Source: Rariglobus hedericola (lineage in GTDB: Bacteria; Verrucomicrobiota; Verrucomicrobiia; Opitutales; Opitutaceae). From it: DNA of 64,000 nucleotides. The notes under the pieces were generated by a model. It searched no databases. It was not told the origin of the DNA and saw only the letters and a program-made list of their open reading frames with translations. The position numbers and the translations under genes are program-made. This document shows, piece after piece, positions 1 to 64,000 of the stretch. Position 1 is the first letter of the stretch. Each line of letters opens with the position of its first letter. The stretch is taken from the NCBI RefSeq assembly GCF_007559335.1, contig NZ_VMBG01000001.1, positions 930,001-994,000 on the forward strand, read 5' to 3'.

Positions 1-4
1 TGAG

Positions 5-241
5 GTGAAGACGTTTACTCCAGCTCCGACGCCTCGTTGCTATCCAAAATGGAACCTCACTGAGGACGACATGGAAAAACGTAGTTACGAGAGCATCACC
101 GAACTACCGTCCGATTTCCGCGTGTTTCTTTTTCGAACCGACCTCAAAGACATTGAGAAGAACTGGAATCACAACTTCCTCGCCTTGACCGCGGTGTCGG
201 TGGAACGACGAGAAGTCGTCTACCACGTCGAGAACTGGTGA
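5..241 (+). CDS. Hypothetical protein, possibly 5'-truncated by the window edge
   Basis: A 78-residue frame starts at a GTG at the extreme left edge and ends in TGA. The frame stays open to base 2, so the true start may lie upstream of the window and the visible part may be only a C-terminus. The protein is polar and charged, rich in Glu, Asp and Arg, with no signal peptide or membrane segment. I recognise no domain. It lies 42 bp upstream of a lipoprotein gene on the same strand and may share its transcript. Confidence 0.45.
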   Translation: MKTFTPAPTPRCYPKWNLTEDDMEKRSYESITELPSDFRVFLFRTDLKDIEKNWNHNFLALTAVSVERREVVYHVENW

Positions 242-283
242 CCGATTGCTTGATGGCATTAATGCCGCAAAAACATAACTTTC

Positions 284-1129
284 ATGAAAAGAATCCTCGT
301 GCTTGTGGTGGCCGCATTCCTCACCGGTTGCAGCCCCGAAAAAATGATAGAGAAGTTCGCGGATGATGCGAAAGAACACATTGCCTTGGACTACATCCAA
401 CGGGTCGTTTCTGGCGATCTGGTTGCGCTCACTACGGAGCTCGATCCGGCGGTGCCTTCAACAAACGCCCTCGCGGCGTTGGAGCAACTGCGAGCAAACA
501 TTCCGAAGGAGACGCCCACTGTCACCAACCTGGTCGGCTACAACGTCAGTTATTCTTCGTCCGAGGGCACTCAAAACAATCTGATTTACCAACTGGGTTA
601 CGACGGAAAGAAGTGGCTGCTGGTCTATGTGACGTGGAGTGAATTGCCCGGCGGAAAACGCCAGATCGTTACGCTGAAGGCGCAGTCGCTTCAGCAGTCA
701 TTGCAAGAAGCGAACCGGTTTTCATTTCGTCACGCCGGCGCGCTGCACTTCCTTTTTTTGGGCGCTGCAACCCTCGTTTCCTTGTTCATTCTGACCACTC
801 TCGTGGTGTGCATTAAAACCAAGCTACCTCGTCGAAAGTGGATGTGGATCCTGTTTATCCTCGTGGGCGTGGTTCCCTTCTCCATCAACTGGACCACGGG
901 CGAAGTGGGATTCAACCTGCTATCGATCCTTTTCTTCGGCGCGAGTGGGATGGCCGCCAGCCCCTATTCACCCTGGATTATCTCCTTCGCAATTCCCATC
1001 GGCGCGATCCTGTTCTGGTTTCGTCGGGCTAAGTTGATGGGCCCGGTCGTCCCGCCCCTGCCGCCCATGTCGTCGCCCAAAGACCTCGATGAAAACCAAG
1101 GCCGGACCGGAAACATAAACCACAACTGA
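284..1129 (+). CDS. Predicted lipoprotein with multiple C-terminal membrane segments
   Basis: This 281-residue protein begins with a short charged N-terminus, a hydrophobic stretch and a lipobox (LTGC, Cys about residue 16), so it is probably lipidated. Residues about 20-145 form a soluble domain with an N-terminal helical part and a beta-rich part, similar in layout to small DUF3887-like domains; this resemblance is weak. From about residue 150 there are three to four hydrophobic segments, then a proline-rich cytosolic tail (VPPLPPMSSP). A lipoprotein signal combined with a polytopic C-terminus is unusual but seen in verrucomicrobial proteins. Function is unknown. A strong hairpin follows at 1157. 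Confidence 0.7.
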   Translation: MKRILVLVVAAFLTGCSPEKMIEKFADDAKEHIALDYIQRVVSGDLVALTTELDPAVPSTNALAALEQLRANIPKETPTVTNLVGYNVSYSSSEGTQNNLIYQLGYDGKKWLLVYVTWSELPGGKRQIVTLKAQSLQQSLQEANRFSFRHAGALHFLFLGAATLVSLFILTTLVVCIKTKLPRRKWMWILFILVGVVPFSINWTTGEVGFNLLSILFFGASGMAASPYSPWIISFAIPIGAILFWFRRAKLMGPVVPPLPPMSSPKDLDENQGRTGNINHN

Positions 1130-1156
1130 TACAGGACTGGACGCGTTCACAAAAAA

Positions 1157-1210
1157 GCCCGTGAGCATCGGCGGGCGTTTTCCCACCGGCACTCACGGGC
1201 GCGTTTTTTT
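1157..1210. terminator. Rho-independent terminator between convergent genes
   Basis: A 9-bp perfect inverted repeat (1157-1165 GCCCGTGAG, 1192-1200 CTCACGGGC) is followed by GCG and seven T residues (1204-1210). On the other strand the stem is followed by an A-run that reads as T6. It can therefore stop transcription both of the lipoprotein gene (+) and of the minus-strand gene ending at 1214. Confidence 0.75.
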
Positions 1211-1213
1211 AAC

Positions 1214-1939
1214 TCAACCCAATGCGCGATCCGGCGAGAGTTTGAACTCTATGCGGATGGCGGCGTTGGCTTTTTTCTTGGCGGGCCAGTGGGCGTCCAC
1301 CGCGTATTGGATCTCGCGGCGCAGGCGGGACACTTCTTTCACCTTGGCTTCATAACTGGCCCGCGCTCCGCTTGCCCCGCTTTGGTCGCCGGCCTGGATC
1401 GTTTGCACCGCGAGGTAGGCGGCGAGCGCCGCTTCCAATGCGGGCACGTCGCCTGTCTTCATCCCCGGCAGCTCATCCGTTGCCAGGTGCGCGATGATCG
1501 ACCGGGTGCTCGTCTCCAGCACCGCGCGGTTGGCGGCGATTGGCTCGGAGATGAAGTAATTGGCCCGCAGCGGATCTCCCATCGGATACTTGCGCTTGGC
1601 CCGCGCCTGGATGACGCCGATCAATTCCAGCAGCGCCGCCTTGCGGGTCTCTTCCGCCTTGGTGGTGGTTTCCTTGGCGGACGTCTTGCCGCCCGCGTTG
1701 GCGACCAGCGCGGCGGCTTCGGTAATCTTGGAACGGAGGTTGGTAAGAAACGGCGCGTCGATCCCCTCACCCGCCAGGATGGTGGCGTAGGCGGGCAGTT
1801 CGGCGGTATTGGCGATCTCGCCGGCGAGCGTGATGTCGGCGGCGTGTCCTTGGTTGACGAGTGAACGGTTGCGCTTGGCGGCCTGAGCAGGTGTCTCGGG
1901 CGGTGTCGTATTGTCGGGCGGTGTGTTATTGTCGGGCAT
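1214..1939 (-). CDS. Hypothetical Ala-rich helical protein
   Basis: The preferred start is the ATG at 1939 (MPDNNTPPDN), giving 241 residues. The frame runs open a further 66 codons upstream, but that extension has the composition of non-coding sequence. The N-terminus is a Pro/Thr/Asn-rich linker; residues about 25-240 are predicted to be almost all alpha-helix, rich in Ala, Glu and Lys, with no signal peptide or membrane segment. A short motif YPMGDPLRANYFI near residue 130 breaks the helices. I do not recognise the family. It faces the lipoprotein gene across a shared bidirectional terminator. Confidence 0.6.
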   Translation of the reverse strand: MPDNNTPPDNTTPPETPAQAAKRNRSLVNQGHAADITLAGEIANTAELPAYATILAGEGIDAPFLTNLRSKITEAAALVANAGGKTSAKETTTKAEETRKAALLELIGVIQARAKRKYPMGDPLRANYFISEPIAANRAVLETSTRSIIAHLATDELPGMKTGDVPALEAALAAYLAVQTIQAGDQSGASGARASYEAKVKEVSRLRREIQYAVDAHWPAKKKANAAIRIEFKLSPDRALG

Positions 1940-2157
1940 GATGATGAGGACTGGGCTGTCGTTGTGGGTGAGGCGCGTTCCCCAAAACCGGGAAGCCGCG
2001 CCGTGTGGTGGCTGCAGGGCCTCGACTCGCCTTCCTCCTGCCGGCGGGAGCCCGTTTTCCACGGCCACCCTTCGCCAAACCAGCGGTTGGATACGAATTA
2101 ACGCCCTTCGACTCAAATTTAGCACCGCAAATGCCACCGGAAGGCGTTTACATCGTC

Positions 2158-2535
2158 CGTTAGCGAAAAAAGAAAGAAAGTTAGCGCATTCTGAAAGCCA
2201 GTTAGCGTTCTGCTATAAAAAGTTAGCATACTCTGACTAGTTGTTACTAGGTTCGGAACGCCGGTCAGGGCATTGGGAACGCCGGCCCGCCTCCTGTGAA
2301 AGCCCGCTAGCGTGTTGAGTGACCAAATTAGAGCGCTGCGATGAACGGTTATCATTCCACGAATCCCCGTTAGCATCCTGAGAAAGTCCGCCAGCCTTCC
2401 CCGAAAGCCAATTAACGATTCGTGAACCCCGATTAGCTTTCCGTGAAAGCCAATTAACGTTCCGTGAAGACGAATTAAGGTTCCGTGAAAGCCCAATAGC
2501 CTTCCGTGATCGCCGCCGATCCTTCCGCGAACGCC
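2158..2535. repeat. Array of eighteen degenerate 21-bp tandem repeats
   Basis: Eighteen consecutive units of exactly 21 bp fit one register from 2158 to 2535, with a partial unit after it. The consensus is roughly AATTAGCGTTCCGTGAAAGCC. The units between about 2389 and 2514 are the most alike; those to the left are diverged but never change length. No spacers are present, so it is not a CRISPR array. Because 21 is divisible by three, one minus-strand frame is open across the array and reads as heptads of the form GFHGTLI, but the nominal start (TTG at 2496) is unconvincing. The array lies between the unknown gene at 1214-1939 and the DapF-like gene. Confidence 0.85.
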
Positions 2536-2558
2536 AATTTTAATACCTACATCCAGAG

Positions 2559-2637
2559 TTTAGACAGGATGAACAGGATTCGATCCGGGATATCCAAACT
2601 CCGAAATCCCCGCCCTTCATCCCCCATCCTGTCCAAA
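2559..2637. repeat. Intergenic inverted repeat of the ACAGGATGAACAGGAT type
   Basis: Arms at 2559-2571 and 2625-2637 match over 13 bp with one G.U-compatible difference. The left arm is part of a phrase (GACAGGATGAACAGGATT) of a kind that recurs as a dispersed intergenic repeat in many environmental bacterial genomes. It lies next to a second repeat type with CTCTGCGCCTCTGCGTTAAAA, found at 2652-2684 and again near 2715-2733. No coding function is visible. Confidence 0.55.
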
Positions 2638-2820
2638 AACTCCGTCTCCGACTCTCCGCGCCTCTCTGCGCCTCTGCGTTAAAAAAATTCCTCTTCCTAT
2701 CCTACGCGTCCTACCACCTCTGCGTTAAAACCACGCCTCGAACGTGAAACCGGCAGGCCGCACAGATTTTCCGTGTCATCGGCCGTTTTGGCAGACAATG
2801 CTCACGGCTCTTTTCATTCC

Positions 2821-3675
2821 ATGCGCTTCTACAAATACCACGCCCTCGGCAACGACTACATCGTCTGCGATCCCGTTGATTTCCCCCAGTGGAAGAACGG
2901 TCCGTCCGTCGATGAGATCCGCGTGATCTGCCATCGCAACTTTGGCGTCGGCTCCGACGGCATTCTCTGGGGCCCCCTGCCCTCCGAAAAATCCGAGTTC
3001 GGTCTGCGCATCTTCAACCCCGACGGTTCCGAGGCCGAAAAGTCCGGCAACGGCCTGCGCATTTTCTCCCGCTACCTCTGGGACCAGAAGCTCGCCAAGA
3101 ACGCCACGTTCACCATCGAGACGCCCGGCGGCCAGGTCACGTCCGTCATCAAGGAAGACGGCAAGCTCATCACCGTGGACATGGGCTCGGTCTCCTTCGT
3201 GAGCACTAAGATTCCGCACACCGGCCCTGAGCGCGAAGTCATCAACGAGCAGATCACCGTCCTGGATCGCACGTTCACCTATTGCTCGGCCACCATCGGT
3301 AACCCGCACTGCGTTCTCCCGCTGCCGGAAGTCTCCGCCGAGCTCGCGCACAAATACGGCCCGCACCTGGAAACCCACGCGAACTTCCCGCGCAAGACCA
3401 ACGTCCAGTTCCTGCAGGTGCTTGATCGCAAAAACATCCGCATCGAAATCTGGGAGCGCGGCGCCGGCTACACGCTCGCCTCGGGCAGCAGCTCCAGCGC
3501 CGCCGCCTCGGTCGCGCACAAGCTCGGTCTGGTGGACAACGACATCACCGTGCACATGCCCGGCGGCACCATCGGCATCGAGATCGGCGCCAACTACGCC
3601 ATCCGCATGACCGGCACCGTGAACAAGGTCGCCGTCGGCGACATGCACGCGCAGCTCTTCGAAGTGAAGGTCTGA
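2821..3675 (+). CDS. DapF-family protein (diaminopimelate epimerase-like) with both catalytic Cys replaced by Ser
   Basis: From the ATG at 2821 (MRFYKYHALGNDYIVCD) the protein has 284 residues, the usual length for DapF, which interconverts LL- and meso-diaminopimelate for lysine and peptidoglycan synthesis. The fold markers are clear: GNDY near the N-terminus, NPDGSEAE, GNPHCV with the conserved His, and ERGAGYTLA with the conserved Glu. However, the two active-site cysteines that act as the acid/base pair are both Ser here: Ser75 in EKSGNG (normally CGNG) and Ser221 in LASGS (normally ACGTG). The DNA reads TCC and TCG at these places. Known Cys-to-Ser mutants of DapF lose epimerase activity, so the reaction may differ (isomerase, dehydratase or binding role). 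A longer frame from 2773 exists but lacks family similarity. Confidence 0.85.
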   Translation: MRFYKYHALGNDYIVCDPVDFPQWKNGPSVDEIRVICHRNFGVGSDGILWGPLPSEKSEFGLRIFNPDGSEAEKSGNGLRIFSRYLWDQKLAKNATFTIETPGGQVTSVIKEDGKLITVDMGSVSFVSTKIPHTGPEREVINEQITVLDRTFTYCSATIGNPHCVLPLPEVSAELAHKYGPHLETHANFPRKTNVQFLQVLDRKNIRIEIWERGAGYTLASGSSSSAAASVAHKLGLVDNDITVHMPGGTIGIEIGANYAIRMTGTVNKVAVGDMHAQLFEVKV

Positions 3676-3694
3676 GGCGAAAACAAAAAGGAGG

Positions 3695-3790
3695 AAATTA
3701 ACGCAGAGGCCGCAGAGCTCACAGAGCAGCGGACCGAGAAGAAGAACCTCTGCGTCCTCCGCGACCTCCGCGTTTAAAACCTCTGTATTC
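3695..3790. repeat. Intergenic repeat with GCAGAGG / CCTCTGCG inverted arms, copy 1
   Basis: A left part with TTAACGCAGAGGCCGCAGAG and a right part with CCTCTGCGTCCTCCGCG ending in CGTTTAAAACC form a loose inverted repeat of about 95 bp. The same right-hand phrase recurs at 3914-3950 and, shorter, at 2652-2684 and 2715-2733. This resembles a widespread small intergenic repeat family. It carries no gene. Confidence 0.6.
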
Positions 3791-3823
3791 CACCGAACAC
3801 ACGCCCACGGCCACTCGCCCCAT

Positions 3824-3855
3824 AAAAAAAGCCCGCCGATGAAGGCGGGCTTTTT
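3824..3855. terminator. Bidirectional rho-independent terminator
   Basis: A 7-bp stem (3831-3837 GCCCGCC, 3844-3850 GGCGGGC) with loop GATGAA is preceded by A7 and followed by T5. It lies between the DapF-like gene (+) and the redoxin gene (-), which converge on it, so it can serve both. Confidence 0.85.
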
Positions 3856-3861
3856 GCTGGG

Positions 3862-3971
3862 TTAAAATTAACCCAAAGGACGCAGCGATCACCGAGGACA
3901 GAGCACAAAAACCACTCTGCGTTCTCCGCGACCTCTGCGTTTAAAACCTCAGTATTAAAACCTCAGTATTT
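3862..3971. repeat. Intergenic repeat copy 2, with a 14-bp tandem duplication at the redoxin stop codon
   Basis: The segment contains ACTCTGCGTTCTCCGCG followed by ACCTCTGCGTTTAAAACC, matching the copy at 3695-3790. At its right end, the 14-bp sequence TTAAAACCTCAGTA occurs twice head to tail (3941-3954 and 3955-3968). The second copy overlaps the last codons and the TGA stop of the minus-strand redoxin gene, so the repeat abuts or overlaps coding sequence. Confidence 0.6.
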
Positions 3972-4577
3972 CACCGAGCAGCCATACGGCTGCGTGGTGG
4001 GCTTGGCGACGGCGTGGCCGGCCTTCACGGCGGCGAGCGCGGCGGCGGCATAGTTCTCAGCCTTGGTGATGTCCTCGGCGTCGGCGGATTTGATGCTATC
4101 GATCGCGCCGTTATAAACGACCACGCCCTCGGGGTTGATCACAAAGATGTGCGGGGTGGTTTTAGCGCCGTAGAGTTTGCCCACCGAGCCATCGGTGTCG
4201 CGCAGATAGGCAGTCGGAGCGGCCTTCGTTTTTGCGGACCACGCGGCGACCTTGGCGGCATCGAAGTCACCCTGTTTGCCGGCGGCGGCGGAATTGATGG
4301 AGAGCCAGATGACGCCGTCGGCCGTGGCGGTTTTCTGGAGCGAGGGGATGTTGTCGCTCTTCTCGTAATGTTTCACGACGAACGGGCACTCGGGGTTGAC
4401 CCACTCGAGGACGACGGTCTTGCCCTTGAAGTCGGCGAGGTTGTGCGTCGTGCCCTTGATATCGGTGAGCTTAAAATCAGGAGCGGGCTGACCGACCACG
4501 GCGGCGGCGTGGAGACCGGCCGCGAAAACAACGGCCGTGACGGCCGCAAAACAGGAGCGAATGAGTTGGGTTGTCAT
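3963..4577 (-). CDS. Secreted thioredoxin-fold redoxin (AhpC/TSA-type)
   Basis: This 204-residue protein has a Sec signal peptide (about residues 1-25, ending HAAA) and a redoxin domain. Recognisable elements are PAPDFKLTDIKG, NLADFKGKTVVLEW, a NPECPF active-site segment with a single Cys instead of CxxC, the cis-Pro segment KTTPHIFVINPEG, and a C-terminal QPYGCSVKY. The tail Cys could be the resolving partner of the NPECP cysteine. The family is periplasmic or membrane-facing and thought to act in thiol redox reactions or peroxide defence; the substrate cannot be told. Its promoter region (4578-4849) is shared with a divergent gene and contains a large inverted repeat. Confidence 0.85.
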   Translation of the reverse strand: MTTQLIRSCFAAVTAVVFAAGLHAAAVVGQPAPDFKLTDIKGTTHNLADFKGKTVVLEWVNPECPFVVKHYEKSDNIPSLQKTATADGVIWLSINSAAAGKQGDFDAAKVAAWSAKTKAAPTAYLRDTDGSVGKLYGAKTTPHIFVINPEGVVVYNGAIDSIKSADAEDITKAENYAAAALAAVKAGHAVAKPTTQPYGCSVKY

Positions 4578-4656
4578 GATGGGGAGGTAGTCTGTTCAAA
4601 GCGTGTTTTGTTCCCTTGGTAAATCCCGTTGTTGCTGAAAGGAAAGCGGGGCAGCC

Positions 4657-4836
4657 AGGGTGTGTTTGCTAAATAAACCGGACCAGCGTGAGTGAGAAAA
4701 GGCGCTCGGCCAAGGCGACCGAGGCGGAGGCGACCCAGAGGGTCGTGCCGCCGAGGGCAACGCCGGCCCAGTGCTTTTTCTCACTTAACTCGTAGAGCGC
4801 CCAGCGATGGGCTGGTTTATTTAGCAAACACACCCT
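4657..4836. repeat. 180-bp element bounded by perfect 23-bp inverted repeats
   Basis: The 23-bp sequence at 4657-4679 (beginning AGGGTGTGTTTGCTAAATAA) recurs as its exact reverse complement at 4814-4836. A second, imperfect inverted pair lies inside (4691-4711 with 4765-4785, sharing AGTGAGAAAA exactly). The layout resembles a miniature inverted-repeat transposable element or a very long hairpin. No target-site duplication is evident. The right end is 13 bp before the start of the TPR gene at 4850. A 64-residue minus-strand frame (4669-4863) spans it and could encode a small hydrophobic peptide, but support is weak. Confidence 0.8.
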
Positions 4837-4849
4837 ATTCTGCACGGAC

Positions 4850-6331
4850 ATGGGATGGATCACTGATTTTTTCCGCCTCGCGTGGGGCCTCCTTTATTGG
4901 AACGCACGCAAGACGGTTTATCGCCGCCGGCTGAAACACGGCCGCGGTCGCTGCCCCTGCCAGCATCCCAGTGATTCGGGGCGCGCGTTCGAGACCGGCT
5001 GCGCGGCGATGATCCACTGGAACGAGCCCGCGCGCTTCCGGCGGGTGTGCCCGCTGCTGCAACAAACCGAGGCCGGCCCGTGGCGTTGCTCGGTGAACCG
5101 GACCGACGTGCGGCCGTTCTGGGGACGCGCGGGCGTGTTTTACGGGACGGCGTTCGTCACGTGTTACCTCGTGGCCGGGTTGTCGGCTTTCATCTTCATG
5201 CGCTCGGTCGGTTATCAGGTCACGTATGCCGGCGTGCTGTGGCCGCCGGCGTGGTCGAAGTTCACGCCCATCCGCACGGAGTTTTTCCTGCAAAAGTATC
5301 AGGCCGGCGTTGCCTCGGGCGACATGCAGTCGGCGGTCCTCGCTCTGTCCACCGCCTACAACCTTGATCCGACGAACTACGCGGCCGGCCGCCAGCTCGC
5401 CCACTTCTGGCAAGTGCCGCAGCCGAGTTTGTCCAACCAGGTTTACAGCCGCCTGCTCCACGAACACCCCGAAGAAGCCGAGGCGACCGCCCAAGTCTGG
5501 TTTCTCGCCCTGCTCGCCCGCGGTGATTTCCCCGCCATCGAAGCACTCGCCGTCGAACGCATCATCGCCGCACCCGATCAATCGGGCGCGTGGTTGAACG
5601 CGTTTCTTTTCGCCAACCGCCGCACGGGCAACGCCGCGGCGCGCGAACAAATCGCGACCACCGCGGGCATGCCGTCGACCGTCACATTTCTGCTCACGCT
5701 CTCGAAAGACCTGCAAAAAAACAAGCCCGACCAAGCCCGCGCGCGCTTGCTCACCGCCGCGGCGGGTGCAGGTGATGCGCTGTCTTTTTTCCAAGTGTGC
5801 CGTCAGCTGATCGACCGCGGGTTCGCTCAAGAGGCGCTCCAATGGATTGATAAACGCTCCAGTCTGCTCGGCCCGCGCGACCTGATCGCGCTGCGCCTCG
5901 ACGCCATCGCCACCCTGCGCTGGGGCACGACGCTTCGCAGCGAAGTCGAAACCCTCCTCGTCACAAAACCCGAACCCGTGATCATGGAACTGCTCAGCGC
6001 CCACTTGATCCGCTATCCCGACGCAGCGGTGCGCGACGTGGTCTTCGCGCGCTTGGAACGTGATCCGCTGCCAATCGAAGCAACGAGCTACTCCGCGTAT
6101 CTTTCTTTATTCTGCGCCGCGGGTGTGGGTCGTGATGAGACGCACCTCCGCTGGGTCTCCGCGCGGATCAAGCAAATCGTGCGCACCGATTTCCGCTCAC
6201 TCGATCTCATCGGCGACACGTTGATGAACGCCTCCAGTAACCGGCGCGTGGAAAACTACCTGCAGGCATTGCAACCGCTGCCGTTGGAGGTCAGTTACGC
6301 GTTGTTCGACCACTACGCTCCCGTCCCTTGA
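4850..6331 (+). CDS. Membrane-anchored TPR-like protein upstream of exosortase
   Basis: This 493-residue protein starts with a basic segment, then a Cys-rich patch (CPC at about 35, further Cys near 51, 67 and 79) that could bind a metal, one or two hydrophobic segments near residues 95-135, and a long alpha-helical repeat region (about 145-490) of TPR type, starting LQKYQAGVASGDMQSAVLAL. Its stop overlaps the TTG start of the exosortase gene by three bases, so the two are translationally coupled. Proteins of this layout could act as accessory factors in exosortase sorting or exopolysaccharide export; that role is inferred from position only. The start follows closely after the 180-bp inverted-repeat element. 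Confidence 0.75.
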   Translation: MGWITDFFRLAWGLLYWNARKTVYRRRLKHGRGRCPCQHPSDSGRAFETGCAAMIHWNEPARFRRVCPLLQQTEAGPWRCSVNRTDVRPFWGRAGVFYGTAFVTCYLVAGLSAFIFMRSVGYQVTYAGVLWPPAWSKFTPIRTEFFLQKYQAGVASGDMQSAVLALSTAYNLDPTNYAAGRQLAHFWQVPQPSLSNQVYSRLLHEHPEEAEATAQVWFLALLARGDFPAIEALAVERIIAAPDQSGAWLNAFLFANRRTGNAAAREQIATTAGMPSTVTFLLTLSKDLQKNKPDQARARLLTAAAGAGDALSFFQVCRQLIDRGFAQEALQWIDKRSSLLGPRDLIALRLDAIATLRWGTTLRSEVETLLVTKPEPVIMELLSAHLIRYPDAAVRDVVFARLERDPLPIEATSYSAYLSLFCAAGVGRDETHLRWVSARIKQIVRTDFRSLDLIGDTLMNASSNRRVENYLQALQPLPLEVSYALFDHYAPVP

Positions 6332-7935
6332 GCACCACCCCGATCAATTTATCGTCACTTCGCCCGTCGGGCTGGATGGTGGTAACGCTGGCCGCCGTGC
6401 TCACGGTCGCGCTGTGCCTGCAAATGCTGCCGGAGTGGCTGCACAACCCCGATCTCTCGCACGGCCTGTTTGCGCCGGTGTTGTTTATCCTGCTGCTGCA
6501 CGAAAGCCGCCGTCGCGGGCCGTGGCATTATCTCGACGACACCACCGGAACCCGCGTGCTGCGCGCCGCCGCACTCACCGGCGGCATCGTGGTCACCTGT
6601 GTCGCCGGTCTCTACGCCGCGGCCGTCGAATGGACGCATGCGCTCGTCGGTTTCTCGCTGGCGGTGGCGTTGTCGGGATTGTTGCTGGCGGCGCTCCTCT
6701 GGCTCTCGACCAAGCGGGTGCGCGCGCTGCCCTTTAATTGGACCTCGTTCGTCGCGGTTGCCTTGTGGCCGCTCTGCGCACCGATTCCGCCCGGCACGTA
6801 TTCGCGCATCACGCTGCAACTCCAGTTGTGGGTGACCAACATCGTGCTCGAAGCGCTCCACCTGCTTGGCATAGCGGCATCGACCTCGGGCAACATCATC
6901 CAACTCGCGCACACCAACGTCGGCGTCGAGGAAGCCTGCAGCGGCGTGCGCAGCCTGCTCTCCTGCGTCGTCGCCGCGGTGTTCTTTTCAGCCACGCTCG
7001 TTCGCAGGCCGTGGGCTCGCGTGCTGTTGATCGCCCTCGCCCCGCTGCTCGCGTTCGGGATGAACATCATTCGTTCGCTCGGCCTCACGCTCCTCGCCAA
7101 CGCCGGCGTGGACATCGGCGGCAAGTGGCATGACCTCACCGGATTCGCCGTGCTCGGCGTCACTGCAGTGATCTTGGGAGCGCTCGCTGTGTGGTTGGAA
7201 GACCCTGCGCGCGACACGCGTTCGCCCGAGACCATCGCAGCTGAACCGCAGCCCGCGCCCGTCGCGCCGTGGGGCATTCTTTCCGGTTACGCGCTCGCCT
7301 GTGCCCTGGTGGCGTTCTTCGTTCTCAACACTCACGGTCCGGTTCGCGAAAGCCGGCCGGCGCCAGACTTGGCGGCGATTCTTCCCGTTACGCCGACGGG
7401 CTGGGATATCGTGCGAACCGAAGACCTCTATCAGTTCACCTCGGTTCTTGAAACCGATCACCTCATCCAGCGCACCTACGTGCGTCGTCAGCGTAAACTC
7501 AACACCGACGAACCGCTGCAGATCAGCGTTTATATCGCCTACTGGTCGCCGGGTCAGGTGCCGGTGAGTCTTGTCGCGGCCCACACCCCCGCCGCCTGCT
7601 GGCCGGCCGGCGGCTGGACGGAGCAACCCGTCGCGCCGGTCGCGATCCCGTTTCAAGCCGGTTCACGCACCCTGCCTGCGCCCGAATATCGCGCGTTCAC
7701 CCAATCGAACTTCCTGCAAAACGTCTGGTATTGGCATCTCTACGACGGCCGCTCCATCACCCAGAACGACCCGCGCTCCGCCGTCGCCCTGCTGAAACTC
7801 GCCTGGGACTACGGCTTTCGCACCGCCGGCGAGCAGCTGTTTGTGCGTGTTTCCAGCAACCACCCGTGGGAGGAAATCAAAGACGACCCGCTGGTCACCG
7901 GCATCCTCGACCACCTCCAACCCTTCGGCCTGTAA
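6328..7935 (+). CDS. xrt: Exosortase with fused C-terminal EpsI domain
   Basis: The protein has 535 residues. Residues about 15-310 form a polytopic membrane exosortase (about eight helices). It has the catalytic triad: Cys in VEEACSGVRS (about residue 204), Arg in NIIRSLG (about 249) and His in KWHDLTGF (about 267). The soluble remainder, about 340-535, is an EpsI (DUF3485)-type domain with HTPAACWPAGGW and RSAVALLKLAWDY segments. Exosortases cleave PEP-CTERM sorting signals during export; two such substrates are encoded at 21821-22813 and 52147-52965. The gene starts with TTG overlapping the stop of the TPR gene; no in-frame ATG lies near the fold's start. Confidence 0.93.
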   Translation: MSTTPINLSSLRPSGWMVVTLAAVLTVALCLQMLPEWLHNPDLSHGLFAPVLFILLLHESRRRGPWHYLDDTTGTRVLRAAALTGGIVVTCVAGLYAAAVEWTHALVGFSLAVALSGLLLAALLWLSTKRVRALPFNWTSFVAVALWPLCAPIPPGTYSRITLQLQLWVTNIVLEALHLLGIAASTSGNIIQLAHTNVGVEEACSGVRSLLSCVVAAVFFSATLVRRPWARVLLIALAPLLAFGMNIIRSLGLTLLANAGVDIGGKWHDLTGFAVLGVTAVILGALAVWLEDPARDTRSPETIAAEPQPAPVAPWGILSGYALACALVAFFVLNTHGPVRESRPAPDLAAILPVTPTGWDIVRTEDLYQFTSVLETDHLIQRTYVRRQRKLNTDEPLQISVYIAYWSPGQVPVSLVAAHTPAACWPAGGWTEQPVAPVAIPFQAGSRTLPAPEYRAFTQSNFLQNVWYWHLYDGRSITQNDPRSAVALLKLAWDYGFRTAGEQLFVRVSSNHPWEEIKDDPLVTGILDHLQPFGL

Positions 7936-7940
7936 CCACC

Positions 7941-8033
7941 ATGCTTTTCCGTCTCACCGCCCGCGAACGCTACGCCCTCGGCCTCGTCGCCTTGTTGCTC
8001 GCCCTGGGCGTGTTGGGCTTGGTCATTCTTTGA
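7941..8033 (+). CDS. Small single-helix membrane protein (30 residues)
   Basis: An ATG at 7941, five bases after the exosortase stop, opens a 30-residue frame ending in TGA at 8031-8033. It encodes a short basic N-terminus (MLFRLTARERYALG) and one hydrophobic helix to the end. The start-to-stop arrangement directly between two operon genes, and a composition matching a positive-inside single-span peptide, support it as a real small gene. It resembles the N-terminal anchor seen in ComEA-like proteins without the helix-hairpin-helix part. Function is unknown. Confidence 0.5.
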   Translation: MLFRLTARERYALGLVALLLALGVLGLVIL

Positions 8034-8091
8034 ACGTATTGGCCAAGTTTTTCGTTGCCGCCCCTCCGCCGCCGCCAAGCATCTCCCGACC

Positions 8092-8976
8092 GTGGTTCCC
8101 GACGCCGATTATCGCATCAAGCTCCCAGTCTTTGAGGGGCCCCTCGATCTCCTCCTTTTTCTGATCAAGAAAAACGAGATCGATATTTACGATATTCCGA
8201 TCGTCTCGGTCACCCGCCAATACATCGACGTGCTCCATTCCCTGCGTGAACTGGACCTCGATATCGCCGGCGAATTTTTCGTGATGGCCGCCACGTTGAT
8301 GGAGATCAAGAGCCGCATGCTCCTCCCCCGCGGACAAGCCGCCGTCGATCCCAACGCCACCGAGGAGGAAATGGATCCCCGCTGGGAACTCGTCCACCAG
8401 CTCCTCCAATACAAAAAGTTCAAAGAGGCCGCCGCCAAGCTCGACGAGCTCGCCGTGTTCCAACGCGATCTGCTCGCCCGCTACGTTTCCGAGCTCCGCC
8501 TCACCGAATCCGAACGCCCGCTCAAGAGCGTTGATCGCATCGAGCTCTGGAACGCGTTCAACATCGTCCTCCGCCGTCTCGCCGAGAAACTCGTCGTCGG
8601 CCAGATCCAGGACGAACAGGTCACGGTCTCCGACAAGATGGAGGAGATTCTTGAATACATCCGCACGCGGCAGAAATTCGTCTTCACCGATCTTTTCGGC
8701 GACCAGCAGATCACCGTCCGCCTGCTCGTTGCCACGTTCATCGCCGTCCTCGAGCTCACCCGTCTCGGCAAGCTCCGCGTCCGCCAGAACGACGCGTTCA
8801 CCGACATCGAATGCAGCGCCCGCGACGACTCGCTCCCGCCGCCCGCCGCCGAGCCGGTTGAAGAAACACCGCCTCCCGTGACCGCTCCGGACGCACCGAT
8901 CGCGCCCGAAGCGACCGGCTCCAATTTCGAAAAGCCGCTTGAAACACCCGTGGAAGCAAGCACCGTAACCGAGTGA
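8092..8976 (+). CDS. scpA: Segregation and condensation protein A
   Basis: ScpA is the kleisin subunit that bridges SMC heads in bacterial condensin. The 294-residue protein shows the family start YRIKLPVFEGPLDLLLFLIKK with EIDIYDIPIVSVTRQYI following, then EFFVMAATLMEIKSRMLLP in the SMC-binding helices, and a C-terminal winged helix around residues 165-245 (VTVSDKMEEIL...FIAVLELTRLGKL). The last 45 residues are a Pro/Ala/Glu-rich disordered tail. The GTG at 8092 is chosen; the frame is open slightly further upstream. The stop overlaps the next gene's GTG by four bases. Confidence 0.95.
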   Translation: MVPDADYRIKLPVFEGPLDLLLFLIKKNEIDIYDIPIVSVTRQYIDVLHSLRELDLDIAGEFFVMAATLMEIKSRMLLPRGQAAVDPNATEEEMDPRWELVHQLLQYKKFKEAAAKLDELAVFQRDLLARYVSELRLTESERPLKSVDRIELWNAFNIVLRRLAEKLVVGQIQDEQVTVSDKMEEILEYIRTRQKFVFTDLFGDQQITVRLLVATFIAVLELTRLGKLRVRQNDAFTDIECSARDDSLPPPAAEPVEETPPPVTAPDAPIAPEATGSNFEKPLETPVEASTVTE

Positions 8977-9239
8977 GCAAACAGCCCCCCAAGTCCACTC
9001 GCAAAGCCCCGGCAAAACCCGCCGGATTGCTCGGCGTGGGTCTGGACAATGAGGACGGCCACAAGCGCATCACCAAGGGCGAACACTTTGTCCTCGTGGG
9101 CGGCTCCGAGGAAACCCACGGTCGCATGACCGAGACCACGTTGAAGACGTTTGAGGAACTTAAACGTCGCGATAAACACCTTGCTACGGTTGATGTCCGC
9201 GAGCTCGCCGAGATCATCCACAAGTCCACCCCGCGCTAA
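8973..9239 (+). CDS. Small conserved-looking protein coupled to scpA
   Basis: This 88-residue protein starts at a GTG that overlaps the scpA stop (GTGA). The N-terminal 20 residues are basic and Pro/Lys-rich; the rest (LLGVGLDNEDGHKRITKGEH, then FVLVGGSEETHGRM) is a compact mixed alpha/beta domain ending in a helix. It has no signal or membrane segment. Position suggests co-expression with chromosome segregation functions. I do not recognise the family. Confidence 0.7.
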   Translation: MSKQPPKSTRKAPAKPAGLLGVGLDNEDGHKRITKGEHFVLVGGSEETHGRMTETTLKTFEELKRRDKHLATVDVRELAEIIHKSTPR

Positions 9240-9256
9240 ACCCTTTTTTACCCATT

Positions 9257-9718
9257 ATGAACCTGAACCCCGACAGCCCGACCCCTAGCCCCGTCCCCGT
9301 GCCCCCGCCTGCGGCCCCCCACGCTCCGCTGATGCAACCGCCTGCGGCACTCCCGCCGACTTCGATTCCGTCCGCTCCTGTGCCTGCAGCCGCCGCACCC
9401 GTCGCGCCCGTCGCCGCACCTTACTCTCCGGTTCCCGGTCAGACCCCGCTTAAACTCCCCACCGCTCCCGCTGGCGGTCTGCGTGCGCCCACGCCGGTTG
9501 CGCCCGCGACCGCGCCCATGGGCCTGCGCCCCGCTGGCAGCCCTGTCCCGAGCGGTGCTCCCACCCTCAACAAACTTCCCGAGGCTCCGAAGTTCGTCTC
9601 GCCGATGCCCGTGATCGAAGAAACCGATGACTCCATCCCCGGCTTCCTGCCGATCGTTGCCGGCTTTGCCGCCGCGGTCGCCATCGCCTTCGCCGTTTTG
9701 CTTTTCCTGAAACGCTGA
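9257..9718 (+). CDS. Pro/Ala-rich tail-anchored protein
   Basis: This 153-residue protein is about 120 residues of low-complexity Pro/Ala/Val sequence followed by IEETDDSIPGFLP and a single C-terminal hydrophobic helix ending LLFLKR at the stop. The layout suggests a tail-anchored or spacer-type membrane protein with a long flexible soluble arm. It lies between the small gene 8973-9239 and trxA with gaps of 17 and 13 bp, so it is probably in the same operon. No domain is recognisable. Confidence 0.65.
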   Translation: MNLNPDSPTPSPVPVPPPAAPHAPLMQPPAALPPTSIPSAPVPAAAAPVAPVAAPYSPVPGQTPLKLPTAPAGGLRAPTPVAPATAPMGLRPAGSPVPSGAPTLNKLPEAPKFVSPMPVIEETDDSIPGFLPIVAGFAAAVAIAFAVLLFLKR

Positions 9719-9731
9719 TTCCTTTAACCAC

Positions 9732-10055
9732 ATGTCCGACAAAATCGCCCACCTGAACGCCGACACCTTCAAGACCGCCATCGCCTCGCCCGCCCCCGTC
9801 CTCGTGGACTTCTGGGCGCCGTGGTGCGGCCCCTGCAAAGCGATCGCCCCCATCCTCGCCGAGCTCGCCGACGAACTCGACGGCAAGGTGACGATCACCA
9901 AGGTCAACGTGGACGACAACGACGCCATCGCCGCCGAATACGGCGTGCGCGCCATCCCCACCATGCTCCTCTTCAAAGGCGGCGTGCTTGTGGAAACCCT
10001 CGTCGGCATGATGCCCAAGGCCACCCTCAAGGAAAAGCTCATCGCCAAGATCTGA
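9732..10055 (+). CDS. trxA: Thioredoxin
   Basis: A 107-residue standard thioredoxin. The active site is FWAPWCGPCKAI (Cys at about 33 and 36), the conserved cis-Pro lies in RAIPTMLLF, and the buried Asp is in VLVDFW. It reduces disulfides in the cytosol with electrons from thioredoxin reductase. It is the last gene of the run starting at scpA and is followed by a strong terminator. Confidence 0.96.
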   Translation: MSDKIAHLNADTFKTAIASPAPVLVDFWAPWCGPCKAIAPILAELADELDGKVTITKVNVDDNDAIAAEYGVRAIPTMLLFKGGVLVETLVGMMPKATLKEKLIAKI

Positions 10056-10080
10056 GCTCCGAGGCCCACCGCCTCTCCTT

Positions 10081-10114
10081 AAAAAACCGCTGCCTCACCG
10101 CAGCGGTTTTTTTT
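10081..10114. terminator. Rho-independent terminator after trxA
   Basis: A perfect 7-bp stem (10087-10093 CCGCTGC, 10100-10106 GCAGCGG) with loop CTCACC is followed by T8 and preceded by A6. It lies between the convergent trxA (+) and menA (-) genes and can act for both. Confidence 0.9.
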
Positions 10115-10127
10115 GGGCCTTGATTCC

Positions 10128-11033
10128 TCAGCCCCAAATCAATCCGGCCGAAAGCACCAAGGCGTAAACGGCCAGATACATACCCGTCTGCCCGAGCAGG
10201 CGGATGAGCTCCGCAGGACCCGTCGCCCGCGCCAATCGGCGTGATTGTATCCAACCAGCCACCACACACACCACGGCGCCGGTAATCACGAAGGCCGGAT
10301 GCCAGTCACCCGCGCCCACCGCCACCAAAGCCGCCAAGGCCAGCCCATGCCCCGTGATAAACTGTGCTCGGGCGAAGCGACGGCCAAAGCGCACGACGAG
10401 TGTGCGCTTGCCCGCCTTCGCATCGGTTTCCACGTCGCGATAATTGTTCACGACCAGGATATTTGCGGCCAGCGCACCGATGCCCGTGCCGATGATCCAA
10501 GCTTCCTGCGTGATCACGCCCGCCTGCACGAAGTAAGTGGCTCCCACCGCCACCAGTCCGAAGAAAATGAATACAAAAATATCGCCGAGGCCGTTGTAAC
10601 CGAGCGGATACGGACCGCCCGTGTAAGCGACTCCGCACACGACGCTGGCAACTCCGATGATCAGCAGCGGCCAACCGCCATAAGCGAGCAACGTGAGACC
10701 GGTGGCAAACGCCACGGCAAACACCGCGATCATCGCGCGCTTCATCGTCGCCGGCGCAACCAACCCCGAGGCGACGGCCCGACGCGGGCCCACGCGCTCG
10801 GCGGTGTCGGCACCCTTCACGAAATCATAATAGTCGTTGGCGAAATTGGTCCCGATCTGGATCAACAGAGCAAAGGCGAGACACACCCCTGAGGCGGGTG
10901 CCTCGAAATCCCCGTCCCGCCACGCGAGTGCCGAAGCCGCGAGCACCGGCGCGATCGCCGCCGGCAACGTGCGCGGACGTGATGCCCCCACCCAAATCGA
11001 AAGGACCGAGGGAGCGGTAGAGGCGGCCGCCAT
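10128..11033 (-). CDS. menA: 1,4-dihydroxy-2-naphthoate polyprenyltransferase (UbiA family)
   Basis: The enzyme prenylates 1,4-dihydroxy-2-naphthoate in menaquinone synthesis. The 301-residue polytopic protein has the two Asp-rich prenyl-diphosphate/Mg binding motifs of the family: NFANDYYDFVKGAD at about residue 63 and NNYRDVETDAKAGKRTLVV at about 196. The N-terminal ASRPRTLPAAIAPVL is typical of MenA rather than UbiA. A second membrane protein gene lies just upstream, with a gap of two bases, and is probably co-transcribed. Confidence 0.93.
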   Translation of the reverse strand: MAAASTAPSVLSIWVGASRPRTLPAAIAPVLAASALAWRDGDFEAPASGVCLAFALLIQIGTNFANDYYDFVKGADTAERVGPRRAVASGLVAPATMKRAMIAVFAVAFATGLTLLAYGGWPLLIIGVASVVCGVAYTGGPYPLGYNGLGDIFVFIFFGLVAVGATYFVQAGVITQEAWIIGTGIGALAANILVVNNYRDVETDAKAGKRTLVVRFGRRFARAQFITGHGLALAALVAVGAGDWHPAFVITGAVVCVVAGWIQSRRLARATGPAELIRLLGQTGMYLAVYALVLSAGLIWG

Positions 11034-11035
11034 GA

Positions 11036-11686
11036 TTATGCGCGGCGGGATTGCCGGCCCTTTTTATTCAACCGCACCAGGCGCCGTTTGGTAATCGCGC
11101 TAAACAGGACCGGCGTAATCGCCAGTGCTGCCGCGAGCAGGGCCGAACGCGTCGTCGCCTGTTGTGGCAGGATCAGGCCGAAGCACACCTGGAGTCCGGC
11201 GAAGACAAAGAGGAAAATGGCCACGCTCGGCAGCACCAGATTGATCACCCAGATGGCAACGCACGCGAACAGCGCCGCCTTCCAACCAATGATGCCGAAG
11301 CTCAGGCCGAGAATAAAAAACACCGGGGCCGACAGCGTCACCTTACCCTCGAAGCGAACGGTCTGGATGACCACGGCCACGAACAAGAGGACGCACTGGA
11401 GAATAAAAATTTCCGTGCTCACGGATTTCACCGCCTCGGGCGCGCGCTCAAAACACGCATAGGAAATGGCCAGCGAACCCGCGATGGCGCGGAGGAAATC
11501 TACCCAGTTGCGCGGCTTGCTGAACTCTTCGCGATATTTCAGCGAGACATCGCGCGTGTCATGGTCGTCACGGCTCTGTCGCGAAGGGCGCGGAAGTGAA
11601 ATCACCTTGCCGCCAAAACGGAGCCACTGGCGGGGAAGCCAGAGCAGTAACAAGGCGATGGGCAGCAGCCAATAATTGACGATCAC
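11036..11686 (-). CDS. Hypothetical integral membrane protein
   Basis: This 216-residue protein has a first hydrophobic segment (residues 1-17), a soluble basic stretch with REEFSKPRNWVDFLRAIAG, and then five further hydrophobic helices, ending in a very basic tail (KRRLVRLNKKGRQSRR). The frame ends two bases before menA begins. It carries no motif I recognise; co-transcription with menA suggests a membrane or respiratory context but nothing more specific. Confidence 0.7.
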   Translation of the reverse strand: MIVNYWLLPIALLLLWLPRQWLRFGGKVISLPRPSRQSRDDHDTRDVSLKYREEFSKPRNWVDFLRAIAGSLAISYACFERAPEAVKSVSTEIFILQCVLLFVAVVIQTVRFEGKVTLSAPVFFILGLSFGIIGWKAALFACVAIWVINLVLPSVAIFLFVFAGLQVCFGLILPQQATTRSALLAAALAITPVLFSAITKRRLVRLNKKGRQSRRA

Positions 11687-11733
11687 TTGATTTGGAAAAC
11701 GACGGGCGACTCAAGCCAGCCGGCCGATCCGTG

Positions 11734-13032
11734 TCAAAGGATCATGCCGGCGGCCACCGTCGCATTGCTGAATTCGTCGATCAAGATGAAGCTGCCGGTG
11801 TTGCGGTTGCGCTGATAAGAATCGGAAATCAGCGGCACCGCGGTGCGCAACTGGATACGACCGATGTCGTTCATACCGATCTCGAGATCACCCTCGGCCT
11901 TGTGAAGCGTATTGATGTTCACCTTGTAGCGCACGGCCTTGATGACCGACTTCGCTTCGCGCGTGGTGTGGCGGATGATGTATTTGCCGTTCGGCACGAG
12001 TTTCTTGTCGGAGAACCAGCAGATCATCGCCTCGACGTCCTGCGTGACGTGCGGCGGGTTGTTGGCCTTGGTGATGGTGTCGCCGCGGGAAACATCGATC
12101 TCGTCTTCGAGCGTCATCACGACCGACATTGGCGCGAACGCCTCCGCGATGTCGCCCGATGGACCCTGGATGGACTTGATGCGCGACGTGAGACCGGACG
12201 GCTGCGAAACGATCTCGTCGCCGACTTTGAAGACACCACCGGCCACGCGTCCCGCGAAACCGCGGAAATCATGGTGCTCGTCGGTATTGGGACGGATCAC
12301 GGTCTGCACCGGAAAACGCGCGTCGATGTGGTTCACGTCGCTACCGATGTAAACGGTCTCCAGCGTGTAGAGCAGCGCACTGCCCTGATACCACGGCATC
12401 TTCGCCGAACGATCGACCACGTTGTCGCCGTGCAGCGCGGAGATCGGGATGAACTTGATGTCAGGGATCTCCAGGCGGGAGGCAAACTCGCTGTAGGACG
12501 CGACGATCTCGTTGAAGCGTGCCTCGGAATAATCGACGAGGTCCATCTTGTTCACGCACACCACGACGTGCGGAATGCGCAGCAGTGAAGCGATGAACGA
12601 GTGGCGGCAGGTCTGCTCGATCACGCCCTTGCGCGCATCGATCAGGATGATGGCGAGGTTGGCCGTGGAGGCGCCGGTCACCATGTTGCGCGTGTATTGG
12701 ATGTGGCCGGGTGTGTCGGCCACGATGAACTTGCGGCGCGGCGTGGCGAAGTAGCGATAAGCGACGTCGATGGTGATGCCCTGCTCGCGCTCGGCGCGGA
12801 GACCATCGGTAAGGAGCGAGAGATTCAAATGCTCCTCGCCGCGCTGCTCGGTGGCGCGCTCGATGGCGTCGAGTTGGTCTTCGAAGATCGACTTGGAGTC
12901 GTAGAGAAGACGACCGATGAGCGTGGATTTGCCATCATCCACGCTGCCCGCCGTGGTGAAACGGAGCAGGTCCATGGCGAGGTAATGCTGGTCGGTGTGC
13001 TGGTGGGCGGGAGCGGGCGTGGAGGCGGTCAT
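11734..13032 (-). CDS. cysN: Sulfate adenylyltransferase, large (GTPase) subunit
   Basis: CysN couples GTP hydrolysis to APS formation by CysD. The 432-residue protein has the translational-GTPase motifs: GSVDDGKSTLIGRLL (P-loop), DTPGHIQYTRNM (G3) and VCVNKMDLVD (G4), followed by two beta-barrel domains. No APS kinase domain is fused; that activity is encoded separately at 14002. It follows cysD with a 58-bp gap. Confidence 0.95.
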   Translation of the reverse strand: MTASTPAPAHQHTDQHYLAMDLLRFTTAGSVDDGKSTLIGRLLYDSKSIFEDQLDAIERATEQRGEEHLNLSLLTDGLRAEREQGITIDVAYRYFATPRRKFIVADTPGHIQYTRNMVTGASTANLAIILIDARKGVIEQTCRHSFIASLLRIPHVVVCVNKMDLVDYSEARFNEIVASYSEFASRLEIPDIKFIPISALHGDNVVDRSAKMPWYQGSALLYTLETVYIGSDVNHIDARFPVQTVIRPNTDEHHDFRGFAGRVAGGVFKVGDEIVSQPSGLTSRIKSIQGPSGDIAEAFAPMSVVMTLEDEIDVSRGDTITKANNPPHVTQDVEAMICWFSDKKLVPNGKYIIRHTTREAKSVIKAVRYKVNINTLHKAEGDLEIGMNDIGRIQLRTAVPLISDSYQRNRNTGSFILIDEFSNATVAAGMIL

Positions 13033-13090
13033 TCTCTGGAAATTGATTTCGATTTTTTTAGGTCAAAGGCGCGCAGGCGCGAAACGCTGC

Positions 13091-13996
13091 TTAGAAATAA
13101 CCCGCCTTCTTGCGGTCTTCCATGGCGGTTTCGGAGCGCTTGTCGTCGGCACGGGTGCCGCGTTCGGTCTGTCGCGCGGAGGCGACTTCCTGGATGATCG
13201 CGCCGAGATCGGCGGCGTCGGACTCGACGGCACCGGTGCAGGTGCTGTCACCGACGGTGCGGTAACGCACAGTGCGGGTCTCATACTTCTCGCCTTCGAG
13301 GAGCGTGATGAAAGGCGATTTGGAAAGGAGCACGCCGTTGCGATTCACAATTTCGCGCTGGTGCGTGAAGTAGATCGACGGGATGTCGAGCTTCTCGCGG
13401 GCGATGTATTGCCACACATCCATCTCGGTCCAGTTGGAGAGCGGGAACACGCGGAAATGTTCGCCCACGTTTTTGCGTCCGTTGAACAGATTCCAGAGCT
13501 CGGGGCGCTGGTTCTTCGGATCCCACTGGCCGAACTCGTCGCGGTGCGAAAAGAAACGCTCCTTGGCGCGGGCCTTTTCCTCGTCGCGGCGGGCGCCACC
13601 GAGGCAGGCGTCATAACGAAACTCTTCGATGGTATCGAGCAGCGTGATGGTCTGAAGACCGTTGCGAGACGGGTTGGGCCCCTTCTCTTCCTGGGCGCGA
13701 CCGGCCTTGATGGAGTCTTCCACGTAGCGAACGACCAGGCGGCTGCCGGTATCCTTGGCGAGCCAGTCGCGGAACGTGATCGTCTCCTCGAAATTGTGAC
13801 CGGTGTCGATGTGGACGAGCGGGAACGGAATCTTGGCGGGAGCGAAGGCCTTTTGTGCGAGGCGCACCATGACGATCGAATCCTTGCCGCCCGAGAAAAG
13901 CAGCGCGGGTTTCTCGAACTGCGCGGCGACTTCGCGCATGATGAAGATGGCCTCGTGTTCGAGTTGGGCGAGATGCGTGAGGTTGTAGGAACTCAT
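13091..13996 (-). CDS. cysD: Sulfate adenylyltransferase, small subunit
   Basis: CysD makes adenylylsulfate from ATP and sulfate. The 301-residue protein contains the PP-loop SGGKDSIVMVRLA at about residue 35 and the family segments PLVHIDTGHNFEETI and SNWTEMDVWQYIAREKL. The C-terminus (TVRYRTVGDSTCTGAVESDA) is standard. It lies between cysC and cysN in one operon. Confidence 0.96.
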   Translation of the reverse strand: MSSYNLTHLAQLEHEAIFIMREVAAQFEKPALLFSGGKDSIVMVRLAQKAFAPAKIPFPLVHIDTGHNFEETITFRDWLAKDTGSRLVVRYVEDSIKAGRAQEEKGPNPSRNGLQTITLLDTIEEFRYDACLGGARRDEEKARAKERFFSHRDEFGQWDPKNQRPELWNLFNGRKNVGEHFRVFPLSNWTEMDVWQYIAREKLDIPSIYFTHQREIVNRNGVLLSKSPFITLLEGEKYETRTVRYRTVGDSTCTGAVESDAADLGAIIQEVASARQTERGTRADDKRSETAMEDRKKAGYF

Positions 13997-14001
13997 TACG
14001 A

Positions 14002-14622
14002 TTATTGGAAAGTGATGCGCGGAACGACCGCGGCGTGAAGTTGCGCCAGCGAGGCCTCGGCCGGACCGGCTTCGGTGTCGATCACGAGTGCGTCGACGTC
14101 CTCGGCGGACGCAGGCTCGAAGGAAGAATCCTTGCCCGTGAACTGCTGGACGCCACCGGCGCGGGCCTTGGCATAGAGCCCCTTGGGATCGCGCACGGCG
14201 CAGGTTTCAAAGGATGCGGCCACGTAAACTTCAAGGAAGTCGTCCGCACCGACGATCGAGCGCGCGAGCTGACGATGGGCGCGCAACGGCGTGATAAACG
14301 CCGCGATGACCACGACGCCGGCCTGCACGAAGAGCTTGGCCACTTCCGCGATACGGCGGATGTTTTCGGCGCGATCGGCATCGGTAAACCCGAGATCACG
14401 GTTCAGACCGACGCGGACGTTATCGCCGTCGAGCAGATGCGTCACCCGACCCTCGGCATGAAGTTGGCGCTCCAAGGAAATCGCCAAAGTGCTCTTCCCC
14501 GAGCCGGACAATCCATAGAGCCAGATCACCCGCCCACGCTGTTTCAGTTTAGCTTCTTTATCAGCCCGGCCCAGAACGCGGTCAAAAATGGGATAGAGGT
14601 TGTCGGGCGTAGAAGCGGCCAT
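14002..14622 (-). CDS. cysC: Adenylylsulfate (APS) kinase
   Basis: CysC phosphorylates APS to PAPS. The 206-residue protein has the P-loop [11 protein letters not shown] at about residue 35, [42 protein letters not shown] and [12 protein letters not shown] segments typical of the family. It is the first gene of the minus-strand cluster cysC-cysD-cysN. No PAPS or sulfite reductase gene is in the window. Confidence 0.95.
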
Positions 14623-14697
14623 GAAGTTTAGTAAACTGATGACCTTTCAGAGGTAATCTTTTCCGTGCAAGATAAAATTCCCTGAACCCAATTCAAA

Positions 14698-15522
14698 CTA
14701 TGGTTTAAAATACTCTGCATCAGGAACATTCAATTCCTGCTCCAATTCACGAATTCTTTCCAACACTACCGGAGCCATGGCGGAATCGACCTGGAATTCG
14801 GTGATGCCTTTGGCCGGATCCGCCTTTTTCGGCAGTTTGGGATAGAGCTCCTTAAGCCAGGCATAGGCTTCGGCCTGCCGGCCCAATTTGCGCAGAAGCT
14901 CGGGATAAATGCGCGCCGCATAATAAGGTGCGTTCGCTTGCAAGGACGCCTTCCGGTAAGCCTCGGCGGCGGATGCGGTGTCCTTGAGGCGGTTCAGATA
15001 AACGTTGGCGATCTCCACATACAGCAGCGCGGAATCCGGATGATGCCCAAAGGCTTCATTGAGGTATTTCAAGGCCACCGCGGATTGCTGTTCATCGATC
15101 TGGCGTTGGCGGGTCTGCGGAACCTTGTCGTAACCACCCTCGGCGCTGATGCGCCAGTTGGGCATGTCATAAGCGATCATGCGTGAACCGTTTTGCCAGA
15201 AATACAGCGGCCGCGGATCAATCGCCGTGACCAGCTTGATGAAGGTCTGCGTGGCCGGCAGATCGTTATCCTCCCAAACGGAGTTCGTCTTGATCCAAAA
15301 GAAATCCGCCACGATGGCGCGGAAGCCGCCGAGCAGACCGACCGTGACGCCCTGCCCCAGCGCGCCCTGCAACGAATCCAGTTTCAACGCGGGTTGCTTG
15401 CTGCGCACGAATTCCCACGCCGGTTGCTCAAACGGACGCACCGCGATTCCGGCGACGGTCAGCACGACCACCACCAACAGCCCGGCCCACAACGGACGAA
15501 AAGCGGCGAGGTTAGATTTCAC
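14698..15522 (-). CDS. Membrane-anchored TPR protein of an ABC transporter operon
   Basis: The preferred GTG start at 15522 gives about 274 residues and overlaps the permease stop by 11 bases; a longer start at 15555 would overlap more. One N-terminal hydrophobic helix is followed by GFRAIVADFFWIKTNSVWE and a series of TPR-like helices (SALLYVEIANVYLNRLKDTA, SAAEAYRKASLQ). A TPR partner exposed outside the membrane suggests interaction with the exported substrate or the transporter. Function is inferred from the operon only. Confidence 0.75.
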   Translation of the reverse strand: MKSNLAAFRPLWAGLLVVVVLTVAGIAVRPFEQPAWEFVRSKQPALKLDSLQGALGQGVTVGLLGGFRAIVADFFWIKTNSVWEDNDLPATQTFIKLVTAIDPRPLYFWQNGSRMIAYDMPNWRISAEGGYDKVPQTRQRQIDEQQSAVALKYLNEAFGHHPDSALLYVEIANVYLNRLKDTASAAEAYRKASLQANAPYYAARIYPELLRKLGRQAEAYAWLKELYPKLPKKADPAKGITEFQVDSAMAPVVLERIRELEQELNVPDAEYFKP

Positions 15523-16372
15523 GATTACGGAAGCTGTAAACCGCGAGACCGCCAATCACCGCGATGTAGATGAACGCATAGCCGGCCACGCGAAGAAACA
15601 CCTGCGTATCGATGCCTTGGCCGATGCCGATCTGGTCGGTCAGATTGAACACTTGGAAGTTCGGGAAAACGTAACCCAACAACTGCACCAGCAAGCGCAG
15701 CGGCAGCGCGGCGACCTGGCCGTAGGCATCACGAGCGAGATATTGCAGATGACAGATCACCAGCACGAAGAAACCCATGACCACCGTGTAGAGATTGGTA
15801 TTCGAAAAACTGGCGATGAGCAGCGTGATCGCCGCCAGCACGCCAAACTTCAACCACTGCAAGATACCCATCAAAACGAGGTCACCGTAATGAATGATTC
15901 GCCCGCCTTCAAACGCATCGGGATTCGCGTTCATCAACGTCGTCTCGCGATGATACAACAGCCCGAGCAGCAAGAGAGTCGTCAGTGCGCAAAACACACC
16001 TACGACCGCGAACACACCTAGGAATTTCCCAAAGATAAACTCCGTGCGCCAGATCGGCTTCGCCAGAATGGTGAGCGCAGTGCGATTCTCGATCTCGCTA
16101 AAAAACAACTGCGCCGTCGCGGCAATGGTCAGCGTCGAGCCGAAGAACACCATCGCGCCGAAACCGAAATCGGAGATGAACTTCAACTCGGACGAACCGA
16201 AGTTGAACTCGCGGAAAAGCTGCGCGCTGGCTACCAAGGCGACCGCGAGGAGCAGCAGGAAGTTGAACAGCTTCTGGCGCACGGCCTCGAGGAAGGTGTT
16301 ACCCGCCACGATGCCGAGACGGCCCAGTGAAAACGGAACTGTGCGTCCGGTGGATACAGTTGTGACGCTCAT
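15512..16372 (-). CDS. ABC-2 type transporter permease
   Basis: This 286-residue protein has six hydrophobic segments and the ABC-2 family layout: an N-terminal helix after LGIVAGNTFLEAVRQKLFNF, a cytosolic loop EIENRTALTILAKPIWRTEFIFGK and four or more helices downstream. It overlaps the upstream ATPase gene by four bases and the downstream TPR gene, so the three form one unit. The exported substrate is unknown. Confidence 0.88.
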   Translation of the reverse strand: MSVTTVSTGRTVPFSLGRLGIVAGNTFLEAVRQKLFNFLLLLAVALVASAQLFREFNFGSSELKFISDFGFGAMVFFGSTLTIAATAQLFFSEIENRTALTILAKPIWRTEFIFGKFLGVFAVVGVFCALTTLLLLGLLYHRETTLMNANPDAFEGGRIIHYGDLVLMGILQWLKFGVLAAITLLIASFSNTNLYTVVMGFFVLVICHLQYLARDAYGQVAALPLRLLVQLLGYVFPNFQVFNLTDQIGIGQGIDTQVFLRVAGYAFIYIAVIGGLAVYSFRNREI

Positions 16373-17247
16373 TTGATGTCTCCTCCTTTTTGCGGACGGG
16401 ATACTTTGCTAAGAAATAGTTGATCGAGTCGCGTGCGCGGCTGTTCGACGGCATTCAGTGCATGACCGCGGGCCGCGAGCCATCCGCGCAACTCCTCGAG
16501 TTCGGCTGGTGGCAATGAATCCACGATGAGCGACTGACGGTTGCTCACGCCCACGAGTTCGTTGACCGATCCCTCCACGATGAGCTTTCCCTTGTCCAGA
16601 ATAGCGACGCGATCACAGATGTCCTCGATCTGCGCGAGCAAGTGCGAGGTGATCAAAACAGTTTTACCCTGGGTTTTGAGTTTAAGAATGAGTTCGGAAA
16701 TCTCCGCCGATCCCACCGGATCCACACCCGCGGTCGGTTCGTCCAAAATGATCAGACGCGGATCATGCACGAGCGCCTGAGCAAGGCCGATGCGCTGCAA
16801 CATGCCCTTGGAATAAGTGCCCACGCGACGATGCGAAGCACCGCTCAAGCCCACCCAATCGATGACCTCGCGGACACGATCTTTGAGGATTTTTTTCGGC
16901 ACGCCGCAGATCCGCCCGTAGAACCGCACGAGTTCTTCACCGCTCAGATAACGATAAAAATAAGGTGCCTCGGGCAGATAACCGACATTGAGACGCGAAT
17001 CGACGCGGCCACTGGGCACACCAAAGACTTTGCACTCGCCAACGGTGGGATCGAGCAAGCCGAGGATGATCTTGATGGTCGTGCTCTTGCCGGACCCGTT
17101 CGGCCCGAGCAGACCGAAGACCTGGCCCTCGGGGACGTTAAGGGTGAGGTTTTCGACCGCGCGCAACTTAATGCCGCGCAGGTTAAGGGCGAAATCCTTC
17201 GTCAGACCGGTGATCTCGATCGCGGAGGCGGGGTTGGTTTGGGTCAT
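16369..17247 (-). CDS. ABC transporter ATP-binding protein
   Basis: This 292-residue ATPase has Walker A GPNGSGKSTTIK (about residue 49), the signature YSKGMLQRIGLAQAL, Walker B LIILDEPTAGVDPVG and the switch His in ITSHL. The C-terminal ~70 residues (VEGSVNELVGVSNRQ on) form the small extra domain typical of ABC-2 exporters. It starts with an ATG overlapping the acylphosphatase stop. Confidence 0.94.
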   Translation of the reverse strand: MTQTNPASAIEITGLTKDFALNLRGIKLRAVENLTLNVPEGQVFGLLGPNGSGKSTTIKIILGLLDPTVGECKVFGVPSGRVDSRLNVGYLPEAPYFYRYLSGEELVRFYGRICGVPKKILKDRVREVIDWVGLSGASHRRVGTYSKGMLQRIGLAQALVHDPRLIILDEPTAGVDPVGSAEISELILKLKTQGKTVLITSHLLAQIEDICDRVAILDKGKLIVEGSVNELVGVSNRQSLIVDSLPPAELEELRGWLAARGHALNAVEQPRTRLDQLFLSKVSRPQKGGDIK

Positions 17248-17519
17248 TGGATGCGAAAGTCCTGATACTTTGCGGGGCCTTGGGCAGAGGTGCGTTCGAC
17301 GCGACGGATGTAGCCATGCATACGCTCCTCCACGGCCGTTACGAACGCATTTACATCGCGAAGGTTCCCTTGAACTTCGAGTTGCACGCGTCCGTCGGTC
17401 TGATTGCCTACGCGTCCCGTCACTTCAAATTCCTTGGCCACCTGCAGCGTGGTGTAGCGAAAACCCACGCCTTGGACATGACCTGTGAAGTAAACCGTCT
17501 CGTGATGAACATCTGCCAT
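17244..17519 (-). CDS. acyP: Acylphosphatase
   Basis: This 91-residue protein hydrolyses acyl phosphates. It has the family signature GHVQGVGFRYTTLQVA with the catalytic Arg and the second motif GRVGNQTDGRVQLEVQG with the catalytic Asn. It is the first gene of the ABC operon by overlap (4 bases) and faces a divergent gene at 17749. Confidence 0.95.
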   Translation of the reverse strand: MADVHHETVYFTGHVQGVGFRYTTLQVAKEFEVTGRVGNQTDGRVQLEVQGNLRDVNAFVTAVEERMHGYIRRVERTSAQGPAKYQDFRIQ

Positions 17520-17748
17520 GAATAAAGGCGGGAAAATAGCGGGTCATCCGCGCGGGATTCAACTCGCAAAGTCAACGGAGCGAAATTCCTGCGCAACTGC
17601 CGCCGGCACCCTGTTTCGCGACCGCCCCCTGCATCGACGCCGTCCTGTCGCCAGCAGCCTGCGAAGCATTGGATAAATCGCGGAATTTTCGTTGCATTTT
17701 AGGACCTCCGGCGCAGCTTGCAAATCAAGGTCTTCGGACCCCACCAAA

Positions 17749-18456
17749 ATGAGCAAATTTGAAACTGACGGCCCCTCGGATAACGAGTGGGAAGATCGTG
17801 GAGAGCTCGCCTGGAATGAATTTGATTGGGAAAAGTATCTGCGCGAGCAAGACGACGTAATTCACCGTTACCTCGCCCACTACGAGCAACTCAAGGATCA
17901 GGATGATCGCATCGATGAAACCGCGCACCTCATGGGATGGGACGAGGATTCATGGAGCTCCGATCCTTCCGATTCCCTCGACCGCGATGACGACGACAAC
18001 GAGAGCGAATCGCCATCCGCTGAGATCAACGAAGGCAAGGACGAGCCCTACACGCTCCACAAGAATCCGATTTTCATCTCCACCAAGGCGATTTACCTGA
18101 GCCTGAAACGCTCGTGGGAAGGCGTTGGCGCCAACCCCGCCAAGGTCCCGCAAGCCACCGCGCTCGACATCCACGCCTCGATCTATCGCGGCGAAGAACA
18201 AGCCATGCTGGCGATTCAGGCACTCGACTTCGGCGACTACGCGATGGCGATCAGCCTCTTCAAGCGCGCACTCGGCGAACTCAACCGCACGTTCTCGCTA
18301 CTCAATGCCGCGAGCGTTTCAAAGTTGACCGCCGTGGCCGACTACCGCGAAGACGCCCAGCCGCGCCTGTTCGATCTCCGGGAAATCTGGCTGCGCGTCA
18401 TGAACGAGTGCCGCGAGGAACTCGAGCGCCCCGCTGAAGACGACGACGCGTCGTAA
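17749..18456 (+). CDS. Acidic hypothetical protein
   Basis: From the ATG at 17749 (MSKFETDGPSDNEWEDRG) the protein has 235 residues. The first 100 are very acidic (Asp/Glu/Ser runs, including DRDDDDNESESPS), then come helical segments such as AIYLSLKRSWEGVGANPAKV and ALDFGDYAMAISLFKRALGEL, which could be a single TPR-like pair. No signal peptide or membrane segment. Function unknown. The frame remains open upstream to 17692, without convincing coding character. Confidence 0.65.
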   Translation: MSKFETDGPSDNEWEDRGELAWNEFDWEKYLREQDDVIHRYLAHYEQLKDQDDRIDETAHLMGWDEDSWSSDPSDSLDRDDDDNESESPSAEINEGKDEPYTLHKNPIFISTKAIYLSLKRSWEGVGANPAKVPQATALDIHASIYRGEEQAMLAIQALDFGDYAMAISLFKRALGELNRTFSLLNAASVSKLTAVADYREDAQPRLFDLREIWLRVMNECREELERPAEDDDAS

Positions 18457-18464
18457 CCTCACCA

Positions 18465-18499
18465 CCCTGCCCGCCCGCTATTAAAGCTGGCGGGCAGGG
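18465..18499. terminator. GC-rich hairpin after the acidic protein gene
   Basis: A perfect 11-bp inverted repeat (18465-18475 CCCTGCCCGCC, 18489-18499 GGCGGGCAGGG) encloses a 13-nt loop. There is no T-run on either side, so it may be a weak terminator or mRNA 3'-end stabiliser for the gene ending at 18456. Confidence 0.5.
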
Positions 18500-18643
18500 C
18501 AAGGGTGACCGGCGCTGATATCAGTCGCGCCACGGAGCCGGCTGGTGATGGCCAGTTGAGCGACGTCGAATTGAAACGCACGCGAGAAAAGGCCTTGCAC
18601 TTTGCGTTCCGCGCCTTTGCTTCATCCCTTCTGTTTTCAATCC

Positions 18644-18735
<92 letters not shown>

Positions 18736-18808
18736 GTTTACTCGTTATGAATTAACGAGTTAATATTTGGATGAAGCTAGGTTTCCCAGTTTACGCGGCA
18801 ACCTAAGC

Positions 18809-20002
18809 ATGAATCAGTCGTTGTTCACTGTCGGACGATTTGAAAACCGTAACGGAGTGATTTCCTGGAGAGTGGACGGCTACCTCCACGGTGTTCGTAT
18901 CCGTAAAAATTTTAAGTCGCGCGAAGAGGCCATCGCCGAGAAGGCCACCCTTGAGATCAATGCCCTTCAAATCGAGGCCGGCATGCAGTCTGCACCGACG
19001 TTTCTCTCGGAGGTGCAACTGCGCGAGGCCGAAACCGTTTTCAATCGGCTCAAGGACTCCCCTCGGCCCCTGTCCTTCTACCTCGATTTTGCCCTCGCGA
19101 ACTACCGCGAACCCGAAACTCAGAAGCGTCTTTCCGCTGCCATCCCGATTTACACAGAGGCAAAAGACCATGAATTCCAGCAGGACCAGATTTCCGCGCC
19201 GCAGCTGGAGAGGATTAAGCGCGACCTGAAACGTCTTCTTAAACATTTCCCCAGCGTGACCGTCGCCGAATTAACAGCGGAACGGTTGATTGGTTTTTTC
19301 AATTTGGGAAAACCCAAGCTTAAAACCTACAACAACCGACGCGGTATCGTCTCCACCTTCCTCAAGTTTTCCTTTCAGCGGGGATGGCTCAGCGAGAATC
19401 CAATGACTAAGGTTCCCAGTCATCGGATTCGCCGGAAGCGGGAAGCCATCTCAACGTTCTCCGCTGCGAAAGCGGAGAAACTCATGCGGCATGTCGAAAG
19501 CTTGGAGGGTGGTCGGTTCGTCCCCTACTTCGCCTTGTGCCTGTTCGCCGGCATCCGCCCTTGCCTGCGCACGGGGGAAATTCTCCGCCTCAAGCCCGAG
19601 CTGGTTAATCTGGAGGCCGGTATCATCAACATCACCGCCGAGGTGTCCAAGGTGCGTGAGCCGCGCAAAATCACGATTCAGCCAAATCTCGCCGCCTGGC
19701 TCAAAGCCTACCCGTTGGACAAGTTCCCTATCATTCCGGCAAACCTCCAGCACGTCAGGGCGAAAATCGCCAAGGCGTTTGAGCTCTCGCACGACATCAT
19801 GCGGCACACGTTCATTTCGATGTTCGTCGCCAAGTTCCGCTCCATCGGAGAGGCCGCGATTCAGGCGGGCAATTCCGAGGCCATCATTCGCAAGCATTAC
19901 CTCGACATGAAGAGTCAGACCGAGGCCGAGGCGTTTAACGCGATCATGCCGAAAAAAACCGCCGGAGAGCAGGAGTCGAAAGCCCTGCCTGTCGCCGCTT
20001 GA
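18809..20002 (+). CDS. Tyrosine recombinase / phage-type integrase
   Basis: From the ATG at 18809 (MNQSLFTVGRFENRNG) the protein has 397 residues. The N-terminal part resembles an arm-binding domain; residues about 120-215 form a core-binding helical domain. The catalytic domain shows Arg in FAGIRPCLRTGEILRL, His-x-x-Arg in SHDIMRHTFISMF and the nucleophile Tyr in RKHYLDM. Its position directly after the 3' end of tRNA-Ser is typical of an element integrated at a tRNA gene, but no excisionase, replication or cargo genes follow. It may be a remnant or the left edge of an element whose other end is not recognisable. A small hairpin (20037-20053) followed by TTTC may end its transcript. Confidence 0.88.
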   Translation: MNQSLFTVGRFENRNGVISWRVDGYLHGVRIRKNFKSREEAIAEKATLEINALQIEAGMQSAPTFLSEVQLREAETVFNRLKDSPRPLSFYLDFALANYREPETQKRLSAAIPIYTEAKDHEFQQDQISAPQLERIKRDLKRLLKHFPSVTVAELTAERLIGFFNLGKPKLKTYNNRRGIVSTFLKFSFQRGWLSENPMTKVPSHRIRRKREAISTFSAAKAEKLMRHVESLEGGRFVPYFALCLFAGIRPCLRTGEILRLKPELVNLEAGIINITAEVSKVREPRKITIQPNLAAWLKAYPLDKFPIIPANLQHVRAKIAKAFELSHDIMRHTFISMFVAKFRSIGEAAIQAGNSEAIIRKHYLDMKSQTEAEAFNAIMPKKTAGEQESKALPVAA

Positions 20003-20391
20003 CCACTTCGCCTGACGCGGCGCCACATCAGCGGTGCGACACACATCGTGTCGTTTCTACGCCAAAACTCGACGCGACTCATTGCGTTTACGCCGGCACC
20101 AGAGTATGGAAACGCAACTAAGCATACGGGCATACAAGGCTGGTGCCGACCGGCATTTTTCGGAGGCGACCGCGATTCAATACCTATCTGAAACAAAAAC
20201 TACCCGGGCTGGGATAGCATCGAGGTTGGTTGATCGGCTAACAGCGGCAAGAACTGACTAGTATCCGGTATTGAAATACAAAATCGATTTCGAATCGACA
20301 TCTCAACTGACCGGCACCGCTTCGTTCCAATACAAGGTCGGTCGAGTCGGACATCTGCAGGACCGCCAGTTTTTGCTGGCTGACTTTGAAT
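20003..20391. other. Gene-free gap between integrase and LacI gene
   Basis: This 389-bp stretch lies between the integrase stop and the end of the minus-strand LacI gene. Short frames on both strands lack coding character. I see a weak hairpin at 20037-20053, but no copy of the tRNA 3' end that would mark an attR site and no further gene. Confidence 0.5.
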
Positions 20392-21438
20392 TCAAGCAGG
20401 ACGGCGTAGGGATTGGCGAACTTCCCATGCGGGATCGATAAGATGCTCGGCGGGATGCTCGAAGCGGCCTCGTCGGCCGGTTTGGATGAGATTTTGACAA
20501 GCACTGACTGCACGAGAGAAACGCTGGGCATCGCAGAGGAGGCAACCGGACACGGTCCCATACGGGTCCGACGAATCGTCGACTGCGATGACCGCTGCGT
20601 AGGGTCGACGATCAAGCAGATCGCCTCCTCCGCGCTGTCGAAGGCGACCGATAAAAGCGAAATGGTCGAAGAGAATTACGTCGGCCCAGTCGGAGCTGAG
20701 CAGGTCCATTGCGGTGCTCATGGATTCGTGATCCAGATCGCCGTCGATGGAACTGATGCGCAGCCGCACGCCCCCACTCTTGTTTCGGCTCTGGAAGGCG
20801 AGCGCGGCACCTAAACGCTCGTCGTCGTCGTATAGGCTGATGCTGCGGTGAAGGATCACTTGGATGCGCCGGAAGCCGGCGTCCCGTAGCTTGACCAGGG
20901 ACTCGTGCATGTAAGCGAAGGCGTGGTGGCGCACGATCTCGAAGCCGCCGAACCTGAAGTCGCGCGCCATCCCGACGATGGAAAATAGACTCCAGTCGAA
21001 GTCCTTCATGTCGGCCTCTGTCCAGGCAAGTTTATACGGGGAAACGATGAGGGCGTCCACCCCCCAGGCATAAAGTTCACGGGCCGCCGCCTTGGGTCCG
21101 GCAAATTTTTTTGGGGCCACACAGAGACCGCGCATACCTCGGTTTGCGCAGGCCTGCTCGAAATAGGCATCACTCACGCCGGACTCGTGGCGCAGGAAAG
21201 CGACGAGGATCTGATCCTTTTGATGGAGGTGGAGACGCTGGCCAGCGAGCGCCCGGGCGGCGGCGTTCGGCCGATACCCGAGCTCACGTGCGGCCGCGAG
21301 CACGCGGGCCCGGGTAGCGGGCGCCACACCGAATTTATCGGCCATCGCCCGCGAGACAGTTCCAAGTCCCAGCCCCGACTGTTTGGCGACGTCCTTCAAT
21401 GTCACCCGCAAGGACACTTCGTCTTTTGAGCGAGGCAT
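20392..21438 (-). CDS. LacI-family transcriptional regulator
   Basis: This 348-residue protein begins with a LacI-type HTH (VTLKDVAKQSGLGLGTVSR) and a hinge of the classical form (YRPNAAARALA), followed by a periplasmic-binding-protein-like effector domain to the C-terminus. It is transcribed away from a PEP-CTERM gene at 21821. The intergenic region contains a classical LacI-type palindrome at 21687, likely its own operator. It probably senses a sugar, given the neighbouring catabolic genes. Confidence 0.9.
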   Translation of the reverse strand: MPRSKDEVSLRVTLKDVAKQSGLGLGTVSRAMADKFGVAPATRARVLAAARELGYRPNAAARALAGQRLHLHQKDQILVAFLRHESGVSDAYFEQACANRGMRGLCVAPKKFAGPKAAARELYAWGVDALIVSPYKLAWTEADMKDFDWSLFSIVGMARDFRFGGFEIVRHHAFAYMHESLVKLRDAGFRRIQVILHRSISLYDDDERLGAALAFQSRNKSGGVRLRISSIDGDLDHESMSTAMDLLSSDWADVILFDHFAFIGRLRQRGGGDLLDRRPYAAVIAVDDSSDPYGTVSGCLLCDAQRFSRAVSACQNLIQTGRRGRFEHPAEHLIDPAWEVRQSLRRPA

Positions 21439-21686
21439 GGGCCTTGGCTAGCTAATGGCGCTTGGTCAGGCAAACCCGAAATCGGCGCCGATGGACGGAC
21501 GATGACCAATCGCATGCCTTGATGAGTCTTTTTCAGCTAAGGGACCAAGCACCCTATCGGGCAACCCGCCACGACTTCTCCGGCGACACGGCTCAATCTG
21601 CCAGGTTGACGTTCACGAGCGCGGCACGTTGATCGGCTGAGGCGATCGTGGCCGATAACGTCGACGGGAACACCGACGTTTCCCGC

Positions 21687-21706
21687 AAATGGAAACGCTT
21701 CCATTT
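21687..21706. promoter_or_regulatory. Classical LacI-family operator
   Basis: The 20-bp sequence AAATGGAAACGCTTCCATTT is palindromic apart from one pair next to the central CG. It matches the usual LacI/GalR operator shape (GGAAACGCTTCC core). It lies 248 bp upstream of the LacI start and 114 bp upstream of the PEP-CTERM gene, so it could control both. Confidence 0.7.
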
Positions 21707-21820
21707 TAAAGATGTCGCCACGCTAGACCCGTCTCCGGAGCTTAAGCCTGATTTTAGAGCTCGCTTGGCTCAACCCTCGCTCGCGCACCTCCGTCGGCCC
21801 CAACCCCTATCACTTACATC

Positions 21821-22813
21821 ATGAAAAGCTTCCTTCTCGCATTCGCTTCCTTTGCCTTGGCCGTCGGCGCGGCGCAGGCGCAGATCTTCTCAAACGGCAC
21901 AGGCGGCGGTGCATTTACCACAGGAAGCACCTGGATCGGGGGCGTCGCGCCGACGGCCGCCCAATCATGGATTATACAAGCCACCGACATTGTCACGGCG
22001 ACGGCCAGCCTCACTCCCAGCACCGACGCTGCTCACACGATTAATGGCACGTTCAATATGGCGGCGGGAGCCCACTACAACATCGTTGGTGGAGGCGTAA
22101 CCCTCAACATCAACGGTTCACTCACCACAGAGCGCATTTTCACAAATGGATCTATAGCGAACTCCACCGCTCGTATCACCCTTTCCGGGGGCAGCCTTAC
22201 CATTACCAACCGGCTCCATCTTATCGCTAGCAACACAACTAACACCGCCATCAATAAATTCACGCTTAGCGGTGGCACGGTGGACTTGAGCGCGGCGAGT
22301 GGCGGCTTCAAACTGTACGGGGCCGATGCCGACGATAGAGCCCAGTTTACTGTCATCGGAAATGCCGGCACGTTCAACGCGACCGGCCGAGAGGTGGCCC
22401 TCTACAACACTACTGTCGGCTTTGAAAATTCCGCCGCAGCGATAAATTTCACATTCGGATCAACGGCCGGAGCGGGAGCCGTGACAGTGGTGAATTCCGG
22501 CTTGCTCACGTTCAGCAACAATCAATTCACGATCGACTTCACAAGCATCGCCCGGCCACTGACCACCACCAGTTACTCAACCACGTTGTTTGATTACACC
22601 TCGTTCTCGGGTTTGTTTACCGCCGCTAATCTGACAAGCATCGGCTTGGGTGCCGGCGAAAGCGCCATGCTCGTCAAGGATGACATCAACAAGCTTATCC
22701 GGGTGGACTACACACTGACTTCCTCCATCCCCGAGCCGTCCACCTTCGCCTTCGTTTTGGGTTTACTGGCTCTCGGATTCGTCTCCCTGCGCCGCCGCGG
22801 CAGCAAAAATTGA
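21821..22813 (+). CDS. PEP-CTERM domain secreted protein
   Basis: This 330-residue protein has a signal peptide (to about residue 20, AQAQ) and a repetitive beta-rich body in the style of autotransporter-like or beta-helix surface proteins (repeated TLSGGS/TLSGGTVDL turns). It ends with a PEP-CTERM tripartite tail: IPEPSTFAF, a hydrophobic helix and RRRGSKN. It is a predicted exosortase substrate, probably processed by the enzyme encoded at 6328. A terminator follows at 22858. Confidence 0.92.
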   Translation: MKSFLLAFASFALAVGAAQAQIFSNGTGGGAFTTGSTWIGGVAPTAAQSWIIQATDIVTATASLTPSTDAAHTINGTFNMAAGAHYNIVGGGVTLNINGSLTTERIFTNGSIANSTARITLSGGSLTITNRLHLIASNTTNTAINKFTLSGGTVDLSAASGGFKLYGADADDRAQFTVIGNAGTFNATGREVALYNTTVGFENSAAAINFTFGSTAGAGAVTVVNSGLLTFSNNQFTIDFTSIARPLTTTSYSTTLFDYTSFSGLFTAANLTSIGLGAGESAMLVKDDINKLIRVDYTLTSSIPEPSTFAFVLGLLALGFVSLRRRGSKN

Positions 22814-22857
22814 ATACACTCATTCTGGGTTGCTCCTAGGCACTCACAAATCTCAAG

Positions 22858-22882
22858 CCGCCGGTCTTCCAGCGGTTTTTTT
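22858..22882 (+). terminator. Terminator after the PEP-CTERM gene
   Basis: A 7-bp stem with one mismatch (22858-22864 CCGCCGG, 22869-22875 CCAGCGG), loop TCTT, followed by T7. Confidence 0.75.
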
Positions 22883-23139
22883 ATTGCAGGAACTGAACCC
22901 CGCCCCTCGCCCGCGGTTTGCCGGTCCGTTGGCTGACCGTCGCGTTTTCTCCGCCTTATGGCGGCATCCAAAGCTAGTCCGCGCAATGCACCGTTTTCAT
23001 CGGCAAAAAACCGCTCGTTGATCCAGCCATTTTGGGTATCAACCGCGGTTTCATCAATCTCGGGTCGCTCCCCGCACCGCTTAGTCAGCCTGCTCTAGAT
23101 GTGCGCCATCTGTGTTGTCTCTACACACAATTTATCGGA

Positions 23140-23151
23140 GGGACCGGTCCC
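23140..23151. promoter_or_regulatory. Operator-like palindrome GGGACCGGTCCC (site 1)
   Basis: A perfect 12-bp palindrome, 90 bp upstream of the SGNH hydrolase ATG at 23242. It is one of ten GGGAC-NN-GTCCC sites in intergenic sequence of this region. The 428-bp gap it lies in (22814-23241) holds the preceding terminator and no gene I can support. Confidence 0.7.
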
Positions 23152-23241
23152 TTACAGCGGCGATTGAAATGCCCGACACAACCGAAAGTGATGACTTATG
23201 GCCCGATACACAGTGTTCCAGCAGACAATTCAGTTCTCCAA

Positions 23242-23886
23242 ATGAAAACGGTTTTGGAAAACGGTCAGAAAATCATCTTTATCGGCGACAGTATCACTGA
23301 TGCCGGTCGCCAGCAGGAGGCTCCCCCGCTGGGCCGTGGTTATGTCCGTCTGTTCGCGGATTTGCTCACCATCCGGGAGCCCGATAAAACCATCACTGTC
23401 GTCAATCGCGGCATAGGCGGTAACACGACCGACGATCTCCGCAGCCGGTGGGACGAAGACGTCCTTCAGCAACGTCCCGACTGGCTGTGCGTCAAAATCG
23501 GCATAAACGACCTTAACCGCCACCTGACGGACCCCAAGTATGCCTTCCTCGACCTAGCGGCCTACCGCGACATCTATGACCAAGTGCTGACGTTGACCCG
23601 CGCACATCTCCCCGCGTGTCACATTCTACTGATCTCACCTTTTTACATGAGCCGCGACCAGACGCCGCATTCCTACCGCGCAAAAATTCTGGGGCAGTTG
23701 CCAGCCTACATCGAGGTCGTCGAGGAACTCAGTCGGAAACACGCGACACGTTTCCTCAATCTGCATGCAGTGTTCCAAAGCCATCTTCGGCATCGGCACA
23801 CCGACTCCTTCGGCACCGAGCCAGTCCATCCCCATGCAACCGGCGCGCTCTTGATTGCCGAGGAAGTTTATCGCGCGCTCAACTGA
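23242..23886 (+). CDS. SGNH/GDSL hydrolase (carbohydrate esterase candidate)
   Basis: From the ATG at 23242 (MKTVLENGQKIIFIGDSITD) the protein has 214 residues. The SGNH blocks are present: GDSITD (nucleophile Ser), NRGIGGNTT (Gly), KIGINDL (Asn) and a C-terminal EPVHPHATG with the catalytic His, where the usual Asp of the DxxH motif is Glu. No signal peptide. Such enzymes remove acyl groups from polysaccharides or oligosaccharides. The GH116 gene starts 39 bp downstream, so they are probably co-transcribed. A longer frame from 23032 includes the operator and is unlikely to be translated. Confidence 0.87.
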   Translation: MKTVLENGQKIIFIGDSITDAGRQQEAPPLGRGYVRLFADLLTIREPDKTITVVNRGIGGNTTDDLRSRWDEDVLQQRPDWLCVKIGINDLNRHLTDPKYAFLDLAAYRDIYDQVLTLTRAHLPACHILLISPFYMSRDQTPHSYRAKILGQLPAYIEVVEELSRKHATRFLNLHAVFQSHLRHRHTDSFGTEPVHPHATGALLIAEEVYRALN

Positions 23887-23925
23887 TCTTCCCCGCACGC
23901 CTCCCGTCTCTTTCTGGCTTTTCCC

Positions 23926-26481
23926 ATGACGCTCGTTACCTCCATGCATCGCTCCCAACTGCCGCGCTCCGGTCTTGCCCTCGGTGGCATCGGAACCGGG
24001 TCATTCGAAATCCGCCAGGACGGAAGTTTCCAAAATTGGAGCATTTTCAACAATAACCCCGTCTTCGCTGGCGCACCCTATCCGCACAACCCGAAGGAGA
24101 CGCTTTTCTTCAAGCTCTGGGTTCGCGTTGAAAATGAAAACCCGCGCATGGTCCTGCTTCAGATTGAGGACAGCCACAATGCCGGCGCCATTGAACGCCA
24201 GTTCCAGTATATTTTCCCCTGGCTCTCGGGGGTGGACGTCATTCGCACGACCGCCAGCTTCCCGTTTGCCGACCTCGAGTTCGAGCAAGACGGACTACCG
24301 CTTCGCGTGTCACTGCGCGCATGGTCCCCCTTCATCCCCGGCAATCTCAAGGACTCCGCCCTTCCCTTGGTGTATTTCGATTTCGAGATCAGGTCGATCG
24401 GTGATCGCCCGGTGGACGTGCAAGTGCTCGCCGTCATGCGCAACGCCGTCGCCTACGACCAGCCGCAGCGCATCTACGTCAACCGCCGTGTGCGCGACGG
24501 CGCGTTCTCCGCGGTCGTTTGCGAGGCGGAGCAGACCAATCCCTCCGCCTCCACCACCGGCGCGCTCTGCCTCGCGTCCTTCTCGGACCGGTCCACCGCC
24601 TACATGGGCTGGGAACACAATCATCCGTATTACGAACGGTGTCTTCGTGAGTATCCGATTTCCGAATACGATGACACCGCCGGTCGCAACAATGTCGACA
24701 AGGCCACCGGCGCGCGTCGCGCCGATCCGCGTTGCTTCGTGACCATTGGCACCCATGCCACGTTGCGCGACTCCAGCGACATCTTCCGACACACCTTCGC
24801 GCTCTCCTGGCACTTCCCCAACAATTATGCCAAAGGCAATCAGGCCCTCGCCGCAGGCTACCTCGAAGACGCTTCCTTTCCGGGCCACACCGGCAGCACC
24901 GCGCCCGCCGCCGCGACCACCGAAAAACGCCCTCGTCCGCTGGAGGGGCATTTCTATGCCACTCACTTTAACTCCGCGGAGTCCGTCGCCCGCTACGCCA
25001 TGCAGGAACGCGCGCGACTCCTCTCCGAATCCACCGCATTTCACCGGACGTTCTTCGACAGTTCGTTGCCGACGTTTGTTCTCGACCAGATCAACTCCCA
25101 CCTGAACACGCTGCACACCAGCACCTGGCTCACCCCCACCGGAATGTTCGGCGTCTTGGAAGGCCTTAGCCCGACTCGCTCGTTTGCCGGCATCGCCACC
25201 ACCGATGTCGCCATGTATGGTCAGATCGCCGTCAGTCTCCTCTTTCCCGAGCTCGATCGTATAACCATCGATCTCTGGACCAAATTTCAAAATCCCAACG
25301 GCTCCGTCATCCACTCGGTCTGCTGCGATTCCACCACCGCCAGTCCAAGCGAGGCCACCGGTCACCGTCTCGACATGCCGGCCCAATACGTGTTCATGGC
25401 CCTCCGTGCGGCCGTGTGGTCAGGGGATCGCCGCTACCAGGAAAAGCTCTGGCCTCACGTAAAGGCGGCGCTCGCCTACGTCCTGCGCGAACGCGACAAA
25501 AACGGCGACCACCTCCCCGACATGGAGGGCGTGATGTGCTCCTACGACAACTTTCCCATGTTCGGGGTGGCTCCCTATGTCGTCTCCCAATGGCTCGCAG
25601 CAATTGCCGCTGCCCTCATGGTGGCTCGCCGGCTCGGTGACGCCGCGTTCATCTCCGAATATGCCGCGTATTTCGACCAAGGCTGCGCCACCTTGGAAAA
25701 AACCACCTGGAACGGCCGCTACTTCAATCTCTCCTCCGACGTCCGCCCCGAAGATCCCACCGCCCATCTCGGCTGTCTCGCGGATCAAATAATCGGTGAC
25801 GGCGTGATACGTCAGCTCGGGCTCCCTTCGATTATCGATCCTGCAAAGACGACGACCGCCCTGCGCACGATCCTTGAGATGAATTACAAAGCCGACCAGG
25901 GCCTGCGCAACTGCCAGTGGCCCGGCGACACCTTCCTTCACGAAGTCACTTCCAACTGCTGGGTCGATCAGGCCAACACGTGCTGGACCGGCGTCGAACT
26001 CAACTTCGCCGCCCAGCTCTACTACGCCGGGTTTAACGAAAGCGCCGAGGAGATAATCCGCAACGTCGATGTCCGCCACCGCCGCTGGGGCATGTATTGG
26101 GATCACCAAGAGTTCGGCGGCCATTACTTCCGGCCGCTCTCCGCGCTCGCAATTCCGAATGCATATCTGGGTCTATCCTACGACGGAGAAACCCTTCGCA
26201 TCGCGCCCGCGCGACCGCTTCCCATCGGCCGCTGGTGTGCGCTCTTGCCCGGTGCCACCGCGACCCTGTTCAAAACTCATGACGGCGTCCGCCTTGAGTT
26301 CAGGATCGGCTCGGTGCCTCTGACTTGTCTCGAGTTCGCCTGCGGTTCCTCCGGCACGCCTTCGCTCCGTGGGACCGAAGTCCGCCCTCTTGCTCACACC
26401 TCGGAAAATGAAGTCTGCCGCCTGATGTTCGTCCCGGGCACACGGCTCGCGGCGGGTGCCGTGATCGAGATCACATCCTGA
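23926..26481 (+). CDS. GH116-family glycoside hydrolase (GBA2-like)
   Basis: This 851-residue protein has the N-terminal beta-sandwich of non-lysosomal glucosylceramidase-like enzymes (GLALGGIGTGSFEIRQDGSF, WSIFNNNPVF) and a C-terminal (alpha/alpha)6 barrel. The segment SYDNFPMFGVAPYVVSQW at about residue 540 corresponds to the family's catalytic acid Asp motif. GH116 enzymes hydrolyse beta-glucosides, beta-xylosides and related substrates. There is no signal peptide, so it probably acts on imported oligosaccharides. It lies between an esterase and a sugar symporter. Confidence 0.87.
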   Translation: MTLVTSMHRSQLPRSGLALGGIGTGSFEIRQDGSFQNWSIFNNNPVFAGAPYPHNPKETLFFKLWVRVENENPRMVLLQIEDSHNAGAIERQFQYIFPWLSGVDVIRTTASFPFADLEFEQDGLPLRVSLRAWSPFIPGNLKDSALPLVYFDFEIRSIGDRPVDVQVLAVMRNAVAYDQPQRIYVNRRVRDGAFSAVVCEAEQTNPSASTTGALCLASFSDRSTAYMGWEHNHPYYERCLREYPISEYDDTAGRNNVDKATGARRADPRCFVTIGTHATLRDSSDIFRHTFALSWHFPNNYAKGNQALAAGYLEDASFPGHTGSTAPAAATTEKRPRPLEGHFYATHFNSAESVARYAMQERARLLSESTAFHRTFFDSSLPTFVLDQINSHLNTLHTSTWLTPTGMFGVLEGLSPTRSFAGIATTDVAMYGQIAVSLLFPELDRITIDLWTKFQNPNGSVIHSVCCDSTTASPSEATGHRLDMPAQYVFMALRAAVWSGDRRYQEKLWPHVKAALAYVLRERDKNGDHLPDMEGVMCSYDNFPMFGVAPYVVSQWLAAIAAALMVARRLGDAAFISEYAAYFDQGCATLEKTTWNGRYFNLSSDVRPEDPTAHLGCLADQIIGDGVIRQLGLPSIIDPAKTTTALRTILEMNYKADQGLRNCQWPGDTFLHEVTSNCWVDQANTCWTGVELNFAAQLYYAGFNESAEEIIRNVDVRHRRWGMYWDHQEFGGHYFRPLSALAIPNAYLGLSYDGETLRIAPARPLPIGRWCALLPGATATLFKTHDGVRLEFRIGSVPLTCLEFACGSSGTPSLRGTEVRPLAHTSENEVCRLMFVPGTRLAAGAVIEITS

Positions 26482-26510
26482 ACGCGGTGTTGCAGACCGG
26501 TGCGTCCTGC

Positions 26511-26538
26511 CGGTTTCGGGACCGATCCCTAAACCGGC
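26511..26538. promoter_or_regulatory. Operator-like palindrome (site 2) in an extended 28-bp dyad
   Basis: The core GGGACCGATCCC (26518-26529) is nested in a near-perfect 28-bp palindrome whose outer arms are CCGGTTT and AAACCGG. It lies 63 or 81 bp upstream of the two possible symporter starts. Confidence 0.7.
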
Positions 26539-26592
26539 GGATTGTGCGCCCGAGAAAGGCTTGGACACTGTTTCTTTCGCCTGCGTCCCGGC

Positions 26593-28281
26593 ATGGCCGT
26601 TACCCTCCCCATGTCCACTCCCGCCCCCGTCCCCGCCGCATCGTCTTCCTTGCCGGAAGCCGATGCCTCGCGCAAAGAGATCATTTATTACTCGTTGGGA
26701 AGCCTGGAGGGTGGTCTCTCCGGATACTTCTTCAATTCGCTCAGCACGCTGATGATCGTCGCGCTGGGCATGAACCCGGTGCTGCTAGGCCTGATCCTCG
26801 CCATCCGGACCTTCTGGGACGGTTTCATCGATCCTTTCATCGCGCAGATGAGCGACAAGACCCGCACCCGTTGGGGTCGTCGCCGACCTTACATCTTTGT
26901 GGGTGGTTTTGGACGCCTGGCCCTGCTGGTCGGCATCTACCTGCTGTTTCCTCAAAACGGTCACATCAAGTCGAACGCCGAGTTCAAATCCGAGCAGACC
27001 ACTCATCAACAAGCGGCCCAAGCCGCCGCTGCCGTGCCTCCGGCCCCGCCGGCTGCGGAATCCTCGGTCGCCGCTTCCGTCGAGACGCCCCCGCCCGAGG
27101 CAAAACCCGCCGCACCGGCCGTCAAAAAACCCAACCCGGGCATGATCGAAAGCATCCGCCTCGGCATCGTCGCGTTTGGATCCGACGAAAACGCCTACCA
27201 TCGCCAGGTCGCCATCTATCTGCTCGTCGCGGGTCTCTTGGTCGCGACCATCGGCAGTCTCAGCGACACCGCCTACTACGCGTTGGGCATCGAGCTTTGC
27301 CCGTCCTACGACGGTCGCACCCGCGTCGTCACCTATCGGTCGATCGTCCAGAAGGCAGCCGCGCTGATCAACCCGTGGATACTTCCGTTCTGCTTTCTCC
27401 CGATCTTTACCAACATCATCCAAGGACTCACTTGGTATGCCCTCGCCTGCTGCGTCATCAGCGGCCCCCTGCTTTGGCTCATGCTGAAAAACAGCCGTGA
27501 GCGCGTCGTCATCACCAACACCAAGACCGGTCCCAGCTTCTTCAAGTCCATCTGGCTCACGACCCGCAACGTCCACTTCCTGAAGATTCTTTTTCTCTAC
27601 GTCTTCATCGGCCTCACCAACGGCATCTTTGTCCAGCTCGGCACGTTCCTCACCATTTACTGGGTGTTCCAAGGCGACGCCCTCGCCGGCACCACCCTCA
27701 GCGGCTACGCGTCCACCCTCGCAACCGTCCTGGCCTTCATAGCGCTCCCCGCGGTCAACTGGGCCTGCCGTCGCCTGCAAAAACACCGCGCCCTGCGTTT
27801 CGCCCTCATTTGGATGAGCGTCGGCACCGCCTTGAAATGGATCCTCGTCGATCCGGCGTATCCCTATCTGCAATTAATCCTGCCCTTCTTCTTCTCCATC
27901 GGCATCAGCAGCGTTTACACGATCCTGCCGTCCCTGATGGCGGACGTGACCGACATCGACGAACTGCAAACCGGCGCGCGCCGCGAAGGCATGTTCGGCG
28001 CCGTGATGTCGTTCATGACGAAACTCCTTGGCACCTTGCAGCCCTTGATCGCCGGAACCGTTCTCGTTCTCGCCGGATTCGACGTGGGACTCGGCGCCCA
28101 CCAAACCGCCGAGACCATCATGAACATGCGCCTGATGTTCTCCATCGTGCCCGCCGGCCTGCTGCTTCTCGCCCTCGTCGCCCTTTGGCGCTATCCGCTC
28201 ACCCGCGAATACATGGTCGAAGTGAAGGCAAAGCTTCAGGCACGCCGCGCCTTGGCTGCGGCCGCCAGCGTGACTCATTGA
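26593..28281 (+). CDS. GPH-family (sugar:cation) MFS symporter
   Basis: The protein of 562 residues (556 if the ATG at 26611 is used) has about twelve membrane helices. The GPH signature is clear: FWDGFIDPFIAQMSDKTRT then RWGRRRPYIFVGG. Members carry glycosides, pentoses and hexuronides with Na+ or H+. Unusually, a loop after the third helix is enlarged by about 60 residues of Ala/Pro-rich sequence. It lies between the GH116 and GH78 genes, each with its own upstream palindrome, so it is a strong candidate for import of the products of the extracellular enzymes. Confidence 0.9.
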   Translation: MAVTLPMSTPAPVPAASSSLPEADASRKEIIYYSLGSLEGGLSGYFFNSLSTLMIVALGMNPVLLGLILAIRTFWDGFIDPFIAQMSDKTRTRWGRRRPYIFVGGFGRLALLVGIYLLFPQNGHIKSNAEFKSEQTTHQQAAQAAAAVPPAPPAAESSVAASVETPPPEAKPAAPAVKKPNPGMIESIRLGIVAFGSDENAYHRQVAIYLLVAGLLVATIGSLSDTAYYALGIELCPSYDGRTRVVTYRSIVQKAAALINPWILPFCFLPIFTNIIQGLTWYALACCVISGPLLWLMLKNSRERVVITNTKTGPSFFKSIWLTTRNVHFLKILFLYVFIGLTNGIFVQLGTFLTIYWVFQGDALAGTTLSGYASTLATVLAFIALPAVNWACRRLQKHRALRFALIWMSVGTALKWILVDPAYPYLQLILPFFFSIGISSVYTILPSLMADVTDIDELQTGARREGMFGAVMSFMTKLLGTLQPLIAGTVLVLAGFDVGLGAHQTAETIMNMRLMFSIVPAGLLLLALVALWRYPLTREYMVEVKAKLQARRALAAAASVTH

Positions 28282-28354
28282 GCCGCCGGCCTTTCCTCGC
28301 CGGTCAAATACGCCCGCTTCCACGTGCCGTGGTCGAAACATCCATGCGCGTTTC

Positions 28355-28366
28355 GGGACCGTTCCC
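28355..28366. promoter_or_regulatory. Operator-like palindrome GGGACCGTTCCC (site 3)
   Basis: It matches the GGGAC-NN-GTCCC pattern with one change, in the context TTTCGGGACCGTTCCCGC, 99 bp upstream of the GH78 start at 28466. Confidence 0.65.
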
Positions 28367-28465
28367 GCAGCAGGCCCATTGCGGAGTGATTTGCCTGTCT
28401 CACGCTTATTCCTGTTCCGCAGGCCCCTGACGCTTTCCTCGTCTCGGCTCCGACGGTCCGCACTT

Positions 28466-31246
28466 ATGTCGAAGTTTCTCGAATATCCCGCCGCGCTTCG
28501 CACCGCCTCCCCCTTCTCACAGGCGGCGTATTGCTGGGTCGCCAATTTCCCCCCGGGCCGCAACCAATTCGTAAGCTTTGAGCGACGCTTCAGGATCTCC
28601 ACGCGGGGAGCGGCCACGTTGCATCTTTTTGCGGATACGCGCTACCGCCTGTTCATCAATGAACGCTTTGTCGCGTATGGTCCCGGACGTTTTATCACCA
28701 CTCACCCCGAGTTCGATACCTATGCGCTCGGCGACTACCTTCAGCCCGGGGAGAATCTCATCCGCGTGGAGGTTAATTATTACGGCTGCCCCTCCTTCCA
28801 GACCATGCCCGATGGGCTGCCCGGTTTCATTGCCGACGGAGGCACCGCCGATGGCCAAGAAACGTTTGAGACTCCTGGCGAATGGCTCTCACGCATCCAT
28901 CGTGCATGGAGTTCGGACGCACCTCATTTTAGTTTCGCCCAAAATCCCTCCGAAATTTGTGACACCCGGGTTTTGGCGGCCGAACTCTCGAACGAAGAGC
29001 TGCTACCGGTTGTCCCGCTCGGACCCGCGTCCACCCCATGGGGAAAACTCGTCCCCCGCAGCGCTCCCTATCCCGACTACATGCTCCGCCGCCCCAAAAA
29101 CCTGCTGGTCGCCGGTCCTTTGATGCAGACAGAGCGTTGGGGCCTGCAATTGCTCCATCCGGCTTTTTCCCGCAAGGACCGATCCACCCATCCCCGCTAC
29201 GTTGCCTTCATCACATGGATCCATTCTTACGAAGAACAAATCGCGACGATGGATTGTTTCTGGTCCGAACTCTTTCTCAACGGGCAGCCGCTCGAGCTTA
29301 GAGAGCCCGGCATGTTGGGTAATCACCGTGAAGCGACCCTCTCGCTTCGCAAGGGATGGAACTTTCTTGCCGGCAATGTCGAACTCCTCACGAGCCATTG
29401 GCCGCTCCTGCTTGGTTTTCCCTCCTGTGCGCAGATTTCGTTGCATGCGAAACCGGATCTCTCCTGTGACGAAGCCTTCGGCCTTTCGCCAATTCTGACC
29501 GCCCGCTTCGTCGCGTCTTGCCCGTCCGGGCCGGGAGCTTTCCGGGCGATCCCGGGATGGAGCAACGCGCGGAACGATCTCCTTTCGGTGACCCCTGCGC
29601 GCCTAGTCGCCTGGGACCAGCCCGCCCCCTCCGCCGTGCAGCGCGACATCCCCATCGGACGCTTCGCCGAGGTCGCAAGCATCACGGCACGCGCGGCGGT
29701 CTGGTCCTTCGATTTCGCGTTGGAGTATTATGGCCATGCGCTCATCGAGGTGGAGGCGCCCGCCGGCACAATTCTCGATATCGCCTATGATGACTGGCGG
29801 CGCGTCGACGGGTGCGTGAACCTGTATCACTCCAACCCCTACACCGATACGACGGATCGCTTCATCCTTCGTGGAGGGCGCCAGCAGGTGGAGGTGCTTA
29901 ATCCGCGCGGGGGGATTTTTCTCCAAGTCATCCTGCGTGCCCCTGTCACGACCGGTGCCACGCACCTTGCGGTTCACAACGTCGGCATCCGTCGCCGCAC
30001 GACCATCAACACGCTGGCGGGCGACTTCAGATGCGGTCACGAGGTTCTTGACTGGACCTGGCGCACCTCGATCCAGACCCTACAGGCCTCCACCGACGAA
30101 GCCTATGCCGATTGCCCTTGGCGCGAACGCGGCAGTTACATCGGCGATACCCTCGTCAACCTGCACCTCCACCGGCTTGTCTCCGCCGATCTGTCCGTGG
30201 CACGACGGACGCTTTCCCTGTTTGGAAATACCCAGCGCCCCGACGGTCTCGTGATGAGCTGCGCACCGTCGTGGCTCGATCACGATCACGGTGACTTTTC
30301 TTTGATCTGGGTTCAGGCGGTCCGCGATTTTTGGGCTCTCACGGGTGACCTCGCCTTTGCGGCCACCCAATGGCCCGTCATTGAACGCATCCTGAACAGT
30401 CCTGCTTGGAAGCCCGATGCTGACAACCTTTGGAGCGCCACTGATCGCCACATTTTCATGGACTGGGGAGCGCTCCATTCCGAACGCGTCGGTCCGGCCA
30501 ACACCTACCTCAACATCATGCGCGTCGCCGCCCATCGGGCCGCGGCCGAACTGGCGGGCGTCTTGAACCTGCCATCTGCGGTGTTGCGCCACGGACGTGA
30601 AGCCGCCGCGGTTTCACGAACTCTCTCCCTTCGTCTTTGGGACGATAAAGAAGGGAGTTTTTTTGCCAGCCGCGGCGCCACCACCCCCGCGATCCACGCC
30701 AATGTCATGGCTCTTCGCCATGGCATCGGGCCGGCCGATCGGATTCTCGCCTACCTCGAGCCGAAGCTGCGTGCCAACTTCACCGTCGGTTGCGGATCCG
30801 CACACCACAATGGTTTCGTTGAACTCTATTTTTTCCACTACCTGCTTCCCGCCCTCGCCCTACATTCGCGCTACGATCTGGCAGAATCATTGATCGAGGA
30901 GACCTACGGGTTTCTTAAATCGCTTGGCTATCAAACCCTCGTCGAATGCTTCCATCGTGCTTCTCAACGCAAGGGAAGTTGCTGCCATAGCTGGAGCGGC
31001 TCGCCTGCCGTGTATGCAAGCACGTTTATCCTCGGCCTTCGTCAGACCCAACCCGGGAAACCCGATGCGTTCACGCTTGATCCCGTGTCGTCGGCTCACC
31101 ATTCCGCGCAAGGAGTGCTGCCGCACACACGCGGCTCGATTCGTCTTCGCTGGGAACGACGCGGCGATCGCATTCACGCCCGGGCCACACTTCCTCCAGG
31201 GGTAACACTTGCGCCCGCAGCGCATGTCGATCTGACCATCGACTGA
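28466..31246 (+). CDS. GH78-type alpha-L-rhamnosidase
   Basis: From the ATG at 28466 (MSKFLEYPAALRTASPFSQ) the protein has 926 residues. The N-terminal beta domains contain ADTRYRLFINERFVAYGPG, typical of bacterial alpha-L-rhamnosidases. The (alpha/alpha)6 catalytic domain carries ADCPWRERGSYIGDTLVN, which corresponds to the family motif with the general-acid Glu. It releases terminal rhamnose from plant or algal glycans or glycosides. No signal peptide is visible, so it is probably cytosolic and coupled to the symporter upstream. Confidence 0.87.
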   Translation: MSKFLEYPAALRTASPFSQAAYCWVANFPPGRNQFVSFERRFRISTRGAATLHLFADTRYRLFINERFVAYGPGRFITTHPEFDTYALGDYLQPGENLIRVEVNYYGCPSFQTMPDGLPGFIADGGTADGQETFETPGEWLSRIHRAWSSDAPHFSFAQNPSEICDTRVLAAELSNEELLPVVPLGPASTPWGKLVPRSAPYPDYMLRRPKNLLVAGPLMQTERWGLQLLHPAFSRKDRSTHPRYVAFITWIHSYEEQIATMDCFWSELFLNGQPLELREPGMLGNHREATLSLRKGWNFLAGNVELLTSHWPLLLGFPSCAQISLHAKPDLSCDEAFGLSPILTARFVASCPSGPGAFRAIPGWSNARNDLLSVTPARLVAWDQPAPSAVQRDIPIGRFAEVASITARAAVWSFDFALEYYGHALIEVEAPAGTILDIAYDDWRRVDGCVNLYHSNPYTDTTDRFILRGGRQQVEVLNPRGGIFLQVILRAPVTTGATHLAVHNVGIRRRTTINTLAGDFRCGHEVLDWTWRTSIQTLQASTDEAYADCPWRERGSYIGDTLVNLHLHRLVSADLSVARRTLSLFGNTQRPDGLVMSCAPSWLDHDHGDFSLIWVQAVRDFWALTGDLAFAATQWPVIERILNSPAWKPDADNLWSATDRHIFMDWGALHSERVGPANTYLNIMRVAAHRAAAELAGVLNLPSAVLRHGREAAAVSRTLSLRLWDDKEGSFFASRGATTPAIHANVMALRHGIGPADRILAYLEPKLRANFTVGCGSAHHNGFVELYFFHYLLPALALHSRYDLAESLIEETYGFLKSLGYQTLVECFHRASQRKGSCCHSWSGSPAVYASTFILGLRQTQPGKPDAFTLDPVSSAHHSAQGVLPHTRGSIRLRWERRGDRIHARATLPPGVTLAPAAHVDLTID

Positions 31247-31270
31247 ACTCTAGACATCTTTGCACTTATC

Positions 31271-31282
31271 GGGACTGGTCCC
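31271..31282. promoter_or_regulatory. Operator-like palindrome GGGACTGGTCCC (site 4)
   Basis: The context TCGGGACTGGTCCCGA is a 16-bp dyad, 90 bp upstream of the start at 31373. A further half-like phrase TTCGGGTCCG follows at 31286. Confidence 0.7.
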
Positions 31283-31372
31283 GATTCGGGTCCGTTGAAG
31301 CCCACGGGGAATGGACAACTCTTTCCGTGCTTCAGTTTTCCATTCCGCCCCGCCGCAGAACCCCGCTTCCCC

Positions 31373-34300
31373 ATGGCCGTCCTTGCCCAGTCCTTGCTTG
31401 TGCGCTTCCTCGCAGCCTCGCTGCTCATCGCCAGCAGCGGGCTCTCTCTTCTTTCGCCAGTCTCCGCCGCTACTTGGCCCCCGGCCGCCAGTTCATACGA
31501 CCAAGCCGTGCCGATGGAAGCGACCGTGACGGACGTTCCGCCGTCCATAGCCCTGAAATTTTCGCGCGCGGGAGCCTACACGATCTATCGTAAAGCCGCC
31601 AACGTCACCACGTGGGGTGCGGCGCTGGCCACTTTGCCTGCCAATTCGACGTCCTGGACCGACACCGCCGTGAGCACGGGTGTGCTCTACGAATACAAAG
31701 CCGTGCTCTCCGGAGCCAACACAGGAGTTTATTGGTCAAACAGCGCGCCGGTGGGCCACATCCTCAGCGGCATCAAAGTCGATGAGACCCAGCCGCGCGG
31801 ACGCGTCGTCCTCGTGGTCACGAGCGATGTGCAAGCCGCCCTTCCAACCGAACTCGCCCAATTCAAATCCGACTTCGTGGCCGATGGCTGGACCGTTCAC
31901 GAGATCTCCTGCACGCGCGTCGCCAAGTATGACGCGTATGGCGTCGACACCAATGGCGATGGTGTGGCCGACAGCGGTTTCCCCGCCGACCACATCGCCC
32001 TCCGCAACCAGATCATCGCGCTCTACAACGCGTATCCGGGCGAAGTTAAAAATGTCATCATCCTAGGGCGCGCCCCCGTCGCGCGCACCGGCATCGCCGG
32101 TATCAATCCCGACGGACATGGTGATCGTTGCACGCTCTCCGCCGACGCCTATTACGCCGATGTGAATGGCACTTGGACCGACACCGGCAACAATTTTGCC
32201 AACACCACCAACAGTATCAATAGACCGGGTGACAACCGGTTTGATCCGATCAACACTACTCAGACTGGACCCGTGGAGATGGGATTCGGCCGCATCGACC
32301 TGTCGAATAGCATCGTCTTCGAATACGCCGCCCTTCGCACCTATCTCCAGAAGCTGCATCGCTACAAAACGGCCAGCGCCGATTTTCAACCCGGCCGCAA
32401 GATCGCGATCCGCGACGGATATTCCAACGTTGACGAGACCGGCTGGTCCACCGGGCCCGCCGTTTCTGGATTGGTCAACGTGGATGCATTTAATCGGACC
32501 GATCTGCCTCTACCCGTTTCCGGTAATGATGCCGACCAAGCCTACTCGGCTCTCCATGGCCCCTATTTGTTTTACTTTAAAGGCGATGGCGCGCCGGCTT
32601 TCTCGCCCGGCGGCAAGGCAGTGTTCGTGACCGGTATGCAGAGTAATTGGGGCTATTGGTGGGAGACCCAAAACGCCATGCAGACGCAGCTCAGCGAGGA
32701 CAATTTCACGCTCAGCGTAACTTGGAGTATCTGGGGCGTCCGTTATTTTTATCACCGCATGGCGATGGGATTGGATGCCGGTGACATGATGCGCATGAGC
32801 ATCAACAACACTTCGCCCGTGACCGGAACCTACCAATGGGCCACCGACACATATGGCAACGGAGATTACTCCGGCTCGCTCTTCATGTCGCACATGGGCG
32901 ATCCCACGCTTCGTCTATTCATGTTTGAACCGCCTTCCGATCTCGCGATCCGCAAGAACAACAATGCCCCCTTGCTGACATGGTCCGCTTCTCCCGCCAC
33001 GGGCGTCATCGGCTATCATGTTTATCGAGCTTCGACCGCCGCCGGGCCATTTGTGCGCATCACATCCTCTCCTGTCGCCGCCACCCAATTTGTGGATTCA
33101 ACCACAGCCACGGGCCCGGTGAGTTACATGGTCCGCGCCGTGCGCCTCGAAACCTCCGCCTCGGGCAGTTTCTACAACGCCAGCCTCGGTGCAGTCAGCT
33201 CAATCGATTTTGATGCGACACCCGCTGCGCTGCAGGTCCCAGGGACCACATTGCCTGACGCCCGCTGCGCCCAGGCTTATTCCGTCGCTCTTCCGGTGAC
33301 GGGCGGAATCCCCGCCTACACGTGGACGCTCATCAGCGGCACCCTGCCGCAAGGCCTCACGCTCATCAGCAATGGCACGATTTCCGGCACACCCGTGCGC
33401 CAGGAAACCACCACTTTTATCGTCCGGGTCACCGATCTCGTCAACGTCTCTGCCGACCAGACCTACACCATCAACACGCTCTCCGAGCAGACGCTCGTGG
33501 TGCCGGCCACCATCAGCGCAGCCACCGTCTCCACATCCACCGGCACCAACTACAGTGGGTCCGACTCATTCCTCGTGAATAATCAGCGAGATGCCTACGT
33601 CCGCTTTGATCTGTCCACCGTGCCTTCCCGCAATGTGTATCTCCGTGCCCGGTTACGGCTCTTTGCTTCGCCGAGCACGGCCAATGGATATCCGTTTCTG
33701 GAAGCGGCGCTGCTCAGTGACAGCGACGATACGATGGCCGAAAACACGATCACCTACAGCCACTCTCCCGCCGTCAACGATGCCTTCATCACAGTCAGGA
33801 CCGATACCCTTCCAACTCCCGGCGGGTATGTGGACATCGATGTGACGCCCCTTTTCCAAGAGACCCTCGCCAACGATCCCGCCCGTATTCTTGGACTGAA
33901 AATCTTCACCAAGACTGCGAACCAATCGCTCACGGTCGGTAGCCGACGCGCATTTGGCGATAACCAGGTGAGGCTCATCCTAGACGTCACCGACGCGCCC
34001 AAGATCACGATGACCAGCCCCGCCTCCGGGGCGGCATTCGCCCGCCCCGGCACGGGCTTGCAACTCCAGGCAAATATTAGCCCACTTTCGCCACGCACCG
34101 CCTCGCTTACTTGGTCGCAGGTGGCCGGCCCTGGCACGATCACTCTGGGCACCCCCGCCGCAGCGACGACCACGGCCACCTTTTCCACCCAAGGCGACTA
34201 CACGCTCCGGCTTTATGCGGACGACGGCACATTGCGCTCGTCACGAGATATCGTCGTGCGCGTCTTCGATTCGACAGTGAAGGGACCGGTGTCCGGCCTG

Positions 34301-35647
34301 AAAATGCGCCTGCCTCTCGACGAGACCTTCGACACCATGGCCGGGGATGTTTCGGCAAACACTCCGGCCAACTCGGGCACCGTCATCGGAAACAACACAT
34401 CATGGATGCCCGCGGACGGCCGGGTCGGCGGCGCACTGAACTTCACAGGCAGCGCTCAGCGTATTCAGATTCCGGATAATTCATCACGCCCCCTCGACGG
34501 AGACACCGCGATTTCGCTTTCGTATTGGATGTATATCAACGGCATCGATGCGACCACCCGTGCGATTCTCTGCAAACGCACGTCGGCGGGAGTTGGCGAA
34601 TCCTACACGGTCACGCTCAGTAATCCCGCCAAGCTCACCGTGAATATCGGCACCTATGGGCCGACCAATCGCCTGACCAGCGCGACCACTCTCGTTGCAG
34701 GCCAATGGTATCATGTAGCCATCATTTTCGACGTGGCCCAGCGCCCTGCTGAACGGCTGAAGCTTTATCTTAATGGCATACCGGACAAGTTCCTGACGAC
34801 CACCCAGACCGAGGTTCCTCGTTTCACCTCACCGCTCTATGTCGGCGGTTTCGACAGCACCAATGGTAACAGCTTCAACGGCCGCCTTGACGAGATCCGT
34901 ATTTACAACCGCGGGTTGACTCCGGCCGAGATCACCGACCTCGCATCCGCTTCGCCTGTCAACCTGGCGCCGGTTCTCACGGGATCCTCCACCTTCACCG
35001 GAAACGTCGGTCAATCGCTCCCAATCATCGCCGGCGTAGTCGACGACGCCCTGCCCGGTCCTTCGCTCCTGATGAACTGGCAGCAACTGTCCGGGCCCTC
35101 CACCCTGTCGATCGCCAACGCGTTCTCCACCTCGACGACCGCCTTGGGCAGCACCGCCGGCACCTACGGCCTGCGGTTTACCGCAACCGATGGCGATGTC
35201 ACCAGCTTCGTCGATTTCAGCGCCACGCTCGAAGGTCAGACTTACGCGGGGTGGGTGTCTGCCCACGGCTTGACCGGCTCGGACGCCGGAGAATCCGCGA
35301 CCCCCGACAATGACGGCGTGCCCAACCTCCTCAAGTTCGCCACCGGCCTTGAGCCCGGCACATCCAGTTCGTCGGGACCCGCGACTGTCTCGACCACGAA
35401 CAACCACCTCGTGATTGCGTTCAACCGCCTAAGTCCCGCTCCGCTCGACTACGTGGTCGAGGCCACTCAGGACCTCGTCGCATGGGAGCCAATTGCCACC
35501 CTTGCCTCCGGTTCCAGCACTTGGACCGGCTCTGCCAGCGTTACCGAAACCGGCACGGGCTCTCTGCTCTCCGTCTCCGTGACCGACCCTGTCGCCCTTA
35601 TCGAACAACCCCGCCGCTTCCTTCGCCTCAGGATCACCTTACCCTAA
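31373..35647 (+). CDS. Giant secreted multidomain protein with gingipain-like, LamG and Ig-like domains
   Basis: From the ATG at 31373 the protein has 1424 residues, with a signal peptide to about residue 35 (PVSAA). Residues about 130-520 resemble the C25 peptidase (gingipain) fold (GRVVLVVTSDVQAALPTELA, NVIILGRAPVA) but the segments that should hold the catalytic His and Cys read FYFKGDG and VTGMQSNWG, so it is probably not a protease. Then follow an FnIII-like domain, a putative Ig domain (PQGLTLISNGTISGTP), a DNRLRE-type beta domain, a PKD/REJ-like domain, a LamG/concanavalin-like domain (about 975-1190, with GRLDEIRIYNRGLTPAEI) and a C-terminal domain ending RRFLRLRITLP. It is likely an extracellular glycan-binding protein of the regulon. 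Confidence 0.75.
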   Translation: MAVLAQSLLVRFLAASLLIASSGLSLLSPVSAATWPPAASSYDQAVPMEATVTDVPPSIALKFSRAGAYTIYRKAANVTTWGAALATLPANSTSWTDTAVSTGVLYEYKAVLSGANTGVYWSNSAPVGHILSGIKVDETQPRGRVVLVVTSDVQAALPTELAQFKSDFVADGWTVHEISCTRVAKYDAYGVDTNGDGVADSGFPADHIALRNQIIALYNAYPGEVKNVIILGRAPVARTGIAGINPDGHGDRCTLSADAYYADVNGTWTDTGNNFANTTNSINRPGDNRFDPINTTQTGPVEMGFGRIDLSNSIVFEYAALRTYLQKLHRYKTASADFQPGRKIAIRDGYSNVDETGWSTGPAVSGLVNVDAFNRTDLPLPVSGNDADQAYSALHGPYLFYFKGDGAPAFSPGGKAVFVTGMQSNWGYWWETQNAMQTQLSEDNFTLSVTWSIWGVRYFYHRMAMGLDAGDMMRMSINNTSPVTGTYQWATDTYGNGDYSGSLFMSHMGDPTLRLFMFEPPSDLAIRKNNNAPLLTWSASPATGVIGYHVYRASTAAGPFVRITSSPVAATQFVDSTTATGPVSYMVRAVRLETSASGSFYNASLGAVSSIDFDATPAALQVPGTTLPDARCAQAYSVALPVTGGIPAYTWTLISGTLPQGLTLISNGTISGTPVRQETTTFIVRVTDLVNVSADQTYTINTLSEQTLVVPATISAATVSTSTGTNYSGSDSFLVNNQRDAYVRFDLSTVPSRNVYLRARLRLFASPSTANGYPFLEAALLSDSDDTMAENTITYSHSPAVNDAFITVRTDTLPTPGGYVDIDVTPLFQETLANDPARILGLKIFTKTANQSLTVGSRRAFGDNQVRLILDVTDAPKITMTSPASGAAFARPGTGLQLQANISPLSPRTASLTWSQVAGPGTITLGTPAAATTTATFSTQGDYTLRLYADDGTLRSSRDIVVRVFDSTVKGPVSGLKMRLPLDETFDTMAGDVSANTPANSGTVIGNNTSWMPADGRVGGALNFTGSAQRIQIPDNSSRPLDGDTAISLSYWMYINGIDATTRAILCKRTSAGVGESYTVTLSNPAKLTVNIGTYGPTNRLTSATTLVAGQWYHVAIIFDVAQRPAERLKLYLNGIPDKFLTTTQTEVPRFTSPLYVGGFDSTNGNSFNGRLDEIRIYNRGLTPAEITDLASASPVNLAPVLTGSSTFTGNVGQSLPIIAGVVDDALPGPSLLMNWQQLSGPSTLSIANAFSTSTTALGSTAGTYGLRFTATDGDVTSFVDFSATLEGQTYAGWVSAHGLTGSDAGESATPDNDGVPNLLKFATGLEPGTSSSSGPATVSTTNNHLVIAFNRLSPAPLDYVVEATQDLVAWEPIATLASGSSTWTGSASVTETGTGSLLSVSVTDPVALIEQPRRFLRLRITLP

Positions 35648-35748
35648 TAGTTCCGGGACCAAGCGCCTGGTAATTTACATCATTATTAAGCAGGCCTCTC
35701 GGTATTCGCGGCACCCCAGTGATCCCGCCCTGCTTCATATGCCAAGCC

Positions 35749-37071
35749 TTACGGCGCGTGCACAGCCACCGCTTGCTCGGCGATGTGGCGTTGTTCCACC
35801 TCTACCAAAGCCGCCTGCAGTCGGGTATTGTCCAAATTGTGACCGTTCGTGATCATATGAATCATTTCCTTGGGCGCGGTGACTTGATTGTAGGCGGCGT
35901 AGACACTGGTGGGCGGACATACCACGTCGACAAAGCCCACCCAAAAGTAACCCTTCGCCTTGATGCGTGGCGCGAAGTTCACCATGTCGAAATAGCGCGC
36001 CGCCTCCAACACCGCCGCCTCCGGCACGCCGTCCTTCACCGGGACAATTTTTGGCCATCCGGCAATCCGTCCTGCAACCATGCCGCTGTGATCGCACATC
36101 GCCGTGATGATTGCCGTATAAAATGTCACGCGTGGATCGAGCGCGGCGCCGGCCATGGACTGCGCGCCGCCTTGACTGCCTCCCTCGATGATCAAGGTGC
36201 GTCCATCCCACTCGGGTTGCGCGGCGAGAAAATCCAGCGCCCGCTGGACGCGCAGGAACATCCCCAAGAAATACCAGGTGTCCCGTGACTCGCGTCCTTC
36301 GACCCGGTAAAGTTTCAGTGCGCCCTTGGTCAGCTCGTCATAGAATGCCTCGGGCTTCGCGTTGGGAATGCCGTGAGCATTGATTGCGAGAGATATCACA
36401 TCCCGGCGCGCCCAGTCTTTCGCTTGGAATAAATGGGCGCTGCGCACGCCCGCCCCGTCCACATACAGGCGGGCCGGGTAACCGCCGGCGCGACCGGACG
36501 CAGGCCGTGCGTAATAGCCCGACACCGGCGCACCCACGCAGTCAACCTGCACGTCGAAGGCCTCGATGTGCGCGTCTTGTTCGTTCGCAAGCGGCACCGG
36601 TGTCAGTCGGCTTTTCAACGGCACGGCCGCGAGGCGTTTTTTCTGGGTGGTCCAAAACGCATCGAAATCATCCGGACAGGGCAGGCTGGGCTTGATCTGC
36701 ATCGGCTCGATCCCGGCAGCGGCCATCGCGGTGTGCGTGACGTCGCCCTCGACCACCGTCACCTTGCACTGGAGAAAACCCGGCTCATCCAGCGACCCCG
36801 TCACAGTGGCGTGTCCATCTTTGAGGGATAGAGTGCCTTCGCGCACGGGTGCCACGCCGTCTTTCGAAACGCGCCAGTGGACTTCGCGCGGAAAGGACGC
36901 CGCGGGTTCGGTCGTGGTGTTCTTCCACTTGATTTCAAACGACACCGTTTCTCCCCGGCGATACAGGGCGTCGGGCCGGTCCGTGGTCACGGAAAGCTTA
37001 GAGGAAAAAGGTCCGCCAAAAGCAGCGAGAGGAAACGCGAGGAGAGACATTAAAAGCACAGTGGTTTTCAT
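35749..37071 (-). CDS. CE7-type acetyl xylan esterase / cephalosporin-C deacetylase family
   Basis: This 440-residue secreted protein (signal to about residue 19) has an N-terminal Ig-like domain (about 25-125) and an alpha/beta hydrolase domain of the AXE1 family. The nucleophile elbow is EGGSQGGAQ at about residue 290; DVVCPPTS supplies the Asp, and NGHNLDN the His. RPASGRAGGYPARLYVDGAG is the family oxyanion region. It removes acetyl groups from xylan or other acetylated glycans. Its ATG overlaps the stop of the upstream SGNH gene by four bases. Confidence 0.88.
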   Translation of the reverse strand: MKTTVLLMSLLAFPLAAFGGPFSSKLSVTTDRPDALYRRGETVSFEIKWKNTTTEPAASFPREVHWRVSKDGVAPVREGTLSLKDGHATVTGSLDEPGFLQCKVTVVEGDVTHTAMAAAGIEPMQIKPSLPCPDDFDAFWTTQKKRLAAVPLKSRLTPVPLANEQDAHIEAFDVQVDCVGAPVSGYYARPASGRAGGYPARLYVDGAGVRSAHLFQAKDWARRDVISLAINAHGIPNAKPEAFYDELTKGALKLYRVEGRESRDTWYFLGMFLRVQRALDFLAAQPEWDGRTLIIEGGSQGGAQSMAGAALDPRVTFYTAIITAMCDHSGMVAGRIAGWPKIVPVKDGVPEAAVLEAARYFDMVNFAPRIKAKGYFWVGFVDVVCPPTSVYAAYNQVTAPKEMIHMITNGHNLDNTRLQAALVEVEQRHIAEQAVAVHAP

Positions 37072-37991
37072 CGGACGGAGAAGGACGCAAGGGGCGGACG
37101 CGCACGGCGGCGCAGGTCGGCCGCATCGTCCGGTCGGAGCGCGGGCGGAACGAAGCCGGCAGGCGCCTCATCCGCATTGAAAAGCGACTGATACCAGACA
37201 CATGCTCCCAGATACTTGCCTGCCGGGCCGAGGTGCTTGGCGTCGAGCTCCAATTTGGGTCCGCCCTCGGCATCCATTTTCCAATACCAGCCGGCATGCA
37301 GGCTGGCTTCCTGTCGCGGCAGCATTCCCTGCGGCGGGTCATCGAAGTTAAACGCCGGATCGGGCGCATACGTCCAACGCGAGTTTTTACGCGCTCGCGC
37401 AAACGCATCACCGACCGGGATCACCCGGAACCCCGTTTGCCGGGAGATCGCGAGATACGTCTCCCTGATCTGCGCTTGCATGCACTCCTGCGTGAAGCTG
37501 GGGTCGAGTTGAAACCATGGATGATCGTCGCGATACGACCATGTAGAGTGGAAAACGATTTCCGCCGAGGGCGCATGGCGGCGGATGGTTTCGATCAGTT
37601 GCTCGACGCTCGGCTGGAAGGACTCGAGCTTATGGCTAAGCTCGCTGAATTGCTGGAGCGTGACCACGTCCCACCGCGCCGCGGTCAGTGCCTCCTGGAG
37701 GGTGGCCGCACACGGCCCGCCGGTGCGCGGATCGATAAAATCCTTATAAGCCCGTCCGACGGCATCCCCCGCCTCGGCCAGCCCCAACCACCTGACATGA
37801 GCCTCGAACGAGGCTCCGCCGACGTTGGCCTTGCCGAGCACAAGGCGCTTCCCTCCAGCGGAAGCGAGCGCAGGCAGGTATTCGGTGGCATTGTCCGAAA
37901 AACTATTCCCAATCGTCAGGATGCTGATGCTTTCACGCGGCTGTGCATGCCGTTCACTCCGGGGCGGCTGATTGTTCGCGCAAGTATTCAT
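37068..37991 (-). CDS. SGNH-like hydrolase (DUF4886-type)
   Basis: This 307-residue protein has SILTIGNSFSDNATEYL, where the Ser of GNS is the probable nucleophile, VTLQQFSEL, and a C-terminal LDAKHLGPAGKYLGACVW with DxxH spacing. The layout matches the DUF4886 group of the SGNH superfamily. No clear signal peptide. It is coupled to the CE7 esterase by a 4-bp overlap, suggesting joint deacylation of one glycan. Confidence 0.8.
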   Translation of the reverse strand: MNTCANNQPPRSERHAQPRESISILTIGNSFSDNATEYLPALASAGGKRLVLGKANVGGASFEAHVRWLGLAEAGDAVGRAYKDFIDPRTGGPCAATLQEALTAARWDVVTLQQFSELSHKLESFQPSVEQLIETIRRHAPSAEIVFHSTWSYRDDHPWFQLDPSFTQECMQAQIRETYLAISRQTGFRVIPVGDAFARARKNSRWTYAPDPAFNFDDPPQGMLPRQEASLHAGWYWKMDAEGGPKLELDAKHLGPAGKYLGACVWYQSLFNADEAPAGFVPPALRPDDAADLRRRARPPLASFSVR

Positions 37992-37993
37992 CG

Positions 37994-38029
37994 CAAAAAA
38001 GAAGGGAGGTGCCGGCGAACGGCGCCTCC
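37994..38029 (-). terminator. Terminator after the large GH-like gene
   Basis: Read on the minus strand, a 10-bp stem (38029-38020 with 38014-38005, one G.U pair) with a 5-nt loop is followed by CTTCTTTTTT. It separates the gene 38046-40805 from the esterase pair below. Confidence 0.75.
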
Positions 38030-38045
38030 AGTCGGGCCTTTGGGC

Positions 38046-40805
38046 TTATTTCACTCCCTCGAAGACGTAGAGGAAGATCGCCGCCGGCGGCAGGCCTTTC
38101 TTGTCGCCACCGGTCGTCTCGTTGATTTGCCAGGCGCCGTTTTGGTTAAACTGCGGCTGTCTCGGGTTAAGTGACAAGGATTCGATTTTAACCTCCTCCG
38201 AAGTAATATTATTCGCACGCGGATTACCTGCGAGCTTGTGGAGGCTGATCTTAGCGGCCGACTTGAACGGCAGCTTGAGGGAGACCGCGGAATAGCCGTC
38301 CCCGAAATCGATCCCGTGTGCCTGGCCATCGATCTTGCGCGAGAGCACAAAGACCGACCATCGGTCACCGTCCCGCATCGCATACACGCCAACCAGCGGA
38401 ATCTGGGCCGTGGTCTCTTTGCCCTCGGTGTGCTCTATGGTCGGCAGTTGCACAGTCTCGACCTTCATGAGCGCACCACTGGCGAACCTGTTGCGCAGGG
38501 TCATCGCAAGCCAGGAGATATGTGGACGAAATCCATCCGATCTCATGGTGTGACTCGACCAATACTGGCCTTGCTGGAAACTGAAGTAGTTCTGATACGT
38601 CCAACCCTGCAGGTAACTGCCAAGCCAAGCGTCAAGCGATGCCACCGCCATCGCCTGTGATTTACCATAACGTTCAGCTGATTCAACGAGGCCGGGTATC
38701 TTGCGTGTTTCACGATCGATCGAATACCCGCTGGGGCCCCCTTCATAAGCGATCAAGTCGTAAACAATGCCCTTTTGAGCCAAAAGCTTTTGGGCTTCGA
38801 AAGTGCGTTCCTGACTCGCCTTCACGCCAATCTGATAGCCCATGATGGTCGCGAGCAACCCATCGTTATCGAAGGTGGCCAATGGCTTGTCTCCCGTTTC
38901 CCATTTAGGACCGACGTAGTTCGCCCGACCGACATAGGCAGCCTGCGAAGTGCGTTGGATGGCCTCCTCGCCGTAGCCACGAGCCATGCCGTGCTCCACG
39001 CGGCCGGAATAATTGCTGCCTAGGTTAAACTTAATTTTGCCGTCGAGCTTTGCCTTATTCCACCAAGGACTGCTCTTGATCTGGGTGATCAGGAAATCGG
39101 CGAACAATCCGTATTCGGGTCCGCCTCTGTGCACTGCTCCCAATGTTGAAAAACCGATCCAGTCGTCAGGCTTTCCGTTGTGCCAGGTCTCGTTGCCCAG
39201 CTCCACAATGACCTCGCGAAATTCATCCGTCCAAGGCGTGCCGTTGCCGCCGCGCTGCAAGGTGCGTTTGTAGGCCCAAGGCTTCGTCTTCGGCGTGTCC
39301 GTCTTCGCATCGTAAGGCGCGGCCATGTATTCGACAAAGTTCAGCCAGTCCTGCTCATCGTGCAGGATATGCTGCATGACGATATGCGGCATCATGCGCG
39401 TGCTCGGGCTGTCGCCTGTCGCAAAATCAAACAGGAGTTCCTGCGGGAGCGACAGGTCCTTGTTCTGGCTGGTGATTGACGTGCGCCAACCCGGGTTGAG
39501 CTGGCTGCTGGGATGCAGACTGAGCAGCGAGTCCATGGTAATGTCCCGCTCAAGCACCCAGATGCGGTGCGTGCCTTTTGGCCCCGTCGCGGGCTGGGAC
39601 GCCACCAACGCTGCCAGCATGTCCGGATCGGGCACATAGGGGAGCTCCAGCTCCTTGGGCGAATCGAAGCGAAAGAGCCGGCTGTTATCCATCCAGAGCT
39701 TGCCGGGGCCCGTGAATGAAAAGGCCGGGCCGTAATGTCTGGAGCCCACGGGACGCGCTGGAGCGACGAAATCATAAGTGTATTTTTTCCACATGCCATC
39801 GACCGTGAACGCGCTGCGAATCCCCGCATGTCCCGAAGTTTTTTCCGGATTGATGAAAAACGTCACCTTGCCGCCGTCGCCGAGTCCTTCCTGCCGCAGC
39901 CAAACCTCGAGGCGGTAATTTTTTCCCGGCTCGAGTTGTGTGTAGTAAAGGCTCTCCTTGTCTTGATCAGGACCGATGAAACGGGTCTGGCTCATGGTCG
40001 TCCGGCCCGCGGTGGGTTCGATCAACAACGCCGAGTCGCCCGGCTCGATCATTCCTGCGGGAGGTTGTCCATTGTAAGAAGAAAACGAGAGTTTGGTGTC
40101 CTCCGGCTTGAGGGTCCAAGGCCACTGGGGACGCACTGAGGCATTTGGCAACGAGCGCACACGGTTGTGAACCCAGTCCATGTTAAAATCAGCGAGGTCT
40201 TTTTCGAGCACCACGTAATCGAACTCCTTCAGTTCAGGGGAATCCGCAGAGAGATAGACGCGGTTCGGTTTTTTCCCCGGCGGAGGGGCATCCACAACCC
40301 ACCCACCCTTGGGGAATCCTTCTTTTCCTTCAGGAATCACCGTGGTGGAGCCAACCAGAATGACGTGAGCGCCCGCTGGAATCTCCTTGAACATCTTTAC
40401 GCGTCCATTGTCGGCCACCTCGAGGGCGCCGCCCGCTTTGTCCACGATCCGATAGATGCGAACCTTTGCCCCGCTCAGGAAGCCATCGGCCCAGAGTTTA
40501 TACCACGAGGTGCCGCCAGGCGAATCCAGCTCGAAGGAGCGATCTTCGACTTTCACCGCGCGGTGCATGTTCTGCCACACCGGACGTTCATTGCCGGCAT
40601 TGACGATGTAGTTTCCAGCCGCGGCTTGGACTCCGCGTCCACCAAAATCATTGGCTCCGAGCGGCGGGACTTTGTCCGCGGGCCGGGCGACTTCAGTGGT
40701 GACGACGATCTTGGCTTCAAGAGTCACATTGGATTGGGCATGGCCCGCCGTTATGGAAAACGCCAAGGCGATGGCCGCGACGGGAAATGACAACGAATGC
40801 TTCAT
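38046..40805 (-). CDS. Secreted protein with CBM and probable clan GH-A catalytic domain
   Basis: From the ATG at 40805 (MKHSLSFPVAAIALAFSI) the protein has 919 residues with a signal ending AGHAQ. A carbohydrate-binding-type beta-sandwich covers about 310-400 (LEPGKNYRLEVWLRQEG, WMDNSRLFRF). The catalytic domain shows VELGNETWHNG at about residue 539, resembling the clan GH-A acid/base Asn-Glu, and IAYEGGPSGY at about 688, resembling the nucleophile Glu. The related protein at 48212-51652 has the same pair with the same spacing (about 150). I cannot assign a numbered GH family. It is transcribed from a region with two operator palindromes. Confidence 0.7.
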   Translation of the reverse strand: MKHSLSFPVAAIALAFSITAGHAQSNVTLEAKIVVTTEVARPADKVPPLGANDFGGRGVQAAAGNYIVNAGNERPVWQNMHRAVKVEDRSFELDSPGGTSWYKLWADGFLSGAKVRIYRIVDKAGGALEVADNGRVKMFKEIPAGAHVILVGSTTVIPEGKEGFPKGGWVVDAPPPGKKPNRVYLSADSPELKEFDYVVLEKDLADFNMDWVHNRVRSLPNASVRPQWPWTLKPEDTKLSFSSYNGQPPAGMIEPGDSALLIEPTAGRTTMSQTRFIGPDQDKESLYYTQLEPGKNYRLEVWLRQEGLGDGGKVTFFINPEKTSGHAGIRSAFTVDGMWKKYTYDFVAPARPVGSRHYGPAFSFTGPGKLWMDNSRLFRFDSPKELELPYVPDPDMLAALVASQPATGPKGTHRIWVLERDITMDSLLSLHPSSQLNPGWRTSITSQNKDLSLPQELLFDFATGDSPSTRMMPHIVMQHILHDEQDWLNFVEYMAAPYDAKTDTPKTKPWAYKRTLQRGGNGTPWTDEFREVIVELGNETWHNGKPDDWIGFSTLGAVHRGGPEYGLFADFLITQIKSSPWWNKAKLDGKIKFNLGSNYSGRVEHGMARGYGEEAIQRTSQAAYVGRANYVGPKWETGDKPLATFDNDGLLATIMGYQIGVKASQERTFEAQKLLAQKGIVYDLIAYEGGPSGYSIDRETRKIPGLVESAERYGKSQAMAVASLDAWLGSYLQGWTYQNYFSFQQGQYWSSHTMRSDGFRPHISWLAMTLRNRFASGALMKVETVQLPTIEHTEGKETTAQIPLVGVYAMRDGDRWSVFVLSRKIDGQAHGIDFGDGYSAVSLKLPFKSAAKISLHKLAGNPRANNITSEEVKIESLSLNPRQPQFNQNGAWQINETTGGDKKGLPPAAIFLYVFEGVK

Positions 40806-40898
40806 GGGGGGGGTAAAAGTGGGAGTCCTGCACGCAAAAGGCGTATCGGTTCCTGCCAGCAATTCACTGCCGCGCCAGGCTCGCAAATCCTCCGTTTC

Positions 40899-40909
40899 GG
40901 GACCGTCCC
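40899..40909. promoter_or_regulatory. Operator-like palindrome GGGACCGTCCC (site 5)
   Basis: An 11-bp variant of the repeated palindrome with one central base fewer, in the context TTTCGGGACCGTCCCGTTT. It lies 94 bp upstream of the minus-strand start at 40805, in the divergent region 40806-41089. Confidence 0.65.
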
Positions 40910-40943
40910 GTTTTAGCTTTTTCAGAGGCCCGCCGTTGTGTTG

Positions 40944-40955
40944 GGGACTGGTCCC
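40944..40955. promoter_or_regulatory. Operator-like palindrome GGGACTGGTCCC (site 6)
   Basis: Identical core to site 4; 134 bp upstream of the YdjC-family start at 41090 and 45 bp from site 5 start to start. The pair could serve the two divergent promoters. Confidence 0.7.
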
Positions 40956-41089
40956 GCCTGCATGAAATTGAGATCAGCGTTAAAGCCAGCCCCAATGTGC
41001 CCGCCCTCTTCTATGCCGGCCTAGGCCGGGCGGGACCTGCGCAAAAAAACGTCACGCACCTCGTCCGCATTCTTCCTTCAGATTTTTCC

Positions 41090-41869
41090 ATGAGCACACC
41101 TCCCACCAAACGCCTGCTGATTCGCCTCGATGACGCCGGTCTCAATCTCGATACCAACCGAGGGATCGAAGCCGCCGCCCGCACCGGCCCCGGTCGCTCC
41201 GTGGGCATCATGGCCTGCACGCCCGCTTTTGAAGACGCCGCCCGCCGGTTGCGCAACCTGCCCCGCCTCGCGATCGGTGTTCACCTGACGCTCAACTCCG
41301 AATGGACCAACCTCCGTTGGGGTCCCGTTCTTCCCGCTTCAGACGTTCCCTCATTGGTCGATGAAGAGGGATTCCTTCCCCTGAATCACCAACTCTACCG
41401 CAACCGCCCCCCGGTCATTGCCGAAGTCATCGCAGAGCTTCGTGCGCAAATTGCGGCGGTGCGCGCCGCCGGCCTCAAGCCTTGCTACGCCGACGAACAC
41501 ATGGTGTTCGCCTCGATCAGCCCGCAACTGGCCCAACCTATTCGTGAACTGCTCTCCGATGAGGGCCTGTTTTATGCCCGTGACGCTCGCCTACTCACTT
41601 TCAAGCCGGAGGACAGACCCGCCGGATCGCGGATGTCCGCTTGGTGCCAGGCACTCCACGCCGCGGCGCCTGGCGACTATCTCTTGGTTACTCACCCTGC
41701 CTGTGCAGGTGAGGAACTCGCTGGCCTCACCCTGCCCGGTAAACCACCGGGAGAAGCCGCCCTGTCACGTATCGACGAATACACTGCGCTATCGGATCCG
41801 GAACTGGCGCAGGGCCTGACCACGGCAGACGTGCGCCCCATCACTTACCGGGACTTACAACAGGCTTGA
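41090..41869 (+). CDS. YdjC/ChbG-family carbohydrate deacetylase
   Basis: From the ATG at 41090 (MSTPPTKRLLIRLDDAGLN) the protein has 259 residues. The metal-binding Asp pair is in RLDDAGLN, a conserved His in IGVHLTLN, another in YADEHMVF and a third in LVTHPAC. The usual NADDFG and DxHxH forms are altered here (LDDAG, DEHMV). The family removes acetyl groups from N-acetylated oligosaccharides such as diacetylchitobiose; the substrate here is not known. Confidence 0.85.
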   Translation: MSTPPTKRLLIRLDDAGLNLDTNRGIEAAARTGPGRSVGIMACTPAFEDAARRLRNLPRLAIGVHLTLNSEWTNLRWGPVLPASDVPSLVDEEGFLPLNHQLYRNRPPVIAEVIAELRAQIAAVRAAGLKPCYADEHMVFASISPQLAQPIRELLSDEGLFYARDARLLTFKPEDRPAGSRMSAWCQALHAAAPGDYLLVTHPACAGEELAGLTLPGKPPGEAALSRIDEYTALSDPELAQGLTTADVRPITYRDLQQA

Positions 41870-41989
41870 GACTATAAGGGCTGATCCGGTTAGCGTTTTC
41901 CGGGCATGGACAAGATACCCGTGCTACGGCCACAAGCATCCTGCCAGTGAGAGCCTGTTCAATGCCAAGTGCCTTAGGGCTAGAAAATC

Positions 41990-42001
41990 GGGACAGGTCC
42001 C
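41990..42001. promoter_or_regulatory. Operator-like palindrome GGGACAGGTCCC (site 7)
   Basis: The context TCGGGACAGGTCCCGA is a 16-bp dyad lying 102 bp upstream of the LacI-family start at 42104, which points to autoregulation. Confidence 0.72.
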
Positions 42002-42103
42002 GAAGTCATTCGTTTGCACTCACAGGTCCTTGGGTCGCCCTTTTAAAAGGTAACGCCAAGCCCATCATTGTCACATCGCCATCGCTTCGTCTTTATATTC
42101 CCC

Positions 42104-43123
42104 GTGTCTGACGCCCCTACCATCCGTGACCTTGCAGATAAACTGGGACTTGGAAAATCCACCGTGCAGCGTGCTCTCGCGGGGCTTTCAGGTATCTCTC
42201 CCGCCACCGCCAGGCGGGTGCAGGCGGTGGCCGCGGAAATGGGCTATCGCCCCGATCCACTTTTCTCCTCGCTCGCTATGCAGCGTTCCCGGTCTCGGCG
42301 GCACACCTTGGAGATCGCCTACCTTCGTAGCTCCAATGCTCGGGGCGGTCTCAACCCCTTCGAACAGGTAAAAGCCCACGCATTCCCCCTCGGTTATGAT
42401 GTCCAGATGATCGACCCGGAGGCTCTGGGTGTCGGCAAACGCCTGATGAAGGTGCTTTATCATCGCGGCAATGTCGGTGTCATTGTTGCACCGGTTAATC
42501 CCTCATGCCATGAGGCCATTCTGGCCAATACCCAGCTGCCGGTGGTGTGTTGCGGACGGATCGACCCGCTTCCCCTGCACACGGTGCAACCCGATATCAC
42601 CGATCATGTGCGCGTGGTCTGGCGACACATCCGCGCGGCCGGTTATTCCCGAATAGGCCCCGCCATCGCCCAGCATACGCCCGCCGTTGAAGACGATATA
42701 GACCGCCTCGGTGCGGTTCTCGCCTGCCAGCTGGAGCTGCGCACAAAAGATCGCATCCCTCCGCTGCTCACCCCGCTTCCCGATCACGCTTCTCTCGTCG
42801 CGTGGTTCCGCCGACACAAGCCCGACGCCATCTTGGGTTTTTCAGCCGGGCAATATTATGCCCTCAAGCAAGCGGGCATCGACATGTCCCGGATCGGCTT
42901 CGCCTCTCTGCATGCCTCGCACGACGTCTACACCGTTAACATAGCCGGCACCGAGGAGCTCAATGACTCGGTCGCCCAAGAGGCAGTGCATCTCTTGGAT
43001 CAATTCATCCGACGCCGCGCCGTCGGCCTGCCTCGCGAGCCCCTGCATCTGCTGATACCCGGCCGTTGGAAACCGGGCTCGAGTCTGCCCAACAAGGCCC
43101 GACGTAACCTCGCGTCCGCATAA
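42104..43123 (+). CDS. LacI-family regulator, candidate controller of the GGGAC-NN-GTCCC regulon
   Basis: From the GTG at 42104 (PTIRDLADKLGLGKSTVQR next) the protein has 339 residues: an N-terminal HTH (about residues 5-25), a hinge RPDPLFSSLAMQR and a sugar-binding effector domain (VGVIVAPVNPS, DAILGFSAGQYYAL, IPGRWKPG at the end). The hinge differs from the standard AARxL form, seen in the other LacI gene of the window. A copy of the repeated palindrome precedes the gene, and nine others precede genes on both sides, so this is the most likely regulator of the set. That link is inference. Confidence 0.88.
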   Translation: MSDAPTIRDLADKLGLGKSTVQRALAGLSGISPATARRVQAVAAEMGYRPDPLFSSLAMQRSRSRRHTLEIAYLRSSNARGGLNPFEQVKAHAFPLGYDVQMIDPEALGVGKRLMKVLYHRGNVGVIVAPVNPSCHEAILANTQLPVVCCGRIDPLPLHTVQPDITDHVRVVWRHIRAAGYSRIGPAIAQHTPAVEDDIDRLGAVLACQLELRTKDRIPPLLTPLPDHASLVAWFRRHKPDAILGFSAGQYYALKQAGIDMSRIGFASLHASHDVYTVNIAGTEELNDSVAQEAVHLLDQFIRRRAVGLPREPLHLLIPGRWKPGSSLPNKARRNLASA

Positions 43124-43154
43124 TTTCTCAAGCTTGCCGGAGTCCCTGCCACGA

Positions 43155-43166
43155 GGGACAGGTCCC
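43155..43166. promoter_or_regulatory. Operator-like palindrome GGGACAGGTCCC (site 8)
   Basis: Same core as site 7, 154 bp upstream of the giant prepilin-like gene at 43321. A half-like phrase GTTGTCCCGCC follows at 43179. Confidence 0.68.
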
Positions 43167-43320
43167 GAATTGTGGCGGTTGTCCCGCCTGATGTTCTCTC
43201 CTGAAGTAGCGGGGTTTTACCACCCTTGCCACCCCGGCGCGCCCAGCCAGTTCTGGCTGTGTGCGTGAACCCGAGCAATCCGCCTCCGCCCCTGCCCTCT
43301 GCCTTACGCCGGACCTTTTC

Positions 43321-46300
43321 ATGAGTCTCCCCCCCGCCGCGCCCTTCCCCTCTGGTCACACCGTTACGCGCAAGCGCGGACAACAAGGCTTCGCGCTGCT
43401 GATTACTATCACCCTTCTGTCGTTTCTGGTGCTGCTGCTCGTGTCACTGGCGAGTCTCACGCGAGTGGAAACCCAAGTGGCGAGCAACAGCATTCAACTC
43501 GCACAGGCCCGCCAGAATGCCCTCATGGGCCTCCAGATCGCCCTCGGTGAATTGCAGAAACATGCCGGCCCCGACCAGCGGGTGACCGCGCCGGCGACCG
43601 CTGTGTATCCAAAAAAAGATGTCACCACCGCCACGGGGGAACTCTTCGACAAATACCGCGCACGCGCCGTCACTGCCGCGCACAATACCTACCTCACTCC
43701 TGCTGAACGTATCAATTGGGAAACAGACCTGCGCGCGTGGTGGAACACCGGCAATCGCAATCCTTATTGGACTGCCGTTTTCGACAGCAGCCTGCGCCGT
43801 GACGGCCAGACAAGCTCCAGTCAATACGGGGAGCCGAAGCGCAACCAACTTCCGGTATGGCTCGTCAGCGGCAACGAGCGCCTTGGCTTCAATCCGCGAA
43901 TCGACACGACCTATCCCACGGGTTACTTCACGCCTGACGTGGACGTGGCCACCCTCGCGCCCACGGCCGACGACATCATCAAACTCGTCGACAAGACCGG
44001 CCCCGCCGCAGCTGATTCGGTGGACGGCATGAGCGGACGTGTGCAGGTGGTCCGCCAGCCGGTCAGCGATCCCTCCAACAACACGCTCGGCCACTACGCG
44101 TATTGGGTGGCGGACGAAAGCACCAAGGCCAACTTCTCGGTCCGTGACCCTTATTTCAACAACAACGACCCAACCTCCGTAGATTATCGCAACCGGCTCC
44201 AAGTGCCCCAGCGCGTCGGCTGGGAGAGGATAACGGGTTTCGATACCTCGGGCAGCACCGTGGCGTTGAACGATCCCGTCTTCGAAAAGGCCCTCGTCCA
44301 CCAACAACTGCAGCTGATCGACCCGAATTTCACTGCGCCCGTCAAAAATAATTTCCACCATCTCACCACCTATTCGCGTAGTATTTTAACGGATACAGTA
44401 ATCGGCGGTCTTAAAAAAGACCTCACCGTCTTCTTCGAAGGCACCGGCGCGGGCATTAATCCAACCGATCCGATATTTGACCGATCGCTCTACGCATCCA
44501 ACGATCCACGCTTCGGCACCTCCAATGCCGGGTTTCCCAAGATCGCCTCCGCAACCAATATCCCAACATGGGGCGAAGCGAAGGAGTGGTTCGACAGCAC
44601 CGCAACCGGCTTCGCGGGGACGGTGCCGGTAACCCGCGGTCGTGCACCAATCCTCGCGAACTTCCAGGTTTTTTATGCGTTCACTCACGAAAATGGCGTG
44701 ATCCAAATGCACATGCTGCCCTGCGTGGTTCTCTGGAACCCGTTTGATGCCGGTCTCTCCTCCACCACCTATCGTCTGAAATGGAGGCACAATTTCGCCT
44801 ATGCCAATTTTGGCGTCGCAACCCAAGGCATGGCCGACCCGACGCCAGCAGACGCCACCGACGGCACGGCCATCACGGATAGCAGCAACGTCAAGCACCT
44901 CGTGCACAAGCTTCAGGGGATGGACTGGTTCGATGGCAGTGCATCCAATTTCAAGACATTTTACGCGAATTTCTCTGCCGCGAATCCATGGAGCTCGATC
45001 ACCGGCCCCGCCTATCGATTTGCCCCTTTTGATCGCGGCCCCTCCGCCGCCGCCAATGCTTACGCACCAGCGCCCTCGGATCCGAACAGCACTTGGGTGA
45101 CCTATGAGTTCACCACTTCGTTCGAAGCGGGACAGGCGAAGATATTCACAGTCGGTTCTTCCCAAAAAGTGAGTGCCTCTGACCTCCATGCAGGCACTCA
45201 GGTCGTGCAACTCCTCAACGACTTCGTTCCTGATTTTCCCGCCTCATACTATTTCGATGTCGCGCGGATTGTTGATCCTTCCGGCACCGGAACGGCCACG
45301 CCGTCGTCCTCCAACACGGTGCGCGTCTATGCCACGCAAAGTCCGATCGCCAGTCCCACCGTCATGTCGATGCAGCTCTCGACCAAAGGCGGCGACCTGC
45401 TCTGGCGCAACGAGTATAACGGAAATCCAGGCAATCCGGCCCACAGCGTCAGAACGAATCCGGGCATGGTTTACGATCAACCGTCCACTTGGCGACTCCT
45501 ACGTGATCGACACCAGTGGGAAATCACACCCAAGGGAACGGTTTCGAGCGGGGATCCCGCATCTGCAGTGATTGGCATAACACGCGGCCGCCTCGAGCCG
45601 TTTTCGGTCAGTCAAAGCAGCTTTTACGGCAGCAGCCAAGGCACCCGTATGCAGGCATCCACCCTCTTTGTGCGTGCGTTTTCGCTCTACAACATTGCCG
45701 CACCGAGTCTCGACCTGAATACCAAACTCGAAGGATCTCGTGCAGGGGCGTCCACAAATAACACCGACAAGTTCTCTCTCCTCCAATTGATGCGAGGTGA
45801 GTCAGGGGAAAAAGCAGCTTGGGACATCGACCAATCTCAAGTCACGGGTGCCGACACCGAAGGGTTTGCGCTTATCTCTTGGACGATTTCGAACGGGCTC
45901 AACAATGACGGGCTCAACCGGCTGCCCCTTCGTCAGGTCAAACGCGCGAGCGCTCGCTTGCTCTCCTTGGGGCAGCTCCAGCAAGCCAATCTGTCTCCCC
46001 TCGCGTGGGAACCTGCATTTCCGGTCGGAAACAGCGAGGCCTCCCCTTACGTCGACCGGGCAAGGATCGCCGGCATTGAATCCTACCCCGTCGGCAGTGC
46101 GACCAGCTCCACATTTTCAGCCGACACCACCTACTATCGCCCGCAGGGCATCTTGCCAAACGACAGCCAAAACCGCGGTCTAGATAACTCTTACCTGCTC
46201 AACGAAAGCCTGTGGGACGGCTACTTCCTCTCTAGCATACCGCAATCAGGCAGCCTCGAACTCGACAACTCTCAGCCGCTCCCTAATTCACGTCATCGTT

Positions 46301-47382
46301 TTTCAAATACCAACGGGCTTACAACGGGCGACGTCCGCGATTTCAACACAGGCGCGGCTTATCTAACCAATATCGGCGCGCTCAACGTCAACTCCACTTC
46401 GGTGGAGGCTTGGAAAGCCCTGCTCATCGCCTTCCGTGGTCTCAGCTACGCATCGGATGACCGCACTGGAGCCGCTGTTGCTGCGGCCATTCCCATTTCA
46501 CGCACGCTTGATCCTCTAGGCGGCAACGTGGAATTCACTTTCTCAGGAAAAAACAACGCGAGCATTGCAGCTGTCTCCACTCATCGGAACTACACCAAGC
46601 TTTTCACCGGATTCCGGTATCTAACGGACAGCATGATCCAGGCGCTTGCCGAACGGATCGTGGACGAAGTGCGTTTGAGAGGCCCATTTTATTCCTTGGG
46701 CGATTTTATCAATCGGCGCTTGGTGGCCCCTGAAGGGGCCTACACGTCCGGATCAACATGGCAGACCGCTCGCACCAGTAATCAAAACCCCGCTTATGCC
46801 ACAGATGGTGTTCACACCTACGGCAACGGCGGCGGTTCGGCTTACAATTCCTTTGTCGGTCTTGCGGGCCTCAATGGCGCTTTGCAACGAGCTATCAATG
46901 TTTCCGGCATCAACGGCGGTATCAATTATCCAATCTCGCCCGTCGATAATAACGACCGGGTTTTCCGTTTCGAGCTCGATCCCACCAAGCTCAACAATGC
47001 CACCAACATCCCAATGGAGGTTCTGCCGCAGGTAGGTCACTATCTCGATACCGAGCACTTGGCCGGCGCCCCTATCGGTGAGGCGGGATCACTCATGTCA
47101 CATGCCCCCGGCTTTGTTACCCAAGCCGATATTCTTTCGATGATTGGCCCGGCCCTCACCGCCCGTGGGGACACCTTTCTCATTCGCACCTACGGCGATA
47201 CCCTCAACCCTGCCACCGGTGAAGTCACCGGACGGGCGTGGCTTGAGGCGGTCGTTCAACGCACCGTTACCCCGGTTACCCCGGCTGCCGTCACCGGAGC
47301 CGACCGGTTCAAACCTAACGACGCATTCGGACGACGCTTTGTCGTCGTTTCAATGCGCTGGCTCTCGCCCGAAGATCTCTGA
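43321..47382 (+). CDS. Giant prepilin-like protein, resembling Verru_Chthon cassette protein A
   Basis: From the ATG at 43321 the protein has 1353 residues. It starts with a short basic leader and a type IV prepilin-like segment: KRGQQGFALLITITLLSFL, with Gly-Phe at the processing point but no Glu at position 5, then a long hydrophobic helix and TRVETQVASNSIQLAQARQN. The large extracellular part is mostly beta-strands and coil (including YWVADESTKANFSVRDPY). The N-terminus and length match Verru_Chthon cassette protein A as I know it. It may be a component of a pseudopilus-like surface structure used in glycan binding. It forms an operon with the 247-residue secreted protein downstream. Confidence 0.75.
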   Translation: MSLPPAAPFPSGHTVTRKRGQQGFALLITITLLSFLVLLLVSLASLTRVETQVASNSIQLAQARQNALMGLQIALGELQKHAGPDQRVTAPATAVYPKKDVTTATGELFDKYRARAVTAAHNTYLTPAERINWETDLRAWWNTGNRNPYWTAVFDSSLRRDGQTSSSQYGEPKRNQLPVWLVSGNERLGFNPRIDTTYPTGYFTPDVDVATLAPTADDIIKLVDKTGPAAADSVDGMSGRVQVVRQPVSDPSNNTLGHYAYWVADESTKANFSVRDPYFNNNDPTSVDYRNRLQVPQRVGWERITGFDTSGSTVALNDPVFEKALVHQQLQLIDPNFTAPVKNNFHHLTTYSRSILTDTVIGGLKKDLTVFFEGTGAGINPTDPIFDRSLYASNDPRFGTSNAGFPKIASATNIPTWGEAKEWFDSTATGFAGTVPVTRGRAPILANFQVFYAFTHENGVIQMHMLPCVVLWNPFDAGLSSTTYRLKWRHNFAYANFGVATQGMADPTPADATDGTAITDSSNVKHLVHKLQGMDWFDGSASNFKTFYANFSAANPWSSITGPAYRFAPFDRGPSAAANAYAPAPSDPNSTWVTYEFTTSFEAGQAKIFTVGSSQKVSASDLHAGTQVVQLLNDFVPDFPASYYFDVARIVDPSGTGTATPSSSNTVRVYATQSPIASPTVMSMQLSTKGGDLLWRNEYNGNPGNPAHSVRTNPGMVYDQPSTWRLLRDRHQWEITPKGTVSSGDPASAVIGITRGRLEPFSVSQSSFYGSSQGTRMQASTLFVRAFSLYNIAAPSLDLNTKLEGSRAGASTNNTDKFSLLQLMRGESGEKAAWDIDQSQVTGADTEGFALISWTISNGLNNDGLNRLPLRQVKRASARLLSLGQLQQANLSPLAWEPAFPVGNSEASPYVDRARIAGIESYPVGSATSSTFSADTTYYRPQGILPNDSQNRGLDNSYLLNESLWDGYFLSSIPQSGSLELDNSQPLPNSRHRFSNTNGLTTGDVRDFNTGAAYLTNIGALNVNSTSVEAWKALLIAFRGLSYASDDRTGAAVAAAIPISRTLDPLGGNVEFTFSGKNNASIAAVSTHRNYTKLFTGFRYLTDSMIQALAERIVDEVRLRGPFYSLGDFINRRLVAPEGAYTSGSTWQTARTSNQNPAYATDGVHTYGNGGGSAYNSFVGLAGLNGALQRAINVSGINGGINYPISPVDNNDRVFRFELDPTKLNNATNIPMEVLPQVGHYLDTEHLAGAPIGEAGSLMSHAPGFVTQADILSMIGPALTARGDTFLIRTYGDTLNPATGEVTGRAWLEAVVQRTVTPVTPAAVTGADRFKPNDAFGRRFVVVSMRWLSPEDL

Positions 47383-47387
47383 TCCCC

Positions 47388-48131
47388 ATGAAAACGACCC
47401 TGCTATTCTGCCTCCTGTCGGGAATTCTGGCCTGCCCTCTGCCGCAAGAGGTCCACGCTGCGGAGCCGCCTGTGCTGCGCGAAATCTGCGCATTAACCTT
47501 GGGCGATACCCCGCCCCCCCTCTTCTTCTCCGTCCAAGGTAAATACCAACCGTTTCTCGTCGGAAATATCGAGCGTGGCCCTGCGAACAAAGTTCCCGTC
47601 AAGGACGCCTTGATTCTATTCCGCCAGGCAGTCGATGCCGAGGGGAAAACGGCTATGATGGCTATGGTCAGCGTGCCCTTGCCGGCGGCTCCTGGTCCGT
47701 TGCTGCTTGTGTTTTTCTACGACCAGTCCGGTCGCACCACGTATCGCCTCATCGAAGACGCTTCTTCTCTTTATGCCGCGGGAACGGTGCGTCTCATCAA
47801 CCTTTCGTCCGAACCCGTTTACTGCAAAGTAAAGGAAAACATCCTGACTCTGGCGTCACAAGCGTCATCCGTCGGCGGCTCTGGATTGGTGGACGGAAAG
47901 TCCTTTGAGTTCGCTTACGGCGTTATGCAGCCGGACGGGATGCTTTTCAAGTCACCAGTCAAAAGACTTCGCCTGCCGCGGGAGGATATGCGCCTCCTGA
48001 TTCTCTTCGCCTCTCGTTACGAGCAGCGCGATGGCCAGCCTCCGCTACTCACTGTTCGTGATGCGCGGATTTATGATGTGGTGCCGAAAACACCTACCCC
48101 CGCTCTCGCCCAAGTGTCCTCCCGACACTGA
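47388..48131 (+). CDS. Secreted hypothetical protein, partner of the prepilin-like gene
   Basis: This 247-residue protein starts five bases after the giant gene and has a signal peptide (to about residue 24, EVHAAEP). The body is mixed beta, with segments such as DALILFRQAVDAEGKTAMMA, GTVRLINLSSEPVYCKVKEN and ARIYDVVPKT. No catalytic motif is visible. Secretion, size and placement suggest a subunit or periplasmic partner of the prepilin-like protein. I do not recognise the family. Confidence 0.7.
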   Translation: MKTTLLFCLLSGILACPLPQEVHAAEPPVLREICALTLGDTPPPLFFSVQGKYQPFLVGNIERGPANKVPVKDALILFRQAVDAEGKTAMMAMVSVPLPAAPGPLLLVFFYDQSGRTTYRLIEDASSLYAAGTVRLINLSSEPVYCKVKENILTLASQASSVGGSGLVDGKSFEFAYGVMQPDGMLFKSPVKRLRLPREDMRLLILFASRYEQRDGQPPLLTVRDARIYDVVPKTPTPALAQVSSRH

Positions 48132-48142
48132 TACCCCTCTTC

Positions 48143-48185
48143 GCCATCGTGCATACGCCACTTTCTGTGGGGTGTGCACGATGGC
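48143..48185. promoter_or_regulatory. 43-bp long hairpin between secreted-protein and GH-like genes
   Basis: Arms at 48143-48161 and 48167-48185 pair over 19 positions with one mismatch and one G.U pair, around the 5-nt loop TTTCT. The outer 11 bp (GCCATCGTGCA with TGCACGATGGC) are perfect. It ends 26 bp before the ATG at 48212. There is no T-run, so it may be an mRNA processing or attenuation structure that sets the level of the downstream gene, or a weak terminator. Confidence 0.6.
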
Positions 48186-48211
48186 TTTGCCCACCCCAAA
48201 CCCCCAAAAAC

Positions 48212-51200
48212 ATGAACATGATGAAACGAAATCCCGGCCTTCTTGTAGCCGCGGTGCTCGCCCTCACCTGCGTCACCTCGCGCAGTTTTGCCCAGACCGT
48301 CACCGTCTTCAGTGACAGTTTCACCTCGGCCTCCGCGTGGACCCTCACGGCGCCCGCCGGCCTCATCGGCTCCGCCGCCAACGGCAAAATTCGCATTCGC
48401 GATGGCAACGGCACGCTAGGCACGACTGCCTCTGCTCGTTATGCTCAATATGCCAAGACCGCTGCACTCACCGCCTCCGGGGCCTACAATCCCGTTCTCC
48501 GGAACAGCACCGCCGATCTCGAGTGGTATTTCGCCTTCACCAATTCCTTCGGCACGAGCACGGCCACTCCGCTCGCTGGCGTCGTCACCAACTCCGCAGG
48601 CGACGCTCAAGGTTTTGTAGTCGCCGCCTCCAATTCCGATTTCCGCAACGCTGGTGTTGGCTATGCGGTCACCGTCTCCGACAACAAGCGCTTATCGCTA
48701 GTCCGCTATTCCGGCGGCCTCGCGGGCACGGTGACCTCTTTGATAACCTGGACCACCACTACTCCGAGTGACACAGGGCTCTCCAATGTCGGAGCGAAGA
48801 CGATCGTCGTGCGCCTGCGTTATGTTCCCGCGACCGAGCAATGGACGCTCTCCGGTGCTGCCATCGACTCGGGTAACGCCTACACCTACCCCTTCCCCGA
48901 TCCGATCACCACGACCTACACGGCGGCCGACACGCAATCGGTCATAGATGGAACGCACACGGGGCAATCATTGGGGAATTTGGGCCTGACCGTCAGCTCC
49001 GACAATTCCGCTCCTCAGATCTATCTCGACAACCTCACGCTGCGCACCGTCGCCAGCTCCCTGCCTGTCGAAGTGCCCATCTACACCGATTCATTCATCA
49101 ACACCGCATCTTGGACCAGCGTGCGCCCCGCCACCGGCTTTACCGCCGGCGTCGCCGGTGATCCCGATCCAAAATATCGCATCCGTGACAGCGGCACCCC
49201 GGGCACGACTTCCGCGGATCGCTTCGCCTACGCCCGCTTTACCAATGGCCTTCAGACCTCCTCCTCTGGCGGCTTTAATCCCACCTTGAGGAACGCCCTC
49301 GCCACGCAGATTCAGTGGTCGTTCGCCTTCGGCGGCAACCTCACCAACCTCACTAGCAATAACCTCGGTGGTAATCCGGTGAACGGCAGCGGCGACGCCA
49401 TGGGCGTGGTCATCGCCGCATCCGACCCTGATGTGCGCTCCGCCGGCTCTGGCTATGCGGTCGTCGTGGCAGAGAACCGCCTGAAGTTCATCCGCTACAC
49501 TGGCGGTCTTGCCGGCACTGTCACCGAACTGCTCGGATGGACTGCCGCCGACGCCTCAACAGGCAGTCTCCACGCAATCGGTAACCGTGCCGTCCATTGT
49601 GTGCTAACTTACACCCGGGCGACTGATACCTGGCAGCTCAAGGCCGGCGCCACCACCGCCAATCTCTACAGCGGCATCCTGCAGCAGCCTCGCGAGGCCG
49701 CCTACGATCCTACCACGATTAAGTCCGTCGTGGACGCCACGTATGTGACCACCGCCCTGCCCCAACTCGCGCTCTTCGCATCCACCGACAACACCGTGGG
49801 TCAGTATATCTACGACAATCTCGGCCTTTACATGACCGTGCCCAAGGCGTTGACCGCAACGCTCAATCTCACCCAGACCACCGGTGGCACGCTCAATACC
49901 GCCGCCACCACGACCTATGAGGTGGGCTCTCGCGCGGTCCTTCAAGCCACACCGGCAGCCGGCTATTGGTTCCGCGGCTGGACAGGCGGCGGCAATCCGC
50001 GCGCAAATCCGCTCCCCCTTACATTCAGTGGGGACCTCAGCCTGCAGGCCGTCTTCGAACCTGTGCCTGCGCCCGCCATGGCCGTCGGCACCAATCTCAC
50101 CCAACCCAAGGACTGGGTTTCAAACTACCCCTTCACGGACCTATTCTCTCAGATGCGGGTCTGGTTGACCGCCACTCACGATGGCAGCGGTGGGGCCTTC
50201 GCCACGGGGTTTAGTGCCGAGATTCCAGTCAACGCCGATGGCTGGCCCACTCAAGTCCCCTTTCTGAGTTCCACCGGCGTTCTTCAGGATGTTCACACCC
50301 TCCTTACTGCAGGGCTGCCAGAAAGCGGCACCTACCTGCTTACGTGGGAAGGCGAAGGCACCTTCAAAATCGATGTTCAGAACAATCAGGTCGGAGGAAC
50401 TCGCTACCAGGCAACCCTCACGCCCACATCCACCAAGCCAGGGACATTCCATGGAGACAGACGCGCGATCTTAGCTATTCGCATCACCAGTAGTAATCCG
50501 GCCAATCCGCTGCGCAACATCCGCATTATCCGCCCCGGCTACGCCACGACTTATACAACCGACAGACTTCATGCCGGCCTTCAAAACAGGCTCGTCGAGT
50601 TCGGCTGCAGCGCCTTGCGCTTCATGGATTGGGGCGGAACCAATGGAAGCGAGCTGATCACTTGGAGCCAGCGCACCCGACCCGCCACCTATGTCCAGAC
50701 AAGGGACGTAGCCTTCGAGCACATGATCACCACGTGCAATCTTCAACAGGCTGACATGTGGGTCTGCGTGCCACACAAGGCCGACGACACGTTCATCACC
50801 AACCTCGCCCGTCTGATCCGTTACGGTAGCGATGGCGTTAATCCCTACACGTCCGTCCAGACCAATCCTGTTTACCCACCGCTCGACCCAGGACTGCGCG
50901 TCTTCATCGAATACTCGAACGAGACTTGGAACACGGACTTCGCCCAGACCAGTTATGCTATCACGCAAGGCACCGCCCTTGGCTACGGCGTCAATTCAGG
51001 AGACAAGTTCGTCGCCCATCGCTCCGCGGAGATTTGGACGCTTTTCGATGCGGTCTTCACTGGTCAATCCAATCGCGTAGTCCGGGTTCTCGCGACCCAA
51101 GCTGCCAACACCGTGGTCACCACCCGACGCCTTGCAGCCCTGTCCGATCCCGCCATCAATCCCAACTTGGCTTGGCCGGACGTGCTCGCATTCGCGCCTT

Positions 51201-51652
51201 ACTACGGAAAAAACTATACCCCCACCGATATTACAGCTAACGGCTACCCAACCGAGGCCGATCTGGAAGCCGTTGCTGATTCCAGTATCGAGGTGCAACG
51301 CACTCAAACCGCTGCGCATTGGAACATGTGCCGCTCGGCCGGCCTCCAGTTGGTCTGCTACGAAGGTGGCCAGCACTACTCCGGTCGTTATGCGGCCCTA
51401 AGTGACTCCACGCTCTCCGCACGCTTCCACGATTATTTCGTGAGCCCGGCGATCTACGACGATTATTTGAACTATATGGACATGCTCAAAGTCGGGCACG
51501 TCTCGCTGTTCGTGCACTTCGCCTTCATCCAGCGCTACGACCCCACAAAGGCCGCTTGGTGGACGATTCTTGATGAACTTGATACGCCGACGAACCAGTC
51601 GCCACGCTATCAGGCACTCCTTGATTGGATGGCGGCCAATCCCACGCCCTAA
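48212..51652 (+). CDS. Large secreted protein with duplicated domains and probable GH-A catalytic domain
   Basis: From the ATG at 48212 (MNMMKRNPGLLVAAVLAL) the protein has 1146 residues with a signal ending SFAQ. Two tandem beta-sandwich domains (about 30-270 and 288-530) are clear duplicates: both start with FSDSF/YTDSF, both contain VLRN/TLRN, GDAQGFVVAAS/GDAMGVVIAAS and RYSGGLAGTVT/RYTGGLAGTVT. A short InlB-like repeat (about 548-618, ATPAAGYWFRGWTGGG) follows. The catalytic domain has IEYSNETWNTDF (about 902) and LVCYEGGQHYSG (about 1049) as probable acid/base and nucleophile. It resembles the protein at 38046 in these motifs. Confidence 0.72.
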   Translation: MNMMKRNPGLLVAAVLALTCVTSRSFAQTVTVFSDSFTSASAWTLTAPAGLIGSAANGKIRIRDGNGTLGTTASARYAQYAKTAALTASGAYNPVLRNSTADLEWYFAFTNSFGTSTATPLAGVVTNSAGDAQGFVVAASNSDFRNAGVGYAVTVSDNKRLSLVRYSGGLAGTVTSLITWTTTTPSDTGLSNVGAKTIVVRLRYVPATEQWTLSGAAIDSGNAYTYPFPDPITTTYTAADTQSVIDGTHTGQSLGNLGLTVSSDNSAPQIYLDNLTLRTVASSLPVEVPIYTDSFINTASWTSVRPATGFTAGVAGDPDPKYRIRDSGTPGTTSADRFAYARFTNGLQTSSSGGFNPTLRNALATQIQWSFAFGGNLTNLTSNNLGGNPVNGSGDAMGVVIAASDPDVRSAGSGYAVVVAENRLKFIRYTGGLAGTVTELLGWTAADASTGSLHAIGNRAVHCVLTYTRATDTWQLKAGATTANLYSGILQQPREAAYDPTTIKSVVDATYVTTALPQLALFASTDNTVGQYIYDNLGLYMTVPKALTATLNLTQTTGGTLNTAATTTYEVGSRAVLQATPAAGYWFRGWTGGGNPRANPLPLTFSGDLSLQAVFEPVPAPAMAVGTNLTQPKDWVSNYPFTDLFSQMRVWLTATHDGSGGAFATGFSAEIPVNADGWPTQVPFLSSTGVLQDVHTLLTAGLPESGTYLLTWEGEGTFKIDVQNNQVGGTRYQATLTPTSTKPGTFHGDRRAILAIRITSSNPANPLRNIRIIRPGYATTYTTDRLHAGLQNRLVEFGCSALRFMDWGGTNGSELITWSQRTRPATYVQTRDVAFEHMITTCNLQQADMWVCVPHKADDTFITNLARLIRYGSDGVNPYTSVQTNPVYPPLDPGLRVFIEYSNETWNTDFAQTSYAITQGTALGYGVNSGDKFVAHRSAEIWTLFDAVFTGQSNRVVRVLATQAANTVVTTRRLAALSDPAINPNLAWPDVLAFAPYYGKNYTPTDITANGYPTEADLEAVADSSIEVQRTQTAAHWNMCRSAGLQLVCYEGGQHYSGRYAALSDSTLSARFHDYFVSPAIYDDYLNYMDMLKVGHVSLFVHFAFIQRYDPTKAAWWTILDELDTPTNQSPRYQALLDWMAANPTP

Positions 51653-51688
51653 TCAGAGATCGGGAAAAAAGCCTCCGTCGCTTCATCA

Positions 51689-51722
51689 GCCCCCGGCGCC
51701 CACCCGCGCCGGGGGCTTTTTT
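51689..51722 (+). terminator. Strong rho-independent terminator
   Basis: A perfect 11-bp GC stem (51689-51699 GCCCCCGGCGC, 51706-51716 GCGCCGGGGGC), loop CCACCC, followed by T6. It ends the run of genes from 43321. Confidence 0.92.
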
Positions 51723-52070
51723 ATCCTAAAAGAAGCAACACGAGATTACTGGGGTCGGGCTGGGAGTATTCAAATAAAGCTGTAGCCGTATTGAGGTGGC
51801 ATCGATGTCCCACCCATGTTCCGACGGACGGATCACCGAGACGGGTAGCCCTACCGTTGAAAAGAAGCTTCGCGTTGGAAACCACGGGCGGACCTGCATC
51901 GAATCGGACCGAGTAGTGTCAGGGGAAAAGCGACCGGCCCAGCGGCCCGTGCCGCCAGGGTCAACGCCAGCCCACCTTATAAATTCACTTCTGATCACAC
52001 CGCCACCGGAACCGACGGATCCGCCTCATCCCGCGCCCGTGTCAGAAGACATCAAACCAGCTAAACGACA
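51723..52070. other. Gene-free gap
   Basis: Between the terminator and the next hairpin I see no convincing gene. A 90-residue minus-strand frame (51726-51998) is low in coding character. A perfect 26-bp palindrome follows at 52071. Confidence 0.45.
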
Positions 52071-52096
52071 AAGGCGCCGCATGCATGCGGCGCCTT
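52071..52096. terminator. Perfect 26-bp palindrome, probable terminator of the PEP-CTERM gene
   Basis: AAGGCGCCGCATG followed by its reverse complement gives a perfect hairpin. On the minus strand it lies about 50 bp after the stop of the gene ending at 52147 and is followed by TTTGTCGTTT, a weak T-tract. Confidence 0.7.
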
Positions 52097-52146
52097 CACT
52101 TAATCGGGCTTATATATAGTAGCTGGAATCTTTAGAGCGGGTGCGA

Positions 52147-52965
52147 TTAACGACGGCGCCTCCAGTATACGGTGCCGACGAGACCGGCCAATCCGGCAAT
52201 GAACGCATAAGTAGACGGTTCAGGAACGGCCGAAGTGGATACAATTTGAATCGAGTTGAGGAAGCCTCGCAATTCCTGTCCACCTCCGGCAGAGGCAATA
52301 TTGAGGTAGTCTCCAGAGGTTAATGAAATGGATAGTTTTACGTAGACACCGTCTTCCGTCCACGTCGTCGGGGAACTTGTGCTCGAATAATTCAGCGACT
52401 TGTTGCTATAGCCGCTGAAATCGAAGTTCCCGGCCGATGAAGAAACGCCTGCATACAACGCCTGACTGTATACGGTGGTGCCGGTGGCATTGGTGTTTCG
52501 AGCCGAAATGTAAATGTCATAGCTGCCCGCAGCGAGTCCGCCTACTTGAATGCCGGTGCTACTTGTGCTGCCAGCAGTGCCAGAAAAAATAGCGTCCCTT
52601 CCCACGGAAGGAGACGTGTAAATGCCGCCGCCAACCGTCGTTCCCAAGGCAGAGCTTGTAGCAGGCTGAGTTGCCAAGTTTATGGTGGTAGAGGTCGTTG
52701 ACACGACACTGCCGAGGTTAATCGAGACTCCTGTAGCCGACGTGCCATCGGACCAATTCAGGCTGCCTGTCGCTATATCGACTTTTTCCACTTGATTCCA
52801 AAAGGTCCCCGTGAACGCCGTATCGGCTGAATGATAAGGGCTGTTTGTAAGCGAAGCGCCGCTGACTGGGGTCGGGCCGAAATCAATCATTAAGACCTGA
52901 GAACAAACAAGGGACGGAGCTGCGAGCGCACAAGCGCAGCATGAGAGGATGACGGGGAGTTTCAT
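52147..52965 (-). CDS. PEP-CTERM domain secreted protein
   Basis: From the ATG at 52965 (MKLPVILSCCACALAAPS) the protein has 272 residues: signal peptide, a beta-rich Ser/Thr/Gly-rich body (about 25-240) beginning VLMIDFGPTPVSG, and a sorting tail with VPEPSTYAF, a hydrophobic helix and WRRRR. It is a predicted substrate of the exosortase at 6328. It is divergent from a GH125 gene, with two operator palindromes between. A longer in-frame extension to 53538 overlaps the opposite gene and is rejected. Confidence 0.92.
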   Translation of the reverse strand: MKLPVILSCCACALAAPSLVCSQVLMIDFGPTPVSGASLTNSPYHSADTAFTGTFWNQVEKVDIATGSLNWSDGTSATGVSINLGSVVSTTSTTINLATQPATSSALGTTVGGGIYTSPSVGRDAIFSGTAGSTSSTGIQVGGLAAGSYDIYISARNTNATGTTVYSQALYAGVSSSAGNFDFSGYSNKSLNYSSTSSPTTWTEDGVYVKLSISLTSGDYLNIASAGGGQELRGFLNSIQIVSTSAVPEPSTYAFIAGLAGLVGTVYWRRRR

Positions 52966-53072
52966 GTGATTATGGGGCGGAACCGGGCTAACGAAGGTGA
53001 AGCCCGATTGGACACTCGGATTACCTGATAACCATTCATCGACCAGTAAGCGGAGAACAACGGCCCCAATTC

Positions 53073-53084
53073 GGGACCTGTCCC
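53073..53084. promoter_or_regulatory. Operator-like palindrome GGGACCTGTCCC (site 9)
   Basis: In the context TTCGGGACCTGTCCCGTA, 107 bp upstream of the PEP-CTERM gene start at 52965. It is one of a tandem pair with site 10 (20 bp between starts). Confidence 0.72.
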
Positions 53085-53092
53085 GTATCGGC

Positions 53093-53104
53093 GGGACGGG
53101 TCCC
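53093..53104. promoter_or_regulatory. Operator-like palindrome GGGACGGGTCCC (site 10)
   Basis: Second of the tandem pair, starting exactly 20 bp after site 9 (about two helical turns); 176 bp upstream of the GH125 start at 53281. The divergent region 52966-53280 holds no gene. Confidence 0.7.
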
Positions 53105-53280
53105 GATAGGGCAAAATTGAGGCCGCCCGATCGCTGAGCCAATGTCATCAAAACACCGCCCATGAGTTTTGCGCGTTCCTGACGCCCGCGTCGTTGAGCG
53201 TGCCCTTCATGCCTTGCCGCAGCCGGCGTGCCCTTAAGACCCGTCGCAAGCTCTGCTGAACTGTCCTCCGTCCCTTTTTC

Positions 53281-54648
53281 ATGCCCACATCCCCGTCCCT
53301 CCCGTCCCAACGCCCCGCGCCTGACCAGCGCCGCTTTAAGAACGCCGCCATCGAGGCGTTGATCACGGACGTTTCGAGCGCCATCGCCGACCCCGAACTC
53401 GCCTGGCTGTTCACCAATTGCCTGCCCAATACCCTCGATACCACGGTCGATCACCGCATCGACGAGAAAGGATCGCCCGATACCTATGTGATCACCGGCG
53501 ATATTCCCGCGATGTGGTTGCGCGACTCGGCCGCTCAAATCTGGCCCTACCTCCCGCTCGCCCGCACCGATATCGCGCTGCGCTCCTTAATCGCCGGCGT
53601 CATCCGCCGCCAGACAGACGGCGTTCTACTCGATCCTTATGCCAACGCCTTTTATCGCGAGCCAGTCTTGGGCGAGTGGAAAGACGACGACACGGAGATG
53701 CGCCCCGGCGTCCATGAGCGCAAGTGGGAGATCGACAGCCTCGCCTACTTCTTGCGCCTTTCACACGGCTATTGGGCCGCAACCGGGGATGCCTCGCCTT
53801 TCGATGAACACTGGCGACACGCTGTCGCCGCGGTGTTCTCCGTCATTCGAGTGGAACAGGCCTCGGGCGACCCTGATGGCAACGTGCGTTCACCCTATTC
53901 ATTTGTGCGACCGGGGCAGGCGCATGAGTCCCTGCCTTGCGATGGCTACGGCCTTCCCAGCCGGACCTGCGGATTGATCCGCTGCGGATTCCGCCCGTCC
54001 GACGACCGAGTCGCATACCCCTTTCTGGTGTCCGCCAATGCCATGATGGCGGTCTCCCTGCGCAACCTCTCTCTGCTGCTCGATGCCCTCGCCTGCGCCG
54101 AACTTGCGACCCAAGCGAAGGCTCTCGCGACGGAAATCAACCGGGCGCTGGATATGCATGCCGTCGTCCAACATCCGAGCCATGGCGAAATCTGGGCCTA
54201 CGAAGTCGACGGGCTTGGGGGCATCAATCTCATGGACGATGCCAATATTCCCTCGCTCATCTCCCTGCCTTATTTCGGCTTTTGCGCAAAGGATGACCCC
54301 CGTTACTTGCGCACGCGCGCCTTTTTGTTGAGCACCGACAATCCTCAATACGTCGCCGGCAAAGCCGCCCGTGGAATCGGCGGCCCGCACACCGGCCCGG
54401 GCACGATCTGGCCCATGGCCCTCATCATGCAGGCCCTCACCGCAACGGAAGACACGGAGATCCTTGAATGTCTTCGTTATCTCAAAACCACCCATGCCGG
54501 CACCGGGTTTATGCACGAATCGTTTCACGGCGATGATGCCCACCGCTTCACCCGTCACTGGTTCGCCTGGGCCAACACTCTTTTCGGCGAACTCATCGTC
54601 ACTTTGTATCACCAGCGCCGGCACCTTCTGGCATCCCATCCCGCGTAA
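53281..54648 (+). CDS. GH125-type exo-alpha-1,6-mannosidase
   Basis: This 455-residue protein matches the GH125 (DUF1237) family: TYVITGDIPAMWLRDSAAQI, KWEIDSLAYFLRLSHGYW, GGINLMDDANIPSLISLPY and GGPHTGPGTIWPMALI are family segments of an (alpha/alpha)6 barrel. GH125 releases alpha-1,6-linked mannose, as in N-glycan or mannan breakdown. No signal peptide. A GH28-like gene starts 23 bp downstream. Confidence 0.9.
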   Translation: MPTSPSLPSQRPAPDQRRFKNAAIEALITDVSSAIADPELAWLFTNCLPNTLDTTVDHRIDEKGSPDTYVITGDIPAMWLRDSAAQIWPYLPLARTDIALRSLIAGVIRRQTDGVLLDPYANAFYREPVLGEWKDDDTEMRPGVHERKWEIDSLAYFLRLSHGYWAATGDASPFDEHWRHAVAAVFSVIRVEQASGDPDGNVRSPYSFVRPGQAHESLPCDGYGLPSRTCGLIRCGFRPSDDRVAYPFLVSANAMMAVSLRNLSLLLDALACAELATQAKALATEINRALDMHAVVQHPSHGEIWAYEVDGLGGINLMDDANIPSLISLPYFGFCAKDDPRYLRTRAFLLSTDNPQYVAGKAARGIGGPHTGPGTIWPMALIMQALTATEDTEILECLRYLKTTHAGTGFMHESFHGDDAHRFTRHWFAWANTLFGELIVTLYHQRRHLLASHPA

Positions 54649-54671
54649 GAAACGCTCTCTTTGAGGCCTCC

Positions 54672-56033
54672 ATGAACACCTACAACCATCCAAAATCCCT
54701 GCCCCGATCCAACGCCTGCACGCTTCGGATCAACGACCATCCTGTTGAAGTGCTTTCCACGGGCGTGGCCGACTTCGCCCTTTGCGCTCTCGCCCCGTCC
54801 GATTTTCCCGCTCGCGTGGAAATCACATCGGTGCAGCCCGTATCCGCAGTTACATTACGCCCGCTTTCGAAAAAACTGATCGCCTCCGTCGAAGGGAAAA
54901 CCGTGCGTTTTATTCTTCACAAACCGGAGAAGCTCTCGGTTGATTTCGCGCGAAGCCCCAAACCGCTCTATCTTTTTGCCCAGCCACCCGAGACCAATCC
55001 ACCTGAGCCTGGCGCACCCGGCGTCATAACCTTCCCAGCCGGCCAGATCACCGAGTCACCGCTGCTTACCCTTCAGGACGATCAAACACTCTACTTGCCG
55101 GGCGGCTCCGTTTTCAAAGGACGGATTCATGTCAAGGGGAAGCGAGGCATCCGCCTGTGCGGTCATGGCATCTTTGACGGCTCATTTTATTCCAAGGAAG
55201 CGGGCGAAGGATTCCCTTCCATCATTCTCGAACGCTGCCCTGGCGTGCTCATCGAAGACCTCACGATGATACGTCCCCAGTCATGGATGCTCATCTTGGC
55301 CGCCTGCGTTGGTGCCAGCGTCCGCAACCTCAAACAGATCGGAGAAGTCATGAACTCCGACGGCATCGACATTCTCGGATCACGCGATGTCCTCATCGAG
55401 GACTCCTTCTTCCACAACAACGACGACTGTATCGTCGTGAAGGCCTTCGAACTTGGGAGAAAAGGCGCCGGTCCCATTCAGATCGATGGACGCGAAAACG
55501 TCGAAAATGTCCTGGTTCGTAACTGCACCCTCGCCAACTGGCAGGGAGGCAATGCCATGGAGATTGGTCATGAACTCTCCGTTGAGCACGTGCGTGGAGT
55601 TACTTTTCGTGATATCGACGTGCTTCACGTCCACGGGACAGGAGCCGTCTTCTCACTCCATAACAACGACCGGGCTCTCATCGAAGATGTTCTCTTCGAT
55701 GACATCCGGATTGAGCACTGCTACGACAAATTGATCGACTTCCGCATCTCGCGCTCGCGTTACAGCACCGATCTCGAACGCGGTCGCATACGTAATATCA
55801 CCCTCCGGAATATCCACTGGACACGCACGCCTTACAATCTCGGCTACACCGTGTCGCTCATCGGCGGATGGGATGCCGAACATACCATTGAGAATGTAAT
55901 CATAGAAAATTTTATCATCGATGACCGCACTGTGCTCCACCTCGACGAATTGGAAATCAACACCCGTCACTGCCACGGGCTTCAACTTGTTCGGGAAGCC
56001 TCAAGTGACATCCTCAAATCGGGCGGTATTTAG
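54672..56033 (+). CDS. GH28-like polygalacturonase-type beta-helix hydrolase
   Basis: This 453-residue protein has a small N-terminal beta domain followed by a right-handed parallel beta-helix. The motifs EVMNSDGIDILGSRDVLIED and NNDDCIVVKAFELG correspond to the Asp-containing active-site turns of GH28 (NxDGxD and DDxxxxK). The usual GHG turn reads IGHELSVEHVRG. It may act on galacturonan, rhamnogalacturonan or a related polymer. No signal peptide. It is co-transcribed with the GH125 gene. Confidence 0.82.
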   Translation: MNTYNHPKSLPRSNACTLRINDHPVEVLSTGVADFALCALAPSDFPARVEITSVQPVSAVTLRPLSKKLIASVEGKTVRFILHKPEKLSVDFARSPKPLYLFAQPPETNPPEPGAPGVITFPAGQITESPLLTLQDDQTLYLPGGSVFKGRIHVKGKRGIRLCGHGIFDGSFYSKEAGEGFPSIILERCPGVLIEDLTMIRPQSWMLILAACVGASVRNLKQIGEVMNSDGIDILGSRDVLIEDSFFHNNDDCIVVKAFELGRKGAGPIQIDGRENVENVLVRNCTLANWQGGNAMEIGHELSVEHVRGVTFRDIDVLHVHGTGAVFSLHNNDRALIEDVLFDDIRIEHCYDKLIDFRISRSRYSTDLERGRIRNITLRNIHWTRTPYNLGYTVSLIGGWDAEHTIENVIIENFIIDDRTVLHLDELEINTRHCHGLQLVREASSDILKSGGI

Positions 56034-56224
56034 TCTTAGCCAGCCCTAGACTGGTCCGGACAACTACTCAAAAACCGCGATGCCCATCTAGACGAACCTT
56101 GATGCGAAAGGACCGTGTCCGGTCGCCCGCATTTCGGTGTCGCCGCAGAGGAGCCATGCGACTCTAACGCTATGCAAATGGATGCCACGCCCCTCTTGTT
56201 TATAAGAATCAGTGGCAAGGAGCT

Positions 56225-58489
56225 TCAGACCAGAATGGCCGTGGCGCGGAAGCGCCCGACGCCCTCAAATCGGGCGACATGCAGACCGCTCTCCTCAGTC
56301 CAAGCGATGGCGACGTTGGACTCGGGATGTTCACTGCCTTCGATTGGAGAGAGACTCAAAGAACGCAGGCGGCGGGTGAAGACAAGTTCGCCGAAGCCGA
56401 AGGACTCAAGATCGTAGCAGACGGCGTCGCTTTCCGCGATGGCTCGATGAAGAGCGAGGTTGGACCGGGCCAGCACGGGGCTGGCTGGTAATGATCCTAC
56501 AGAAACGACGACACGCCCAGGAGACAGCGATTCTGCAGGTAGCTGCAACGAGCCGACGAGGGGAAAGCCGTCGATGCACACGCCCTCGTGATTTGCACCG
56601 AACACGAAGTCAATGCGGCTCTCGCCCCAAGCGTAGGCGGAGAGCTTTTCCATGAATCGAGTCGGTCGGACCGCAAGACCGAAGGGCAGTCGTCGCACGC
56701 CGAGGCTGGTGCAGGCAGCGAGGTAGGAACTCTGCGAAAAGGCCTGCGGGCGGATGTCGTCGTAGGGAATGCCCTCTGGGGCGTCGTATTTTTCCGGCAG
56801 AGTGCCAGGCATGGGCAGATATTTTCCGGAACGCTGCCCTTGGGCAGCGATGTAATGGATCGCGCGAATGAGTTCCTGCTCATCGCACACGAGCGGATCC
56901 ACTGCGGCGATCAAGGCGGTGATGGCATTTAGCCAGTGGCCTCGCGGCCGTGCCGTGACGTCGCGCAGGAGATTTAGCCGCACCGCATCGATGTTGGGCA
57001 AAGGTGCGAGCCCGGGAAGGGCGAAGGCCCAAATGTAGCATGCGGTCTTGGGAATGTAAGGAGGTGCCAGCACACAGGAGCCGTCATCGAGCACCAACTC
57101 GCCGGCAGGTGGCAGGCCTTCGGAGGGAAGGAAGGCGGCGAGCTGACGCCAAAGGCGCGCGGCCTTTGCTCGGTATTCGGCGGCCAAGGTGGCGCTAGGG
57201 AGCGCCGCAAGCATGCTGTAAGTTCCAAACATGAGCAGGTTCATGTAGGCGCTGTAGGCCCAGCGGATCTGACGCCCTTGGAAGCGCATACCACCTTCGC
57301 GCTGAAGATCGCCGGTAGCCGCGTCCCACCCGTCGTCGCGGGAACCGATGAAAGGACTCTCGTCCACGAGTCGCTCACGGAAAAGCCCGCGTCCCTCGTC
57401 AAATGCATAGGTCTCAGTCCAGCGGACGGTCTCCTCCAGCAGGGCGAGGTGCGCGGGTGTCACCAGCGTAGGGTCGCCGGTCTGGACCCAGGCGGTAAAG
57501 ACGGACCAGACCACGTAGTAAGGGCCGTCTTCTTCCAGCTTGCCAAAGCGCTGTGCCACGAGTTGGCCGTAGGTCCTGCCCGGCGGCAGCGCGGGCTCTT
57601 CGGCACCGATCACTAGAGGATTAGCTAGCAGGTAGCGGCACCACGCAACGTGCTTGTGGAGCCAGCCGGCGGCGGCTTGGGAGTTGAAGCAGAAGGCGCC
57701 GTCGCGCACCCAGATCAGGTAATAGATGTCCTTCAACGCAGCGCGGAGCGCTCCCGAGTCGTCGATCGCGCCATGGAGGGAGCGACGCGTCTGCTCGTAG
57801 AGCCGGTCGAGATCGGGCGCGGAGCGGAAGACCGGCGTTCCCTCGGTCAAATCCTTGGCGACGTTTTCGTCGGTGGCGGTGTTAATCTCGGCGAGAGAGC
57901 GTGCAGCGAGGTCATCAAGCCGGCCGGCGATGTCCTTGCCCTCCATACCGACGCCGATCAAGAGCGTCTGGCCCTCGGCGAGTTCGACGCGCCCATGGAT
58001 GGCGCGGCCAGACTCGAAGATCGGCTGGTGGCGAAAGCCCCCCCCGCCCTCGCCGACGCAGGCGGCGAACTCGAAGGTGCGCCCGCCCTCCTCGTGACGC
58101 ACGGCCCAACTTCTGGCGTTAGCCGCGAGAAGCCTGTCGTGCCGCGCGCTCTTGAAGCGGACGCAAAGATTACCTCGACGGGCGGTGAGCAACACGACGG
58201 GCACGTCCGGCACGGTGGCGAGTTCGATGTCGCGGCCGGCGTAGCGCAGGTGAACTCGATAGGCGTCGTAGTCGCACGACCGAAAGGAATCTAGCGGCGT
58301 GTCCTCAAGGACGATGCGCTCGAAAACATCCAAATGGTCGTCGCGATTCGAGTAATTGCGCTCCAGCGCGTCATTGTCATGACCGGCACCCGGCGACCAC
58401 CAGAGTAGGAGGCGGGCGTCATCGAGACGGAATTCGGCGCGGAGCGCCTGCGGGTTGTGAAGGAAGATTTGGGTCGGATGGGAAGTCAT
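56225..58489 (-). CDS. Probable (alpha/alpha)6-barrel glycoside hydrolase, family unassigned
   Basis: The 754-residue protein has an N-terminal beta-sandwich (about 1-210) and a helical barrel (about 225-620) with DIYYLIWVRDGAFCFNSQAA, resembling the WxRDGxF segment of glucoamylase and trehalase-like enzymes, and FIGSRDDGWDAATGDLQREG. A C-terminal beta domain follows (about 640-754). No signal peptide. It is divergent from an AraC-family gene, with only 24 bp between starts as annotated, so the AraC start may be internal. Substrate is unknown. Confidence 0.65.
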   Translation of the reverse strand: MTSHPTQIFLHNPQALRAEFRLDDARLLLWWSPGAGHDNDALERNYSNRDDHLDVFERIVLEDTPLDSFRSCDYDAYRVHLRYAGRDIELATVPDVPVVLLTARRGNLCVRFKSARHDRLLAANARSWAVRHEEGGRTFEFAACVGEGGGGFRHQPIFESGRAIHGRVELAEGQTLLIGVGMEGKDIAGRLDDLAARSLAEINTATDENVAKDLTEGTPVFRSAPDLDRLYEQTRRSLHGAIDDSGALRAALKDIYYLIWVRDGAFCFNSQAAAGWLHKHVAWCRYLLANPLVIGAEEPALPPGRTYGQLVAQRFGKLEEDGPYYVVWSVFTAWVQTGDPTLVTPAHLALLEETVRWTETYAFDEGRGLFRERLVDESPFIGSRDDGWDAATGDLQREGGMRFQGRQIRWAYSAYMNLLMFGTYSMLAALPSATLAAEYRAKAARLWRQLAAFLPSEGLPPAGELVLDDGSCVLAPPYIPKTACYIWAFALPGLAPLPNIDAVRLNLLRDVTARPRGHWLNAITALIAAVDPLVCDEQELIRAIHYIAAQGQRSGKYLPMPGTLPEKYDAPEGIPYDDIRPQAFSQSSYLAACTSLGVRRLPFGLAVRPTRFMEKLSAYAWGESRIDFVFGANHEGVCIDGFPLVGSLQLPAESLSPGRVVVSVGSLPASPVLARSNLALHRAIAESDAVCYDLESFGFGELVFTRRLRSLSLSPIEGSEHPESNVAIAWTEESGLHVARFEGVGRFRATAILV

Positions 58490-58513
58490 GGCGTGGCAGA
58501 GCGGCGTCCCTGA

Positions 58514-59476
58514 GTGGGCGAGGGAATAGGGCTTGGTGCGGAGATCAAAAATGTCACATTACAGAAAATGTGCTCTCGAATCCCAGATAGGGCCGGGGAT
58601 TGGCGCGACGTGCCCCAGTCGGAAGCGGTGTCGGTCGAACAGGCGGCTGAATGGATGCGGAAGCTCGCGGAGACGCCTTGTGCGGACGCGCGCGCCTGGC
58701 ATTTCCACGGACAGCCGGAAGGCATCGGCGGGCACCGATTGACGCGCCGCCCCTTTTTGAAATTTTTCCTCGCGGGCTCGGCGCGGCTGCGGGACGCCCG
58801 CGGCGAGACAGTGCGTGTGATGCAGCCTGGTGAACTGGCGTATTTCCCGCCTGGAACGTATTCGAATATTCATTACACCGGACCGGTGCGTTTCTTTCGC
58901 GTTACGCTGCTACAGGACATGACCTTTTTCGCGTGGAGCGAGATCACAGAGGTGAAGCCGGACAGCGGAGACCAGCAAAGCGGTCGTTTGCGAGGCATCT
59001 CGCTGACACGGCGGCCCTCGGGGCTGACGCGAGCGCTGCTATCGCGACTGGAGCGGTGGAGCGGGGCGGCGGCCGCCGCCGAGCTCTGGCCCGTCCTGTG
59101 CCGGGAGTGGGTCGAGCAGTTGCACGCACCAGAGATGGATGGGCGGGCCCGGGAGCGGGCAAGGCATTGGGAGATTCTACGATATCTGGAGGAGAACGCG
59201 CACGAGCCGATCAATCGGAAGAGCACGGCGCAGGCGCTAGGCCTCTCGGTGGGGCATGTGTCGCGAGTGTTTCGACGGGCCGGCGAGGACAATTTCAACA
59301 CGGCACTGCTACGCCTGAGGCTAGAGCACGCGAAGGCCCTGTTGCGAAAGGGCAACTTGCCGGTTAGCGAGATCGCGCCGCGCTGCGGCTTCACAAGCGC
59401 GAACTACTTTGCGCAAGTGTTCCGACGGGTGGAAGGACTAAGCCCGCAGGCTTGGAAAACCGAAGAAAAGCACTAA
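58514..59476 (+). CDS. AraC-family transcriptional regulator
   Basis: The 320-residue frame (302 residues if the ATG at 58568, MCSRIPDRAGDWRDV, is the start; this seems more likely given the divergent gene) has an N-terminal cupin-like sensor domain (RRPFLKFFLAGSARLRDARG, PGELAYFPPGTYSNIHY) and a C-terminal double HTH (STAQALGLSVGHVSRVFRRA, LPVSEIAPRCGFTSANYFAQ). It is divergent from the hydrolase at 56225 and probably controls it. Confidence 0.88.
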   Translation: MGEGIGLGAEIKNVTLQKMCSRIPDRAGDWRDVPQSEAVSVEQAAEWMRKLAETPCADARAWHFHGQPEGIGGHRLTRRPFLKFFLAGSARLRDARGETVRVMQPGELAYFPPGTYSNIHYTGPVRFFRVTLLQDMTFFAWSEITEVKPDSGDQQSGRLRGISLTRRPSGLTRALLSRLERWSGAAAAAELWPVLCREWVEQLHAPEMDGRARERARHWEILRYLEENAHEPINRKSTAQALGLSVGHVSRVFRRAGEDNFNTALLRLRLEHAKALLRKGNLPVSEIAPRCGFTSANYFAQVFRRVEGLSPQAWKTEEKH

Positions 59477-59517
59477 GATTTCCTCTTCCTTTTAACCTTT
59501 ACGACGGTAACGCAAAA

Positions 59518-59543
59518 GCGGCGGTCACTTTCGTGACCGCCGC
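59518..59543. terminator. Perfect 11-bp hairpin between convergent genes
   Basis: Stem 59518-59528 GCGGCGGTCAC with 59533-59543 GTGACCGCCGC, loop TTTC. On the minus strand it is followed by TTTTGCG, which supports termination of the small minus-strand gene at 59563; for the AraC gene it is a plain hairpin. Confidence 0.75.
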
Positions 59544-59562
59544 CGAACAAACCCTGTGGCCG

Positions 59563-59760
59563 TTACGCCCGAATCCCCTGCGACGTTTTGACCGTTTGGT
59601 TCATCGCCTCCGTCTTCGCGGCCGTGAGGAACGCGCGCTGACGGTTGGCTTCCGGAACGTTTTTCACGCGCGCTTCGATCTCCGCCTTAATGTCGGGATG
59701 TTCCTCGACCCAAGCGATGATCTCTTCGTTACGTTGATTAGCGTATCCGGCCCTCTGCAT
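59563..59760 (-). CDS. Small charged helical protein
   Basis: A 65-residue frame (MQRAGYANQRNEEIIAWVE start) encodes a highly charged, almost fully alpha-helical peptide. A GGGGAAA stretch directly before the ATG could act as a ribosome binding site, and a terminator-type hairpin follows the stop. No family recognised. It lies at the end of the minus-strand run from the right edge. Confidence 0.5.
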   Translation of the reverse strand: MQRAGYANQRNEEIIAWVEEHPDIKAEIEARVKNVPEANRQRAFLTAAKTEAMNQTVKTSQGIRA

Positions 59761-59826
59761 TTTCCCCAGTTGAGCTATCTATTTGGGGAGTAACCGAAGC
59801 TAGCCTCGATTTACTCATAAGGTAAT

Positions 59827-62328
59827 TTAAGGATTTGAGAGCTTATTAAGTGCTTTTCTAGGTCCATACGTAAACTCGGCCTCCATTCCACACATACAGT
59901 CCGGTCCGACTCGAACGCGATAATCGCCGTTACTTGTAGTCCATCCACGCTCTTGGGTAAAATAAAAGGCCGCGTCTTCAGGGCTCACCGAGAACCGCAC
60001 GCGGCGCGATTCTCCTGGAGCCAATGTCACCTTATCAAAGCCGCGCAATTCCCACTTCGGCCTACTCACAGAAGGATTCACCGCGCCCACGTAAAGCTGG
60101 ACGACTTCGGAGGCGGTGCACCGCCCCACGTTGGTGAGTTGAATCGAGACTTCGAAATCACCTCCGGCTGACAACTCACGCTTGGAAAGGATGAGGTTGG
60201 CATAATCAAATTTTGAATACGTGAGTCCGTATCCAAATGGAAAAAGCGGAGTGACCCTCTGCTGCGAAACAAAGTGGCGGTAACCGACAAAAACTCCTTC
60301 ACCAAAAACCATATGACGTTCATCTCCGGGATAAAAAGCCATGCCCGCCACATCCTCCAGTCTTCGAGGAAGCGTGATCGGCAAACGTCCTGATGGGGAC
60401 ACATCGCCACACAGGATGCGCGCCAGCGCAGCGCCACCTTCCTGGCCGGGATAATAGGCATGCAACACGGCGCGCACTCGATCCAGCCAAGGCATCGCCA
60501 TGGCGGTGGCTCCGTTCAGCACCACGACTGTATTGGTGTTTGCTGCCGCCACTGCCTCGATTAGTGCGTCTTGCCCGTCAGGAAGCGTCAACGTTGCACG
60601 GTCACAGCCTCCGCCCTCAAAGCGGTTGTTCAAGCCGGCGCACACGATAACCACGTCCGCAGTGCGCGCCAGCGCGACTGCTTCATCCTGAAGCGCGTGG
60701 CTTTCGACGGCGGGCCACTCCAAACGCAACGCAGACCCTGACGCAAGCTGGCGGAAATCGATACGCACCGAGACGGCAACGCCTCGTTTGAAGACGATCG
60801 GGATGTCTGCGATAAATGCGCCGTAACGGTTTTCAAAAAGTCCGTGCTCTGCCGGGTCCCAGTTATCGTGCACCAATTCACCATCGATCCATACGCGGGC
60901 TCCACCGGATTCATACAGCAAGTGCAGAGTCTCAAGCCCCTCACGGTCCGGAGCGTTAAGTTCGCCACTAAATCGCACGCCAAAATGTCCGCGTCGCACC
61001 CCCGTGGCCGGCGCAGCCCAACCCCACGCATAGTTTATTTGCGAAGTAATGCTCCGGCACACCGGTGCCCCGTCGAGCGTGATGTTATTAAAAAACTCAA
61101 CGCTCAGGCCGTTACCCCCGCTACCATCTGAAGTGCTATGCGCAAATCCCTGATCCACCGGACGGCCCTTTCCATGAGACGGACTGCCCTCCGCATAAAC
61201 CACCTCGATCTCCGGACCAAGTCGCTGGCGCAGTCCGGCCAGCGGCGAGATAGAATAACTGGGAGTGACGGAGGCGCTTCCGCTGCCACCGAGCCGGGCG
61301 GTGGCTGCGTTAGGTCCGATGACTGCCACGCGGCGCAACCGGTGGGGATTCAATGGAAGAAAGTCGTCTTCATTTTTTAGCAACGTAATCGACGACTCCG
61401 CCACCTCTCGCGCGAGCTGACGATGCGCCGGAGAATCCAGCTCCGCCGGTTGATCCGGTCTGATGGCATGGCGCAGATTCGTCCTCAGAACACGTGCCGC
61501 GTGCTCATCGATTTCATCCTCGGTTAGCGCGCCGGAAGCGATCTGCGCATACATGGATTCCGCGGTGACGTGCTTGGGCGGACCAGGCATTTCCAAGTCG
61601 AGTCCCGCCGCAATCACCTCGGGACCGTGCACGCCACCCCAGTCCGACAAAACGAGTCCGTCGTAGCCGAGCGTGTCGCGGACGAATTCCCGAATGAGGT
61701 GATTGTGCGCGGCGGTATCTTCGCCGTTCACCCGATTATAGGAGGTCATCATCGCGGCAGGATTCGCGTGCCGCACGATGTAATCGAAATGTCGCAAATA
61801 CAGCTCGTGCAGCGTGCGTTCATCGACCTCCACGCTGTGTTTGTGGGAAAACTTAGTCTGACCGTAGCAGGCGATGTGTTTCGCGCAGGCGCCTGTTCCC
61901 GTGTCCTGAATGCCCATGATCATTGCCGTGCCGAGGACGGCGGTCAAAAACGTGTCTTCCGAATACGTTTCGAAATTTCGCCCGCCCACCGGCAGTCGTT
62001 GGAGATTGACCATCGGGCCAAGCAGAATGCCGATGCCCGTCGCGCGGCATTCGCGGCCGAGTAATCCCCCCGCCCGCCGGATGAGCGCGGCGTCCCAGGT
62101 TGCGCCCATGCCTATCCCCGTGGGCAGGCAGGTTGTCGCTGGGGCGCCTTCGTCCACGAAGGTGATGCCATGTCCGCAATCGGCGACTCGCAGCGGAGGA
62201 ATTCCCAGCCGCGGAACCCCGCCGAAATGCCAGGTGTCGCTTCCCGCCAGAAGCGAAATCTTTTCTTCAAAAGTGAGCTGGGCGACGATGTCGTCGACTT
62301 GTTGGGACGATGAAAGAGTGGTTTTCAC
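59827..62328 (-). CDS. GH3-family beta-glucosidase with PA14 domain
   Basis: The 833-residue protein has the GH3 N-terminal barrel with GHGITFVDEGAP, KHIACYGQ and the nucleophile Asp in GLVLSDWGGVHG (about residue 235), the C-terminal sandwich (LPLNPHRLRRVAVIGPNA), a PA14-type insert about 385-520 (SGGARVWIDGELVHDNWDPA), and an FnIII-like C-terminus. Members remove terminal beta-linked glucose, xylose or similar residues. No signal peptide. It lies downstream of the HpaI-type aldolase. Confidence 0.93.
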   Translation of the reverse strand: MKTTLSSSQQVDDIVAQLTFEEKISLLAGSDTWHFGGVPRLGIPPLRVADCGHGITFVDEGAPATTCLPTGIGMGATWDAALIRRAGGLLGRECRATGIGILLGPMVNLQRLPVGGRNFETYSEDTFLTAVLGTAMIMGIQDTGTGACAKHIACYGQTKFSHKHSVEVDERTLHELYLRHFDYIVRHANPAAMMTSYNRVNGEDTAAHNHLIREFVRDTLGYDGLVLSDWGGVHGPEVIAAGLDLEMPGPPKHVTAESMYAQIASGALTEDEIDEHAARVLRTNLRHAIRPDQPAELDSPAHRQLAREVAESSITLLKNEDDFLPLNPHRLRRVAVIGPNAATARLGGSGSASVTPSYSISPLAGLRQRLGPEIEVVYAEGSPSHGKGRPVDQGFAHSTSDGSGGNGLSVEFFNNITLDGAPVCRSITSQINYAWGWAAPATGVRRGHFGVRFSGELNAPDREGLETLHLLYESGGARVWIDGELVHDNWDPAEHGLFENRYGAFIADIPIVFKRGVAVSVRIDFRQLASGSALRLEWPAVESHALQDEAVALARTADVVIVCAGLNNRFEGGGCDRATLTLPDGQDALIEAVAAANTNTVVVLNGATAMAMPWLDRVRAVLHAYYPGQEGGAALARILCGDVSPSGRLPITLPRRLEDVAGMAFYPGDERHMVFGEGVFVGYRHFVSQQRVTPLFPFGYGLTYSKFDYANLILSKRELSAGGDFEVSIQLTNVGRCTASEVVQLYVGAVNPSVSRPKWELRGFDKVTLAPGESRRVRFSVSPEDAAFYFTQERGWTTSNGDYRVRVGPDCMCGMEAEFTYGPRKALNKLSNP

Positions 62329-62358
62329 GTGATCAATCCAGGCGAACGCGAGCGGCGC

Positions 62359-63099
62359 TCATGCGGACGCTCCCGCCTTGGTTAAGGACAAAAATCCGGC
62401 GCTCAAAATCGCCATGTCGATACCCAGCGCGACTTGAGTAAACCCCCGCTTCAGCAAAGGCGCGGTGTCTGCCTGATCACGGATGAGTATGCCCGCTTCA
62501 ATGCGATTCCGCTGAGCCGCGTGCACTACGCAGTCCAGCGCGTCATCGTAGTTCGGCGCCTCCGGTATCGTTGAAAGGCTGAGTTTCAAATCGGCCGGAC
62601 CGACGAACAAAACATGCACACCCGCAACACCTGCGATGGCCTCCGCGTTTTTGACGCCTTCTGCACTTTCTATCTGAACAAACAGACGTGCCTCGCCCGC
62701 GGCCTCCTTCGCTCGCAGGCCATAGCCGTAGGCACGCACGGCAGGCGAAAACCCGCGCGTGCCGAGAGGCGGATACTTCATGGCTCGGACCAGCGCGGCC
62801 GCCTCCTCGGCGGTTTTGACATGCGGAACCATGATCGCATCCGCCCCCCAATCCAGCGCACGACCAATCAATCCGGCTTCGTGCGTGGGCACGCGCACCA
62901 CGACCTCGACGTCATAACCGCTGACCGCCCGCAGATTGGTCAACAGCTCGGCCTCCGGCAAACATCCGTGCTCCATGTCGAGCAGTAACCAGCCGAAACC
63001 GCATTGCGCGGCCAGCTCCGCCACCGTGGGTGAGCCGGATGCAAGCCAGGCGCCGAAACCGGGGACGCGAGGCGTTATTTTTTGATTCGAAGTATTCAT
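62359..63099 (-). CDS. HpcH/HpaI-family aldolase
   Basis: The 246-residue protein has the family motifs: GWLLLDMEHG, GADAIMVPHVKTAEEA, LFVQIESAEGVKNAEAIA and VLFVGPADLKLSLS. These class II aldolases cleave 2-keto-3-deoxy acids such as 2-keto-3-deoxy-L-rhamnonate or 4-hydroxy-2-ketoheptanedioate. Given a GH78 rhamnosidase in the region, rhamnonate-type catabolism is plausible, but the exact substrate is not determined by sequence alone. Confidence 0.87.
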   Translation of the reverse strand: MNTSNQKITPRVPGFGAWLASGSPTVAELAAQCGFGWLLLDMEHGCLPEAELLTNLRAVSGYDVEVVVRVPTHEAGLIGRALDWGADAIMVPHVKTAEEAAALVRAMKYPPLGTRGFSPAVRAYGYGLRAKEAAGEARLFVQIESAEGVKNAEAIAGVAGVHVLFVGPADLKLSLSTIPEAPNYDDALDCVVHAAQRNRIEAGILIRDQADTAPLLKRGFTQVALGIDMAILSAGFLSLTKAGASA

Positions 63100-63150
63100 A
63101 TATTGTTAGGTAAAATTTAGCAGATCACCCCTCGGAGTGAGCATTCGGTA

Positions 63151-64000
63151 TCATAAAACGGATACACCTTTCCGTTGGATTTCTATTTCCCGGGCGCCTG
63201 CCTTCCCCGCGAGCTCGCCGAAACCGCACTGCTTCATGATCGTCCTCAAAATACGTTCGTTCGGCTGGTGGAAACCCACCGGGCCGCACTGCTCGATCAA
63301 GCCGAAGTTCACATCGCCTCTTTCCGCATGTGATACCTCATAAAGGAGAATGCCGTTTACGTTTTCATCGGACTCCACTCGGTTGAAAAACTGCGCGTTC
63401 AGCTCACGCCCCTGGGACAGATAGCAATGCACCCACACGCGTTTTCCCTGCGAACGGGCGTAGCGTTTGATGTCGATGGCCACAGTCGGATCGTAGCGGT
63501 TGAAGTGATAATCCTTGAGTGTGATCTCGTCCGCCAGATCCACCAAATGACGCCATTGCTCCAGCCATATCTTGGGCATCGCCCAAAAACCCAGCTCATT
63601 GAATTCAGTGCTAAGCCGCGGCTTTTCGTGACAATTCCTCAGGTGAATCTGCAACTTGCGACCTGCTTGATGGAGCAGCACGGATGCCTGTTCGACAAAC
63701 CGGGTAAAGAAGTCGCCGCGCACCGCCATGACTTTCAGCGGATCCGCTTCGTCCCGTAAAATATCTACACCGTATTTTGTCTGGTAGGCCTCAATGATCG
63801 GCTCGTTGTAACCGTAGTTCACATAGTCGCTGACCATGCCCGAATGATTCTGCAGACGCAGATCCACTCCATCGAAACCCATGTCGATGCACTTGCGCAC
63901 CCAATCGAGCCAATATTCGCGCACTTCCGGATACGCCTCACAGGGCGTGCCCTTCATCCACTGAAGCTTTCCCCGGGCAATGCCGAACGCACAACTCGAC
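63151..64000 (-). CDS. TIM-barrel glycoside hydrolase-like protein, 5' end beyond the window
   Basis: The frame is open to the right edge; an internal Met at 63957 is not a convincing start because the preceding residues (CAFGIARGKLQW) continue the fold. The visible 282 residues contain YWLDWVRKCIDMGFDGVDLR, IHLRNCHEKP, DLADEITLKDYHF and KRVWVHCYLSQGRELN, the layout of a (beta/alpha)8 hydrolase related to GHL10-type enzymes. It is probably the first visible gene of a minus-strand operon with the aldolase and GH3. Confidence 0.65.
   Translation of the reverse strand, partial: SSCAFGIARGKLQWMKGTPCEAYPEVREYWLDWVRKCIDMGFDGVDLRLQNHSGMVSDYVNYGYNEPIIEAYQTKYGVDILRDEADPLKVMAVRGDFFTRFVEQASVLLHQAGRKLQIHLRNCHEKPRLSTEFNELGFWAMPKIWLEQWRHLVDLADEITLKDYHFNRYDPTVAIDIKRYARSQGKRVWVHCYLSQGRELNAQFFNRVESDENVNGILLYEVSHAERGDVNFGLIEQCGPVGFHQPNERILRTIMKQCGFGELAGKAGAREIEIQRKGVSVL

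Follow-up and report, generated by a model that had tools for sequence, protein, structure and literature searches.

A palindrome at fixed distance from a predicted -35 box marks a glycan-related gene cluster in Rariglobus hedericola that is probably activated by a LacI-type protein

The window, a stretch of 64,000 nucleotides from Rariglobus hedericola, contains a 30-kb cluster whose predicted regulon members are glycosidases, a sugar symporter, esterases, surface proteins and a pseudopilin-like gene, together with a gene for a LacI-family regulator (Table 1). A preliminary description of this DNA listed ten copies of the palindrome GGGAC-N(1-2)-GTCCC in the cluster, and we recovered a copy at every one of the ten coordinates, eight of them exact and two (26518 and 28355) with one change. 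All ten are intergenic as described, provided that translation starts downstream of the element, which the reading frames suggest. The claim that the copies usually lie inside TCGGGAC...GTCCCGA had to be relaxed, because only the copies at 31269 and 41988 have the full TCGGGAC-NN-GTCCCGA form without a change, and two or fewer changes separate eight of the ten sites from it. The even palindrome with a central CG that is expected of LacI operators is not what these sites generally have: the centre is CG in three of the nine 12-bp copies and TG, AG, CT or GG in the others, and one core is 11 bp long.

Table 1. Composite elements (palindrome, 12 bases, TTG) and two genes of the cluster, in window coordinates.
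Feature	Position	Strand	Context
Composite element, GGGACCGGTCCC-N12-TTG	23140..23166	+	Precedes genes for a GDSL esterase, probably starting at 23242, and GH116 (23926-26481)
Composite element, one arm change (GGGACCGATCCC)	26518..26544	+	Precedes gene for an MFS_2 sugar symporter, which begins near 26611 and ends at 28281
Composite element, one arm change (GGGACCGTTCCC)	28355..28381	+	Precedes GH78-like alpha-L-rhamnosidase (about 28466-31246)
Composite element	31271..31297	+	Precedes gene (about 31373-35647) whose large product contains Laminin_G_3, PKD and Ig-like domains
Composite element, 11-bp core (GGGACGGTCCC)	40884..40909	-	Precedes 38046-about 40805 (unclassified protein), probably also the DUF4886 and AXE1 genes behind it
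Composite element	40944..40970	+	Precedes YdjC-like gene (about 41090-41869); divergent with 40899
Composite element	41990..42016	+	Precedes LacI gene (putative autoregulation)
LacI-family regulator	42104..43123	+	Recognition helix GKSTVQRA; predicted binder of all ten sites
Composite element	43155..43181	+	Precedes 1373-aa frame and genes behind it
Large protein, Verru_Chthon A / GspK-like N-terminus (below curated cut-offs)	43321..47382	+	Element precedes homologues in genomes G252 and G214
Composite element	53058..53084	-	Precedes gene running from about 52965 to 52147; by eye the product ends in a PEP-CTERM-like C-terminus, which scores below the family cut-off
Composite element	53093..53119	+	Precedes GH125 (53281-54648) and GH28-like gene (54672-56033)

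Exact GGGAC-N(1-3)-GTCCC occurs eight times in the window against an expectation of 0.27, a count reached by none of 100 shuffles, and it is absent from the region 1-21 kb, as first reported. Eight of the 13 exact palindromes in the 4.15-Mb genome fall inside the 30-kb cluster (7 of 10 for the 12-bp form and 1 of 3 for the 11-bp form). Four of the five outside copies lie within coding-looking frames and the fifth (C1:505081) within a less certain frame of 233 aa; none of them has TTG at 12 bases on either side.

In all ten window copies the palindrome is followed by exactly 12 bases and then TTG, towards the gene that it precedes, which sets the site upstream of a candidate -35 box at one preferred distance. 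The next best TTG offset occurs twice among the ten. The spacing is kept with 11-bp cores. Exact GGGACNNGTCCC-N12-TTG elements number seven genome-wide, and all seven are in the cluster. The preliminary description had named a genome scan as a check on the motif, and our scan, in which patterns with mismatches were used instead of a weight matrix, came out in its favour at the level of exact composites; with up to two mismatches, the genome-wide count was 61 versus 67 for a reversed-pattern control, which is no excess. Because the sites at 40899 and 53073 face the minus strand, 40899/40944 and 53073/53093 would form divergent promoter pairs. TTG opens a mechanical open reading frame in four of the ten copies and is in frame in a fifth, and we considered and rejected it as a start codon: it is out of frame at 40944, 43155, 53073 and 53093, and at 41990 it is cut off by a stop. 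The preliminary description makes no mention of the 12-bp spacing and picked its sites without knowledge of it.

The TTG behaves as a -35 box in that a weak -10 signal lies at the right distance. Across 35 elements from six genomes, all chosen to have TTG and none chosen for a -10 box, the score obtained with approximate E. coli -10 weights peaks exactly at the spacing set by TTG (mean 1.07 versus -1.00 +/- 0.48 for shuffled sequences; 0 of 5000 shuffles as good), and T occupies +28 in 20 of the 35 (p = 7e-6), although sites that share a genome or are orthologous cannot be counted as fully independent. Two members of this set, from locus L108, carry two arm changes, and two one-mismatch hits in LW23 are omitted from it (L221 5327 and L222 5051, the latter inside a gene). 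Among 27 exact palindromes from 16 loci, several of which were fetched because they matched the composite, TTG stands at 12 in 21, and the next best offset is found in four. The six exceptions are L216 18968, L063 6488, L107 4990 and three intragenic G000 sites. One palindrome in G210 and one in G214 have TTG at 12 on both sides.

It is highly improbable that the palindromes are non-regulatory, whether dispersed repeats, REP elements or short terminators. Multi-copy matches of the repeat kind do exist. Of 387 genomes sampled from the phylum, 15 contain exact composites, and only G000 (7), G542 (11), G581 (6) and G262 (2) contain at least two; the G542 and G581 copies are dispersed repeats whose flanks are conserved, and the flanks of the two G262 copies do not resemble each other. 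Two of the four palindromes in the scanned stretch 40860-43300 are also listed as terminator-like. However, in the window and its relatives the spacers and flanks differ between copies and the two arms and TTG alone are kept, every one of the ten window sites faces a gene start, and a centre of 2 bases between arms of 5-6 bp is ill suited to hairpin formation.

We considered which protein binds the sites. The product of 42104-43123 has an N-terminal LacI helix-turn-helix (PF00356, 34.3 bits versus a cut-off of 27), and a Pfam search of this protein gave no sensor domain match. Its AlphaFold2 model (mean pLDDT 84.9, with the hinge at residues 52-62 below 50) matches full-length CelR, LacI, PurR and CcpA (Foldseek probability 1.00, TM about 0.5-0.6), and the modelled C-terminal part corresponds to a periplasmic-binding-protein-like sensor domain. 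As is usual for local LacI sugar regulons, the regulator is encoded beside its own sugar genes. Co-occurrence with the sites and a shared recognition helix make this protein, already named as a candidate in the preliminary description, the best-supported putative binder. It is distinctly unlikely that another protein fills the role, such as the AraC-type regulator (58514-59473), the other LacI protein (20395-21438) or a regulator encoded elsewhere. Both of these genes are near the cluster, and the elements of LW23 do not adjoin its GKSTVQRA LacI gene, being on other contigs, with no site in 21 kb around that gene. The AraC-type gene, however, has no counterpart (E<=1e-3) in 10 of the 11 relative loci searched, and its single match, in L216, covers 68 residues of the DNA-binding end only, at 32%. 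The other LacI protein has a different helix, GLGTVSRA, with a classical CG-centred palindrome between its gene and the next, and the element is present in six of the seven species with the GKSTVQRA type.

Genomes in which the element recurs together with a GKSTVQRA LacI protein are those of Co_bin.226, LW23, two species belonging to the window's genus and Kiritimatiellaeota B1221 (counted with G338, which has the same helix and the same 11-bp site); in G114 the helix is present and no clear site was found. In a scan of LacI loci, for which the helix peptide itself was one of two seeds and 80 of 340 relatives were kept, GKSTVQRA occurs in 6 of the 80. The six helix loci hold seven exact palindromes (centres of 1-2 bp), five with TTG at 12, in L116 and L121, versus two exact palindromes and none with TTG at 12 in the 74 other loci. 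The contrast weakens when one mismatch is allowed, with a TTG-at-12 palindrome in one of six helix loci (L117) versus three of 74 others (L122, L164 and L186). Within the family, where LacI relatives at E=1e-40 or stronger were inspected for the helix, at least two exact composites occur in two of the four genomes with the GKSTVQRA type versus none of 248 others (p = 2e-4). LacI matches at E<=1e-50 were found in three of the 387 phylum genomes (G000, G338 and G573); that of G573 has the helix SKTTAHRA, with no site in 4 kb.

The preliminary description had also proposed comparing orthologous promoters, and the sites do recur before corresponding genes in relatives with the same LacI type. In G252 the element precedes the MFS_2 symporter, the GH78-like gene and homologues of the 946-aa and 1373-aa genes, and the imperfect arms at the MFS and GH78 genes and the 11-bp core at the 946-aa gene are common to G252 and the window species. 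Ahead of its LacI gene, G252 has a palindrome with TTG at 7 and none at 12. LW23 has four exact composites (rough P about 7e-6). Around its LacI gene, G214 has variant sites, GGGTCAG(A/C)TCCC-N12-TTG, and the GGGAC sites on another G214 contig could therefore belong to a second regulator; the G210 cluster contains a second LacI gene, with the helix GKSTVARA. Together, the genome scan and the recurrence in relatives favor the original reading of a single-factor glycan regulon, and the joint occurrence of palindrome and LacI type suggests that one sugar-sensing protein turns on a surface and enzyme programme.

Local LacI sugar regulons in RegPrecise, in the part of the survey used here, have palindromic sites upstream of gene starts, are commonly autoregulated and usually serve one carbohydrate pathway, with 31% controlling one operon and 38% two (PMC4052901). 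The window departs from this pattern in its ten element-bearing promoters, which would represent about ten operons, its degenerate centre of 1-2 bp and its fixed link to the -35 box. Published motifs have a CG centre in 1173 of 1303 cases and a degenerate centre in 29 of 1303, with 4% odd, so that CG appears typical and not obligatory for LacI operators in the same part of the survey (PMC4052901).

The sites, their spacing and orientation, the -10 signal, the recurrence with the same LacI helix and the predicted LacI fold were computed directly; the identity of the binding protein, activation, the effector and the substrate are inferred. We propose, with a probability of about 0.6, that the ten palindromes are operators of one local regulon, bound by a dimer of the 42104-43123 LacI protein that activates about ten operons from a fixed distance to the -35 box. 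The dimer would recognize GGGAC-N(1-2)-GTCCC through its GKSTVQRA helix, and the operator would be tied to the promoter in the order inner arm, 12 bp, TTG of the -35 box and weak -10 box at 16-19 bp. Centred near -53.5, the bound dimer would lie clear of the core promoter on one fixed face, and activation by contact with RNA polymerase is therefore likely, as with CcpA at cre boxes upstream of -35. DNA binding would presumably depend on a sugar derived from a glycan, and the operons switched on together would provide glycan debranching, deacetylation, uptake and surface display as well as the LacI protein itself.

Most characterised LacI proteins are repressors, and the same protein and regulon could work by repression, with the upstream operator occupied in the absence of sugar, polymerase blocked by contact or wrapping, for example, and sugar causing release. 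In G252, the palindrome ahead of the LacI gene, which is nearer to its TTG (7 bp), might be a copy that serves repression. Autoregulation and palindromic sites also fit the local LacI regulons described in part of the survey (PMC4052901), and at the lev operon CcpA is described, in the portion of the report used here, as a repressor that acts from an upstream cre and interferes with a different activator (PMC3463425). We nevertheless consider repression rather unlikely. A repressor has no need of the rigid 12-bp link, which persists where the core is 11 bp long and on either side of palindromes that are shared, the operators overlap neither the -35 nor the -10 box, and the -10 boxes are weak, as expected where promoters need help. 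The fixed link thus argues for activation rather than classical repression.

Activation by LacI-family proteins has precedents. The window palindrome differs from the motif of Cra/FruR, a LacI-family protein of enteric bacteria that controls central carbon flow globally, unlike the local regulon proposed here. Its known dual action, both repressing and activating (PMC4052901, in part), is the point of likeness. In Bacillus subtilis (ackA, pta and ilvB), cre sites upstream of the -35 box are generally associated with activation and the helix face matters, according to the part of the report cited (PMC3463425). The window regulator would resemble CcpA in its family and in the position of its site. 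CcpA itself is a global regulator that relies on a partner phosphoprotein and acts mainly as a repressor, with lev an exception to the rule, whereas the window has a local regulon and ten sites of identical geometry.

The proposal offers a simple rule, visible in the sequence, for the circumstances in which a LacI protein is expected to activate. It also provides a directly testable regulator, operator, promoter geometry and gene list in a phylum, Verrucomicrobiota, that is not among the seven named in the part of the large LacI survey used here (PMC4052901). A loose first look gave 45 LacI-like candidates in this one genome. The rule does not extend to LacI palindromes in general: perfect palindromes of several sizes in genic and intergenic DNA of 75 LacI loci (L121-L195) gave no clear TTG peak at 12 (for half-site 5 and centre 2, 57 at d=12, mean 47.9, best 63 at d=1), and a 12-locus test gave no repeated arms besides the GGGAC sites. 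A tentative extension, possible rather than probable, is that Verrucomicrobiota and Kiritimatiellota have a subgroup of LacI proteins that are dedicated activators and read a fixed promoter code made up of palindrome, 12-bp spacer and -35 box. Anchoring would be through the inner half-site, since the 12 bp are kept with 11-bp cores, and one palindrome could drive two promoters. The code would tie glycosidases to PEP-CTERM surface proteins and Verru_Chthon pseudopilin-like cassettes, marking the cassettes as part of glycan capture.

Shared control of this kind would connect glycan enzymes with PEP-CTERM-like proteins (several of which were called by eye) and with Verru_Chthon genes. The literature searched yielded no paper on Verru_Chthon, none with the motif strings and none joining PEP-CTERM, Verrucomicrobia, glycoside hydrolase and regulon. 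The label "prepilin-like operon" first given to the genes behind 43155 holds for the N-terminus of the 43321 product and not for the rest: this 1373-aa protein alone in the window resembles cassette protein A (TIGR02600), over its N-terminus only and at 23.4 bits, short of the cut-off of 332.3. Verru_Chthon cassettes (TIGR02600, TIGR02598 and TIGR02596) have a closer connection with the element in LW23, where it stands before a full Verru_Chthon A gene (851 bits, TIGR02600), before a prepilin-type gene that has a D gene behind it, and before a B-like gene whose score is under the cut-off.

All ten GGGAC-N(1-2)-GTCCC palindromes claimed in the preliminary description are present in the window at the positions assigned to them, and exact GGGAC-N(1-3)-GTCCC occurs there in 8 copies, compared with 0.27 in shuffles. 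When the ten copies were aligned, each carried a TTG exactly 12 bases past the palindrome on the gene side; the second-best offset has two occurrences. Palindromes 40899 and 53073 are oriented to the minus strand, and therefore each forms back-to-back promoters with its neighbor (Table). A genome scan for the motif, proposed in the same description, found exact copies concentrated in the cluster: the 12-bp palindrome occurs 10 times in the 4.15-Mb genome (7 in the cluster) and the 11-bp form 3 times (1 in the cluster). The five copies outside fall within frames (four coding-looking, one less certain), and a TTG at 12 bases is absent from both sides of all five. Exact GGGACNNGTCCC-N12-TTG elements number seven in the genome, all within 30 kb. 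With up to two mismatches, the composite was found 61 times genome-wide compared with 67 for the reversed pattern, and therefore the signal is carried by the exact and one-mismatch class.

Table. Coordinates of features in the window and in loci from other genomes
Feature	Position	Strand or orientation	Remark
Palindromes	26518; 28355		one arm change each
Palindrome pair	40899/40944	divergent	serves 946-aa gene and YdjC
Palindrome pair	53073/53093	divergent	serves PEP-CTERM-like gene and GH125
946-aa gene	38046-about 40805	minus	
YdjC-like gene	about 41090-41869		
LacI-family gene	42104-43123		helix GKSTVQRA
1373-aa gene	43321-47382	plus	
Second LacI gene	20395-21438	minus	
TGGAAACGCTTCCA	21690-21703		between its two neighboring genes
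PEP-CTERM-like gene	21821-22813		
LW23 exact elements	L218:8961; L219:7346, 7366; L220:8332		
Rariglobus sp. (G214) variant elements	L108:666; L108:4842		
Co_bin.226 inverted repeat	L116:9935-9968		16-base arms
Opitutaceae MAG (G210) second LacI gene	L063:6568-7617	minus	helix GKSTVARA

A start-codon role for the TTG was rejected, as it is out of frame or stop-interrupted in five of the ten copies. For 35 elements, collected from the window and from five further genomes, we scored the sequence that follows the TTG for a -10 box with a spacing of 16-19 bp. The mean score was highest exactly at the TTG position (1.07, compared with -1.00 ± 0.48 when shuffled; 0/5000 as high), and 20 of the 35 elements have T at +28, the final base of a -10 box at 17 bp. 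Based on these sequence features, the TTG is best read as a putative -35 element. Likely start codons lie 69-164 bp past it, seven of ten at 69-95 bp. If transcription starts 35 bp past the TTG, the center of the palindrome would lie at about -53.5. The inner arm stays 12 bp from the TTG in all three 11-bp cores (window, Co_bin.226 and Kiritimatiellaeota B1221), suggesting that the inner subunit of the dimer faces polymerase.

We surveyed 252 genomes of the family and found exact elements in 22: seven in the window's genome, two in G210 and one in each of 20 others. G214, itself one of these 20, gains four elements at one mismatch, all on the 11-kb contig that holds its exact one; G210 gains three, whose TTG is intact, on a contig of 18.7 kb. 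Both genomes also contain individual palindromes with TTG at 12 bases on both sides. The window's genome and these two are the members of the genus that match the window LacI protein at E<=1e-40 (100, 60 and 44% identity). The other 19 element-bearing genomes have single copies, and one of them (G216) belongs to the genus. Separately, multi-copy composite-pattern matches in G542 (L233, L240, L243, L245, L247, L249) and G581 (L237, L242, L244, L246, L248, L250) are dispersed repeats with conserved flanks, not such promoters.

The suggested check for conservation in relatives bore out the sites, because elements recur before corresponding genes in Co_bin.226. The genes that an element precedes there are the homologues of the 946-aa (65%) and 1373-aa (63%) genes, together with genes for a GH78-like enzyme and an alpha/beta hydrolase, an MFS_2 symporter, a PEP-CTERM-like protein and a 266-aa protein. 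Co_bin.226 and the window have in common the imperfect arms at the MFS and GH78 genes, as well as the 11-bp form of the core before the 946-aa gene. The gap between the two divergent sites there is 45 bp in the window and 101 bp in Co_bin.226, and alignment of this region revealed no further long block. In B1221, the gene faced by the element is a homologue (46%) of the window gene at 21821; the window gene itself has no element before it. LW23 has four exact elements. One precedes a full Verru_Chthon A gene, which scores 851 bits, and another a gene of GH78-like type; the remaining two stand before a prepilin-type gene with a Verru_Chthon D gene behind it and before a Verru_Chthon B-type gene scoring below its cut-off. 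These elements provide a lead on the role of Verru_Chthon cassettes.

The recognition helix of the window LacI protein, the candidate binder, contains an unbroken GKSTVQRA that is common to G210, G214 and G114; wherever the helix was inspected in other members of the family that match at E<=1e-40, it differs. In a scan of named genomes, for which the peptide itself was one of two seeds, GKSTVQRA was found in 6 of 80 kept LacI loci (Co_bin.226, G210, LW23, G214, G114 and B1221). Of the seven exact palindromes (1 or 2 bp centers) in these six loci, TTG at 12 accompanies four in Co_bin.226 and one in B1221, five in all, whereas the other 74 loci contain two, neither with TTG at 12. One-mismatch palindromes with TTG at 12 were found in 1/6 and 3/74 loci, respectively. 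Some carriers of the helix depart from this pattern: no clear site was found in G114, and no element near the LW23 LacI gene. Near the G214 LacI gene, GGGTCAG(A/C)TCCC-N12-TTG variants, with geometry kept and arms changed, precede a weakly cellulase-like gene and a GH38 gene. Directly before the Co_bin.226 LacI gene is a perfect inverted repeat with core GGGAC-CT-GTCCC and TTG at 7 bases rather than 12, possibly an autorepressing copy. The G210 cluster also encodes a second LacI protein with a closely similar helix. The sensor domain of the window protein is not recognized by Pfam, but the structure predicted for the protein matches full-length structures of LacI, PurR and CcpA, and its ligand is therefore likely a small sugar.

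We considered how such a protein could act. Repression by LacI bound inside or below a promoter is obstruction, for which a fixed upstream distance is unnecessary. Here the 12 bp between palindrome and -35 are fixed, the -10 boxes are weak and the candidate operator is clear of the core promoter. For the LacI-family protein CcpA, cre boxes upstream of -35 are described as accompanying activation, with helix face determining the effect and the lev operon an exception (PMC3463425). Taking these features with the CcpA rule, we favor activation, in which a LacI dimer upstream near -53.5 would activate the element promoters, with repression through an upstream operator as the main rival reading.

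The cluster enzymes include GH78, GH116, GH125, GH28, AXE1 and YdjC, which suggests that the substrate may be a branched, acetylated heteropolysaccharide containing rhamnose and mannose. Among 1303 LacI proteins with predicted motifs, the survey in PMC4052901 reports CG centers for 1173 and degenerate centers for 29, and the majority control one or two operons. Compared with the regulons as that survey presents them, the window system differs in its degenerate 1-2 bp center, its single block of about ten operons and its rigid linkage to the -35, yet it remains a predicted LacI regulon.

The window also contains one perfect TGGAAACGCTTCCA, the sole exact copy in the genome, which we take to be a classical CG-centered LacI-type operator; it lies between the second LacI gene and a PEP-CTERM-like gene.
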